DNA from: Bolinopsis microptera
Taxonomy: Eukaryota > Ctenophora > Tentaculata > Lobata > Bolinopsidae
DNA: 60,000 nt
Assembly: GCF_026151205.1 (NCBI RefSeq)
Contig: NC_087076.1
Span: 9,960,902-10,020,901, forward strand
Direction: 5' to 3'
Shown here piece after piece: positions 1-60,000 of this stretch. Each line of letters starts with the position of its first letter. Position 1 is the first letter of the stretch. A program made the position numbers and the translations under genes. Under the pieces are notes generated by a model. That model worked only from the letters and a program-made list of their open reading frames with translations, was not told the DNA's origin and ran no database searches.

Positions 1-2
1 AT

Positions 3-200
3 CACCGTCCCAAGCTCAACAGCGGTTCATCAGATTCTGATGAAAACAGGGAGACTGACATGAGGGAGACGCACAAAGATGTATGGATATGTCCAGACAG
101 ATCCAGCGAAGAACGAGCAACAAGGAAGCATCTGGTCACTGACCTGAAGAAGAAGAGGGCGGAACAGACTCATCTCGACCACTACATCCGGTACGGGAAG
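3..200 (+). CDS. 3' part of an unidentified exon
   Basis: An open frame runs from the window edge to a good donor (AAG followed by GTATGT at 201) and ends in phase 0. It encodes 66 residues, charged and Ser/Asp-rich at first, then Lys/Glu/Arg-rich and probably helical. I do not recognise the family. It could be an upstream exon of the large plus-strand gene that begins at 5127, but that exon needs one base from its predecessor (phase 1), so at least one unseen exon would have to lie between them. It could equally be a separate gene that runs off the left edge. Confidence 0.45.
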
Positions 201-699
201 GTATGTAGCCGTGATAAGAAGTCATCATGAGTTACACTCTCGGACACTGATCAGTATATGAAGGAGTGATGATTATTTTAAGAATTTTCAGACGTTATCA
301 ATACAGATAACAACTATATATTTTGAATATTTTATTATTTGATTGTTTCACACTTTTCATATTTCATAATTTTATTACTAGGTGGAGGTGATGTTATTGA
401 GACTTTGGGCGGCCATAAAACTCCTGTTTTGAAAGTTGTCCTCTGTACTTGTTTCACTGACCCACGCTTTATAGCATTTATACATTTCGGCCCATTTTAT
501 ATGTTTGTTCGACTTGCTGTACATTTGTATATTTGCTATTTTGTAAAAGTTTCAAATCAAATCATCTAAAATCTAATCAAGAGTGTCAAAATCTAATCAA
601 GAGTATAAAAATACGATTCTATATTGACTCTGAAAATTTTACAATAGCATATCTGAAGAGCCTTGCAGCAAAATATACGAAATTTTGAGAGCTAAATAA

Positions 700-1403
700 A
701 ATATTTGATATCTATACTCGTTTTAAATATAGCTGGTTGCTCTTTCATAGATTATCGGGAGTCGGGAGTCGCCCAATCGATGAGAGTGATCAAGTTTTAA
801 ATTAAAACAAACACATCCATTTTTATCCTTTTGGTACAATAATGCAACAGCGCAACTTTTTTTTATAGCCTGATTATACGTTGGGCCGATAACTAAAGAG
901 TGTTCACGAAACATCTGTAAAACAATCTATGAAAGAGCAACCAGCTATATTTAAAACGAGTCTAGATATCAAGTATTTTACGATTGGGCGACTCCTGTCT
1001 GACAGCGACTCCTGTCCGACTCCGAAAATAGGGTTTTCGGACAATAGTTTATGTCAGATCCTACCATACGATTTTCTTGAAACTTTCCATAAAGTATGAT
1101 GGTTATAATAGGACGGATAATATGTGTAAGTTTGGGCGAATATCTATGTGCCAAATTTAAGATATCACCTTAAGGCTTAAACACAAAAAATTAAAAATAT
1201 CTCTAAATCAGTGGTTTGCAGTGGTATCTACTATCTGGAGATCCCATTTTACGATTTTCTTAAAACTTTCCAGATAGTAAGATAGTTTTAAGACGAATAA
1301 TCTGTGCAAGTTTGGGTGAATTTCAATGTGCCAAATTTGAGTTATCACTTCAAACACAAGAAAATAGTGCTGTCGGACAAGAGTCGCTGTCGGACAGGAG
1401 TCA
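700..1403. repeat. Composite inverted and direct repeat region (MITE-like)
   Basis: An inverted repeat of about 54 bp pairs 700-753 with 924-978 (the core reads AGCTGGTTGCTCTTTCATAG on one arm), leaving an interior of about 170 bp. A second inverted pair, GAGTCGCCCAATCG, lies at about 766-780 and again, reversed, at about 980-995. A third pair based on GACAGCGACTCCTGTCCGAC lies at about 1001-1021 and 1370-1403. Between the last two arms, 1055-1170 and 1232-1358 are diverged direct copies of each other. This looks like one or more degraded non-autonomous transposons. No coding content is credible here. Confidence 0.6.
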
Positions 1404-1824
1404 TGTTACCCTCTGAGCTGATAATCACTTCATGCATCACGTCTAACCAACGGTCAAACTAACGATTTTATTTATCCGATGAAAATTTAAGTTATTCATT
1501 CGATACCCGTATTTTTACTTTCATTATGTTCATTTAACAGAAATAGCGAGAGATTTAGATATTTGGGAATGATCAAATCAAATATAGTTGCTACAGCTAT
1601 ATCATTATCAAATATTATCAAAATACGTGTCATTAACAATTATAAATGTATAAAGTTGTAATTCAATTGTTAATCATAATGATAACATTGTTATTCAATT
1701 TCTTAATTTTGAGTGTTCCCAGCACTCCCTCAAAATCACGCGATTCTCCAAGTAATGATAACCCAAGTGCAAACTCAGAATCACCCAGTCTCTTGACTCC
1801 ACGACCCAGACTCACCCAGTATCT

Positions 1825-2919
1825 TCACTCCACGACCCAGATCCACTCTGCATTTCTCCAGTCCCAAGTCCAGCTCCCCTGGGCCACTATCTCATCCAGA
1901 ACCTCTGGTGGTGTAGTAGTAGGTGCTTGTGTGACTGGCATTACAACACCCGGACACCCATACATCCTCCTGATCTGCTCCACATCCTTCTCACTTGCTC
2001 CGTCCCTCTGTCCGATCACAACACCCTCCTCCAGCTCCTTCACTGGCTCCATTGTGTCCTTACCATTCCAGGAGAACGCATCTGTCTTGTAGTGCATTAT
2101 CGAGCTGTAGTCGTACTCTACGTTTCGGGTATCAACCAGATAATCTCCATACTTCACAAAGTTGTAATTTCTCCCCGGTCTCACATTTTCATCAATAATC
2201 CGGATCCAATCATCCCGGTCCGGTCTGCTCTGCTCGTGGAAGAAGCCTAGAGCATGCCCAATCTCGTGAGCCATGAGACCCACAGAACCACACTGGGGTC
2301 CCAGAGCCACGGTCTGTGCCCCACGTGATACACTTTTACCGACTTTAGACCAACAACCCTTGGTGCTTGTAAAGCTGATATAGTTCTTTTCGCCTGCCCA
2401 GGGCACAAACTTCAAACAGTACCTGTCACTGTCGGGATCCTTGGTTCTGTCCTCCCACTGTTTCAGAGCATTGCCGATCATCTCCAGCTTCCAGTCTGAC
2501 ATGTGTGGATCGTACACGTAGGGTATAACACCGTAACTCATTCCTGTGAGGTCCTCGTCCTCGAACTTCTTCAACTCCCCGTCTCCCCAAATCCTGTACT
2601 CGCTTTTAACAGCCGCTCGTTTGCTTCTACCTTGACGCTTTTCTGAGGCTTGCCAAAGTTGGTTTAATTTCCTTTTTTCTCTCCTTGGAACTGACTTATC
2701 CTCCAGGATTCTAGCGATCATGTTTTCGTCCATGACCATGTCACCTTGGAATAGAGGCATCCCCTCCACTCGTAGTCTGTCGTTGATGATGTCGAAGTCA
2801 GGATTCTGTTTACGTTCGATGATTCGGTGTCGCAATTTTCTGGATGGTCGTGATAGAGTATTCTGAACAGTTAACATAAATAACAGCCATAGTCCAAGCA
2901 GTCTTGATGTCAACGGCAT
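1825..2919 (-). CDS. Astacin-family zinc metalloprotease, secreted zymogen
   Basis: A complete 364-residue, single-exon ORF. Residues 1-23 form a signal peptide. The propeptide carries FQGD at 57-60, the astacin aspartate-switch motif that occupies the active-site zinc in the zymogen. A basic RSKR at 98-101 is a likely furin-type maturation site. The catalytic domain has the full zinc site HEIGHALGFFH at 218-228 and the Met-turn SIMHY at 273-277, whose Tyr is the fifth zinc ligand. After the catalytic domain there are only about 40 residues, with no EGF, CUB or ShKT module, so this is a minimal astacin. Astacins cleave extracellular proteins in digestion, matrix processing or growth-factor activation; which of these applies cannot be told. 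No lesion is visible. The absence of introns is notable beside the intron-rich neighbours. Confidence 0.93.
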   Translation of the reverse strand: MPLTSRLLGLWLLFMLTVQNTLSRPSRKLRHRIIERKQNPDFDIINDRLRVEGMPLFQGDMVMDENMIARILEDKSVPRREKRKLNQLWQASEKRQGRSKRAAVKSEYRIWGDGELKKFEDEDLTGMSYGVIPYVYDPHMSDWKLEMIGNALKQWEDRTKDPDSDRYCLKFVPWAGEKNYISFTSTKGCWSKVGKSVSRGAQTVALGPQCGSVGLMAHEIGHALGFFHEQSRPDRDDWIRIIDENVRPGRNYNFVKYGDYLVDTRNVEYDYSSIMHYKTDAFSWNGKDTMEPVKELEEGVVIGQRDGASEKDVEQIRRMYGCPGVVMPVTQAPTTTPPEVLDEIVAQGSWTWDWRNAEWIWVVE

Positions 2920-2939
2920 CTTCTGAACAAAATAGGTTG

Positions 2940-3719
2940 TGGTAAAAATAAACCATATCTATCAAAAGTCGAGTAGCTAAAATTAAAATTGACTAAAACT
3001 ATGGAAAAAATATAGTGCTGAATGTCTGGCATAGACTGAGACATGACGTAAAGATTGAAGTAGGGATAGTGGACAAGTTGACGAAACAAGCCGCAAAAAA
3101 AAACACAAATCATTTAAACTCCAAATTTATAAACAACTAAGGAGGGCTGTGTGTATCGCGTGATATGTCTTTTAATTACTTAACTGATTACAAACTAATA
3201 AAAGTAGACATTATATCTGTAAATCGGAAAATTTAATCTAAGAGCGGACGCTTTTACACGTACGGTAACTGCTAGAACCCTTAATGATTCTACCCGAGCT
3301 CGGTTTGGATTTTACTACTTTATTCGAGATAAACAGATTTTCTGAAACTCGAGCTATGAAGTTTTTAAGGAGAGTCCTCGGCATTATGCCATGGTACAGT
3401 ATCGAGTTAGATATTTACGTTTTTCATTTCATTATTACGATTCAAAATGAGGATTCGATATCATTAAACTTGATTACCATTAGATAGAGTCACTGGGTAT
3501 TATAGACGGCAATATCAGCGGTAAATCGGGATTTTACTTTGATACATGATTTGTATAATTACCTTAATAGATTTTACAGCAATAAAAGACTATGTATCCA
3601 CATTACCGAAATAATTCAGACAATTATAATACAAGACTCACGCGGAAAGAAAAGAAAACTAAAAATATTGAATTTGGTACGTGACAAGGTTGGCTTTCCT
3701 TTTGGAGGGTTATAAGGGT
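2940..3719. other. Intergenic or intronic stretch with no supported gene
   Basis: AT-rich sequence directly upstream of the astacin gene, so it should contain that gene's promoter. No TATA box or other element stands out enough to call. Short open frames here lack domain signals and splice context. Confidence 0.4.
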
Positions 3720-3721
3720 AA

Positions 3722-4029
3722 TGTCAGGGTCAGGGTCAGGGTCAGGGTCAGGGTCAGGGCAGGGTCAGGGTCAGGGTCAGGGTCAGGGTCAGGGTCAGGG
3801 TCAGGGTCAGGGTCAGGGTCAGGGTCAGGGTCAGGGTCAGGGTCAGGGTCAGGGTCAGGGTCAGGGTCAGGGTCAGGGTCAGGGTCAGGGTCAGGGTCAG
3901 GGTCAGGGTCAGGGTCAGGGTCAGAGTCAGGGTCAGGGTCAGGGTCAGGGTCAGGGTCAGGGTCAGGGTCAGGGTCAGGGTCCGGGTCCGGGTCGGGGTC
4001 GGGGTCGGGGTCGGGGTCAGGGTCAGGGT
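3722..4029. repeat. (TCAGGG)n hexamer array, telomere-like
   Basis: About 50 copies of TCAGGG run almost without interruption, with one TCAGAG unit near 3924. Toward the right end the array changes to TCCGGG and TCGGGG units before returning to TCAGGG. The unit is one base away from the animal telomere repeat TTAGGG, and both flanks contain AGGGT/AGGGTTA steps. Downstream (4050-4100) a separate short repeat based on GGGGGGTCAATTGTC occurs three to four times. The long Gly-Ser, Gly-Gln and Thr-Leu frames across it are artefacts of the repeat. Confidence 0.95.
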
Positions 4030-4100
4030 TAATAGTATTAAATTATATTGTCGGGGGGTCAATTGTCGGGGGGTTAATTGTTGGGGGGTCAATTGTCGCC

Positions 4101-5126
4101 CACCCATTACTACTGTTACAATAACTACTGATGGGCTGGTGGAATTAGAATTTGTTGTTGGCTCAAAACGTTCTTGTCGTACTTTATTTATACATCTTAC
4201 TTCTAAGAATGTTATTATTATAAGCTTATAAAACTTATAAGAATGTACCTTGACTAAAGACTCGCCATCATATCATGGATTAACTATCAAAATATTATTA
4301 CATATGAAAACAAATTTTAAATATTACAACCTATTGCACAATTCAATTTAAAATAAGTAATTTTGGTATTTTTTCCTGCTGCGAAATTAACTGGAAGCGT
4401 TGCTATTAGAAATATTGCAGACACCTCGCAAATTCGTTTGCAGGCGCATTTTATTGGACTAAGCCATAAATCTGCATTCATACAGTAAAAGCAGCTAGCG
4501 AATAATTATCAAATAAAGCGTTAATTAATTGCACCTCCTTAACGACAATCCTAAATTGATTACGTAGCTATATCTCAGTCTTTAGGCCAGGTGACGGAAC
4601 ATACAAAATAAAAATGTAATTGAACAAAAGGTTGTTATTGCTCATAGTCATGAATAAGCATAAAACATCACGAATCCCACAAAAATGTTCACTTGCCAGC
4701 ACAGTGGGATAGAATCTTTGTAATAAACACATCTTCAGAAACTAAACGAAATAACCTGTAATATTACTTATTGTGAGAGGGCATTAATAATAATATGGGT
4801 GATCGAATCATACAAAACATAGAGTAATATTTTCTTGGAAAAACTTGATAAGTTTATAAAAGCTTTCTATTTTATGGAAGCTATTGGCATGATCCTTTTT
4901 CACTCTTCTTAATAACCGGTATTGATAATTTTTGTTTTGAACTCCTTCACTGGTTATCAATTTTTCTTTGGATTTCATTTACTTTTAGTATGTCGCTAAT
5001 CTGACATTATCTACATTGTAATATAGATGTACATTTTTGTAAAATATAAGATATCGCACGAAAGAAACCTTACCCAAAACCAATAAAAAATTCCAAAAAC
5101 CTTGTCCTAACATACAAAACATTCAG
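4101..5126. other. No gene seen
   Basis: AT-rich sequence before the first recognised exon of the large plus-strand gene. Because that exon begins inside a codon, this stretch is probably intron, possibly hiding a small upstream exon that I could not identify. Confidence 0.4.
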
Positions 5127-6204
5127 ATTCGGTCTTGGTGGAAGATTTCGATGCCACACTGTACGGTAGCCCGCTGTTCCGGGCAGTTACAGGTGATGCA
5201 CAGTATCTGGAGAAGTTAGCTAACTTTTATAGTGAGGCGATGGTGGGGTGGCCGGATATTCATCCCTCTGTTATTAACCAGATACTGTCCAAACACATCA
5301 TCATGGCTAATTCAGATCCAGGTATGTATACTTACTAATTAAAACTTTAAAATACATTTTAACTGCTGTGGAGTTTCTCTTTCGATTTCATAAGCTCTTC
5401 CAGATCCTACAGTAAACAATAAATTTGTCTCGACTAACTATTAAAATACCGAGTGGCCAAGAATAAACTCAGTGTTCTCACTTGCAAAGTACTCCCAGTG
5501 ACTAGATAGTATGTTAAATAGTGTTAACCTTAGTTTTAAGTTCCTGTTACTCTGCTAAAACTCTTTGTTCCCGTTATTCAGCCTTCATCGGAGCAGTATG
5601 CGAAAGGCTACAGAGTCTTGGAGAGGACCTGTGCATCCTGCTGATGAATCTAGTTAGCAGCATGTTCTCAACACCCTCCTGGAGGATCACAATCAACCAG
5701 TTCACCGGTAAATTGTGGCTTAAGTTTACATATATTTGGACTTAGAGACTTGGACTTCTGGTAGATCCATTGGCACTCAACAACTATGATGATATTGCTG
5801 TCCTGCATCGTCAAAGTTTTTATATGGACTTAGAGACTTCGTGACAAATTTTTAATGTCATATTTTGTTTATATTTTGCTCATACATCCTCGCTTATACA
5901 GTTATTCCTAATCTGATCAACAATGCACTGCATATAAAATTGTTTATTTAGATATTAGATAGTATCCAGATATTAGATAGTATCCAGATATTAGATAGTA
6001 TCCAGATATTAGATAGTATCCAGCTCCCATTCAGTTGTACGGGACATGGTGTACGAGCTGTACCGGCACTCAATACCCACCGCTCTCACCACAAGAGACA
6101 TGATGTTGCAGCTGTTTGAGAAGCTTGTTAAGAGCCATTTCGACGTAATGGACGAAGGAGAGCCTGAGTTGGAAGCTGACTGGGATGACTTTATTCGGTC
6201 AAAC
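5127..6204 (+). CDS. MIF4G-Tudor gene, exons 1-3 (MIF4G-like domain, first part)
   Basis: First visible cluster of a 17-exon gene ending at 36822. Exons are 5127-5321, 5582-5707 and 6035-6204, with clear AG/GT(A/G) borders and phases 1-1, 1-1 and 0. The protein is all-helical. Segments such as FIGAVCERLQSL and VRDMVYELYRHS, followed by TTRDMMLQLFEKLV, follow the helix pattern of MIF4G domains of the PAIP1/eIF4G type, which act as platforms in translation and mRNA decay. The domain finishes in the exon at 17443, beyond an 11.2-kb intron. The first exon starts mid-codon, so the true N-terminus lies upstream and is not seen. The MIF4G call rests on pattern recognition, not on a profile search; another HEAT-like helical repeat is the main alternative. 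Confidence 0.7.
5949..6022. repeat. 18-bp tandem repeat just before an acceptor
   Basis: Four head-to-tail copies of ATATTAGATAGTATCCAG end about 12 bases before the acceptor of the exon starting at 6035, so they occupy the branch-point zone of that intron. Confidence 0.9.
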
Positions 6205-6662
6205 GTGAGTATTTTTTATCTTGTTACAATATTTGGAGTATAAATAGTGACGTAATAGTGACGTAATAATGACGTGCCCCTTAAGAAGACAATTATACAA
6301 ATTAACATAAGTTAGTAATAGGGTTTATACAGGCTGAAAATATTTAATAAACATGAATAAAATTTCTCGTGTTATAAATTTATTCTGATGTCCAATTACA
6401 TTTAATTGCTGGTCTTCATTGGAAAGGCCCAATACCTATATATATAGGTATATCTAATATTATATACCAATATAAATGATGGATATCTTGCTGGTCCGCT
6501 GGTAGATGAGCAGCAAATTTCCATTCTTGATTGTGAACTTTACACTGAAAACTGTCGAGTATCTGTGTTTTCTTGCTTTATCTCTATTTCTTCCTCGTTT
6601 GTGTGAGCTCCTGCAGGTAGTTTTGACGTCATTTTTTGTGTATTTCTATTGATTTTCGCGGT

Positions 6663-7717
6663 TTAAAAACATTTTAAAGTTTTTAAAAAAAGAAAAAAAG
6701 CAGGGGAAGGTGCACCACAACTTATTAAAAACAGAGTAAATTTACCGAAAAGAATAGTAGTTCTTGTGGGAAGTCTCCTTAAAGGTACCCGCTTGTTGGC
6801 AGGCCGAATACAGGACATAATAAACCTCCTAAAACTAGCCACAGTCAAAGAGTAAATATAAATGTTACTGATAGTGTTTAGAAAGAGAAAGTCATTAGCC
6901 AGACTAAGATAGTGAGTATGGAAGAAGCTCTCTGCCTTGCTATCTGTGTTGATCATAGTTTCTCCTATACGAAAGATAGCGTATGGTAGTGTAGAGACGC
7001 AGTATACAGTTCCTGTTAAGGCGGTTGTGGTTATTCCTTGCCATTTCAGACTTTTCCTGCCTCTTTTAGCCACTGACCGGGCAAATACCAGTAAGTATAT
7101 TGTGGTTGTTACAACCACAACGTTGGGGAGGACCATGAAGAGGATAAAGGTCAGTGGTTTTAACCAGGTCCATGAGTCGGCCGAGAAACCATAATCGCAT
7201 GTATAAATCCTGTAGTCAAAAAACACATCACTCTTTTGAACGAGTAAAAATGAAACAGGAACATTTGCAGCTAAAACCCACAAAACAGCACACACAACAT
7301 GAGCTCTCCTTCCCGAAAACGACAGGCACCTGAGCGGAAACTTAAGGATGAAGACCTTACTAGTGGTCATAGCACATATCAGTTGTATACCCAGCCCAGC
7401 AGCGTAGTAAGTCTGATAGGGGGATATATTGCACTGGAGCCCACCAAACACCCACCTTCCAGCTATCTGGGACACCACCTTGGGGAAGAGAAACGTAGTG
7501 GACACCAGGAGATCTGCCACTGCAATGTGTTGGATAATCACAACTATGAGCTTGTGCAACTTGAAGGCCTTGTACTTGATGGACGCTATCAGATTGTTGT
7601 GTCTCCGATTAGGGATGAGAGAAGAGCGAATGTTAGGAAGACAGTCCAGATGTAGCGTCCACCCTTGTTGTGGTCCCCGAATAGGGTACTGTTGGAGAAG
7701 TCAGAGTTGTTCCACAT
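6663..7717 (-). pseudogene. Rhodopsin-class GPCR with a frameshift in TM1
   Basis: Intronless GPCR nested antisense in the 11.2-kb intron. From the ATG at 7717 the N-terminus carries two N-glycosylation sites (NNS, NST) and TM1 begins, but the frame hits a stop near 7590. The next frame then continues with IASIKYKAFKLHKL (loop 1) and about 290 residues covering TM2-TM7. TM2 has AVADLL. TM3 has the conserved Cys, but the DRY position reads SKVF. TM7 has NTISNIYIY in place of NPxxY. The tail is lysine and arginine-rich. A one-base loss or two-base gain between about 7585 and 7602 explains the break; it is either a real inactivation or an assembly error. The loss of DRY and NPxxY suggests a diverged, lineage-specific receptor. 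Ligand unknown. Confidence 0.75.
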
Positions 7718-7944
7718 ATCTAGTGATAAATACAATAGTTGGGTAAATTAATTAAGTTTAAACAGTGATTACAAAATACAAATTATTTTAAGCAATGGAA
7801 ATAGTCATCATTTTAGAGAGTTTATAGCTAAGAGAAGTGTTGCTTTAACAAACACAATAAGGCCAAAACGGTCGACTTAGACGCGAACTCACAAATAAAC
7901 GGTATAATTATAATTATAAACGAATTATCAGAGCATTACAGTAT

Positions 7945-10900
7945 TTGTTTGTTTGTTTGTTTGTTTGTTTTCAAGAGCTACTTGCCACTTATGTCCAGAT
8001 CATTATATAAAATTACATAATGTAGGACTTCTAGGCAGAGTGCTTGGTTGTGGGACACACTCGACTTTAAGAAAGGTGAGAAACCATAAATCTCACTAGT
8101 GAGATATCAACAGAGTGTGAACCACTGCCTGACTTACCTGTGGTTTGAGAATAGAAGAGAGTATCTTCCGTGTTGTTGAGATTCTGTGAGTCCTTTGACC
8201 ACGTTGCTGGTTACAAACTCTTGTTGTGGGAGGTGGTAGGATCATAGGCGCAATTACATGATGGATAAGAGATGAGGTTTAGCAAGTGATAGTTGTGGGG
8301 TATCTAATGGTTTAGTGAGTAATAATATAAATGAACACAAGGTAAACATAAGTAATGTCAAAACATTGTCACTCTGCGAATCTCAGGTAAAGGGGAATGC
8401 TAAGGAGGAACTTGAGTAAAGAATGGGGTGAGATGCTGTTAAAATCTGCTAGGTGAGGAGAGGAGCCAAGGTGTTGTAGCCGATCGAACTCCAGGGCTGG
8501 GCAGAAAAAGAGAACGTGGTAATTGTCTTGGCGTCCAGAGAAACAGTACGAACAATTAGGGTTGATCGTGTCGTCTATTTTGTTCAGAAAGGCTTGAAGT
8601 GGTGCACGGTTATCCAGAAAAGCAGTAATAATGCGAGAGTTACGCCTGTTAAGAGACCTGAAGAATTTAATGTGCTGTGGTAAGGAGTAGTGGGTAAGTA
8701 GGGAGAGTAGAGGGTTAGAGGAAGTGGAGTCAGACCAGTTGTTGACTCTGGAGGTAAAGCTGTTATCACGCAGTGTCGTCTTGTAATGGCTTACGGGAAG
8801 AGGTACTGTTTTAATGGAGCTGCAGGTGGTCCCTTCCTTCGCAAGAGTGTCAGCCAGATCGTTTCCTCTTATACCTGAGTGTCCTCTTATCCATGTTAGG
8901 GAAACAGAAGAGCAAAATGATGTGAGCATATCTAGTTCTTTTCTTGTTTCGATGCATAATGGGCTAGACGAGGCGTCGGCAGATAGGGCATGAACTGCAG
9001 AAAGTGAGTCTGTGAAGATGGCTACTGATGCGTTCTGACAGGGCAGGGAGCGAAGGCAAGCGCAAGCTTCTCTAATGGCCATCATTTCGGCTTGGAAAAC
9101 GGTGTTGTGGTCATCCAGTCTCCATTTGAATGTAGCTAAGGGGTCTACGTCATGCATGGAGTATACCACAAGTGCTGAGCCTGTTTTGTTATTGAGGCGG
9201 GATCCATCAGTAAAGCAGCAGAAGTGGTATCGATCTGTTACCGTCTTGTGGGAGGAGATGAGTTCGTTCAATTGTTGTTCGGAGGCCAAATTTGCGATGA
9301 ACATCGGAGTCTTAAATCTCACTGGACGGGTGATGTCCCAATGTTCGATACTAGGTGTGAGGCAATCGGAGTAGGTAGATGAATGCGGTTGGAATTTTGT
9401 TCTGGGGTTGTGGACTAGGTTGAACCTTTGGTGACCTTGCAGACGGAAAAGGGTCGAGCAGGCAGTCTTTTTAATCTCGCTTTGGAGTGGCAGGATACCT
9501 GTGGTAACTTCCATGGTTCTTCTAGACGTATAAATAGGGCAGTGGACTATTGTGCGACAAGCAAGGGACTGGACTTTGGACAGTTTTGCGTTAATGTGTG
9601 ATTTAGGGTTAATTCCCCAAACGTGACATCCGTAGGTCACAGCTGGTACTACAACTGAATTATAGATCCACCGTGCTGTGTTTGTTGTGTAACCCCAGTT
9701 TTTGCCAATAGTTCTACTAGTTGCGAGGAGGGACCAGGTAGCTTTTTTGATGATTTGGTCGACGTGTTTACTCCAGTTCAGTTTTTGATCCAGGATCAAT
9801 CCTAAATAACGTACATCTGAGGAGTATTCGATAGGATGGTCATCGATCGTTATCGGGGTATCTACGACAAACTTCCGTTTCCATGTAAAGAGTACTAATG
9901 AGGTCTTGAGGGGAGACAGTTCCAAGTCGTTGGCTTTACACCAGTTGTTGATAATGTTAACTAGAGTTGCATCCGTTCAATAAGAGTGGGGAGGTGGTCA
10001 CCTGTGACTGCTGTGACTAGGTCATCCGCAAAACCCTGTGTGAAGTCAGGTTTGTGGAGTGATGTGGTAAGAGACACGAGGAGGGAGTCGATAACGAGGT
10101 TCCAGAGAAGGGGCGAGAGTACCCCGCCTTGAGGAGTTCCTTTTAGCATGTATTTGATGAGGGAAACCCCTTTCAATGTAAAGAGGACCTTACGATTTCC
10201 CAAAAGGTTAATGATCTATTTGATAAGGTGATTGTTTATGTCTGATCTCTCAAGGGCAGTGATGATGCTTCTGAAGGAAATAGAGTCAAAGGCTGCCTTA
10301 ATGTCGACGAAACACGTTAGTGCAAAGTGGCCTTTGGAGAGTGAGCCTTCAATGAATGAGACTATCTGGTGGAGCGCTTCGTCCGTAGATCTCCCTTTTC
10401 TGAATCCTAACTGGTTGTCGCTAAGAGACTTGTCTATGTCAAGTTCATCGTTGAGGTAAAGAAGCACAGTTCTCTCTAGAAGTTTGAGGAGACTGGAGCA
10501 AAGATTAATAGTTCGCCAGTTTTGGGCGAGAAAGTGTAATTTCTTGCCAGGTTTAGGCAAAAAGATACCTGAAGATGTATTCCATGAGTGGGGGATAAAA
10601 CCCAAGCGTAGGCTGTCCTTAAAAAGATCATAGAAAAATGTATTAAGCTGAGGCCAGGAGAGGATTATCAAGTTATTAGAGATGTTATCAGGACCGGGGG
10701 CTTTCTTATTAGTGAGGAAGGAGAAGGCTTTATCGATTCTCTTCTTTGTACAGATAAGAGAAGCAAGTTCGGAAGGAGAGGGTTGATTGGAGGACTGAGA
10801 TACATTAGGACAGTATAACGTTCGAGAGGACTGGGATGAGGGGTTACTCGACATAGTGTCCTTGCTGGTGATAGCAGATAATGTTTCTAGGGGAGTTTGA

Positions 10901-11605
10901 GTGAAGGAGCCGTTGTCCTTTTTTATAGATGACAAGGAGGTTTTGCTCTGTTTCAATCGTTTGATGAGGTTAGCTGACTTTTGGCGAGAGGACGATGTAT
11001 TGGAGCAGTGTTTTTGCCAACTAGTACTTTTGGCTTTCTTTATTAGTTTGACGTACTTGTTATTGTGTTTTTTATAAGACGCTAGATCGGTCAGCGCACC
11101 TGATCTTTTCCATCTGTTCCAGCATCGCCTAACCCTGTTTCGAGCAATCCTTAGTTCTTTGGTCCACCAAGGAGATTTCAAATTCTTTGCTGTTGCTGAT
11201 GAGGAAATGAAGTAATGCGATTGTGAGAGTTTAGCGGCTTTGTGAATAATGGTGTTAATAAGTTCCGTCTTATCATTGAGTTCCTTGACTGTTGTGCATT
11301 CTGCAGAGAGGTGTTTAGAGAAGGAGGTAATCAGGTCCGCTAGGTGTTCTTGAAAGGAAGCTGCATCAGTGGTGTTTTGTTTTATAACTCGTCTTCTTGG
11401 GGGAGAGGGAGAGGGAGAAAAGGGAGTACGATGAAGGTTTATGGTAAAGTTTATAAGGGAGTGGTCGGAAAGAGACGGGCTATCTGAGATGTGCCAGGAT
11501 GAGATGAGATCACAGGCCGAAGGGTTGCCAAGGGTAACGTCCAGAGCTTCACAGCGGAGAACGTTCTGGAATGTCATTGAACCATCGTTGTAGATGGTAT
11601 TACAG
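7945..11605 (-). mobile_element. Degraded, 5'-truncated non-LTR retrotransposon (RT plus RNase H)
   Basis: Reading on the minus strand. The copy starts at about 11605 inside the AP-like endonuclease, whose end shows the SLSDHSLI motif. Reverse transcriptase follows: KKAPGPD, GFRKGRSTDEAL, FVDIKAAFDS, then GTPQGGVLSPLLWN and the catalytic FADD. The C-terminus has a type I RNase H domain with FTDGS, an E in FQAEMMA, FTDSL and the last catalytic Asp in GNDLADTLA, ending at 8369. An untranslated region of about 400 bp then ends in an (AAAC)n tail at 7945-7970. Lesions: an in-frame TAG near 10213 where a Trp codon would fit, and a frameshift near 9960. The RNase H domain points to the I/R1/LOA group of non-LTR elements; the exact clade is not resolved. 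It lies in the same intron as both GPCRs. Confidence 0.92.
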
Positions 11606-11907
11606 CATTACAGTAACACTAACGCACAATACTACAATAGTTCCACCGCATGGAGAAATGCGTTGTAGTGAAAACGTCTGACTTTTGATAGGTCTTTGGT
11701 TAAATTTATTATCTATCTGCAAGATACAGATAGTTCTAATGCCTGATTAAAATTGGAAATATGTTGTAGGCGGCGGCAGCGATTTAAACTCAAAACTACA
11801 TAATAAAATTATGTTAAACTTGCACTGCCTGTTTTAATATTGGCCACAATACACACAGAAGGCTATGAATACAACGTTTCCTGCTCTTAAGTTAAGCAGG
11901 TAACATG

Positions 11908-12275
11908 TTAAGGGGGCATACACCAAAACAGTGGTTAGTGCCGTCCAACCCAAATGACCTCATAGGCAGTTCAGTGACCCTCTAGCGCACCGTTTCCACA
12001 TTTAAAAAAATTATTTTGAGAATATACATTTTTGTAATCGAGCATTTCCTGGTTAGAGTGGAATTTTCTGAAAAACACAATTTGTTTCGTGGAGAGGCTA
12101 TAAGTTAACCATTTCTTGCGGTATCGGGTTGAAATTTTGCTCGCTGTTTATTCACATCTATTTCAAGGTATGTGTAAAATTTTGATATCGTATCTAAAAA
12201 GGCTGGTGTGTTATAAATTTTTAAAGTCAAAAAAATTAAAAAAGCTGAAATTGTCCTTTTCAGACTTATTTTAAG
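11908..12275. mobile_element. Truncated copy of a TTAA-flanked TIR element
   Basis: From TTAA at 11908 the sequence GGGGGCATACACCAAAACAG onward matches the left part of the intact element at 27338-27967 (for example the shared stretches around GACCTCATAGGCAGTTCAGT and CTAGCGCACCGTTTCCACA). Homology stops at about 12270, where the long palindrome begins, and no right terminus is present. Confidence 0.8.
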
Positions 12276-12285
12276 TGAAACTTGG

Positions 12286-13607
12286 TTTTTTTGTGAAACT
12301 TGGTTTCGAGATAGCAGTTGACCAACAAACTATGACCAGTGACCAAACTTTTGAGGGGGTTCCGGACCCCAACCGCCAAACGGTGCCCGCGGGGCAGCCA
12401 CACCCATATTTGGTCCAAATCAGGCCCAATTTAGCCAAATACCCTGAACATGCCCAAAACCCAGATTTTAGGTGCTCTACTTGTAGCTAGTGGTCCCCTG
12501 AACTCGTATATGAATTTTCATCAAGATTGGACAAACAATGACTGAGTTATGAGCTAAAAACTATATGCCCATATTTGGGCATACGCACTAAATTTGATCG
12601 ATTTTGGCCCATAAATTGGTCAAATATCAATATTTTTGAATGAAATTAACTTTATATGAAAGGTAAGCCTAAACTACACATTCTCTATGATTATCAGCTC
12701 AATATCTACCTAACTGTGGATTCTGTGTTCAAATAATCGCAAAAAATGAACAAAATCGCCCATATCTCAGTTCGCGATATTTGCAAAAGTGACTTCGCTC
12801 AAAACAATAGAACTCAATAGGGTTTCAATATTTTTTCATGAAATTTTCAGAATCAACGTAGAATTGCCTCATGACCTTAAGTTTTGTATTAGAATTTTGA
12901 GTTAGGCCTTTAAAAAAATTTGGCGGCCAAATTCCAAAATTTGCCGGGCATTTTTCAGAATTTGGCCGCCAAATTTTTTTAAAGGCCTAACTCAAAATTC
13001 TAATACAAAACTTAAGGTCATGAGGCGATTCTACGTTGATTCTGAAAATTTCATGAAAAAATATTGAAACCCTATTGAGTTCTATTGTTTTGAGCGAAGT
13101 CACTTTTGCAAATATCGCGAACTGAAATATGGGCGATTTTGTTCATTTTTTGCGATTATTTGAACACAGAATCCACAGTTAGGTAGATATTGAGCTGATA
13201 ATCATAGAGAATGTGTAGTTTAGGCTTACCTTTCATATAAAGTTAATTTCATTCAAAAATATTGATATTTGACCAATTTATGGGCCAAAATCGATCAAAT
13301 TTCGTGCGTATGCCCAAATATGGGCATATAGTTTTTAGCTCATAACTCAGTCATTTTTTTGTCCAATCTTGATGAAAATTCATATACGAGTTCAGGGGAC
13401 CACTAGCTACAAGTAGAGCACCTAAAATCTGGGTTTTGGGCATGTTCAGGGTATTTGGCTAAATTGGGCCTGATTTGGACCAAATATGGGCGTGGCTGCC
13501 CCGCGGGCACCGTTTGGCGGTTGGGGTCCGGAACCCCCTCAAAAGTTTGGTCACTGGTCATAGTTTGTTGGTCAACTGCTATCTCGAAACCAAGTTTCAC
13601 AAAAAAA
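12286..13607. repeat. 1.3-kb near-perfect palindrome (650-bp arms, about 23-bp spacer)
   Basis: Left arm about 12286-12934, right arm about 12958-13607, inverted copies of one another with very few differences (for example CACCC versus CGCCC near the outer end, and a short indel in the AAACAATGACTG tract). The spacer is about 23 bases around 12935-12957. Outer ends are T7 and A7 runs followed by GTGAAACTTGG and its complement. A short frame occurs in mirror image on both arms (12275-12490 and 13403-13663) and is a by-product of the symmetry. A transcript across it could fold into a hairpin of about 650 bp. It abuts the truncated TTAA element, so it may be a fold-back transposon inserted there. 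Confidence 0.95.
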
Positions 13608-13747
13608 TCAGGGTGAACCCCCTCTCTGAACTTAAATAGCATTAAGTGCATACAAGGAAACACACCGATTTGATTAAGAGATTGAAAGGTTTGATGAACA
13701 CATGATTACAGATGAGTTAGTAGTAATAATTGGCGGTGGCGTTTACA

Positions 13748-13951
13748 TACAATAATACCTCAATTTACTGCAAACCCCGATATACCGCGGCCATTTCCTT
13801 TCCACAAATATGGTTTAACAATCATTATTAACATTTAACATGCATATTGCATAATGCGAATAAACAAAATTCCGATTTACCGCAAACCCCGATTTACAGC
13901 GGCTGTTTCCTTTCCCCAAACTCCGCGGTAAAGCGGAGTTTTACTGTGGTT
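13748..13951. mobile_element. Possible pogo/Tigger-like MITE remnant
   Basis: The right end, read in reverse (CAGTAAAACTCCGCTTTACC), resembles the TIRs of pogo/Tigger elements, and the left end CAATAATACCTCAATTTACT is a diverged match to it. Inside, TTTACYGCAAACCCCGAT followed by a GCGGC...TTTCCTTTCC block occurs twice (about 13757-13802 and 13869-13918). Only an imperfect TA flank is visible, so assignment is tentative. Confidence 0.35.
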
Positions 13952-14189
13952 GGCTGAGCAAAAATTAAAAGAGCAGTACCTAAAAGAATATCTCGTTTGA
14001 CCTTGCAAATAACGTATCAAATTGTAATGATATATCATAAAATATACTTAGATAAATGATAATCCCTCAAAATGAGGATTTACATCTTACATATCATCTC
14101 TGTTATATCCTGCTTTTCTGAACTCTATCATTCTACATAAAGTTATGAACTGCATGATTAACTGTCAGACTGTTTCATGATAGTGTCCA

Positions 14190-16055
14190 TTAAACTTTAT
14201 CAAACACTGATATTGCCTCTTTACACGCTAAAGTTTCAAGTCTTATTGCCCTCCCCATGGCTGGACTATGTGCTGGACTTGCTGCACAACTTCTAGACGG
14301 TACTACAAGTCCATTTCCTGCTGATGCTACAGTAATAGCGTCCTTAGTTTTAGGGTGAAAAAAGAAGTAAACAAGCGGATTAACACTGGAACTGGAATAG
14401 TATAACGTGACAGTAGCCACCTGAGAAAACTCGTAGCTCATTGGAATATCGAACATGCTGGCAAGTGCTGAGGGTAGGTAGGCTATAAGGCCAGTAACCA
14501 CAATAGCAGTGGCAGTTAAGAAGAACCTCTTGCACTTAACTTTGTGGTGACAAATGGTACCCAGCATTATGGTGTACATACAGGGAATTATGATAAGTGG
14601 GAGGATGATTGCTAGAACCTGTACCACGGCAGATTCCACCTTGTCTTTGCTTACACAGCGGTGGTATTTTGGGTCGAAGACAATCTGAAACGGATACATA
14701 TTCCAATTGTTAAAAGGTTATAACTTGAATTAGCTCAAATTCCACATTTTGTTACCAGAACGATTTTAAAAGTATGACTAAGATAAAAGTATGATAGAAA
14801 CACTGAAAATATGACTAAGATAAAAGTATGATAGAAACACTGAATTTAAAGTAGAAGGTTACCTTCTTTTGTCCGAGCAGGAAAGTGAAAGTGTCAAAAA
14901 TCAGTAAGAAGACGGGAAGAAGCCATGTTGCCATGACAAGGACTCTGCTCCTCTCGTTAGTTATAAGGTATCTGTGATGCAAGGGGAACACTATAGCAAG
15001 GAAGCGGTCAATTGTTAGTGGTAGGAGGACAAGCATACACGCAGACCTGCAGGAGGAGGAGGAGTGTATTGGTGTCTTTTAAATACAACAACAACAACAA
15101 CAACAACAACATCGTTTAAGGAGTGTGTCAGTTTCTTTTAAATATTGCCTTGGTATTTATTATCGCTTAGTACTTCAAAAATACAATATTTAAGACAATG
15201 TAGCGGAACAACTTCAACATCTGTTATACAAAGAACACTTTTACTAACAATCATCAATTTTGCTGTGCAGAACTGTGTTTTCTGCAGTCGAACAGTTTAA
15301 CTGCAGGAATCAAAATTCTGAGTTCATTGAATGAACTCACGTGACCGAGTTCATGAATATCGCATAGGTATGACAGAAAGCATTGACACCATCCTCTGAG
15401 TTGTCCAGGAAAACAGGACTTATGACACCAAGACCTCTGAACATTCCAGCAACTGACATGAGCAGATCATTTACAGCCACGTTAAGCAGGAATATTTTCT
15501 GAGGGATATTCAATATCTAGCTGCGTACAAGTGTGAACAGACGATATGCTTGGTATATACCAGAAAAGAGATATCTCAATAATCGTTATATTGATAGTTT
15601 TGATTGTCAACAATTGATACCTGATAGTTGTTATGATGACTGTGACTTTAAAAGCCACCACTGGTAGCCTGAATAATTAAAACAATACCTGGGTTTTACA
15701 CAGAGCCACCATATTGTAGCTCAGGAAGTATATCTCTGCTGCATTTAGAAGGAAACCTATGACACTTATCCCGGTTAAGACTCCGCCCTGTTTGAGTTAA
15801 GTTTACTGTTTAACAGTTTGATAAAGAATTTAATTCACATCAAGATGAAGATTAGATATTAGGGCTGGCAAGTTTTATAAATCTAAGGGAAATATTAAAT
15901 AGGGACATACTGATTGTATTGTTGCCACGCTGATTGTATTGTTGCCACATGTGATCTAATGAAACATGATGTTTACTCACATTGATATATCTGAAGTAGC
16001 AGCTTTCCGTCCCGTTATTTCCAGAACAGGAGTGGTCTTGCACGTTGTACGGCAT
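14190..16055 (-). CDS. Rhodopsin-class GPCR, complete, five exons
   Basis: Exons on the minus strand: 15981-16055, 15689-15787, 15341-15498, 14863-15046 and 14190-14684; junction phases 0, 0, 2, 0, total 336 residues. The short extracellular N-terminus has three Cys and an NGT glycosylation site. TM1 contains ISVIGFLLNAA, TM2 LNVAVNDLLM, and the Cys before TM3 is present. TM3 ends in LTIDRFLAIVFPL, a DRF variant of DRY, and TM7 has the canonical SSVNPLVYFF. The tail is Ser/Ala-rich, without a clear palmitoylation Cys. The receptor signals through G proteins at the plasma membrane; the ligand class cannot be named. It is nested antisense in the 11.2-kb intron of the MIF4G-Tudor gene and, unlike the GPCR at 6663-7717, is intact and intron-bearing, so the two are not simple duplicates. 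Confidence 0.88.
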
Positions 16056-17442
16056 TCTACGGCACGTTCTACGGCATTCAAATCAGAGTCCTAAAACAGT
16101 AACTATTTATAGCATTGTATTGCATTCTCCAAACTGTTTCCGAAGACTCTAAGACAGTAACTATGTGTGTCTGATGTTTAAATTGGTGCAACCATAGAAA
16201 TGATATTATAGAAGTAACAGGCCCAAAAGAGTAAAACTTACTGGAGAGTTTTAACTTTTAAGACTATTCTAACAAGACGTGAAGCCAGGAAGCTTGGTGG
16301 AACCGTGTTATTACAGCACTGTTTAATGTTTATATCAATAGGCAAAACAGACCTGCTATCCACAGACAGAACATTATAACGCTTTAAGTTGCATAGAATT
16401 ATATGCATGTCATATTATGTTGTTATTAAACATAACAGTGACAGTAATCATATTTACTTTAGATAAGATTAAAATGAGGAACATATAAAAGAGTAGCGTA
16501 GGCCTAGAGTAAATTGACAATCGGACATGCGACTCAAACGTATCTCCTATACTAAAAGATGATATAGCCAAAAATGATAACAAGTTACTTACAGTTACAA
16601 GCAAAATGCTTCATTGCACGTCAAAGATCAAGGTCAAAATTTTGGGAAAGTTACAAAAAATTGCTCGGTAAATGACAAACTGATCACTCAAGCAAGTCGA
16701 ATTGTCGACATATTTTATCGACGAATTGTTTTGTGGGTTTCAACATTCTGTCTTATCTATAAATAAACAGTCAGTACAATTTGTAAAACAATGCTGAGGG
16801 TTGCCCAATTAATGGTTGGAGACGTGTGAGAATATTTTAATTTAATTTCAAGAAACAACAGGAGAGCGCCTTTGTAAGATTTCAAGCAATAGTAGGAGAG
16901 CACTTTCGTAAGATCGATAGAAATCCTTCCATTTCATGCGGATTCGACCAACAGAACAGTGAGTACAATCAGTTTGGTGTTTAATATGGCACGCCAGTCT
17001 ACCAAAGAACAAAATAACCTCCGCCTACTGTTTAAGCTCTGCGAAGACTAATTTCAATATAAATACTTTAGCTTCAGTTAATTTTCACCGCTATTGTCGC
17101 GCTGATTAAAGGCAAATTAGCTGTGAATCATATAAAAGTGGAACTATCACGTGGCTTACCTTGATTAGTTGGCAAAAGTAATTAACAATCATGAGTTGGC
17201 AGTAGAAGATGACTGTAGTGTAAGGAGAATGGCTGAGTACGGTATGCACAATTTTTTTGGAGATGAGAACGAAAGCAAGGTGGGGATCAGGGAGCTTCAG
17301 CCCAATTAATGAATCCTACCATTATTGGTACAGAGATGTATCGACGTTTTGTCGATCGATAAGACAAAAATGGCGATAAAATCCCCCCTTTTCAAAACAT
17401 TAACACCCACTCTTGTAAACTTAACACCCACTCTTGTTTCAG

Positions 17443-20036
17443 ATCGGTATATTGAGAGATTTCGTGATAGAGAAAGACAGCACAAACTCCGAGTTCCTTA
17501 TCAAGCTACGTGACATCATTGAGCCGCTCAAGGACCTGCTCCCTAAAGAGTACGGTTCTCTCAAGGGACCCGAGGGACAGAACAAACTGAGAATGCTCAT
17601 GGAAAGTTCTAGGATAGTTCCTGGTAATTACTAATTGCTATTTAAGATATTTTTAGGTGAAACAGCTGGCATGGTAAAATCATTATCGGTGTTACTATTA
17701 GGACTGAAGTGTGTAGAATGTATGATTTTTGGCAGTAAATCAATTGTTCATTAGAAGGCACCACTGCACAACAACCGATATTAAGCTACTATTCTATGAT
17801 AAGCACTGAATGAATACCACATTAAAAGTGTTTAACCTATCTCTACCTCTTGGTAAAACCCCAGAACCGTCCTCAGAAAGTGAGGGTGCCACCACCACCT
17901 ACCAGCCCACCTACAACACCACCTTGATGACCCTGCTGTCCTACCTGGATAACACGGAGCAGGTGTCTCTGAAGGAGGTGTGCAGGCTGGTGGACCAGGT
18001 TACTGGGACTGCTGATCAGGATGGTATGGGCAGTCTGGCTGGAGCTATTGTCAATAACTATTACCCTAAAGGTAATTCAAGGTGTTATTGTTAAAAATCA
18101 TTACCCTGAAAGTGGGTTTTATTCTCAACAATCACTACCCTAAAGATGGGTCATGTTTGTTCTGGAGCTATCCTCTTTAGATCCAAATTCCAATATGTTT
18201 AACTCTTTTTATTCACGAACCGCCCCTCACTAAGTTTTGTGACAATTTTCCGCTTATTTCCATTCTTCTCAGACTGGTATAAAGATGTTATTGACGAGTT
18301 GTGCGGAAGTATGCCACGAATGAAAGAAGTCCTGATAGAAAGTCTCACCGACAAAATCTTTCAATGGATTTCATCTTACCAGAATGAATCTATGAATAAA
18401 AGTAAGTACCTGTCGATCAGAAAAGTTGTTCATAAAATCGCATTTAATTTTAACCTCAGTGTCCAGTATTTGGATTGAGTTTTAAATAAATCAGAAAATC
18501 CCACACCACTAAGCCTCACTTTTCCGCAGACAAGAAGCTACCCCTGCAACCACATCTAACCCCTGCTCTCTACAAATATTCCTCGGGAACCAGCCCCCTA
18601 GAATTCTACATCCGAAGTACCCAACAAGAGCCCCTCCTAACCCTCATCAACACAACCCTGGCAGCTCTGCTAGGAGAACCAGCTCAGGGAAACTCCGGAC
18701 CCTTGTCACCTGGTACCGTAGGGGTGGTGCCCTATGTGGGGGGTCTGGTGGCATGTTACCAGGGTTACCAGGAGTGGAGGAGAGGGGAGGTGGTGTCCGT
18801 GCACGGAGATGAGGATGTCCGGGTAAAACTGGTGGATTATGGTGAGGTGATCGCCACTAACCGGGCCTGTTTGAGAGCCCTGCCCACTTTCCACGGTGTA
18901 CCGGGTAAAGCACACCAGGTGATTAGCAAGTAATTAGGGTGATAAGCAAGTTTATTTGTTAAAGTCCAGTTTAATAATTTACAATTGCCAAGTTGAAGGG
19001 TTTGTTCTTCAGTTCATTATTAATATTTTAATCTAGTTCCTACTTGAGAGATAAGTCATTGACATTTCCTATCGCTTAGTTTTGTAATTATATGTTAGCG
19101 GAACTTAATTACCATGGGAAACGTTTATTCCGAAAGCTTACTAAAATGTCACTAAAAGAGTGGTCCACTAGGTGCGATACTAAAATTTATTTTCAGGTCC
19201 GTCTCCAGAGCGTCTCCTGTCCAGAGGAGCACTCAGATCGGGTTATGCAGGATTTCGAGAACATTCTCCGAGATGAGGAGTTGAGGGTTGTTCCAGGGGA
19301 ACATCAAGATGGGTTCACTCCCGTGTGGGTTAGGTTGTCCGATGGTAAAGACTTGGCCGAGGTTCTGAGTTTGCGTGGTCATGTAGCTTGGACTGAAGAC
19401 CTCAGCGATCCTTTTGAGACTAATCCTCTTTCAGCGGAGAAACCCTTCTCCCCAGGTTACTCGTACCGATATCATACTGCATTAATTTCAATTATCTCTC
19501 GGCACATTATCTGTCAAACTTATACAAAATCCTTAGTTAATATTCGGGACGACTACGACTATCACTACTGGATATCAATACTGAATACTGAATACTAATA
19601 TCCCATTGTTAACACCTGCTATTTTCTGTCAGATCCCCTACTCACGATCCAAGATGAATCACTGCTACAAGTACACCATCTTCACCTTGTTGATACTGTA
19701 AAGGCCGTCCAGAAATATCGTGGCAGTGAGCTTCCTCCTGAAGTTCGAGACGTTCTTCTTCTTAAGGTTAGATTTTAGAAACGTTCTTCTTCTTAATGTT
19801 ACATTTTAGAAACGTTCTTCTTCTTAAGGATACATTTCAAAAAGGTTCTTCTTTTTAAGGTTACATTTTAGAAAGGTTCTTCTTCTTAAGGTTACATTTT
19901 AGAAAGGTTCTTCTTCTTAAGGTTACATTTCAAAAAGGTTCTTCTTCTTAAGGTTACATTTTAGAAATTGTTTACAAAATAATGAAAGATCCGTTCCCTC
20001 AGGCACGGAGAGTTCTCGGAGTTGAAGAATCTGATG
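17443..20036 (+). CDS. MIF4G-Tudor gene, exons 4-10 (end of MIF4G, helical middle, extended Tudor)
   Basis: Exons 17443-17623, 17865-18071, 18273-18401, 18530-18918, 19197-19455, 19633-19766 and 20003-20036, all phase-matched. The first completes the MIF4G-like region. The next two are helical and unassigned. The fourth and fifth form a textbook extended Tudor domain: an SN-like half (PLEFYIRSTQQEPLLTLINT), the Tudor barrel (GGLVACYQGYQEWRRGEVV, VKLVDYGEV, LRALPTFHGVPGKAHQ), then the second SN-like half. Such domains bind symmetrically dimethylated arginines, chiefly on Piwi proteins, in germ granules. The aromatic and DYG positions needed for the cage are present. The exon at 20003 is only 34 bases. 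The donor at 19767 is copied in a tandem array (see repeat). Tudor call strong; germ-granule role inferred. Confidence 0.85.
19750..19970. repeat. 31-bp tandem array containing copied 5' splice sites
   Basis: Seven to eight copies of a unit close to CGTTCTTCTTCTTAAGGTTA plus CATTTTAGAAA start inside the exon ending at 19766 and run into the intron. Each unit repeats the exon end (TTCTTCTTAAG) and the donor start (GTTA), with small changes such as AATGTT and AAGGATA in the second and third copies. Confidence 0.95.
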
Positions 20037-20969
20037 GTTAGTACAGTCGATCATAACTCAATTTAGCAATTATTTTGACTTACTTTGGGACTTGTTAGTG
20101 TTTGGTCTCTTGAACTGAAGTTCAGATCATGTACATTGAACCTTTCATCGAACATGCAAAACGCTTTAATTGAGTGTTTCAAAGCGAATTAATTTATCTT
20201 TTAGTCAACTGTTCCGGACATTTCATTAAAGCACAAATTTAAAAGTTTTATTTTGTCAAATGGCACCGGTTAACCAATCAGCTAACAGCAGCGAACACTT
20301 AAATTCACTCATCGCTATCAGACGTCAAAGCAATACATTTTTGTATCAATAAACTTTCAAAATGTTTACAAATACATCATTTTATTTCAAAGAAAATTCG
20401 CCGAATGACCTTACATGCCTTGACAAGTGACCGAGTGTAAACAAAATTAGGGACATCGAAACTGCGAAACACCAGTTGACCAGTAAACTGGTCATAGCAA
20501 TTACATCGGGGCCTATATGCACCTATTATAAGTGAAGCGATGCTGCAACCAAGGCATGCTAGGTTTATTCCATTGGACTAATAAGGTTACAGCCTAAAAT
20601 ATAAATATAATAACAATGTACCATAATTATAAACACAATTTATAAAACATATTTTATTAATTACATATTATATTTATTTGATATTTAGATATAGTTAATT
20701 TAAAGATAACAAAGACTTTCAATTATCAAAATATATAATATCGTTATCTATTATAACAAGAGATTATAATTACTGATTAAGGATTTGTGGCATTTGTACG
20801 GGATTGTAGAGTACAAAAAAATACATAATTCGCGAGATTAATGCCAGGAATGCGCACAGATCTTTAATCAGTAAAATGACAGTGAAATTGTGCAGAGGTG
20901 TTTAGTTGTAAAGCCGCTCGAGGTTAATCATAATTCGTTTTGATAGTAAAGTATTGTTTCGTTATTATT

Positions 20970-22270
20970 GGGGGGGGGGGGGGGGGGGGGGGATAACGTA
21001 TTTTTGTTTTTTTTGTTTAGGTGGAATTAATTTTTTGGAAAAAACAAAAAACAAAAAAACAAAAAAAACAAAAAAACAAAAAAGGGAAAAAAAGCAAAAA
21101 AACCTAAAAAAACAAAAAAAACAAAAAAAACAAAAAAAACCAAAAAAGGTTTTGTGTCCGTTTTTGTCCGTTTGGTACCCTATATTTTCAAAACAGACAA
21201 AAATTAGAACGGACATAAACGGACAAAAACTGTTACGGAAATAACATTTAAATGCTTTCTCCTCCTCCTTCTTACCCTCCTCAGTCCTCCTACTCATCCT
21301 CCTTAATGCATTGAACCAGGGAACCAGGGACTGCTTGGCAGACATCAAAAAAGCAGGACTTCCCTTTTTTAATCACGATGTTTCCGACGCCCCACAGAGA
21401 AAACGGAGAAGAATCGACGAGGAGGAGGAGGAGAATGACGGGGAGGAGGATGACGGGGAGGAGGATGACTTCAGTGAGGAAGAGGATATGTCTCATGACG
21501 ACCCGGTGCATGAGGAAGATTCCACAACTACTGCTAATACCCCATTAGGCCAGCTGCCTTGACTATATTTGAATGCTGGTGGAATCCGCTTCAATAATCA
21601 ATCTAGAAAGGGTAGAGTTGCGACCAAATCAAGAAGGCGTCTTTTTGAAGATACTGCTTTTTCAGAATATTTGGACCCGACCAAATGCTGTAATGAGGCC
21701 CTCAATCGAGGAGATGTTACAGTCCCGAAGAAGTGCGTTAGAGGACGTGCGACAAATATCCGTGTACGAGGTACTGTCCGGTTTATGTCTAAGAATCTGA
21801 CACCAGTTTCTTGTGCTTGCCGAATCCACAACAGTGAAGGTGTCACAGTGTGGATCTTCGATCTTAAAACCAAGCAATATGTACGGTGTTTGTTTTGAGG
21901 CATTAATGTGACCTTATTATAGTTGAATTGACTGTTCTGTGGATGCAGTAATTGAAATTATGTTCCGCCTTCTTATCTAAAATTTCAAAAACTGAAGAAT
22001 CCTCATATTACTGAATTTGTATTTCGGAATTCGTGAAAACAACAGACCGTATTCTTTAATTGTTAATTTTACTGTCGCTTCAAGTTTCATTACTATCGTG
22101 TCTATTTGTGTTACAGTGCTGTCAACCTTATCTAACCCTTATCTCATGTGAAATAGCCAAAAACAATTCTTTGTTTTTTTTTGTTTTTTTTTGTTTATTA
22201 GGTAGAATTGGTTTTTTGAAAAAAACAAAAAACAAAAAAAAACAAAAAAATACGTTATCCCCCCCCCCCC
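20970..22270. mobile_element. 1.3-kb G-run TIR element with an internal reading frame
   Basis: Left end: a run of 23 G then GATAACGTATTTTTG. Right end: CAAAAAAATACGTTATC then about 12 C, the inverted copy. Flanks read TATTATT on both sides, a likely 7-8 bp target-site duplication. Both ends also carry subterminal A/T-rich fold-back tracts made of (A)nC units around a shared GGTGGAATT or GGTAGAATT core. Inside, one plus-strand frame runs from about 21285 to 21898 with a single TGA at 21560. It encodes a basic KRKRRR patch, a long Glu/Asp tract, then a basic C-terminal part. No transposase motif is recognised; the content may be a captured host fragment or an unknown element protein. Confidence 0.75.
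21311..21898 (+). pseudogene. Unknown acidic/basic protein frame inside the G-run element
   Basis: About 196 codons in one frame, interrupted by one TGA at 21560-21562. The first part has a KRRRIDEEEE patch that could serve as a nuclear-localisation signal next to an Asp/Glu tract. The second part contains SRRRLFEDTAFSEYLD, several Cys, and a TVWIFDLKTKQYVRC end. The start is uncertain: the frame stays open upstream to about 21285, directly after a pyrimidine-rich CTCCTCAG that could act as an acceptor. I do not recognise the family. It lies entirely within the TIR element and inside an intron of the MIF4G-Tudor gene. Confidence 0.4.
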
Positions 22271-22427
22271 TATTATTATCAAAGTTTGTATGTCGGATCA
22301 TCGTGAAAGTTTAAGTAGATATAGGGCATCATGGTTTTAGGTTGATATTAGGAATCCTGGGTATTGGTAGAGAAGTAATGTATATGTATATTGTTTAATT
22401 TGAGTGAAACGAGGACGACATAATTGT

Positions 22428-22690
22428 TCAATTGTCAGAAGATGTTATAAGGTCGTTTAGAACTGTCCAGAGGTGCTGAATTAAATGAGTTTTAAACACA
22501 GGTGGCCTTGAGATTTTCCTTAATTCATAAGGGAGTTTATTCCAAAGAATGTGTACTATCTCCACATTTCAGTCAGGCTTCAATGGTTCACACTCTCTTG
22601 AAATCTCTCTAAGAAGATTTATGGATTCTAGTTTTCTTAGGAATAGGGGCGGCCGTAGTTGAGTGTGTCCCATATACTAGCAATCTGCCT
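22428..22690 (-). mobile_element. LINE reverse-transcriptase C-terminal scrap
   Basis: Minus-strand reading gives LWNKLPYELRKISRPPVFKT followed by HLIQHLW and a stop at 22428. The pattern W-N-LP-x-LR...FK..L is typical of the C-terminal end of CR1/Jockey-type non-LTR reverse transcriptases. Upstream (to about 22690) another frame gives FLRKLESINLLREISREC, consistent with the preceding part after a frameshift. Only a fragment is left. Confidence 0.5.
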
Positions 22691-23634
22691 AATTGTCCGG
22701 TATGCAGGGTGGTTAATTTCTTTGGGCCACTCTGTATACTCTGATCTCGATCCTGGAATTATTTGCTCCAAAACCAAACACCTGGTGTAATAATTACTAA
22801 ATCAACGTATTTCAATTAGTAACCATGATTACAAGAGTCATTTTGTTAGGGTTCGCTTACTGATCAAGTCAGTTTGATACCCGATCCGCATCGTAATCTT
22901 TACTTAGTTTACAACAATATGTTGTTTGGGGTTATACTCTTATAGAGGCTTGAAATCTTAAGCATCTGTTTAATCGTCGTGGTTGTTTGATTTTTTGATT
23001 TTCATTTGATCCCCTTGATCGTTGAAAACTGAAAAGGGAAGAAAATATATAATGCAACAATAAGCAATGCTTCGCCACCCCACTTGTAACAAAATCCATA
23101 GTTCCAAAACCGTAAAACTGGAAGGTTATTAATATTAACGTTTGACCGTTTAATCGTAAAGATATTCAGAGCCAAATTGGTATTTTTATAGAGGGCGTCC
23201 TTTTACTGTTCGTCGAGTAGGTCACTCATTGTCAAGTGCCGCTTCAAACTCTATAGTTTAGATATTTGTTTACGTTGATATGACAGAAGAAACTGCTCTA
23301 TCAAATAGATATGGGAAATGATCGAATACTATCGATAGGCACCGACTGTTGTAATTGGAATGTTTACAATTCCGCCAGATACGGACTAAGGTAAGTTATA
23401 GAACTCCTGACCAAACCAGTGCCGAAGAGTGTTCATTGTCTAATGAGCATCCTGCCATGCTGCTACCAAATCGACGGTTTGGTTATTGATATTTATTTAG
23501 TACTGTATTTTTATAAATCAAATTTATGGAGTACAGTACTAAATAAGTATCGATGTCAAAAAAGACACTTGCGTTCTAATAGGAGTAAGATATTATGTTA
23601 CAAAGAATAAAATAGTTTAGTATGCATTGATATT

Positions 23635-24205
23635 TTAATAGTTCACAGTAAAATGAACTTCCGCTCTCGCAGGAAAATACAGCTCAGTTCCTACATTTTT
23701 ATCATTTTCTTTAATTTTATTTGGCAGCTTTCCAATAAACATATTGTTTCTGTTAAATCTCATACTTATTTCGACGTGTCCTATCTGGTTAGGCAAAGTA
23801 AGCAGAGTGTTTGTATATATTGAAGCCGTTTCCATCCATTTTGATTGTACTTGGTTACTTCAAAGTCGTCAAAGTCTGTAACGTGTTGTGAACCTTCAGA
23901 TGTTTTTAGCCAAGTAAATGCTTCGGCGAGTTCTTTATCCAATATAGATTTCTTTGCTTCTTTGTAGCGCCCATTTGAGCGGGAGGGAAATCCCCTCGAA
24001 TTAAAGGTCTCGAGAGTATTATGGAAATACGTGCACTCAGATTCATAGATTCGACCAAAACACTAGCTGGTCTATAATATGATTCTACATGAACGACACT
24101 CAAGAGATGAGCCGATGAACCACTAAAATATCTCTGTTGTGACCTGAGTACAAAGTAAATGGCCCTGTCCAAATGCTCCACTACACGGATATTTAACGAG
24201 TACAA
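23635..24205 (-). pseudogene. Unidentified broken coding remnant
   Basis: Three successive minus-strand frames cover this stretch with plausible protein composition: residues including VEHLDRAIYFVLRSQQRYF, then SILDKELAEAFTWLKT and DFDDFEVTKY in a second frame, then GHVEISMRFNRNNMFIGKL in a third, ending at 23635. The frame changes imply at least two indels. No family is recognised. It may belong with the Crypton-like remnant at 24541-25115, which has the same orientation, but nothing in the sequence proves this. Confidence 0.3.
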
Positions 24206-24540
24206 CTTTCACGTGAAACAAAAAATAGCTGAGACTGTCAACGAGCTTTTAGACGGCAGGGTCGAAACAGAAAACAAAAACCTTAGTTTTTGTACCATTT
24301 CACGGCATGTTTCAGTATTTACACTCCACTAAAACGGCCGTTTCGCCCTCAGTTCGATGACAGTCCTAGCCTGTTTCCCAGGCAAATTAGTAGGCGAGAA
24401 CGTTTCAATTAATTTACAGTAATACTAAGGTATCTTTAAAATATTTTAGTCTACGAAATAGTATGTTTACATACAAATTTTATCTTAGATTACAATCTAA
24501 GATAAAATTTAATTGCCCGAACAATTTTTAAGAATTTAAG

Positions 24541-25115
24541 ACTAATTATTTACTGACCCTACATCTTGATCTTCAATTTGTTCTTTAGGGGACACACACT
24601 TATCCACCTTTCTCTTAGTATTCACGCGTGATGTTTTTTGTGTCTCAATGATATTCGTAGAATGAGCAGTCGTGCTTGAACTTGGACCTGGGAGCACCTC
24701 AGACGCTTTACTTGCTGTGGCTACCTCGTCGTGTGGCTAAGTGTCTCATTGGTTATCTTAAGACAAACACTTATCCCTCTTTCTGCAGATGTTTGATATA
24801 ACCGTAGACTTTCTCCCTGCAAGTGAGAAACTCTGGAGCAAGGCTTAAGTTCATTATAGCATCCTGCTCGACTAAGTATCTGTTTATTCCATGAAAAAAT
24901 GCTTATTAGGCTTTCAGGTGCATAGTGGTATCCGTCCTTTCTTTTTATCTCAACTATGAACTTGGCCACCATACTGTTTATCATTGAAGGAACACCACAG
25001 TCCAGCGGGGCATATCTATGCCCCAAACGGGCGTGCTCTTCTCTCCATGTATTGTACAGATTTACCGCGAATTGAGTAGCTTTTCAGGTGTTTTCAGGAA
25101 TTCGGCCTTTCCTAA
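24541..25115 (-). pseudogene. Crypton/ZMYM-type (DUF3504-like) recombinase remnant
   Basis: Minus-strand reading gives KATQFAVNLYNTWREEHA, then MVAKFIVEIKRKDGYHYAPE and SLISIFSWNKQILSRAG. This is the arrangement (alternating-helix start, then F.VE.RK.DG..Y.P.SL, then a helix) of the N-terminal DNA-binding half of Crypton-type tyrosine recombinases and of the ZMYM/QRICH1 proteins derived from them. The frame ends near 24721, and a second open frame down to about 24552 encodes a Ser/Thr/Lys-rich tail. The catalytic recombinase half is not seen, so this is a remnant or a partial gene with unseen exons. Confidence 0.45.
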
Positions 25116-25467
25116 GAGCTTCCAGTTCTTCATTTTCTATTTAAACAATACGAGACGTCATTACGTAAACAAAACACGGCGATTCTATTTTCAAATTGTT
25201 GTTCATCATTTCCTGTTACAATTTATGAAAGTAGTTCCTTTCCGATCTACTGGACACTAATTTAAAACGTTTAAAATGATATTTCAAGCTTGACCCAACC
25301 CTTGCTGTTTACTCAAACTATAAGGAATGCTAAGTGCTATTTCCTTGTCATTTTAATGACTTCTTTATTTCTAATTATGCTCAATTACTATCATGTGCTT
25401 CTGATTATGCAGTAAGGATTTTTCGATATTTTCTTATATCCAATTTCTTTGAAGCAGCCTATACGAA

Positions 25468-26301
25468 ATGCACAACAACTGTAAAGATGAATCTTACTAC
25501 CAAAGATTGACGATCAAAAAGACAGAGTTTGAAATTTTGGACTATGAAAGAAGAGTGTCCAGGCAATGTCACCCTCGTAAAACACCGTACTATGCCAACA
25601 CCACACCCCCCTCAAATGTTACACCCTCAAGTGTAACATCATTTAATGGACACTTCTCCTCACAGTTTCGTCCGAGTAACAGAAGGAGAAGCCACATTAC
25701 TCGCCCTAAATCTTCAACTTTTACACAAAGTTTTGTTCTTGTCTACGGGGGATATCATCTCCATGGTCTTGCCACAAAGATATCTGCAAGGATAGGCACC
25801 AATAATGGTGATATTCTTGTTATCAACAAAGCAGATATGTCTAGACCGGTGGAACCGTGCAAAGTTATTGAAACATTGAAGAAGGAGCAGATAATTGATA
25901 GCCTCCGGGGGAATGTTCAACAGATTCTTATCTCCTTGGATTTTACTCCAGATATCAATTGGAATGAGTTTAGGGAAAGAGTTAGTTTGATGATAGATAC
26001 TGTATTTTTACAGTTTCAAAAATGTCAAATAACTCTGCTGGGTGAAACACTTGTACCAGTGAACAAAAAGCACCGACTTGAAATCTTCAACACTATTTTA
26101 AAGTCGTTTGTTAATGATCGTGTTTCTTATCTCGACCGTAAGAAAGGGTTCATGGGGTTCAACGGACAGCTCGATCCTGGTCTCTTCTACCTAAGTAACG
26201 TCCGTGGTACTAACGATATTCCTAATCAAAAGGAACTGAAGATTATAGCTGATTCAATTGCTGTACACATGTTTGGTTGGTTAAATCTCAGACTAAATTG
26301 A
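25468..26301 (+). CDS. SGNH-hydrolase-like protein, apparently catalytically dead
   Basis: A single-exon 277-residue ORF in an intron of the MIF4G-Tudor gene, on the same strand. The first ~85 residues are polar and basic. From residue ~88 the layout follows the SGNH/GDSL fold as found in transposon-derived hydrolases: VLVYGGYHLHGLATKISAR at the block I position, ILISLDFTPD at block III, ITLLGETLVP, then FNTILKSF and GQLDPGLFYLS at block V. The catalytic positions are altered: GDSH has become GGYH, the GxND block has lost its Gly/Asn pattern, and the terminal DxxH lacks its His. It may be a domesticated pseudo-hydrolase or a decaying element ORF. The intact 277-codon frame despite loss of the active site favours some selection on the protein. 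SGNH assignment is from pattern only. Confidence 0.55.
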   Translation: MHNNCKDESYYQRLTIKKTEFEILDYERRVSRQCHPRKTPYYANTTPPSNVTPSSVTSFNGHFSSQFRPSNRRRSHITRPKSSTFTQSFVLVYGGYHLHGLATKISARIGTNNGDILVINKADMSRPVEPCKVIETLKKEQIIDSLRGNVQQILISLDFTPDINWNEFRERVSLMIDTVFLQFQKCQITLLGETLVPVNKKHRLEIFNTILKSFVNDRVSYLDRKKGFMGFNGQLDPGLFYLSNVRGTNDIPNQKELKIIADSIAVHMFGWLNLRLN

Positions 26302-26522
26302 ATTCAGGATCAATTTTTTCATGATAATTCATTTGGGAGGAGCTATTTATTAATTATTTCCGCACGTGATTGTCACGCGTCCAAACATTTTTCGAGTTTC
26401 TTATCGTAACTTAGATCACAATCTTGTTCTTCTTCGTTAAAATTCAATGAATAATAATCAACTTGTTTAAATTGTACAACTTGTTGAATCCTTACTAAAA
26501 CTCTAAATATCCTCTCTTTTAG

Positions 26523-28275
26523 AAACTCCCGACGAAGATGTTCCAGATCAGAAGCTGACCTCTCCCTCCACGAGTAACAGTATCGCCCCCATCTCCTCCC
26601 CCGACTCCGCCTCTCCACCCATACCGTCCTCCCCCACCGTGGAAACTCTCCCACTTTCCGCTCAGTTCGCTACAGCCCAGGCACGTCTACACTCTACATT
26701 GTCTTGTTGTCATGACTACCGTGTCAACCACCTACCACTTATTTACCTGCAACTATTTTATGCCCTTTCCTTAACCAGACCTGTTATAGAAATAGTCGAC
26801 AAACTAATAAGATGGGTGACCCACCTCCCAACTACGTACATATCGTTTAATGAAGATACTCTCTCAGGAGCCGATATCAGAACAAATCAACTTACACTCC
26901 CGACCCCAGTCGACTGGTTCCAGTGTAGCCTCCTCCAAACCTCACTCACCCAAACCTCAGCCCCCCTCAGAGCTACAGAACATGATCATACCTCAATTCC
27001 GATCATTGGATATCCGAGAAAAGGTGGGGTTTCTTTTATCTTCATGAATCCTAGCATGATTTTCAACTCATGATTTTTCGCACTAACAGATTTTAATTAT
27101 TGTTAACAAATAACTTAACTTGTTCTTAAAAAAAAATAGTATTAAAATGTAAAACCTTTACTGCCCAGCATCATCAGGAGAGAGAACCAGAGCAGCTACC
27201 ACCACGAGTTCAGGTAGCTGATGACAGTGGCTCAGAGTTGAAGAGCATCATTGTGAAACTGGAACGGAGCATCAAACAAGTAGAGAAAAACAAAGGTCAG
27301 TTGATAATGCAACAACCAAATTGTGTTTTATTGAGCCTTAAGGGGGCATACCCCAAAACAGTGGTTTGTGCCGTCCAGACCAAATGACCTCATAGGCAGT
27401 TCAGTGACCTTCTAGCGCACCGTTTCCACACCAAAAAAATCATTTTGAGAATTCCCATTTTTGTAATCGACCATTTCCTGGTTAAGAGTTCAATTTTCGG
27501 AAAAAATTATTTTTTGGTTGAGGCGCTATAAGTTAATCGCCGTTTATTCACATCATGTCAAGGTGTGTGTAAAATCTTGATATCGTATCTAAAAAGGCTG
27601 GTGTGTTATGAATTTTTAAAGTCAAAAAGCTAAAATTGTCCTTTTCAGGCTAATTTTAACAAAAAGTCAGTCAGGGAAGATCGGATTGATTTGATGCTTG
27701 ACATCAAATTTTTCTCTAAATTCTGGCGCAGTTTTTGATGCCCTCAAAAATGGTTTTACTCATTCACCTTCTGATCTATTGGACCTCAAAGCCAAAGAAC
27801 AAATTTAGGCACATTTTTCGTTTTTAATATTTACTAATTTTTTGGTCGATTACAAAAATGGGAATTCTCAAAATGATTTTTTTTGGTGTGGAAACGGTGC
27901 GCTAGAAGGTCACTGAACTGCCTATGAGGTCATTTGGTCTGGACAGATTTGGGGTATGCCCCCTTAAAGGACGGTGGATGAGGCGGAAACGAAACTAAAT
28001 GCGCATACCAATAAACTACATGTTTTAAAATTTAATAAGGTAATACTTCCTTCATATTTGACACCTTTTTTGAATACTTGACATAAAACTAAACTACTAT
28101 TGCCTTTAGAGGATATGGAAAAGAAGGTAGACAAGTTACTACAAGAAGTAGGCGGAAGCAGAGGCAGAGGATTCCAGCGTGGGGTAAACCTTCAAGATGA
28201 TCTAGCAGAATGTGCTACCCTTATGGTTGATAGGGCGTATGGAATCTTCAAGGAGAATATCGAGAACTTTTACAA
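26523..28275 (+). CDS. MIF4G-Tudor gene, exons 11-14 (linker and first coiled-coil part)
   Basis: Exons 26523-26680, 26868-27023, 27169-27295 and 28110-28275. The exon at 26523 accepts one base from the exon ending at 20036, restoring a Glu codon. The first two encode a Ser/Pro/Thr-rich disordered linker. The next two are charged and heptad-like (ELKSIIVKLERSIKQVEKNK, DMEKKVDKLLQEV), predicting coiled coil. The intron 26681-26867 appears to use a GC donor (CAG then GCACGT), which keeps phase 0. The exon at 28110 ends in phase 2 and fits exactly to the exon at 35704, across a 7.4-kb intron that holds three minus-strand loci. Joining this cluster to the Tudor exons rests on phase and order only; a separate downstream gene is the alternative. 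Confidence 0.65.
27338..27967. mobile_element. Intact TTAA-flanked TIR element (630 bp)
   Basis: TTAA at both ends (27338-27341 and 27964-27967) with inverted termini GGGGGCATACCCCAAA and TTTGGGGTATGCCCCC. Homology between the two ends extends inward for about 130 bp, covering GACCTCATAGGCAGTTCAGT and CTAGCGCACCGTTTCCACA. There is no coding capacity. TTAA target choice points to a piggyBac- or Kolobok-driven family; the GGG start favours Kolobok. It sits in the intron 27296-28109. Confidence 0.92.
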
Positions 28276-28429
28276 GTTAGTACATTTATAGATTTTTAAC
28301 TTTAACTTTTTGTTTCTTATTAGTTTAAAATCATTTTTACTTTGATTTAGTTTATTTTACTATGAATCGTGGAATCTTTGACGGGAATTTCTTTGTGATG
28401 AATTATCGTTAGTCGGAGAAAATACAAAT

Positions 28430-29749
28430 TTAGGTGAAATGTTTTAGGTGGTCATGCAAGGTCATAGGATCAGCATGACCGAATCTGAGGTCGTTCACTC
28501 CGGCACTGATGAGGACTAGATCAGATTGTTCTATTGAGGCTTGGTGTTGTGCTAAGTCTCTCAGATGGAAGAGATCTTCTCTGAACGCAATGATCGGCTC
28601 TTTGAGGAGAGAGCAGTCGAATGTACGGTTCTTGGAGTCAGACAGTATAAGAACTCGCCGAAGTCGTTTCGATGTTGGGTGGTCCTTGTGTGGTGATGAT
28701 AGGCCTGACGACAAGGAGCCTCGTTGGGGACGTCTGCTCTTCTTGACTGTACCGGGGTCCTCTAGCAGTCTGAAGGTAATGCTCAATCGGGGCCCCTCAA
28801 ATTTCTCTTCAGGGATTCCTGGAACGGAGTGATCCCATTCATCCTGGCTTTGTCTGGACATGGTATAGAGAGAACCATGAGTAGCTGTGAATGTCTCCTT
28901 CTTGTATTCTCCAGGGATCTTCCTCCGAAATACCACTTCTCTGGGACAGCCGAGTGACAGAGTGATGATGTTACTATCCCTACTGATACTGGGTTCGTTG
29001 TCTGAGTGGGGTGGAATGCAAGAGCGGGGAGAATCGTATGAGGTGACCATGGCTGAGTTGAAATTAAGATCTGGATATTCGGTCTTAAGAACATTAGCAA
29101 TTTCACTCAAATATGACGATTTTGAAATGTCTCTAGCATGATGGGAACCGCCGGAATAGCGATATGAGAACTGACCATAGTAGGCAACACGTCTATTAGG
29201 AAAAGTACGGTCATAAGTTACGTCATCGTTCAGCGCAGAACTCGAAAATGTGTCAAAATGCGCACCATCAAGTGTCTCAAACGGTAGTGTACCTGAGTTT
29301 GTCGAGTTACCGTGTAATCCTGGGCTGTGTAGTCGTTGGCTGGGCGGTGGGGGGGTAGGCGTCTGCTGAGGGCTGCAGGGTGGTTGAATAGCTGTGGTAG
29401 TTGTTGAACTGAGAGTTTGGCCAATGTCTTTTTGAAGTCCTTTCAACTGCTTACTAGCGTCCTCCGCGTGCCTCGTAATGATTTCAGTTAAATTATCAAC
29501 GCAATTAGATAACAAGTTAAATAAAGAATCTTGTTCTTCGCCAATAAATTGTTGGAAATGTTCTCTTAGGGCCACACGAGCTTCGTCAATGTTCTTTTTG
29601 CTACGGGTTTTACGTGGCAGATTCTTGATAAATTCAGGATTCAAAATGAGGTTGCTCTCCCTCATTATCTGGTCTTCATCTAGCTTGTCGACTAGCTCTA
29701 GGCTGGTCAGCGCTGAGAATCCCCCTAACCGTTTTGGTTCAGGTTCCAT
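28430..29749 (-). CDS. AlkB-like dioxygenase fused to a truncated SGNH domain
   Basis: A 439-residue single-exon ORF from the ATG at 29749. The N-terminal ~120 residues are charged and helical; a Pro-rich linker follows. Residues ~165-330 are a 2-oxoglutarate/Fe(II) dioxygenase of the AlkB family, with iron ligands H248 and D250 (PPHSDNE) and H307 (DHSVPG) and the signature RLSITFR at 321-327. After a Ser/Arg/Lys linker, an SGNH-hydrolase fold begins (RVLILSDSKNR at ~365-375 and ISAGVNDL at ~414-421) but stops at residue 439, before its last catalytic block. AlkB enzymes repair or demethylate alkylated nucleic acids. Together with the lack of introns, this architecture suggests a retroelement ORF or a gene derived from one. 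The stop may be a truncation. It lies antisense in the 7.4-kb intron of the MIF4G-Tudor gene. Confidence 0.82.
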   Translation of the reverse strand: MEPEPKRLGGFSALTSLELVDKLDEDQIMRESNLILNPEFIKNLPRKTRSKKNIDEARVALREHFQQFIGEEQDSLFNLLSNCVDNLTEIITRHAEDASKQLKGLQKDIGQTLSSTTTTAIQPPCSPQQTPTPPPPSQRLHSPGLHGNSTNSGTLPFETLDGAHFDTFSSSALNDDVTYDRTFPNRRVAYYGQFSYRYSGGSHHARDISKSSYLSEIANVLKTEYPDLNFNSAMVTSYDSPRSCIPPHSDNEPSISRDSNIITLSLGCPREVVFRRKIPGEYKKETFTATHGSLYTMSRQSQDEWDHSVPGIPEEKFEGPRLSITFRLLEDPGTVKKSRRPQRGSLSSGLSSPHKDHPTSKRLRRVLILSDSKNRTFDCSLLKEPIIAFREDLFHLRDLAQHQASIEQSDLVLISAGVNDLRFGHADPMTLHDHLKHFT

Positions 29750-30073
29750 TATCAAAAACTTACTTTACTGGAAAGTTTGTGGCAGCTTTATGTAATTGGA
29801 CGGTTCTGATTCCCGTACCGCCTAGCCTCAGTCTGTCAGTCGTAGTTAGTTACCACAGTCCACGTCACAAGCACATGCAAGGTGAAGATTAAAAAATTTA
29901 ATGAACACAATGAATTTATTGAATATTTCTCTACCAAAGATGAATATTTCTCTAATCACTTTCAAAAGTACGTCTCAGCAAACAATAAACATTAAACATG
30001 CAACATCTTTATTCGTAAAAAGGTTAATATTTGACAAGAATTCTACAATGATGCCGAACTCTCCATATGAGTT

Positions 30074-31318
30074 TTAGTCCTCATTTTCACACACAATCAC
30101 GGTGGTTCCCAATTTCAGACCATCAGTTGGGAAGGAAGTAACGTCATCAGAGACCAGGGACAAAAGGATTTCGCGATTATTTTGGCCAAAAATCGCGATA
30201 CCGCGATTTTTAACAGACTATACATTAAACTATACATAAAATTTGTCGCAAATAATGGGAAAAATCGCGATTCCGTACATGCCGCGATTTCCTTTTGTCC
30301 CTGTCAGAGACGTACAGTGCGTAGTTTCCATAGACCAGTCCGCCTTTCAGGGTAGAACCGGAACCGTGGTCTGTGCCTTGTATTTTCACACCTGTCACTT
30401 GTGTGCAGCTCGGATATGGACAATCTTGAATGTTTGAGATCTCGTGTGCCCAACCTGGATACGCTTCTGGGTCTTCTATCATCTTTGGCCTGACCGCGAA
30501 GTTATTACCAAATCCATGAGTGTTGTCGTCATCAACATCAGCACCGCTAAGATGTCCTCCAGTTAGCACCAGTCTAGCTCCATTTCTTGAGTAGCCCCAG
30601 TTGAGGCAAGATCTCCTCCAACAGAGAAGATAGGATCATCTACCAGGTTATGAGCACCAGGGGTCGTGTAAAATTGTACTGGTCCTCCCTCTGAGACCAC
30701 GTTCCGTCCTGGGTCCATGTCTTTAAACCTGTGGGACAGAGACAGCCCCCAGTGTTTGAATGTGAAGACTTTAACAGCATCTAGGGCACCCTGGTGGTGT
30801 CGCACTATAGCAATGTGATTTGCAGGTGTATCCCAGACAGTTTGGTTGAGATAATCCTTTATCAGGGCCTCCTTTAGTGAGCCGATAGAGCTGTCGTCTG
30901 ACCATCCTGTCTCGTAACCCATCACGTGGCCGTCACTGGGGTTTAGGTTCATTCCTAGGTTCCAGGTCCCACATCTTCTATCTTCTTCTTCCTTCTCTTC
31001 TTTTTCTTTTTCCTCCGGCTTCTTTTCTTTTCTCCGTATCAGTAGTTCCGCTAGGAGCCTTAACTCATATACCTCGTTCGAGGCTTCACCTAATTTCTTC
31101 CTGATCGCACTAGCCTGTTCGTCTGCTTCTGCGACAAGCTCGTCCTGATCCTCCTCTTTGTATGTTTCCAGATCTAACTCAATCTCGAACATGTCTCCAG
31201 GTAGCTTCTCCAGAATTGCATGGAAACTTGCTAGTCTGTCAGTAAGATTCCCTCGATCATCAGTGAGGGCTACAACAGAACCTACAAGGAGTAGGAGAGC
31301 AGCAAATTGTATCATCAT
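30074..31318 (-). pseudogene. Secreted protein of unknown family, broken by a frameshift and a MITE
   Basis: From the ATG at 31318 a signal peptide (MIQFAALLLLVGSVVA) is followed by an acidic helical stretch and a Glu/Lys-rich spacer. A globular region follows from about CGTWNLGMNLNPSDGH through VWDTPANHIAIVRHHQG. Near 30570 the frame ends at a stop, but the next frame continues with LTGGHLSGADVDDDNTHGFG to about 30312. A 149-bp MITE interrupts there, and the final ~22 codons (TSFPTDGLKLGTTVIVC) resume behind it to a stop at 30074. Two independent lesions make a functional product unlikely unless the frameshift is an assembly error and the MITE is polymorphic. No family is recognised; secretion is the only supported property. 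It is nested antisense in the 7.4-kb intron. Confidence 0.7.
30155..30303. mobile_element. hAT-type MITE with perfect 8-bp target duplication
   Basis: The termini are inverted copies: CAGGGACAAAAGGATTTCGC at the left and GCGATTTCCTTTTGTCCCTG at the right. TCAGAGAC is duplicated at 30147-30154 and 30304-30311. The 149-bp length, the CAGGG start and the 8-bp duplication are typical of non-autonomous hAT elements. It is inserted in the last coding part of the secreted-protein locus. Confidence 0.95.
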
Positions 31319-31670
31319 CAGCTTCTCACGATGCAAACAGTAAAACGAGTCGAAGATTATTGAGCGGCGCCATCCGTCTCCCTCGGGTAATGCCGTCTAG
31401 TTTTACGAAAATCAAAACTCAGAAGTCGAAATGATTTGTTCACATATTAAGTGGCAAGTGGCAACATCTAATTGGTATGCCTTATTCGATCACAAAGTTC
31501 ATTCAATAAATTGATAATTCATGTCAACTTTCAAACTAGATAACAAACTGGATAATGTGAGCCTCAAATTTATTTGATTCACCTTATGGATGATGGAAAC
31601 ACGGCGCATGTGAACGGTTGATTATACTGTTCCGCACTAAACATTGGCCTGGAGACCCCTACTGTTGGTT

Positions 31671-33588
31671 CTAATGTTCCGCGCTAAACATTGTCCTGGA
31701 GACCCCTCTACTCAGCATTCTCTTCCTACCCCCAATCTTATTAACCTCAGTCAAAGTGAGCGCCTTGAGCAGGTCACTCCCCCGCAAACTCCCAAACACT
31801 GAGTCCGTCTGGGTAGACGCGTCCAGACTGGATTTGCGAAATTTCTGGAACAAAGCAGCCGGGTTGGGGTTATGCTTCTTGAGATCCTCAGCTGCAACAA
31901 TCCCGGCACTGACAAACACATTGCTCCAGTAAACAGCTTCGCTCCGCAACCCCTTGGCGATAAACCTCTCGTTGATTCTTTTCAGATGGTAGAGGATCTG
32001 CTCGGGCTTTGGTTTGGTGTCGGTCGCGAAGTTTTGTAAGGTCTTGGCAGCTTCTGTTACATCGTACCGGAGCAGCAGTTTTATTAGCTCTACGTAGATA
32101 TCTTGTTTTAGGTGCTTTTCCTCCGTTTGCAGTGCCGACTGAAAGTTAACAAGTTTTATTCATAATATTGTTGTATTTATCGATTATATATACTGCAGTA
32201 GGGGCAGCTGTAATTCTGAAATAAGTTGGTTTGAATCGGGTTTCGATATGGTAAGGCTAATGAAGGTCCCAATATGATTTAAATATTGAGTTTGGTGATC
32301 ATTGTTCTACTCACGAATCCTGGCCCAAAATTGTGTTTTTATCGGGATCAAGTTAGGATCGACGAAAAATGTTATTGAAATTGGACGTAAAAATTGGGGG
32401 AACTTAGTTTTCAGCTTACGACATGAGATGGCTCGACAGTACAGTGATCCTTACCTTCAGTTGATTAACTCCCTCGATAACTTTGCTGGTCGTCCCCAGA
32501 AATCTTCCCAATTCGAACAGCACCTTAAAGTTACAATTCTTGCTCAATCTACAGGACATAGTCAAATTGCTTGCTATAACATCACAAATATTTGTCGCTT
32601 GGACGTTGTGCAGAGTCGGAATCTTTTCGACCAACTGATGACTTCTTATCCCCACCAAACACTTCGCCTTCAAGAAGTAGAGTGAATGGTTTGTACACAG
32701 TTTAAGAGCACATGTCACCATCTCCAGTCCCTTTAGATATCGCTGATACTTCACTAACTCTCCAGCGGTTTTCATTACGGCCCAGATGGAAGTCCTCACC
32801 ATTCTTTCTGGAACTGTCTTCAGTTTGAAGTTGGAGTAGTTTTCATCTATGCAACTCGGAAACGACTGTCGATTTAACTCCAATACAACTGCCACAGCGT
32901 TTTTAAACTTAGACTCGGACCTCTTCAGGTCCCGTAACTGTAAAGAAGTCTTGGTGTACTTCTTCGTGATCAAATGGACAAGCTTTTGCTTGAGAACGTA
33001 GAGCCGGTTAATTGACTTGGTCCGGTATATCCTTGCCGCCAGATAGTCAGGCTGAGATGCCAGTACCGCCTGTAAGCACCTCGCTGATTGGTCCAAATAC
33101 CAGGCTGACAAGTCAGTTCTAACGTTACTCTTACCCAGCTTGTAGCTCACTTTCCCAATCAGAAAACGTACAATGTTATCCTTGATAAGATATAAATGTT
33201 GTAGTCGCTCCAGCGCGGCGTTATAAAGTCTGAACTCTGTCAAAGCGACCGCCTCCTTGATCCGGGACAAAACTGTTAATTGGCAGAAGTCAGACTTCAA
33301 TTTCATCAGATATTCACAATCACTTTCCATGATGCCACCATATTTAGGTCTCCCAATCCTCTGGTTATTGTTGTTGCTGCGGGGACGGTACTCCTGGTTC
33401 CTACTGTAAAGTTGCCGTCTCTCCTGGAGGGTGGTTGGGGCACTGGTTATGCGGCTCAGTGGGGCAGGTGATGGGCAGGAGTCTGATAGTCGGGTCACGT
33501 GTGCAGTGTACGCTCGGCCTTTCTCTACTCTGTGGTTTTCTTTCTTAGGGTAACTGCTCTGAGTTCTCTGAAGTTTTGAAATTGGCAT
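31671..33588 (-). CDS. TPR-like helical repeat protein, two exons
   Basis: Exons 32455-33588 and 31671-32138, with donor GTAAGG, acceptor TTTCAG and phase 0; 533 residues counting from MPISKL at 33588. After a basic, disordered ~90 residues the protein is continuous helical pairs with TPR-like spacing (EAVALTEFRLYNAALERLQH; LDQSARCLQAVLASQPDYLA; LVKYQRYLKGLEMVTCALKL; YVELIKLLLRYDVTEAAKTL). The C-terminal ~70 residues are Ser/Arg-rich. TPR solenoids are protein-binding scaffolds; I cannot name the orthologue. The start is uncertain: CTTCAG just inside the first codons could be an acceptor that joins the upstream exon at 34515-34778 in the same phase. The gene is nested antisense in the 7.4-kb intron of the MIF4G-Tudor gene. 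Confidence 0.72.
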
Positions 33589-33628
33589 TGTAGAGAGAAT
33601 TAACAGTTACTGTTAGACATATTATATT

Positions 33629-34428
33629 GGGGGGGATGCAACGTCAATTAATGTCAGTATTCCATAAAAACCCCAAACTGACATTGACATTAATTGACAT
33701 TAATTGACATTAATTGACATTAATTGACATTAATTGACATTAATTTGTCTTGAAATTTGAGATTATCATTATTCGATAAATATTCAAGATATTCACGTCT
33801 ATGTAAGTTAGACCGGTTCAAAAAAACAAAATGTCCTTGAATAATTATGAGTATGTTCTTATCTGTTGATCCTTAGGTTCAAAGACCACCACAAAAATTT
33901 CAGCTTCCAACTCTTCCATCTTCGGTCCCCACCGGCCACGCCCATATTTTATTGGTTTCTTATACAGGTAAAATATCTAGAATCGGCTTTTTTAGTATGA
34001 AGGAGTAATGTTAGCTGTTTCAGATTCGTTATTCAAATATAAATGTCATGAAGGCATTTCGTTTAATGTGGGTTTTAAGTTCTGATGATGTTGAGAACCA
34101 CGCCCTTGGATGGCCACGCCCATTTAAGAAAATTAAATTTCGGAAAACCGTATTATTTTAGTTTTATTGTTTAATGATCTGAATTTTTTCACATTTCACA
34201 TTTCCATATGTGATAGTAGTGAATAAATTGATGATATAAACGTTCTAAAGTGCTAAAAATATGGTAGAACTACATAATCTCTGGTCGAAAAATATCGTGT
34301 CAATTAATGTCAGTATTCCAAAATTTTGCAAAACTGACATTGACATTAATTGACATTAATTGACATTAATTGACATTAATTGACATTAATTGACATTAAT
34401 TGACATTAATTGACGTTGCATCCCCCCC
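33629..34428. mobile_element. 800-bp G-run TIR element with 8-bp target duplication
   Basis: The element begins GGGGGGGATGCAACGTCAAT and ends with the inverted copy. ATTATATT is duplicated at 33621-33628 and 34429-34436. Both ends carry subterminal arrays of the 10-mer TTGACATTAA (about five to seven units each). The interior has no coding potential. It lies between the TPR gene and its putative first exon. Confidence 0.93.
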
Positions 34429-34514
34429 ATTATATTGTCGTTCTTTCCCCAAAAATGTACGAAAATTCAAAATTATGATGAAACCTTCCACAACATAATA
34501 ATCTCCCAACTCAC

Positions 34515-34778
34515 CTGGGTTTTTTGCGAATTAAGGGGTTGTTCCTCCTCCTCTACCAGCCCTCGTTTAAGATGTTCCAATAACGTCTTGTAGTATTTGT
34601 GCTGAGAGATTGGGATTGCTGTAAGCATGTAGTTTACCTTGCTCAGTACTTGCTCAGTAGTTGTAGGGTCTGATTGTATCCCAAATAACAACGGGACAGC
34701 CCTCCTGTTTGACAGGGGTCTGGGTTCCTGTACTACTACTGCTGCTTCTAATATAGGGGCAACAGTGTCCAGCGGCAT
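34515..34778 (-). CDS. Probable first coding exon of the TPR-like gene
   Basis: From the ATG at 34778, 88 codons end in CAG before a good donor (GTGAGT) in phase 0. The helical content (QVLSKVNYMLTAIPISQHKY, LLEHLKRGLVEEEEQ) is compatible with the downstream solenoid. In-phase acceptors exist at the start of the 32455-33588 exon (CTTCAG) and at 32138. The exon could instead belong to an independent short gene. Confidence 0.5.
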
Positions 34779-35703
34779 GATAAAAGACGGTTGAAGAGGC
34801 TTGATTCTTGAATCAAAAACTCGAAAGCTGAAAAGAGAGAAGCTGACCAAGCTACAAACACCAATGTTTCCTAAACACGATAGGATTCATTATTATTTGT
34901 ACTCGTTATCCCTGTGTGCGCGCATGCTTTAATTAATATACTTTGATTACTCAAGTTTACTCAGTCTCTCTCTCTGCTGCATCTTGATATTCCGCCAGAT
35001 TGTGCTAATAATCTGCCAGCATAGTATGATCCTTGCTGTAAATATGAATGTTAGTGTGCCCGGTGCCGCAAGAGCAACTAAAGTACGAACTTCACATCAA
35101 TCAATAGCCCGGTTCATTGCCTACTTGGATTCGTCAATAAAGCTTCTGCACTGACATGCAAACATATTATTTCCATTCATTTTTCACGTTATAACTTTAT
35201 AATGAGATGGATTTGCTGGTAAATCTTGACTAGAGAACGTTTTAAATGCATAAAATTGCATACTAACAAAACATATCGAACAACTTGATTGATGCTTTAA
35301 CAAAAGTAATAAAGCATCTGATTTTGTTTCTTAAAAATTCAGGACTTGGGTTGAATACAAAACATCTTAATAATGAAGCTAGTATGGGTATTAGACAAGG
35401 TAGACACTGGGTTGTGGAGGGGACTATTTACTTGTTCTACTACATTTATTGAACGTTCTTGCTAAAAAGTAAACACAGTTCCTTAAGGAACACTGCTAGG
35501 TTCCGGACAGGTTCTACTCTAACGTTACGGCACTTTCGGATACAAAATTAATTCTCAATGATCCATGCCTTGAGAAAAGTTAGTTTTTTGTACTGATAGG
35601 ATTCATATCAGTTTGTTCACAAGATATGTGGATGTGCACTAGGTCATAGGTGCAGTGTGCAGTTACCAGGTTAAGATTTTTTCTAATAATCAATTTATCT
35701 CAG

Positions 35704-36822
35704 AGAGGAAGTTGTCAAGAAACTTCAACACCATCTAGACGAAATACTAGACAAGCAAAACCAGATGAACTTTGTAGTTACCGATAAAATGAAGAAATCT
35801 GTCCAGAAAAATGTGACCCATATCGTCAAGGTAATTTACCCTCGGCAGTTAATAAAATGTTGAACGATTTCACGTATGATTTTTGGGTTTAATCTAATAA
35901 CATTAGTCTATATAATATGTACATATATAATCCAACTATATGGTTTGATCTACGTTATAAGTTGCACAATATATAAAATAATTTCACTCACCCCGGAGAT
36001 TTTATCTAAAACTCGCCTGCTCCAGGCTGTGAACGATGAGGTCCAAAGCTCAGTGGCAGAACGGCTCGCCTCTGACGAGACCCTGAAGAACATGATCCAA
36101 GTAACGTTGCTGCCCAGCTTCCAGCAGCAGCTGGATTTGGTGTATCGTGGTTTTACGGATACTTTGCAGAGGGAACTCCAACACAACTCCCTGGCAGCTA
36201 GCCAGGTACGAGATATAGATATTATCTGAATCAGTTATCTTACTTTTTATCTTTACAGATACCTGAATATTAGGTTTTATACTTTGGAATATGTTAAATT
36301 TAACTTGTCTCAAAAGATCCAGCTGTACTGTATTTCTCATCGTTTCCAATACTAGTTGTTAAATTTGCTGCGTACAGCGCGGTGACAGTGAATAATGAAT
36401 ATGAAATTCTACGTCGGTGTCTCCGCAAAACTGCCTCAATCAATGACTGCTTCCGAAAGTCACATCAAAGTTTTAGTAACCCCTGATTGAATGTCAGAAA
36501 TATAGTGCAAACTGCAAGTACCCCCTAATAACCGGAATTTTACCAAAAGATTCTTTCATCACCCTACTCCGCGTGGGTAGGACGGCTGGGGAAGTTTTCA
36601 CTACAGCAAGCTAAACTCACCCCTCCGTACCAGGCACGTGGTTCCTCCGAAGCTGAGATCTCAGCGCATCTAGACCGGTTGGAGGGCATGCTGGGGAGCT
36701 ATGAACGAGCTCAAAACGCCGCTAACGCCACCATCTGCACCAAGATAGAGAGCCAACTGACGAGGTCAGTGACGGAGCTGTACCAGCGCCACGGGGTCAG
36801 CCCGCCAGATAGACACAGATAG
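35704..36822 (+). CDS. MIF4G-Tudor gene, exons 15-17 (C-terminal helical region, stop)
   Basis: Exons 35704-35830, 36026-36205 and 36634-36822; the stop TAG is at 36820-36822. The first begins by completing the Lys codon left open at 28275, and the other junctions are phase 0. Sequence such as VVKKLQHHLDEILDKQNQ, VTLLPSFQQQLDLVYRGFTD and ISAHLDRLEGMLGSYERA is helical and amphipathic. The LLPSFQQ...F.DTLQREL pattern recalls the C-terminal region of the decapping scaffold EDC4/Ge-1, a weak resemblance that needs a profile comparison. If correct, the whole protein would combine a translation platform (MIF4G), a methyl-arginine reader (Tudor) and an mRNA-decay-type oligomerisation region. Confidence 0.65.
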
Positions 36823-39800
36823 GCTGTGCTGCTTCTCAGAGGAGGGGTTATTTGTTATCCTGCGTAGAGTGCCGGACTATTATCAATTGACATATCACCT
36901 CAGAAGAGGTGATAATGAATGTTAATTTTGCTCGAAACTTTAACATTTTTACGAGGGTAGTTTTTCTACGCCATGAGTTGTTGTCGTTCTTGTGCACCTT
37001 TTTGCATTCCTCGCAATTGCGGTTATTTCACTGACCATTTGATGTGCCGTTATCCAAGGTACATTTTTTAAGCTGTTAGGAATTCAGCAATATAAAAAAA
37101 CGTTATATTTTGTGGATAACATTGTAATGTTACTAAGGTTTCCCCAAGTGTACATTTTGCACGAAGGTATTGACACTATATACCGTATCTACCGGAATTT
37201 GCCTGTTAATTTTCAGGTCATGCTTTTCATATTTATATACTTTAAACGTTTTATGATGATCACGTTTTATAATTTATTGATGATCAAATTCATGAAATAT
37301 CGTTCTATAATATATTACGAATTTGCCAATTCTGTTTCTTTTATTGTTCTTACTTCAACTTTAATGATATAACAGCTCATTACGATCATGACACGTTGCG
37401 GTAAAGAACACAGGTCAAAGCTTTTCGTAAAGATAATCTTTAGTTCTAAATTAAAAATTACACAACAAATTGTTAGAAAATTACATTCTTGTAAATAAAC
37501 AATCAAGCAATTAAATGATCAGGCGACAGCCAATCCGGCGCACTTTTGACTGAAATATAATTCTCCTTCTGCCAGGCTCTAATTACTACAAGCCCTCCCC
37601 GTAAACTGCAGAGATCTTTAAGCGTCAACTCAGTTAAAAACTGGCAAAGTTTTAACATGACGATATGTTCGGTACTGGGTACATATTATGAAAATATTAT
37701 GGAATAACGCAACATTCATATTTTTAGCAAAATATTCAATATTCTAACAACCCAAATGCAGCTATCAATACAATCCGAGTTCGACCTAGAAGGGTTAAGA
37801 TCAGTTTTAACACTCCTCAGTTCCTAACCTCCCCCGGTAGCCAGCCCGCACGTTCAGAAACCCGGACCTGTATATAATTGGTCGGGTATTGGTGGAGGTA
37901 CCGTTCTAGCTCTGGGAGTGAGTGTGATGTTGAACCTATAGTGCTGAAATACGAAGCAGTAGTTGACGAAAGGTATTAACTACACGACAAGTTCAAACCT
38001 CTCCGGTCTGCTTTTACATGTACGTGTGTGTGTGTGTGTGTGTTGGCGCTGCTGGGTTTTACAATTCCCTTTTGGTGGTGTGTTTTTTCAGTTTGTTGTA
38101 TATAGTTTTGATGCAAATTGTACGTTATGATCGCTAGTCATTATGTATGGTCTATTTTAATCTTGTAGCGTGTGTACTGTGTGTATGCTGCTTTTTTCTG
38201 GTTTTTTTTTCAGCTTGTTCTTATTAAAGTCAAACTTTATTACCCGTGCATCCAGTTATCAAGTCCTTCGACTTGTAGTTACAAAGTCCTTCCAGTTGCA
38301 GTTACCAGGTTCCTCGATTTACCAAGTCCTTCCAGTTGCAGTTGTTTGTTTGTTTGTCTGTTTGTCCATAGAACCCGTCCCCAATCTCGTATTGGAAAAT
38401 GACTAAACTCAATTCCGAGTGGAAATACGGGTGGTACCTGCAAGTGTATTTATTAAGCATTTAGAGTTCCAGTTGCAGTTACCAAGCCCCCCGTTTAACT
38501 AAGTTCAAGTAGTTTTATGAGGTACATCCTACCCTTATTAAAGTGGCACTGTCACAGTTCACACGGGCGTCTTCTTAGTTTCCCTTTACTTTCGTATAGC
38601 TACATAATATATAAGACCTTGTATACCTTGTATACCTTGTATACCTTGTATACCTTGTATACCTTGTATACCTTGTATACCTTGATGTATACTCTTTAAC
38701 TCGATCTGTTGTTCTGACTACTTCTGATGTCAAAGCGTGGATCGTCTACGATTATGTTGCACTTATTAATCTAATAATGATATCATAATGTATCTTAATA
38801 CTACTACATCGGGAGTAATAAGTGTTACAAATGCATGTATACTGTATAGTGTTCCTTACACTATCAGTAACACTGTTACATGTTGTGTTAGTAACAGTGT
38901 AAGTAACACTGTTACTAACACTGCCAGACTCAGTAATACTGTTACATGTTTTGGCAGACAGATTAGTTTGACAGATGGTTAGACTCATCTGACTCATCAC
39001 CGAAATAACAATCTCCATGGTCTGATTCTGTGTCTGTATACTGTAGACTGGGCGCTTTGTCTGGATGGTTTCAGCCATTTATTCGCTCTTACCGTTGATA
39101 TGTTCACAATGGCTTCCTCTAGTGAGTTTGCTGTCGAGTTTTTTTGTTGAAAAATCATAATTTTTATCCGTTTGCCTGCCAACATACCTAACACAATATA
39201 TCATGTTTTTTTTCCTCAAATGACCTGCACTGACTCTAATTCAGGATTCCTCACCACACACACAAATATGTCATCTCTCAATTACAAGTGTAACTCGCTA
39301 TTTTCTCCACATCTAAATGTGATCGGGCGCTTGCCATCACCCATCCTCATTATACGGTCACAGTTGCAATCATAGATGTGTATGATTTATATTGTCTTTG
39401 ATTAGTTATGTCTTCCTGTGATGCTATTCCTGGATTCCCATTGGCTGATGGTGGATCTATCTGGAGTATGATTGGATAATTGGTTGGTTGAACTCACGTG
39501 ACTGGTCGGATGACGTCCGGTTGGATAACTCCTTGTCATGTGGCTCACTTAATCAGTTTAATCCCATTTCATTTACAGCGATGTATTTCCTCCTTTACGC
39601 ATCCAGTCAGTGTTTGCTTGACGGGCCGTTTGATAATTTGACCAAAATCCTCCGATATTACTGTGCCATCTCAACCTAATTTGCATGTTCTCGTTTTAAC
39701 GTTTGCTCGATCGCCTTGTTTTAAACTAAGCTGAAAGATTATGAATATTTATTTTGCTGTTACCATGACGAGCATGGGACCCATCATGGATAGCAGTTAG

Positions 39801-40522
39801 ATCATAGACCAATATTATATACCAAATATAATGTAGGATTCAATATTTATATTACCGGGATGAATAAATTGGTTAAAGTAAATTAAGTTCCAGACGTATT
39901 TTGTTTAATCTCTTCTCGGTAAGGAAAATGGGCGTTTTCACAGACACAAGCATTCCGAAAATTTTTAACAGTGCTGATCATTCAGGTCTGATTGCACTGT
40001 AAAAACAGAAAAATCTTTAAACGTATGTTTTTGAGAAATCAAATAACGAGTGGTATTTTTCTTTAAATTTAAAACTTGTAATTCCATTGAGAAGAAATTG
40101 ATGTTACTAATCACAGGCTTGAGCTGAAGCCACAAACTAGGAAGTAGCTCCCTTTTAAATAACTCCGCGAAGACAAAAATTTGACGAACGAACTTTAACG
40201 TGCAACTACCAAACATTATTGTTTGCTATTCAGAGTCATAGTGCCCTGCAAAATTTCGTCGACTTAGTAACGTATTTTATTTCTTCTGAAACAGCATTTC
40301 AAATATGAAATACTCCGATACTTTGATTCTTACACTATTAAATTGTAAATTCGGTTTGTTTGATACACCCACATTCGATTACAATAACATTCTTGTCTCC
40401 TAGTCCTACACAAACCTAATACAATAGGGGCTCACCTTACCACTTACAGTTTCCTCTATTCATTAATTTTCTGTGAGTTTCGTCTTTCATCAACACTCTG
40501 TGAGTTTCGAGTCTTTTGTAAT
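36823..40522. other. Gene-poor stretch with simple repeats and palindromes
   Basis: No coding region is supported. Contents: a (GT)n tract near 38026-38042; eight copies of TATACCTTG at about 38617-38685; a cluster of AGTAACACTGTTACT-type motifs at 38850-38950, including a hairpin GTTAGTAACAGTGT/ACACTGTTACTAAC at about 38887-38920; and from about 40090 the upstream region shared with the second GNMT gene. Confidence 0.5.
40090..40400. repeat. GNMT upstream block, copy 1
   Basis: Contains CACAGGCTTGAGCTGAAGCC, TTTGACGAACGAACTTTAAC and a CATTTCAAATATGAAATACT segment. The order is shared with 41877-42180 and, in its proximal half, with 42760-42890. It ends about 120 bases upstream of the first GNMT start codon and so probably includes the promoter. 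Confidence 0.8.
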
Positions 40523-41416
40523 ATGGCAGTGAACTATGACAGTAAGGACGAACGACCGTACGCTGATGGGAGGGAAGCTAGAATCTGGCATTTGTACGTT
40601 GGTGATGTGGATGCTCGACTCTCAAACTACAAAGGAACCCTCCTGAAGATCCTTGAGGAGCGATCTGTTCGGACGGTGTATGATTGTGCTTGTGGAACTG
40701 GGATTGACAGTGTGATGTTGCTAGAGGAGGGGTACAAGGTGGTCAGTACTGATGCAGTTGATTATTTTCTGGAAAAAGCACGGCAAACAAAGCAGAAGCG
40801 TGAGGAATTGGCTGATTGGCAGATCGGGTTTGGAGACTGGCTAGATCTGAAGTCAGCAGAGGTTGATCACCCAGCAGTGGGGTATGATGCTATCGTCTGT
40901 ATCGGCAATTCCTTCTGCACGCTTCCCGACTTCGAAGGAGGGAACAAAACACTTCTAAAAGCTCTTCAAAACTTCAAGGATCTATTGAAGAAGGGTGGTA
41001 TGTTAATAATTGATCACCGTAACTATGATTACACTTTAGTTCATAAAACATTTCCTCCAAATTCACACGGAAGTATTTACTACAACTCGGACAGAGTATT
41101 CAACATCAAAGCAGATCTTGTCGAGAAGGAAGAAGTGGCAGCTAAGATGACCTTCAGATCGGATATGGACGTATCTGGCACTGAGCTGGAGGGGGACTCA
41201 GACATTAAGTGGAAGGAAAGAGATGGGAAGATGGTTCCTACTTTGGAGTTGAATAACATCCCCTGCTATCCTCACACTCTTAAAGGGTTTACTGCCTTGC
41301 TTAAGACAGTTTTTGGAGAGAAAGCTGAGCATCGGCTGCTGCCAGATTTCAGGGAGAATAAACAAGAGGACTTTGTGCCTAACTATTGGGTTCACGTCAT
41401 TGTGAATGAATCTTAA
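40523..41416 (+). CDS. GNMT: Glycine N-methyltransferase, copy 1
   Basis: Complete 297-residue, intronless ORF, close to the usual ~295 residues. The N-terminal DGREARIWHLYVGDVDAR segment matches the GNMT entry loop. Motif I is YDCACGTGIDSVMLLEEGY (SAM binding), the acidic residue after the second strand lies in STDAVD, and DHRNYDY lies in the C-terminal half of the Rossmann fold. GNMT transfers the methyl group of S-adenosylmethionine to glycine, giving sarcosine, and buffers the cytosolic SAM/SAH ratio as a tetramer. A second copy follows 1.5 kb downstream in the same orientation. The absence of introns in both suggests one retroposed or intron-less ancestor, then tandem duplication. No lesion is seen. 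Confidence 0.93.
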   Translation: MAVNYDSKDERPYADGREARIWHLYVGDVDARLSNYKGTLLKILEERSVRTVYDCACGTGIDSVMLLEEGYKVVSTDAVDYFLEKARQTKQKREELADWQIGFGDWLDLKSAEVDHPAVGYDAIVCIGNSFCTLPDFEGGNKTLLKALQNFKDLLKKGGMLIIDHRNYDYTLVHKTFPPNSHGSIYYNSDRVFNIKADLVEKEEVAAKMTFRSDMDVSGTELEGDSDIKWKERDGKMVPTLELNNIPCYPHTLKGFTALLKTVFGEKAEHRLLPDFRENKQEDFVPNYWVHVIVNES

Positions 41417-41876
41417 CAATGTTAATAAGATTGTGATTGTATTATTTTACCGTTTATGTTGTTTTAAGCTCTTTCTGAAGAAATTAGTTTGAGTATTTTT
41501 AATGAAATCGCGAAGAATTCACCAAAAACCCTAATTGAAAATCTTGCAGTTTAAATTAAGTCTCTAGATGTCAGAAATCAATGTAGAAAATTGTTCTGCA
41601 ATTTCAAATAGGCTATAAAATCACTTAGTAAAAACACATAGATACATGTACATAGTGATCGAAATGTATCATTGAATGATGATAATTTTTCATAAGTCAT
41701 AAATAAATAAGTTTATAAGTAAGTATAAATTATACTTTATGAAATCTCACCAACTAAATAGAACGTGAATATTTCATAATGCTGCAAAAATCAAAAATTC
41801 TCCTCCAGTTTGATTCTTGTTCAAATTTACAACTATTACATATTATTATTAATCCCCTTGAGAAGATATCACTCCA

Positions 41877-42180
41877 ATCCTACTAATCACAGGCTCGAAC
41901 TGAAGCCACAAAGTAGGAAGTAGCTACGTTATTCAATCTCACTGTTAAAAATAACTCCGTGTGAAGATACAAATTTGACGAACGAACTTTTACGTAACAA
42001 ACGAACTTAGCTTTTACGTAAAATATTTAATATCTGCTGAAACTCCTTTTTAAATATGGAATACCCCGGTAGTTTGATTGTTACTCTGTAAATTCAGTTA
42101 TGTATTGTTACACACACATTCGATAACATTATTTGATCGTTAGTACACAAATTTCACTTTACCTCACCTAATTAACAATC
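41877..42180. repeat. GNMT upstream block, orphan copy 2
   Basis: Repeats the copy-1 upstream block (CACAGGCTCGAACTGAAGCC, TTTGACGAACGAACTTTTAC, then a TTTAAATATGGAATACC segment and the ACACATTCGATAACATT end) but is not followed by a GNMT reading frame. A further TTTGACGAACGAACTTTTAC copy lies at about 42248. Confidence 0.8.
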
Positions 42181-42327
42181 CTTGTTTATATTGAATTTTG
42201 TTATGGTCCCGTTCTGGTTGTTTACTAGGCAAGTAGAAGAATAAACAAATTTGACGAACGAACTTTTACGTGACGATATCACTGATTAAGTGACAAGACC
42301 AAATATCCGCTAGATTTTAAAATGGTC

Positions 42328-42474
42328 TTAAGGGGTCATTCACATATTACGTAATCAATTTTTACCCCCCCCCCCCCCCCTCCGTAATCAGTTCTACACA
42401 TAGCTATTGTATCAAATTACAGTAGCGTAATCATTTGGAAACCCCTTCCCCCCTCGGCTGCGAACGACCCTTAA
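42328..42474. mobile_element. Short TTAA-flanked TIR element with a poly-C core
   Basis: TTAA at both ends; termini AAGGGGTCATTCAC and, reversed, AAGGGTCGTTCGC. The interior has a C run near 42366-42380 and a CCCCTCGGCTGCGAACG segment related to the element at 49830-50286. Confidence 0.65.
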
Positions 42475-42928
42475 TAATAATTCGGCTAAATTTTAGATAT
42501 TCAACTTGAAATTTTGGGAAAGGTTTTCAATTATTAATTAAAACGTGTCTAAAAATTGTGAGTTCCCATCTTTAAGCGTTTTCATTTTATGACTACAATA
42601 TTGAAAAAGAGGGAGTGGCGTGCCACACCAACTGCAAGACGTGTAATCGATGAAATTTTACGAAACTTTTACGAAATTTAAATTTAAACCCATATCTTTA
42701 ATCTTTGATCTTTGAAATTTTTGTGCAATTCTGACTTGAATTACGTAAGTTATCAAAGAATACTTTATTTCTTCTGCTACTTTATTTTCAAATATAGAAT
42801 ACCCCGGTAATTTAATTGTCACACTGTAAATTCAGTTATGTGATGTTACACCGACATTCAATAACATTATTTTATCTTTAGTACACTTCTTCAGCAATCC
42901 TTGAATCTTTTTTACCTTGTATTTTGTT

Positions 42929-42952
42929 ATGGTTGTGAACTATGAATTATGA
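42929..42952 (+). promoter_or_regulatory. Eight-codon uORF overlapping the GNMT copy 2 start
   Basis: An ATG at 42929 begins ATG GTT GTG AAC TAT, the counterpart of the copy-1 start (ATG GCA GTG AAC TAT), but a 7-base TTATGAA duplication shifts it into a TGA at 42950. The second ATG at 42942 restores the GNMT frame. The original start is thus left as a short upstream frame overlapping the new one. Confidence 0.75.
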
Positions 42953-43823
42953 AAGTAAGAAAGATCGGCCGTGTGCTGATGGCAGGGAAGCTAGAATCTG
43001 GTATTTGTACGTTGGTGATGTGGACGCTAGACTCTCAAACTACAAAGGAACCCTCCTGAAGATCCTTGAGGAGCGATCTGTTCGGACGGTGTATGATTGT
43101 GCTTGTGGAACTGGGATTGACAGTGTGATGTTGCTAGAGGAGGGGTACAAGGTGGTCAGTACTGATGCATTGGATGTTTTCTTGGAGAAAGCCCAAGAGA
43201 TGAAACAGAAGCGAGAAGAGCTAGCTGATTGGCAGATCGGAGTAGGAGACTGGCTAGATCTGAAGTCAGCTGAGGTGGATCACCCAGCCTTGGGGTATGA
43301 TGCCATTATTTGTATTGGTAACTCCTTTTGTGCACTTCCCGACTTCGAAGGAGGGAGCAATACACACCTAAAAGCTCTTCAAAACTTCAAGGATTTGTTG
43401 AAGAAGGGTGGGATATTAATTATTGATCACCGGAACTATGATTACATTTTAGTTCATAAAACGTTTCCTCCAAAATCACATGGGAGTATTTACTACAATT
43501 CAAACAGAGTATTCAATATCAAAGCAGATCTAGTCGAGGATGAAGATATATCAATAATCTTCAGATCGGATATGGACGTATCTGGCACTGAGCTGGAGGG
43601 GGACTCAGATATTAAGTTGAAGGAAAGAGATGGGAAGATGGTTCCTACATTAGAGTTGAATAACATCCCCATGTACCCTCACACTCTTAAAGGGTTTACT
43701 GCCTTGCTTAAAACAGCTTTTGGAGAGGAAGCTGAGCATCGGCTGCTGCCAGATTTCAGGGAGAATGAACAGGAGGACTTTGTGCCTAACTATTGGGTTC
43801 ACGTCATTGTGAATGAACAGTGA
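42942..43823 (+). CDS. GNMT: Glycine N-methyltransferase, copy 2
   Basis: A 293-residue intronless ORF highly similar to copy 1 over its full length, with the same DGREARIW and CACGTGIDS motifs, the same PNYWVHVIVNE C-terminus and a few internal changes and small indels (for example DEDISI in place of KEEVAAK). The same SAM-dependent glycine methylation is expected. Its start codon has been re-made by a 7-base duplication, losing three to four N-terminal residues relative to copy 1, and an out-of-frame upstream ATG may reduce translation. Its proximal upstream region (about 42760-42890) matches those of copy 1 and the orphan block, so regulation was probably shared at first. Confidence 0.92.
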   Translation: MNYESKKDRPCADGREARIWYLYVGDVDARLSNYKGTLLKILEERSVRTVYDCACGTGIDSVMLLEEGYKVVSTDALDVFLEKAQEMKQKREELADWQIGVGDWLDLKSAEVDHPALGYDAIICIGNSFCALPDFEGGSNTHLKALQNFKDLLKKGGILIIDHRNYDYILVHKTFPPKSHGSIYYNSNRVFNIKADLVEDEDISIIFRSDMDVSGTELEGDSDIKLKERDGKMVPTLELNNIPMYPHTLKGFTALLKTAFGEEAEHRLLPDFRENEQEDFVPNYWVHVIVNEQ

Positions 43824-45130
43824 GGTGATTGTTGCTTTATTTTTCCAGTATTGTTATTTTGAAGAAAACAATTTTCGGAGTTTTTTATTTTATTTTAAAT
43901 ATGAAAATTTACCAAAATCCCCACTAGTAACCGATCTGGTATTATTTCCATCTATTCAACTTCTACCCGATACCATCTCTCATCCAAATGTTCTCTCTGT
44001 TACTGTTGAACGATTATGCATTGCTGACACACTCATTTATTTTCTTTCGTGACAAATCATAATCAGTCGTAAATTAGTCGTAAATGTGCGACTGTTTCAT
44101 CTTCTGCAGAACGTCTCCTCTCCAAAATCTCGCGACAGAGCAACTGTCACGAATTAGAGACCTTGTTTGTCCGATTGTTCTGTGCTTCAATTTAGAGCTT
44201 GTACAATGTACATAGAGCTTGTACATACATGTGGCATGTGGTTTCTTCATAACTCCCCAAACCAAATGTGACGAATGGTTTTTATTGCCAAGAAGGGCGT
44301 GCTCGATTTCGAAAGAGTGCATAATATTGTGAAATTCTTCCCAAGCCAAATTAGTTTTTGACGGGTCCCTTAAGGTGTCTCACGTCTCAAATCTCGGAGC
44401 GGAATTTTTGTAGATGAGAACATTACCAGATCATTAAATACACTTGACAATCGTGCAGTTAGCATCAATTTAGAAACAAATCAAGTTTTCATATTAAAAA
44501 TCAATAGCCTGTGTATACAGCCATTATTATAAATTATTAAAAATTTTCAATAAACAAGTTTTCTGTTCTTAGCTCTATCTCTAAAGTGATCAGTGATCAC
44601 TCATTTTCTAAATTCGTTGTTATATGCTTATTAATAAAACACTTAAATTCCATTTCGCCACGAAAAGAACAAATATTTAAACCAACAGGGTAATTATAAG
44701 GTACAGATAGGTTTTCTCATGCTTTGGTCAATCACCACATCACACCTTCTTGCATATTCATACTGCAAAATTCTCCGCCAAATAGTAAGCAGAACACCGG
44801 ATACATCTGAAATCATTTAGTTTTGTATATCAGTACTCGAGATAGTCTCCTAGTAATTCTTAACTGATTTGTCACAACTAACGACAAATTGTACTCATCC
44901 TTATTTCAAACTTTTGCAGTCTACTATAATTCTTCATTCCTGTTGTCTTTGATCAAGGAACTGTGCTAGTTCGGTGGTTCCGTACTATGCACTCATTCCA
45001 ATATTTAAGGAACTGTGCTGGTTCCGTACTATTAGCCACTCTATTAAATATGTGCTGTGTTTCTTAAAACGAAGAAGATCGTTCACAAATCTAACCCGAC
45101 AGCACTAAGTTACAGGTCCTCAGATTGACC
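43824..45130. other. No supported gene
   Basis: AT-rich intergenic sequence between GNMT copy 2 and the next gene. A minus-strand 91-codon frame at 44074-44349 has a protein-like start (AWEEFHNIMHSFEIEHALLG) but no recognisable domain or splice context; it may be a relic and I do not call it. Confidence 0.4.
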
Positions 45131-48100
45131 ATGTCCTGCAGACCTCCCCTCCTCCTCCCCTCCCTTCTCCTCCCCCTCCTCGCAGCTTCAGTTTCTTACA
45201 AGGAGATGATCAGATCTGATGATTCCACCAACATACTCTCATGGCACAAGTAAATAGTTATAGCCGGGTATGTCGACTGGATGCTTGATTTTGTAAAATG
45301 TTGCAGTGTTATGAATAATCGTCCATCTGAACTATCTACTTTTCCAGGTTGCGTGATTGCCCCAGTGACAGTGACAACTTCTTCCACGATCAGCTCCGAA
45401 ACGGTCACTGTGAAAGACAGCCAGCAAATAGGGAGGGGATAGTAACCTACCAATGTGGCACGTTTCAACAGTACTGCTTCAATAAAACCATGAAGATTAC
45501 TTGTGGTTAGTAATGTATTGATCTCCTTTGCAGAATTTAAGGTTTCTCAGTGAGTCAGAAGTATGATGTAAACTGTAAAATATTCATTAAATTGTGTTTA
45601 ACCAGATAGCTATCTGAGGAGCTGTGACCGGAAAAACGTGTGCGAAGAGAAGTATGAAAATTGTGTAACAGAGATAACAGATTATACTGCTTTAGTGACA
45701 AAGGCTACCGGGGAGCCAGCGCAGGTAAAGATTAACTGTTTCGTTTTTTCTAGCTTTTCTATTCAAAATACAAATTCCACTGTTACTTAATCACCATTTC
45801 GATCCCTTTATTCACGACCGATTCAATTTGCTGCACTAGTAAATGTTGTTAAAACCATGGGAAACCATGCTGTGGTAACTGGTACCGAACAATGTGTGAT
45901 ATTATACAAAATCATTTATGTTTTTTTACCGCACTGATTTTAATGATTTGAATTATCCCTCCAGGTGTATGCCGAGTGCATCCCAGCCGTAGAAGCTCTA
46001 AGGGACCAATGTAATTCTACTTTCTCCTGCTATTCACAGTTCACGTTTGACCCTGTTTCTGACGAACTAACCTCTTGTAGGATTGACTGTTCTTCCATTA
46101 ATATGACCTGCTACAATTACACCAGAACCTGCTCTGAAGAGGTTGGTTTCTCTTTCACTTCAGATAGACTTTCATTTCAGATAGACTTTCATTTTAATTT
46201 GTTTTGTTTACATTGATGGCTCGAGGAGATCCAGTTGTGGCAAAAAAAGTGGCAAATATGAATAAACAAATAAGGTCGAATCCTCATTGATAATTTCTCA
46301 GTGTACTTTTCCTGAAAGAGAAATGACTAGAATTGTTAAAATATTTTTGCACATTTTCGTGAAGGCTTCACTGAAGCCCGTGAAATAAACAGGAACCCTA
46401 TTTTAAGGGTATTTTAGGGTCATCACAGTTGTGCCGAAACAATATCGATTGATCAAAGTATAAACTGAATTAAAGAATATCACCAAGACATCGTATTAAC
46501 TTCATACATATTTAAAACTTAGTTTCCGGTCTTGAGGTATGAAAGTAAGTTTAGAAGAATCTTTTATGTATTGGAATTTTTCTGTATCAACGCATTTTGT
46601 GCACTTGTAAGGACGTGCTTCAGTGTGGGTCCTGACTCCTGATGTGTACTTCTAAGTTACTCTTTTGCACTGCCGCACAAAAATAACTCCAAAGTCTCAC
46701 TATTTTACAATTCTACTCACTCAGATATCGGAGGTGATAAACACCAGGAAGGATCAGACAATAAAGATAGAGACATCTGAGTGCGAGGTCATTACTCTGG
46801 AAAGGAGGTTGGACGAGCACATGATTTGGGATAGCACTGTCATCGAAGTTAGTACTAGTAGTTTACTAACTAAAAGTATTTGCGATCACCACGCCATAAA
46901 ACCATAATCAAGCACTCAATCCTCAGTTGTTTGATCAAATAACTGTACAATTAATCATTTCTTCAGGTGGACGACAACGGAGTAGAAAAAGCGAAAGGAT
47001 CGGTTATCGTCAACAGAACTGTGAACTATGGGTGGAGTCAGGATGTGAGACCTCTTTTACTTTTAGAGACCTCTTTTCTTATTTCAATATTTCAAAATTC
47101 GAATAAAGTTTACCGTAATGACTTACAACTGTACATCGAAATTATACCGAAATATCTACGATAGGCATTAAGAGTATAGTTTCTGTGCTCTTGTTTTAAG
47201 AATATTTTCACAGGTCTCGTGGGAAAACTGTACGGAGAACACCCAGGTTGGGTACGAGCCAATGTGTAATCAGTTCATCAGGCACATGATGGAACCACTA
47301 AAGGATGTCGTGTATGAACCCCACGCTTATGATCTTACCGAAGGTATGTTGTTGACACATAGTCATCATCGAGACTTCTCTCTTGACACGTCCGTCTATG
47401 TCCGCTTGTCTCATAGAATCCAAAAAGGACAGGACATAGGCGGACATTGGCGGACATGTCTAATTGCGGTCAACTTTAAGTATAATTTGTGTGTTGTCTT
47501 CGCTGACTTCCTATTCATTGCATCATTCAGGAATCAAGACGTTTCTGAGTCTTTGGGATGACGGATACAATATTCTCTGCAACGTTAAATTCAATTGCTT
47601 TGTCCAACTTATCAAGTTTTCCCGTGAGTTCATTTCAATTAATATCGATATAATTTTAGTCTTAGCTATGTTCCGCACTCAATTTCGAGACATCCTTATT
47701 CTGTATTTAATTAAGCTTGATTGACGACCTGTAACAGTTCCAGAAAATCCTAATTGTCCACTGACCTTGCTATCTTCCCAGGGAGTTGCTGGCCTGGGTT
47801 ACCTCTCCAGAGGTTCGTACCTGGAGCTGACTACGCTAGTCTGGAGACCCTGCTGAAAAACATGACCAGAGTGGCTTGTGCTATCACTCCTCCTCCTCAA
47901 GTCAAGTTCAAGGGGAATGACTCTTATCTTAACGCCAGTTAGTCAGAATTTGACTATTATGATAAGTATTAAGTATAACGTAGTTGTATGGTAATAATAA
48001 ATAATATTGGCAATATGCCACAGGCTTGATTCTCCCAGCTTCTAGGTATAATCATACATGGCATCATGAATGAGCTCACGTTAACCAACCCACACTCTTC

Positions 48101-49063
48101 AGAGAACAGTTGTATATCCTTCTTTGACGTAGAAAGTCCAATAACCAAGCCCCATTACGACAACTTCACCATGTTCTGTGCTGGTGACACTGAAAACGAG
48201 TGTAGTCCTGCTTGTAATGAAACCCTCAACGGATATGCTGCTCGCTTTGGCTGCTGCTTGGGATCGGTTTGATTTTCACTATTGACGGATGATTTTTTAT
48301 GTGTATTTTGTTTTTTAACGATTAATCCTCAATATTCTTTAGAGAGAACCTTGGTAACTGGTTGATAATGGCTATTGAATGCTCCTATTTTATATCTGTC
48401 AACTCGTACAGCTTTTTCAAGAGCATTTATAGTGTTTCTAACATATCTCTCGTCCCCAGATTGTATTCGAGTACAACGTCCACAGAGACTGGTACAGGCT
48501 CTTTAACTTTGCTAACAATGATGTGATTGTTAAACTTGAGCAATGTGGAACTGGGATAGGTATGCTGGAACAATATATTGCGTTTGAGAATTCACTGCTG
48601 TAACTCTACTGTAACTCCGCTAATATAAAACAAATTCGATCCAAGCTTTCGATTTCAGAGCTTGGTAGCGATTTCCAAAGCTGCTTGAGCCCTGGAATCA
48701 ACATGGCTAAACGTTAAATTTCCGAAGTGTGGACTAGCTTAATCGGTTCAACTACTTTAAATGACTAGTGACAAATATTTTTCTGAGACGTGACTGTGAT
48801 AAAAACTTTAAAAATCGCTGTCATGCGTCAAAACAAATATCGACCGCCACCCCCAATATCAATAAAGTATCTAATTAATGGCATGATTTGTTTTCAGAGA
48901 CCCGATGTGAGCTGCAGGACCCCAGCTCCATAGTGGTGGTGGTCGTCAGAACTTCCTCTACATTATCGGAGGAGTGATGACGTTGGTTGTCATAACAATG
49001 ACGGTCAGCTTCTATTGGCAGCTTGAACACGAACCAATCAAAAAAGCGTTCTACCACTTCTGA
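45131..49063 (+). CDS. Cys-rich type I membrane protein of unknown family, 12 exons
   Basis: Exons 45131-45249, 45348-45505, 45606-45724, 45965-46141, 46725-46847, 46967-47044, 47214-47343, 47531-47623, 47782-47937, 48046-48266, 48460-48559 and 48918-49063. All phases match, giving 539 residues. A signal peptide (PPLLLPSLLLPLLAA) starts the protein. The ectodomain has many Cys, in clusters such as CSSINMTCYNYTRTCSEE, and several N-glycosylation sites (NKT, NST, NMT, NCT, NDS, NET). The last exon gives one transmembrane helix (FLYIIGGVMTLVVITMTVSF) and a 14-residue cytoplasmic tail. A stronger-looking acceptor 20 bases upstream (exon from 48898) would shift frame and end after 26 codons without the helix, for a soluble 517-residue form. 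I do not recognise the family; a cell-surface receptor or adhesion protein is possible. Confidence 0.82.
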
Positions 49064-49829
49064 GAGGGCTCATCATGTGCTAATCTTGTGTTTTTGTTCC
49101 ACTTTGCAGATAATATTAAGTCGAGACTTGATCGGTGTTGAAGCTTTGTAGGACGATCACGGTCTATGAGATGGGGAGAATAAGATGCGTTGCTATAAGT
49201 TGCTATGCGTTGCTATGCGTTGCTATGGTATTTTCTTGCGTTATTAGAGTTGCAGGAGTCTGGACTTTTGCGGGGAACGGTCAGACTCAGAGTTAGAATG
49301 CGGGTGTTAATGCTCGACTTTTTACTGGAAAGTGGAAACTCTACGGCGGAATGAATGATAAAGAATTGGGGATGTAAATCAGAAATCAGTATTATTGATG
49401 TCATATTGGTATCAGCATACAGATCTCATGACCGCGCCAAATAATGTTCAAATCTGGATCCTCAGACTTCGTGGGAGGTACTGGGAAAAAGATATCTTTT
49501 GTCTTTTAATCACCTGTTAATCACCTCATTCAACAGTTTAATACTGGTAGAATTACTTCTAGCAACCTTCCACTCTGATGTAATGGCATCTGGACAGTAA
49601 TTATCGCTACTTAGAAGAGTGGATACTGTACACACTTACTGATCGCCTACCTTATCAATGAGACCCGCGGGAATTCACTTGGTGATACCTGTTTATTCGT
49701 ATAATTAAATTTTATCCTAGCGAGGGTAATGAGAAATTTAAAAATTTGAGTTTCAAAAGCACATACTTTAAGTTTTTTCAGCAATCAGCATGAGATCATG
49801 CCGTTTTTCGCCTGATTTCAGTTACTTTG
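49064..49829. other. No supported gene
   Basis: Presumed 3' flank of the membrane-protein gene, with a short GTTGCTATGC repeat near 49189-49226. Nothing coding is supported. Confidence 0.4.
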
Positions 49830-50286
49830 TAAGGGAGCGTTCACAGATGACGTCAGCAGCCGAGGGGGAGGGGGTCTGAGCCTTGCTGACGTCAGCAAAA
49901 ATACGTGAATTTTGACAACAATTTTTGTTTCAAATCAATTTTAATAAAATTGATTTGAAACAAAAATTGTTGTCAAAATTCATTTTTATTAACAATAAAA
50001 CTTATTTCCATAATATTAGAACCTCGGTAAATTGAACTCTGCTGACCAAATGTTTAAATCAGTCACACTAATTTCCCCTGCCTACACTTTTCGCTAGCTG
50101 ACGGGAGGGAAGTATTAAGTAAGGGGGTTAAGAAGGCAAGGGGGGAGGGGGTCTGGCAAATGCTGACGTCATTAGGGGGCGGGGGCCCCTGTCAGCAACT
50201 GTCAGCATTGAGTGACCCCCCCTAATGGGGGTAAAATTGGCCATAATATTGCTGACGTTATATGTGAACCATGAACGCTCCCTTAA
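49830..50286. mobile_element. TIR element with an internal perfect palindrome
   Basis: Inverted ends AAGGGAGCGTTCA at 49831 and 50285, each followed a few bases in by ACGTCAGCA. The interior repeats the word GCTGACGTCA several times and contains a palindrome of about 76 bp (GAATTTTGACAACAATTTTT and its complement, about 49906-49981). Target duplication is unclear; TTAA survives only at the right. GCAGCCGAGGGGGAGGGG links it to the element at 42328-42474. Confidence 0.75.
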
Positions 50287-52214
50287 ACCGTATAACTATA
50301 CCTAATCAAAGTGAAAATTAATGTTCGGGTTTTTTCACAAGGCCTTGCCCGTGGGAGATGCTAATTACTTTAATGCGCTAATTATGTACGAGAACCGCGT
50401 TGTGACGAGCTCTCCTTAGATTTTCAATAAAATGTATGCTTAAAATTATGACAATGTGAAGATTTTTACTGTTGCACATTATTTTAGATGGATTTTCTGA
50501 ATTTGATTTTCTTTGCATTCTTCCATTTGTAATACAACCTACGACTACGTCTACTGTTCACTGGCTGCAGTCTCTAACTAGCAAGTATGTATCATTCAAT
50601 CTCTAAGAAGAAATTAGCTTTCATTTTTATCGGCAGTTAAGTTAAACAATGATTGTGTCAAATTTGAAATCAAGTTTAAGAATTTGCAATCACTTAAAAA
50701 ACTTATCCAGTAAACATGTTTCGTCAAATTATCAATCTGTAAACTAATTGAGTAAGTAACTCCTTCATCCTTCATGATTTTATTTTTACATACCTATCCT
50801 TACAAATCAAATCATAAATCAAATAATAAATAGAATCAACACATAATGATACATAAGATCATCACAAATATTCATAAAAATATATTAATATAATAATAAT
50901 CTAAATTGTAAATTTTGATAAATAACTTAAATAAATTATGCCCTTTACCGATCACGTAATATTTAATTTGTATGTTTGTATTTCAACTCAAGTTATATAG
51001 TTGGTTTTTTTGATTGGCTGATTTCTTGCAGCAGGTGCACTACATAATTAATATGCAGTTATGTGCCCAGTATGCGGTGTATGTGTATTAAGTGGCCCCC
51101 GTCATTGTTGGAAGTGTTATTTCCGACTATTCTCTACAAGTAGCATCATTCTCTCCCGAGCAAACAATAACAACTGTAATAGTAGTTTCCTGCATGCTGG
51201 ACCGGTCGTAGAGAATGTTGTAGGGTTTATGTGCTGCTTCTCTACATTACATTGCTCTTTCCTCTTATCGCTATTCACCTACCAGTGTGCCACTACCAAC
51301 ATGGCCTCGTACTCAGTGGTGAATCGTACCTATGTGCCGCCCGATTAACATTTTGTCCTAGAAATGTCCTAAAAATAAATTTTAAAAAAGAAGAAAATTC
51401 AGGCCTTCTTTTTTTGCCGCCCACTATAGCTTTTTGCCCCCTGCAGGAACATTTTGTGGCCCATAAATATTTTATCGTCAACTGAACGTTAACGTGGACG
51501 GGATAATACACATATTCGGTAAAATGCCCCCAACCCCCCCCCCCCCCCCCCCCCCTTGTTTTGCCACTTCTTGCACTTGAATTTAAGGGATATGCATGAC
51601 CATTGACCAATGATTTATATTCTTTTGGGGCCCTTAAATACAATACAATGTGGATTAATTATAGAAAATCTCAACTGCAGTCCCAGCAAAACACTTTCAA
51701 ATTGGTGCTAAAAGCTCTTAACCTACCTAAATTTGGCAAAATTCTTTAAACGGTTTGCCACAAGTTTCTTTTGATAAGTAGACGAGAGTAACGTGTAAGT
51801 GTGTCTTGTGCAAGTGTGTCACGTGCAAGTTTGTCCACAGTCCATGATACTCCTGGCGGTGTTAAAACACTATGTTCCCGTCTGGGGATCGTTTTAACAA
51901 CTGTGATTATACCTTTTACATAAATAATCGACTATCGATTGTGTTGGCTTAATTAATATTTTAATCGTTTTCATGAGAATTATTCTGTTACAATCTATGC
52001 GGTAAATCTTTAATCGCAGTCTGATTATATTTTTTACCTGTTATTTTAGCGAATTTTCATACATCATAGATCCTGAAAAGTGAAAAGTAGCCAAGTTATA
52101 TTAACTGCTCCATTTTGCTTCCCTTGTTAATTTTGCTTCCCATCTTTCTTGAATTATTATGTTTACAGTTTAAGAAGAAAATAGTCGCTTAAGATTAAGT
52201 TAAAGTACAGCTTG
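50287..52214. other. Gene-poor, AT-rich, with a poly-C tract
   Basis: No domain or exon is supported. A C run of about 22 lies at 51534-51555. Frames at 51061-51348 and on the minus strand around 51300-51640 have biased, Cys- or Gly-rich composition, and the minus-strand Gly run is produced by the poly-C. Confidence 0.4.
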
Positions 52215-52334
52215 ATGGTTTTCGAGGACATTACTTTGGGCCCAAATGACGATCAAATCGAGAAATCGGGCTTGGTTTCTTTGGTTCAGGTTGAAGGAGT
52301 TGCTGATGATAAGTCTGGGACTATTCAGCAATTC
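52215..52334 (+). CDS. Possible first exon of the 52.6-56.8 kb gene
   Basis: From ATG 52215, 40 codons (DITLGPNDDQIEKSG, SLVQVEGVADDKSG) end at a GTGAGG donor in phase 0. The next clear exon (52665) needs two bases from its predecessor, so the two do not join directly: either a small exon is missing, a different acceptor is used, or this exon belongs elsewhere. Confidence 0.4.
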
Positions 52335-52664
52335 GTGAGGTCTCCGAATCTATCTTATAAATTGTTAAATATTCTAAATTTTACTTAAAACAAGCATGGC
52401 AAACTAATTGAAATAGTAAATAGATACCGGTTAATTCCACTAATGTATTGCCTATTGGTAGTTGGTACTACTACACATTTTGGTTATTGAGAATTCTCAC
52501 TGATATAACATTAACAATGTGGGCAATCCGCAGATTTTAATTGTGAACTAGTGAATGAGCATTCGTTGAAACCCAAATAAGTTATAATGTTCTTATTGTT
52601 ACAACCCCAGACCCCTTTGCTACCATCACCCTTCAATAAAATCTGACTATTTTCACCCCAACAG

Positions 52665-55600
52665 GTCGAACACCTTCACGAAGTCCCTGAGGTACGCCAG
52701 GTCCAAAGTGACCAGGTTATCAAAACGTTTGGCACGGTCAGCTGACGATCTGCCACAACTTCAGGACGATACTGATACTAACGAGCTTAAAATAGAAGGT
52801 CAGGTTTTAATGATTGTCATTAAAATTGTAAACGTTGTGATGAGGCAAAATAAATTATATTTATTAGTATCAGTGTTACTCACAACCAAATTTCGATCTT
52901 TTACTTTCGATATTTTCACTCAGGCACTTTACATCGGCCGGTTAATAAATTGAATTACATTTAAACCTTTTATGGTAACGTCATTTGTTTTTGAACAACT
53001 CATTTGTTTTTTGATATAACGATACAAGCACCGTTTCGTATTGAGATCATGGTAACTCCGGGAAGTTTTTTTTCTGATTCTGTAATGTTGCACTTTGTGA
53101 TAATGAACAACATTAGTTTCACAAAGTATATTATGTAATGGCCGATGACACATTCTGTCATAATAGAATTGTTAGATAATATACATGGCTCACCCAATAT
53201 TCCTTGCTACACGTTGCTACGCCCAAAACTAAAAGTTTTCCGAAAAGTCGTGAACACTGAGCGCTCAATTGTTGCGAGAGTATTCTCAACACAGACTGCA
53301 AGTTTCAAAACAAATTACAGGTGCGCAACTGTTATTTGTTTTGAAACTTCCTGTACTGCTCATCAAGGTGACTCGCAGTCTGAGAATTATAAGAGCTGTT
53401 TCTGTCCTGGAAAACTGTTTTTAGACAGAGGGCATAAGTAGAGGTTACGTAGCTCGAAAATATGTTTACACTATTCAAAACGTTTTATTTAGTAGAACAT
53501 GAAAAGCCACTTAAAACATGATCTGCACGCTTATAGTTATACATAGAATAGAAACTTCTTTCGACTATTAATCTTACGTTACTTAGTATGACCGATTTGA
53601 CCATTGCAGATAGGAAAACCTACTCGCATATTATTGGTAGAATATTCAAATCACAAATTATGTTAATTACGGATGATAGTCAAGTAAAGATCGTTTGTCA
53701 TTTGCACAGGTGCTCATTTCCTAAATTCTCTTAGTGACCGTAACTTGGTCAATAGGTCTCTTTAGTCTTCATTAACAGTACATGGTCTCATTCGACTAAG
53801 CAAGCCAGCTTTCTGACTTCTTATAGCTATAGTGCTTTCAAAGATCCTCCTGCTTTTTGCGTTTGATATTATTCATAGATGTATCATATTTCAATGTTTT
53901 GGTATTCACTGACATGATATGAATGTGAGAACTGCGAGATTCCCATATATCCTTTATAAAGGTTGGTATAACACGTGTTTTATTCTGCAGTCAATAATGA
54001 CTATCCATGTCCTCGAGTGCTGTTCCTGTGATTCTGCAACAACTCAATCGGAGCCGCCAGGTAATTACAGTCAGGCCCGCTTTCTAATAAGCTAATATAC
54101 TCTAACATAGGAAAGATATTACGGTTTGCACGTGCAATTTGTCACTCAGTCCACCATGTTTCCTAGCAACGTCTAAATACTGTTAAAGTTTTTAAAATCC
54201 TTTGTAGTGATGAAAACTCTTCTCCTGACACCAGTTGCATACAAAAAGGTTTTATTTTTATTTGAAAAGTGGTATTACTTTATATGGGGGCCAGAGTAAG
54301 AGTCCAGAGCACTTGTGCTCTAACATGGATGTTGCTGGTTTCCCCAATCACATAGTACAGTCTAAACCTGTTTATGTTAATGCCTGCCTTAATTGTGTAT
54401 TATTTGATGAAAGTTTCAGTTCATACTAGATTGTAAACCGTTTATCAGGTTTCCTCTCTGATCAATTCTCATATCCTCATGGCTTTTTTGTTATTTAATT
54501 TCGTTTCCCACAGCTCAAACTTTGTCGAGGTTAAGCGTAGTTACATATTCCTTATTCTCACTCATAATTAGTTCCTGTGTGGGATATTCAGTTAGTTTAC
54601 TGTACAGCGCACATCATATGTACACTAAACTGTGCTTCACTAAACCAACGTTTGCTTGTAGCTGTACAACACAAAGTAAATCTAACTTTATTATCCTATT
54701 CTGAACTTGATAGTTGACGTTTGTTAATCAGAGAGGGGAGGGGATGTTGTAGCCACTCGCCATTTATTCCATTTATTCTGAAAATATGATAGCGAAAGCT
54801 GATTGCACTTCGATACATCATGGCATTCTCCAATCATGATTATATTTTTACAGATCTGAAGAAGGGTACGAGGATGAGGGAGGCCTCTTTTACCCATCAG
54901 CCGAAGAAGTATGAGTTTGACTACAATGCTGCTGTAAGTTTCAATCAGTTTACGTTTACTTTTTCGTACTGTTCCATCCCCATACGCTTGTATAGCAGTT
55001 CTGGAAGTTGAATATATACTATTCTGAGTTATCCTGAAAGTTATCCTGAAAATTGTTAAATAGAGGTGTCATTCGAACAGTAGAGTATTTATTAATGTTG
55101 TTGTTCAAGACTTCAAGCTGTTAACTGTTTCAAAAGTTTTAGTAGCTGTTTTATTACTTTATTGCTCAAAGTCAAAATTCAAAATTCTAAGTAGAAATTT
55201 AAATTAAAAACTAATCAAGTTGATAGTCATGTGACCTTTGTCGTTGATAAAATACACTCCTGATATAAGTTCATAATTCAACTTCCACCGTATTTCACCA
55301 ATACACATTGCACACGGTGTGCCAGACTCCAGTATCTTCGTCTTGAATACACTCATCGTCACATCGACTAAAAGTACGATTTCGAGCTGTGTCTCCTCTT
55401 AAGTGTTAATATCAACTATCAAGTATCAGTGCTTAGTTCTGAATTCTGTCAGTTTACTGTTGCCATTATCATCATATCATTCGTTGATCACATGCCGTGA
55501 CCTTATGAGACTTAGCCACAGCTTTATTGTTCACGTGACTTATATTATTCTGACACTTCTATTACAATTTCTGTCATGGCACTGGAGCGTGGACCTTAAT

Positions 55601-56822
55601 TTTACACTAATAACGCCCACGTGTAGTGAAGATATTTTTAATCGAGCCTTCTTATTCGGCACTTCGAGGATATTTATTTGGGTCGCTCTATCAATTCATG
55701 ATATGTGCTGTTTACTCGAGTATCTTCTTCGCCCCTCAATACATATATTCCCTTTAATTAATGAATCTAATTCCCATTAGCTTGAATTGGACTACATCAA
55801 GTTGACAAAGCAGGAGGACATACAGTTAACAGTAGACGATCACGTGACTGAAACAAAAAGTTCCGAGAAGTCCCGGAGTAGCATCTCTCGGGCTTTTAGT
55901 GAAGTGAGTTTCATATCCTGTTCAAAATGTTCATATCCTGTTTAACATGTTCATATCTTGTTTAACATGTCCATATCCTGTTTAACATGTCCATTGTCCA
56001 TATCCTGTTTAACATGTTCATATCATGTTTAACATGTACAGATCATGTTTAACTTGTTCATGTCCTGTTAAACATGTACATACCCTGTTTAACATGTTCA
56101 TATCCTGTTTAACGTGTTCATATACTGTTTAACATTTTCATGTCCTGTTTAACATTTTCATGTCCTGTTTAACATGTTCATGTCCTGTTTAACATTTTCA
56201 TGTCCTGTTTAACATTGTCATGTCCTGTTTAACATGTTCATGTCATGTTTAACATGTTAATGTCCTGTTTAACATGTTTATATCCTGTTTAACATTTTCA
56301 TGTCCTGTTTAACATTTTCATGTCCTGTTTAACATGTCCATGTCCTGTTTAACATGTTCATGTCCTGTTTAACATGTTCATATCCTGTTTAACATACTCA
56401 TATCCTGTTTAACATGTTCATATCCTGTTTAACATGTTCACTTGTGTTTGTTTTCACCACTGTAATCGATGTATGATGTTTCGCTTGTTCCATGTAAATT
56501 GTAAAACACATCTTTTGTTGAATTACCAATATAATTCTTGGTTCATCCCTCGAATAAGGAAATGTCATTTCAATTTAAATTAACTATTTCTGTTTTCAGT
56601 TTGTCTTTCTTAAGTGGAGACCAACAGAAACGCAGGAATCGCAGACCTCGGAAACAGAATCAGGTAGCAGACAATCAAGAAAAAGGAACAGGAATCAGAG
56701 CAAACAGAAACGAACCAAACCGAATCAGAAACCCTATCGTAGAACAGTGCCGAGGCAGATAATGTCTAAAAAGGATATCAAAAGGCAGCTTTCTGGCTTG
56801 GTAGCTCTTTCTCCTCTAAAAT
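52665..56822 (+). CDS. Basic, helical protein of unknown family, four internal exons
   Basis: Exons 52665-52798, 54854-54933, 55781-55903 and 56600-56822, with good AG/GT borders and junction phases 1, 0, 0; the last exon leaves in phase 1 by GTAAGT. The 5' start and 3' end are not seen. The protein is hydrophilic: TKSLRYARSKVTRLSKRLAR is basic and helical, KKYEFDYNAALELDYIKLTK spans a junction, and the last exon is very Arg/Lys/Gln/Ser-rich (SRQSRKRNRNQSKQKRTKP) and then SKKDIKRQLSGLVALSPLK. This suggests a nuclear or nucleic-acid-associated protein, but no domain is recognised. Two of its introns begin with minisatellite arrays immediately behind the donors. Confidence 0.6.
55913..56442. 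repeat. 20-bp minisatellite directly behind a splice donor
   Basis: About 26 imperfect copies of TCATATCCTGTTTAACATGT begin within 15 bases of the donor at 55904 and fill most of the intron to the exon at 56600. Units vary mainly at TATCC/TGTCC and ATGTT/ATTTT. Confidence 0.95.
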
Positions 56823-56837
56823 GTAAGTGCTTTTGCC

Positions 56838-57065
56838 CTTACCCCTTACCCCTTACCCCTTACCCCTTACCCCTTACCCCTTACCCCTTACCCCTTACCC
56901 CTTACCCCTTACCCCTTACCCCTTACCCCTTACCCCTTACCCCTTACCCCTTACCCCTTACCCTTTACCCCTTACCCCTTACCCCTTACCCTTTACCCTT
57001 TACCCCTTACCCCTTGGCCCTTACCCCTTACCCCTTATCCCTTACCCCTTACCCCTTACCCCTTA
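56838..57065. repeat. (TTACCCC)n heptamer array behind a splice donor
   Basis: About 32 copies of CCCCTTA with occasional CCCTTTA, CCCTTGG and CCCTTAT variants. It starts about 15 bases after the donor at 56823. The complementary unit, TAAGGGG, is telomere-like but is a heptamer. The long Pro-Leu-Thr-Tyr frames across it are artefacts. Confidence 0.95.
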
Positions 57066-58151
57066 TCACCACTAAAGTTCGATCAAATTATAATGCATTC
57101 CTCAATCCTCATTCCACATGTAAAGAAGCAAGTTTCACTTACCTCTCTTCTAGCTTTACTTTTATTTACCAGAAATTCAGAAATTGTACTGGCACTAACT
57201 ACATACTTATTTGTTCTTAGTGTTAACTAGGAAAATAAATTATCGTAATTAAGCTGTCTCGTCAGTAACCTTCAACTTGCACTGAATAAATCGCCTTATT
57301 CGAACTGCCGTTCAATATCTTTTCTGAAATATATGTCCGTGGAGCTTGTAATCAGAAATATGTTTGAGTTTGGAACTAGATATATAGTTCTCATTGAAAT
57401 GAGTTGATTACGGCGTTACTAAGGCTTCCGTACGGGATATTATGACTCAGTTACCGTGAATCATGGGATATTGAAATCCTTATAACGACAACTTATTTTG
57501 TGAAACCAGCATTTCAGTGTAGTTACATTACTCACAAAGTGGCTTCCCTGCTTTTGTCAGAATTTTGAGGTCTCTCTCACATTATGATCTTAACTTGTTG
57601 TAATAATATGTTATAATATGTTATCATATGTTATAATCACACTAACTCGTGGAAGAGGAGACAATGGATCACTTTATTGGTTAGTGCCCAAAGTGGTCTT
57701 TCCAACGAGGAGAATACTTTGACTCCTTTTATCTCAGTGTGACGGACATAGTAGACTCCCAAAGATTGTCTGATTCATAAACGCCATAAAACGTTTCACC
57801 AGATTTGGAAAAATACTAAAAGTTTAACTTGCTTCAATGCCGGGGCTCCAATGCTTTCTCTTACTGTGGTAATTTTGAGCATGACTACAGCCCCTACGAA
57901 GTAGAATAATATGTTATTATGATGGTACAGTGCTTGTAGTTGAGATGCGGTTTTATGACACCATGGCATACTAAGTAGTCAATCCAATGTCTAGTCTCTG
58001 TTTTTATGAGTGATCAGATATTTTAATACTTTTTTTTCACATTTCGTATTAAACATTTTTTCTCGTACTGTAGTTTGCGTAGTTGCAGTTAGTTACAGTT
58101 AGTTAGATACAGTTAGTTATAGTTACTATTGGCCTATCAGTGCCCCCGCCG

Positions 58152-58184
<33 letters not shown>

Positions 58185-58640
58185 CTGTCATCAAAATCAA
58201 GCTGTCGTCTGGAAGCAGAATAACATGTATTAACTACCATCTGCGACAAGAACTTGCTGTAGTAACCATGGTAACATTAGACAATTTATTTAATCTTGAT
58301 CGTTCCATGGCTCATCAATTCAATTCAACAAGTTTATAGAATAAGAAACGTGAATTTGCTTCCTGTTCCGGGCTCCATTCTACTTGTAGAACATGCTTCC
58401 CCAACTGTCACGTGACGTCAATGTTATTCCAAGTACTTGAGTGGTTCTGCAAAAGTTTCATCAGAAAGAAAAGTAGCGTTTTTTGAAGATCTCGCACAAC
58501 TACAAGAGATTGGGTCTCCGGCCGCTTTTCTACCGTTTTTGGTCGACGTTTAAATTGTCGATGAGTTTAGAAATACAATTTTTGCCAGTACTTTACAGGA
58601 CTCACACCCACCATTCTAACAATATAGGTAACATAAGAAC
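57066..58640. other. No supported gene; poly-C tract
   Basis: AT-rich sequence with short ATGTTATA repeats near 57605-57635, AGTTAGTTACAGTTAG repeats near 58085-58125 and a C run of about 30 at 58152-58182. This may be the last intron or 3' flank of the gene ending its visible part at 56822. Confidence 0.4.
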
Positions 58641-58649
58641 TTAATACTG

Positions 58650-58780
58650 ATGACTGACCCTCTACACCACACTATCCCCATAATAAATACTGCTCCCCAC
58701 TCTGACCACAACACTATCATGTTACCGATATTTAACCCAGCCTCCCCCTACACAATGCAGCTGCAGCTTGTAACCTGTAC
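58650..58780 (+). mobile_element. Scrap of a non-LTR retrotransposon endonuclease
   Basis: The frame contains PIINTAPHSDHNTIMLP, the C-terminal APHSDH-type motif of AP-like endonucleases in non-LTR elements. Only about 45 codons precede the trinucleotide array. There is no reverse transcriptase nearby. Confidence 0.5.
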
Positions 58781-58794
58781 TATAAAAACCGATT

Positions 58795-59020
58795 ATGTTG
58801 TTAATGTTGTTAATGTTGTTAGTGTTGTTAATGTTGTTAATGTTGTTGGTGTTGTTGATGTTGTTGATGTTGTTGATGTTGTTAATGTTGTTAATGTTGT
58901 TGATGTTGTTGATGTTGTTGATGTTGTTGATGTTGTTGATGTTGTTGATGTTGTTGATGTTGTTGATGTTGTTAATGTTGTTGATATTGTTGATGTTGTT
59001 GATGTTGTTGATAGTTGTTA
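58795..59020. repeat. (GTTGTTGAT)n / (GTTGTTAAT)n array
   Basis: About 25 nine-base units, with GAT, AAT, AGT and GGT variants, run uninterrupted. All six-frame peptides across it (Leu-Met, Asn-Ile and Val-Asp repeats) are artefacts. Confidence 0.95.
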
Positions 59021-60000
59021 AAGTGCAGCGTTGGCGAGAGTGTAAACTAGGTTTTTCGTACTCAGACATTATATCAGCATATTAGGGGTATATAATGTAT
59101 GTGTTGTGTGTCTAATAGTAGCTATAGCTTCAACTTTGTTTGCGTGGAGGTGTTGGTTTAGTGCATTTTCAGTATTTTTAGCTGGTTTACTCTTGTTGTT
59201 ACTTAATTAATATTTTCAAGAACTTTGACATTTTATTGAGTATTTAGGCTGTCCAGTCTGAAAATTCAGCGATGGTTACAAGTCAGTCTGGTCGGAATTT
59301 CCCTCAGGGCTTCAGCTGCATCAAATACTTAAATGCGTAATCATAAAATAGTATGTTAATATCTGTAAACATTCTCACGTAACAGCTAAAAATACTATCA
59401 TATCCTCGAGATAGGTTTTCAAGAATGCATCTGGCTTCCAGCCAGTGAGCCAGGGCCACTATTCTGTAAAACACAATCTATTCTTATGAATACGATGCCA
59501 TAGATCCATTGAAGTACTAATCGTTCTGTTTAATATGGACAGGCGGATTCTAAAGTTACTGCCGCAGTGTCTGAACGAAATAAGCAACTCGGGGCTGCTT
59601 AATATTCTGCAGTTCCTCCGCAGACAAATGTCACTAATTTGTCTCATTTCAACAAGTACTTAAACTAAATATTCAATATTTGTAGCTTGGTATGTTCAGC
59701 TAGTGCGAGCTGTATAATACATATACTATACTGTCTGAGTAGTTACAGGTAATTGGTAAAGACTGCTAGATCACCGAAATTTGACCCGCATTTTCAGATT
59801 CCACGAATTTTTCTTCAGCAGCGTTTTTGTCGATGAGTAAAGTAATCTGTAGTAGCTGTGAGTTACTTCTAGTAGCTGTACACCTGAGTTATCAGGGCCG
59901 TATTAGATAATTTGGTGAATTGTGCTGGCTTCTCCAAGAATTGAGACTCTTTCATTTTGTCATCGAAATACTCCAGCTTTTCTAGCAGTGTCGTAACGGT
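59021..60000. other. No confident gene to the window end
   Basis: A plus-strand frame from ATG 59536 (RRILKLLPQCLNEISNSGLL) looks helical and could be a short first exon, but no splice donor or domain supports it. Confidence 0.35.

Follow-up and report, generated by a model that had tools for sequence, protein, structure and literature searches.

Exon chain at the locus

A chain of 17 exons on the plus strand of a Bolinopsis microptera contig (NC_087076.1) encodes a helical-looking region, an extended Tudor domain, a Ser/Pro-rich linker and a coiled region. It lies in a window of 60,000 nucleotides, the whole stretch of DNA that was analysed; position 1 is the first letter of this stretch, and negative numbers denote DNA upstream of the window. 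The chain was rebuilt exactly as the preliminary description had given it (17 exons, matching phases, 2925 coding bases): it runs from 5129 to a TAG at 36820-36822 (2925 nt, 975 codons), the phases agree at all 16 junctions, and 15 introns have GT-AG borders and the remaining one has GC-AG (GC donor after 26680). The features are as follows.

Exon 1, 5127..5321, + strand: opens the inserted block; helical region by eye; acceptor in phase 1
Exon 2, 5582..5707, + strand: helical region by eye
Exon 3, 6035..6204, + strand: helical region by eye
Exon 4, 17443..17623, + strand: helical region by eye; exons 1-4 were the "MIF4G" of the preliminary description, without MIF4G similarity
Exon 5, 17865..18071, + strand: without credible Pfam family
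Exon 6, 18273..18401, + strand: without credible Pfam family
Exon 7, 18530..18918, + strand: extended Tudor core; PF00567
Tudor pocket codons, 18757..18846, + strand: Tyr 18757, Arg 18778, Leu 18829, Tyr 18838, Glu 18844
Exon 8, 19197..19455, + strand: 3' of the Tudor core; by eye, the second half of the extended Tudor
Exon 9, 19633..19766, + strand: 3' end and donor recur in a 31-bp tandem array (19752-19967)
Exon 10, 20003..20036, + strand: 34 nt; closes the block; read-through stop 20039-20041
Exon 11, 26523..26680, + strand: Ser/Pro-rich linker; phase-1 acceptor; GC donor
Exon 12, 26868..27023, + strand: Ser/Pro-rich linker; acceptor ambiguous, the alternative 26910 fitting equally well as 26868
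Exon 13, 27169..27295, + strand: EDC4-like coiled region begins
Exon 14, 28110..28275, + strand: EDC4-like coil
Exon 15, 35704..35830, + strand: EDC4-like coil
Exon 16, 36026..36205, + strand: EDC4-like coil; LLPSF opposite human VLPAF in the alignment
Exon 17, 36634..36822, + strand: EDC4-like coil ends; stop TAG; good-looking internal donor after 36764

The GC content of the exons is 0.50 vs 0.39 in the introns, and the best codon score falls on the frame of the model in 15 of the 17 exons (the misses being exon 12 and the 34-nt exon 10). Taken singly, 16 of the 17 exons are open in one frame or more; exon 17 is open in none because its frame carries the stop. The exon clusters are set apart by introns of 11.2, 6.5 and 7.4 kb, which contain minus-strand genes and mobile elements; intron-borne at the locus are two minus-strand astacin-like frames (recognized by eye), one GPCR frame, one weak second GPCR frame and one LINE. 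An Rfam scan of the window gave no match, and in the species' own genome a search with exons 1-6 as the query matched this locus only.

Upstream exons and the 27-exon gene model

The chain was not confirmed as a complete gene: exon 1 opens at a phase-1 acceptor, and the stretch from the preceding stop to this acceptor lacks an in-frame ATG. Because the chain begins at an acceptor, the 20 kb upstream of the window were examined, and ten more in-phase exons were identified there, which supply 570 codons and one base before joining exon 1; the upstream linker exon (-5297..-4965) ends in phase 1, as the acceptor of exon 1 requires. The product of all 27 exons has 1545 aa and only the final stop. 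Exons 1-10 form a block of 1824 nt (608 codons, divisible by 3) that is in phase 1 on both sides and could therefore be an optional cassette, the frame being kept with the block included as well as skipped (937 aa when skipped); the phase-1 acceptor of exon 11 is compatible both with exon 10 and with the upstream linker exon. The donor of exon 10 is ordinary and usable (score 8.2, 12th of 26 donors, near the median), and the weak sites of the model lie at donor -9518 (poor, -8.4) and at three acceptors with scores of about 0. The locus may be read as one EDC4/Ge-1-like gene of 27 exons (-10526 to 36822, about 47 kb) that carries the Tudor block in its linker, a reading whose chances we regard as evenly balanced.

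Similarity of both gene ends to EDC4/Ge-1

The canonical order of EDC4 (Ge-1, Hedls; VARICOSE in plants) is WD40, linker, coil, according to PMC8984151 and PMC9987799. The gene model shares with it a WD40-like N-terminal half, a Ser/Pro-rich linker and a coiled C-terminal region in the same order on one strand, but differs in the 608-codon helical and Tudor block within the linker, in the weakness of its WD40 match and in the C-terminal ARM/HEAT-like domain, which was not found here. The putative EDC4 identity of both ends is supported by alignment statistics, the human EDC4 sequences in all comparisons being non-database copies, in two differing versions.

The WD40-like part aligned to the WD40 of human EDC4 with a score of 94 (z 5.9; none of 400 shuffles as high), the controls GNB1 and WDR5 reaching z 0.27 and -0.18, and the whole upstream part aligned to the N-terminal part of human EDC4 with z 7.45 (none of 300 shuffles as high); the linker alone stayed at chance level against the human linker (z 0.16). 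When Pfam was searched with six stretches containing the last WD40 blades, Ge1_WD40 came out on top in four of them (E 0.094, 0.13, 0.15, 0.24), each time at one and the same end of its profile and below the cut-off (best 12.1 bits vs 29.5), and the remaining two, including the whole 570-residue upstream product, gave no family at E<=1. With the WD40-like part, neither PDB nor NCBIfam returned a match. A genome-wide search with Ge1_WD40 gave nothing at E<=1e-3, this locus itself included, and therefore leaves room for a second EDC4 in the genome.

The coiled C-terminus of the preliminary description is present, and it can now be given a likely affinity: following a Ser-rich linker, as in EDC4/Ge-1, it aligned to the coil of human EDC4 with z 8.5 (none of 400 shuffles and 2 of 1000 14-residue block shuffles as high; tropomyosin as a control, z 0.58). 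The floor of such coil scores is high (the reversed target scored 100 vs 126), and a separate comparison was weaker (reversed 78 vs 81; 6 of 2000 7-residue block shuffles as high); hhalign aligned only 17 columns of the coil, with 1 of 60 block shuffles scoring higher. Searches by tblastn with non-database copies of the human and Arabidopsis C-terminal domains did not find the ARM/HEAT-like domain, the best downstream match having E 1.7 and the best in the window (28488-28556, E 0.071) lying inside an intron. The donor after 36764 pointed to further exons 3' of exon 17, but the coding scan was empty before a methyltransferase gene at 40523; some of the scan's training material came from the exons of the model itself, and it still recovers only 20 of the 27, so a missed 3' exon is possible.

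The extended Tudor domain and its pocket

A Tudor domain with extended-type flanks was confirmed (PF00567, E 1.2e-10, 41.9 bits vs a cut-off of 23, in Pfam with exons 7-10 as the query), and it was likewise above the cut-off in a scan of the species' own genome. In the joined product, Arg 420 (WRR) and Asp 438 (VDYG) would agree with the conserved structural Arg and Asp that PMC7255803 names for extended Tudors, if those are the residues meant. The pocket residues are Tyr, Arg, Leu, Tyr and Glu, whereas the methylarginine consensus has four aromatics and an Asn; it is missed at three of the five positions, and the pocket thus departs from the pattern of sDMA readers. The earlier proposal that the protein reads dimethyl-arginine marks is weakened, because two of its four cage aromatics, and also the Asn, have given way to other residues.

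At two positions the pocket matches that of Krimper eTud1, an extended Tudor that binds unmethylated Ago3, or unmethylated arginine. In both, Leu occupies the third cage position and Glu stands in place of the Asn, with a spacing of 7, 17, 3 and 2 (the matching of positions is our own), but positions 1, 2 and 4 are Asp, Thr and Phe in Krimper eTud1 and Tyr, Arg and Tyr here. Krimper has two Tudor domains, compared to one extended Tudor here, and to our knowledge no WD40. Among solved structures the best Tudor matches were those of RNF17/TDRD4 and TDRD1 (2eqk, E 0.012; 4b9w, E 0.17), both multi-Tudor proteins, a weak similarity given that an unrelated aminotransferase ranked between them (E 0.12); the aligned TDRD1 domains keep the aromatic pattern that is lost in this Tudor. 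The predicted fold of the Tudor exon alone was uninformative (mean pLDDT 38). Searches of contig collections confirmed none of 50 pattern matches for the Tudor region (genome contigs) and none of five for the helical region (viral contigs), and they say little because the collections are prokaryotic or viral.

The helical region encoded by exons 1-4

Exons 1-4, spread over 12 kb, encode a region that looks helical and HEAT-like by eye, and it was here that a MIF4G platform had been proposed. At the sequence level this identity was rejected after Pfam, PDB, hhalign and pairwise shuffle comparisons with positive controls. Pfam gave no MIF4G at E<=10 (the HMMER filters hide most matches above 0.1), and a PDB search by phmmer returned nothing relevant. 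Against MIF4G, hhalign gave a score of 16.9, which at least 8 of 150 shuffles exceeded; pairwise comparisons with six MIF4G domains gave z values of -0.8 to 2.1, five true MIF4G pairs reaching 9 to 25, and the alignment to PAIP1 was at shuffle level (300 of 500 as high). MIF4G proteins (eIF4G, PAIP1, MIF4GD) perhaps have a helical region of similar size, a likeness without sequence evidence; true members find one another, whereas this region has neither profile nor pairwise similarity to them. The preliminary description had itself named a profile search without MIF4G similarity for the first four exons as speaking against its proposal, and at the sequence level this is what was found.

One gene or two

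The main rival to a fusion is a nested gene on the same strand: EDC4 would splice from -4965 directly to 26523, and exons 1-10 would be a separate Tudor gene within this 31-kb EDC4-like intron, with its own start and an end at 20041. We regard this as a serious possibility, if on the doubtful side. The EDC4 frame survives skipping of the block, exon 10 reads through to a stop at 20039-20041, and an AATAAA at 20348 could end the transcript, although this signal is common here (57 in 60 kb, about 1 per kb). Exon 1 contains an in-frame Met (residue 38), and a non-coding first exon could therefore start a separate gene; other genes (the astacin-like and GPCR frames and the LINE) do occur in introns of the locus, and an EDC4 with a Tudor domain was not found in the literature searched. 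However, a scan for coding start exons of suitable phase brought out no clear one: the highest-ranking candidates fall within a LINE ORF1-like frame or are antisense to the astacin-like frames, and the remaining ones are no better than those in control introns (the scan is blind to a non-coding first exon). One weak candidate (17229-17279, donor 5.2) might provide a transcript start leading into exon 4. Furthermore, both ends of the block match the EDC4 phase, which is expected in 1 of 9 cases if they are independent, although the match at the 3' end was partly chosen because exon 10 was needed for the phase.

The two ends might also belong to two unrelated same-strand genes, one WD40-like and one coiled-coil, neither of them EDC4. 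The Ge1_WD40 profile, below its cut-off or unreported in Pfam and empty in the genome scan, and the missing C-terminal EDC4 domain would agree with this, but both ends favour EDC4 over controls of the same fold, in the correct order and on one strand, and we consider such a pair improbable. Still less credible, and in our view very improbable, is the original model of a free-standing MIF4G-Tudor-coil protein that ties translation factors to dimethyl-arginine marks. Its 17-exon chain and Tudor domain are real and its N-terminal part is helical and HEAT-like by eye, but MIF4G similarity is lacking, the chain starts at an acceptor with in-phase exons upstream, the coil resembles that of EDC4, and the Tudor pocket differs from the sDMA consensus. 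The connection to mRNA decay contained in this model may hold through EDC4 (its coil and the upstream WD40 half), not by the MIF4G route.

Proposed Tudor domain in EDC4 and its possible role

Human EDC4 ties DCP1, DCP2 and XRN1 together, according to PMC8984151. In the one-gene reading, for which we infer that the block is included in one transcript with the EDC4-like ends, the WD40 half and the coiled half would serve as a decapping scaffold, as they do in other animals (DCP1, DCP2, XRN1, oligomerisation), with the Tudor domain adding a docking pocket for an arginine-containing partner, the docking being probably unmethylated or methylation-insensitive. An RG-rich RNP protein, e.g., a PIWI protein or an LSM14-like factor, might in this way be brought to the decapping scaffold. 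We propose tentatively, at somewhat less than even chances, that EDC4 acquired in its linker an extended Tudor with a pocket like that of Krimper eTud1, which would wire P-body decapping directly to RG-motif proteins (e.g., PIWIs) and might be switched by alternative inclusion of the block.

P-bodies and germ granules have factors in common, but we are aware of no report of one polypeptide acting as a scaffold in both, and none was found among the papers listed in the literature searches. Should the block be spliced in, the metazoan decapping scaffold and a Tudor docking domain of the piRNA-granule type would be combined in a single protein, and it could be tested directly which arginine-containing partner EDC4 recruits. 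If the Tudor gene is nested, the locus would neatly illustrate how a Tudor gene can lie within a decapping gene, and it would caution against merged gene models.

Exon structure of the locus

The 17-exon chain on the forward strand (5127..36822), proposed in the preliminary description to encode a MIF4G domain, an extended Tudor domain and a coiled C-terminus, was rebuilt from the sequence as claimed, with 16 of 16 junctions phase-matched and 2925 nt in total (975 codons including the stop). One intron has a GC donor (after 26680) and the remaining ones are GT-AG. GC content is 0.50 in the exons vs 0.39 in their introns, and codon scoring by a model built from other frames of the window favoured the chain's frame in 15 of the 17 exons (the misses being the 34-nt exon 10 and exon 12). 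The phase matches, the GC contrast and this frame preference put the coding chain well above what chance would give; the placement of all exon clusters on one mRNA is putative. At 19752-19967 the 3' end of exon 9 recurs, together with its donor site, in a 31-bp tandem array (7 copies, 91% matches), so that several equivalent donors lie in succession.

Since exon 1 opens at a phase-1 acceptor, with no in-frame start between the preceding stop and that acceptor (an in-frame Met lies inside the exon, at residue 38), 20 kb upstream were examined. There, on the same strand, ten exons (-10526 to -4965, negative coordinates being upstream of the window) follow a gene that we take to be GUF1/LepA-like (main frame -12863 to -11064), and their in-phase join from an ATG gives 570 codons plus one base:

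-10526..-10465, forward strand, upstream exon 1
-10203..-10101, forward strand, upstream exon 2
-9849..-9518, forward strand, upstream exon 3
-9332..-9196, forward strand, upstream exon 4
-8660..-8514, forward strand, upstream exon 5
-7530..-7441, forward strand, upstream exon 6
-6829..-6657, forward strand, upstream exon 7
-6537..-6310, forward strand, upstream exon 8
-5518..-5413, forward strand, upstream exon 9
-5297..-4965, forward strand, upstream exon 10

By splice-site scoring the donor at -9518 is poor, and three of the 26 acceptors (-9332, -6829 and 28110) score near 0 in a leave-one-out comparison.

Similarity to EDC4

The flanking parts were compared with human EDC4, for which two versions of the sequence were used that differ where the coil begins. 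With its 439 residues, the WD40-like part gave z 5.9 (0/400 shuffles as high; controls GNB1 z 0.27, WDR5 z -0.18); for the upstream part as a whole z was 7.45 (0/300). For the coil (exons 13-17) z was 8.5 with none of 400 shuffles as high, or 2 of 1000 when 14-residue blocks were shuffled, and 0.58 against tropomyosin as control. The block between them (exons 1-10) showed no similarity to EDC4 (z 0.05, 39/100 shuffles as high). Canonical EDC4 runs from WD40 through a Ser-rich linker to a helical C-terminus (PMC8984151, PMC9987799); the parts stand in the same order here, the difference being the block within the linker.

Against this likeness, Ge1_WD40 was the top Pfam family in four of six stretches containing the last WD40 blades (E 0.094 to 0.24, all under the cut-off), neither a 161-residue crude join nor the full 570-residue product matched a Pfam family at E<=1, and the upstream WD40-like product found no match in the PDB. 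The linker alone was on par with shuffles (z 0.16), and the EDC4 C-terminal helical domain was searched for and not found. The composition floor of the coil scores is high (reversed target 100 vs 126 in one comparison and 78 vs 81 in another, the latter with block shuffles as high in 6/2000), and hhalign aligned only 17 columns (1/60 block shuffles higher). A genome-wide Ge1_WD40 scan missed the present locus too and is therefore no argument against another EDC4 in the genome.

The Tudor domain and its pocket

The Tudor domain was borne out by a PF00567 match (E 1.2e-10, Pfam, exons 7-10), and the locus is among 23 matches of a genome-wide Tudor scan. Two other matches (C15:115835 and C105:21647) lie in open frames of equal length (763 residues) on different contigs and are perhaps duplicate or unplaced copies. 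Among solved structures even the closest Tudors match weakly (RNF17/TDRD4 2eqk, E 0.012; TDRD1 4b9w, E 0.17), and an aminotransferase, which is unrelated, ranks between these two (E 0.12).

For the MIF4G domain, sequence similarity was lacking by each of the four approaches. Pfam returned no MIF4G at E<=10 (HMMER filters drop most matches above 0.1), and phmmer against the PDB with the candidate region gave nothing relevant. The hhalign score against six MIF4G sequences was 16.9, a value exceeded by no fewer than 8 of 150 shuffles; pairwise z was -0.8 to 2.1 against the six, vs 9.0 to 24.8 for five true MIF4G pairs. With exons 1-6 as query, the locus itself was the only match in its own genome (E<=1).

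Pocket positions in the translated chain were assigned by aligning it with TDRD1 and by using the residue numbering of Krimper (PMC8249470), the matching being our own: Tyr412, Arg419, Leu436, Tyr439 and Glu441, vs four aromatics and Asn in symmetric dimethyl-arginine readers. Krimper eTud1, a domain that binds Ago3 in its unmethylated form, has Asp373, Thr380, Leu397, Phe400 and Glu402 there; as matched by us, the spacing (7, 17, 3, 2) is the same, and Leu and Glu are common to both. In SIMR-1 two of the four aromatics of the cage are missing, and domains of this kind may favour substrates without methylation (PMC7255803). The departure from the consensus, the resemblance to Krimper eTud1 and the SIMR-1 precedent weaken the proposed reading of dimethyl-arginine, yet do not disprove it.

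Block spliced in, or nested gene

The block (1824 nt, 608 codons) has phase 1 at either end, so the EDC4 frame survives both its inclusion (1545 aa) and its skipping (937 aa). We give its inclusion in the EDC4-like transcript about an even chance: the phases fit at both ends and the exon 10 donor is ordinary (score 8.2, 12th of 26), but a direct join of exon 9 to exon 11 would break the phase, and the choice of exon 10 was therefore guided in part by phase. Somewhat doubtful, though a serious alternative, is a separate Tudor gene nested in an EDC4-like intron. Read-through of exon 10 meets a stop at 20039-20041, an AATAAA lies at 20348 (though the motif occurs about once per kb), the Met within exon 1 is in frame, and introns of the locus already house other genes; against it and for inclusion, no coding start exon was outstanding in a scan blind to a non-coding first exon. 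An ATG exon-like stretch at 17229-17279, in phase with exon 4, offers the Tudor part another, though weak, candidate start.

If the block is included, the linker Tudor domain would provide a peptide-docking site on a decapping scaffold. The pocket suggests an unmethylated or methylation-insensitive arginine as ligand, the partner might be a PIWI or LSM14-like protein, and any germline role is putative. According to PMC8984151, human EDC4 oligomerises, contacts DCP1 by its WD40 region and uses its C-terminus to bind DCP2 and XRN1; PMC9987799 differs in part, the C-terminal part being sufficient for DCP1a and the N-terminal part required for XRN1. Among the matches listed, no paper on a MIF4G and Tudor or an EDC4 and Tudor protein appeared by title or abstract start, which is weak evidence for novelty.

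Other genes and repeats

-3830 to -2688 and 1828-2958, reverse strand, two similar frames in the EDC4-like intron, astacin-type metalloprotease by eye
3713-4042, simple repeat of about 330 bases (Gly-Ser, Gly-Gln or Asp-Pro runs depending on frame)
6663-7697, reverse strand, GPCR frame in the 11-kb intron (7tm_1, E 1.9e-17)
8372-11607, LINE in the 11-kb intron (reverse transcriptase and RNase H frames)
14193-14717, reverse strand, weaker GPCR frame in the 11-kb intron (E 0.0062, under the cut-off)
28433-29764, reverse strand, open frame with AlkB-like 2OG-Fe(II) oxygenase domain (E 4.4e-19)
40523-41413 and 42939-43820, tandem pair of methyltransferase-like genes without introns

The AlkB-like frame perhaps belongs to a mobile element. 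The first of the tandem pair, alone scanned, has a generic methyltransferase domain (Pfam), and both resemble glycine N-methyltransferase.
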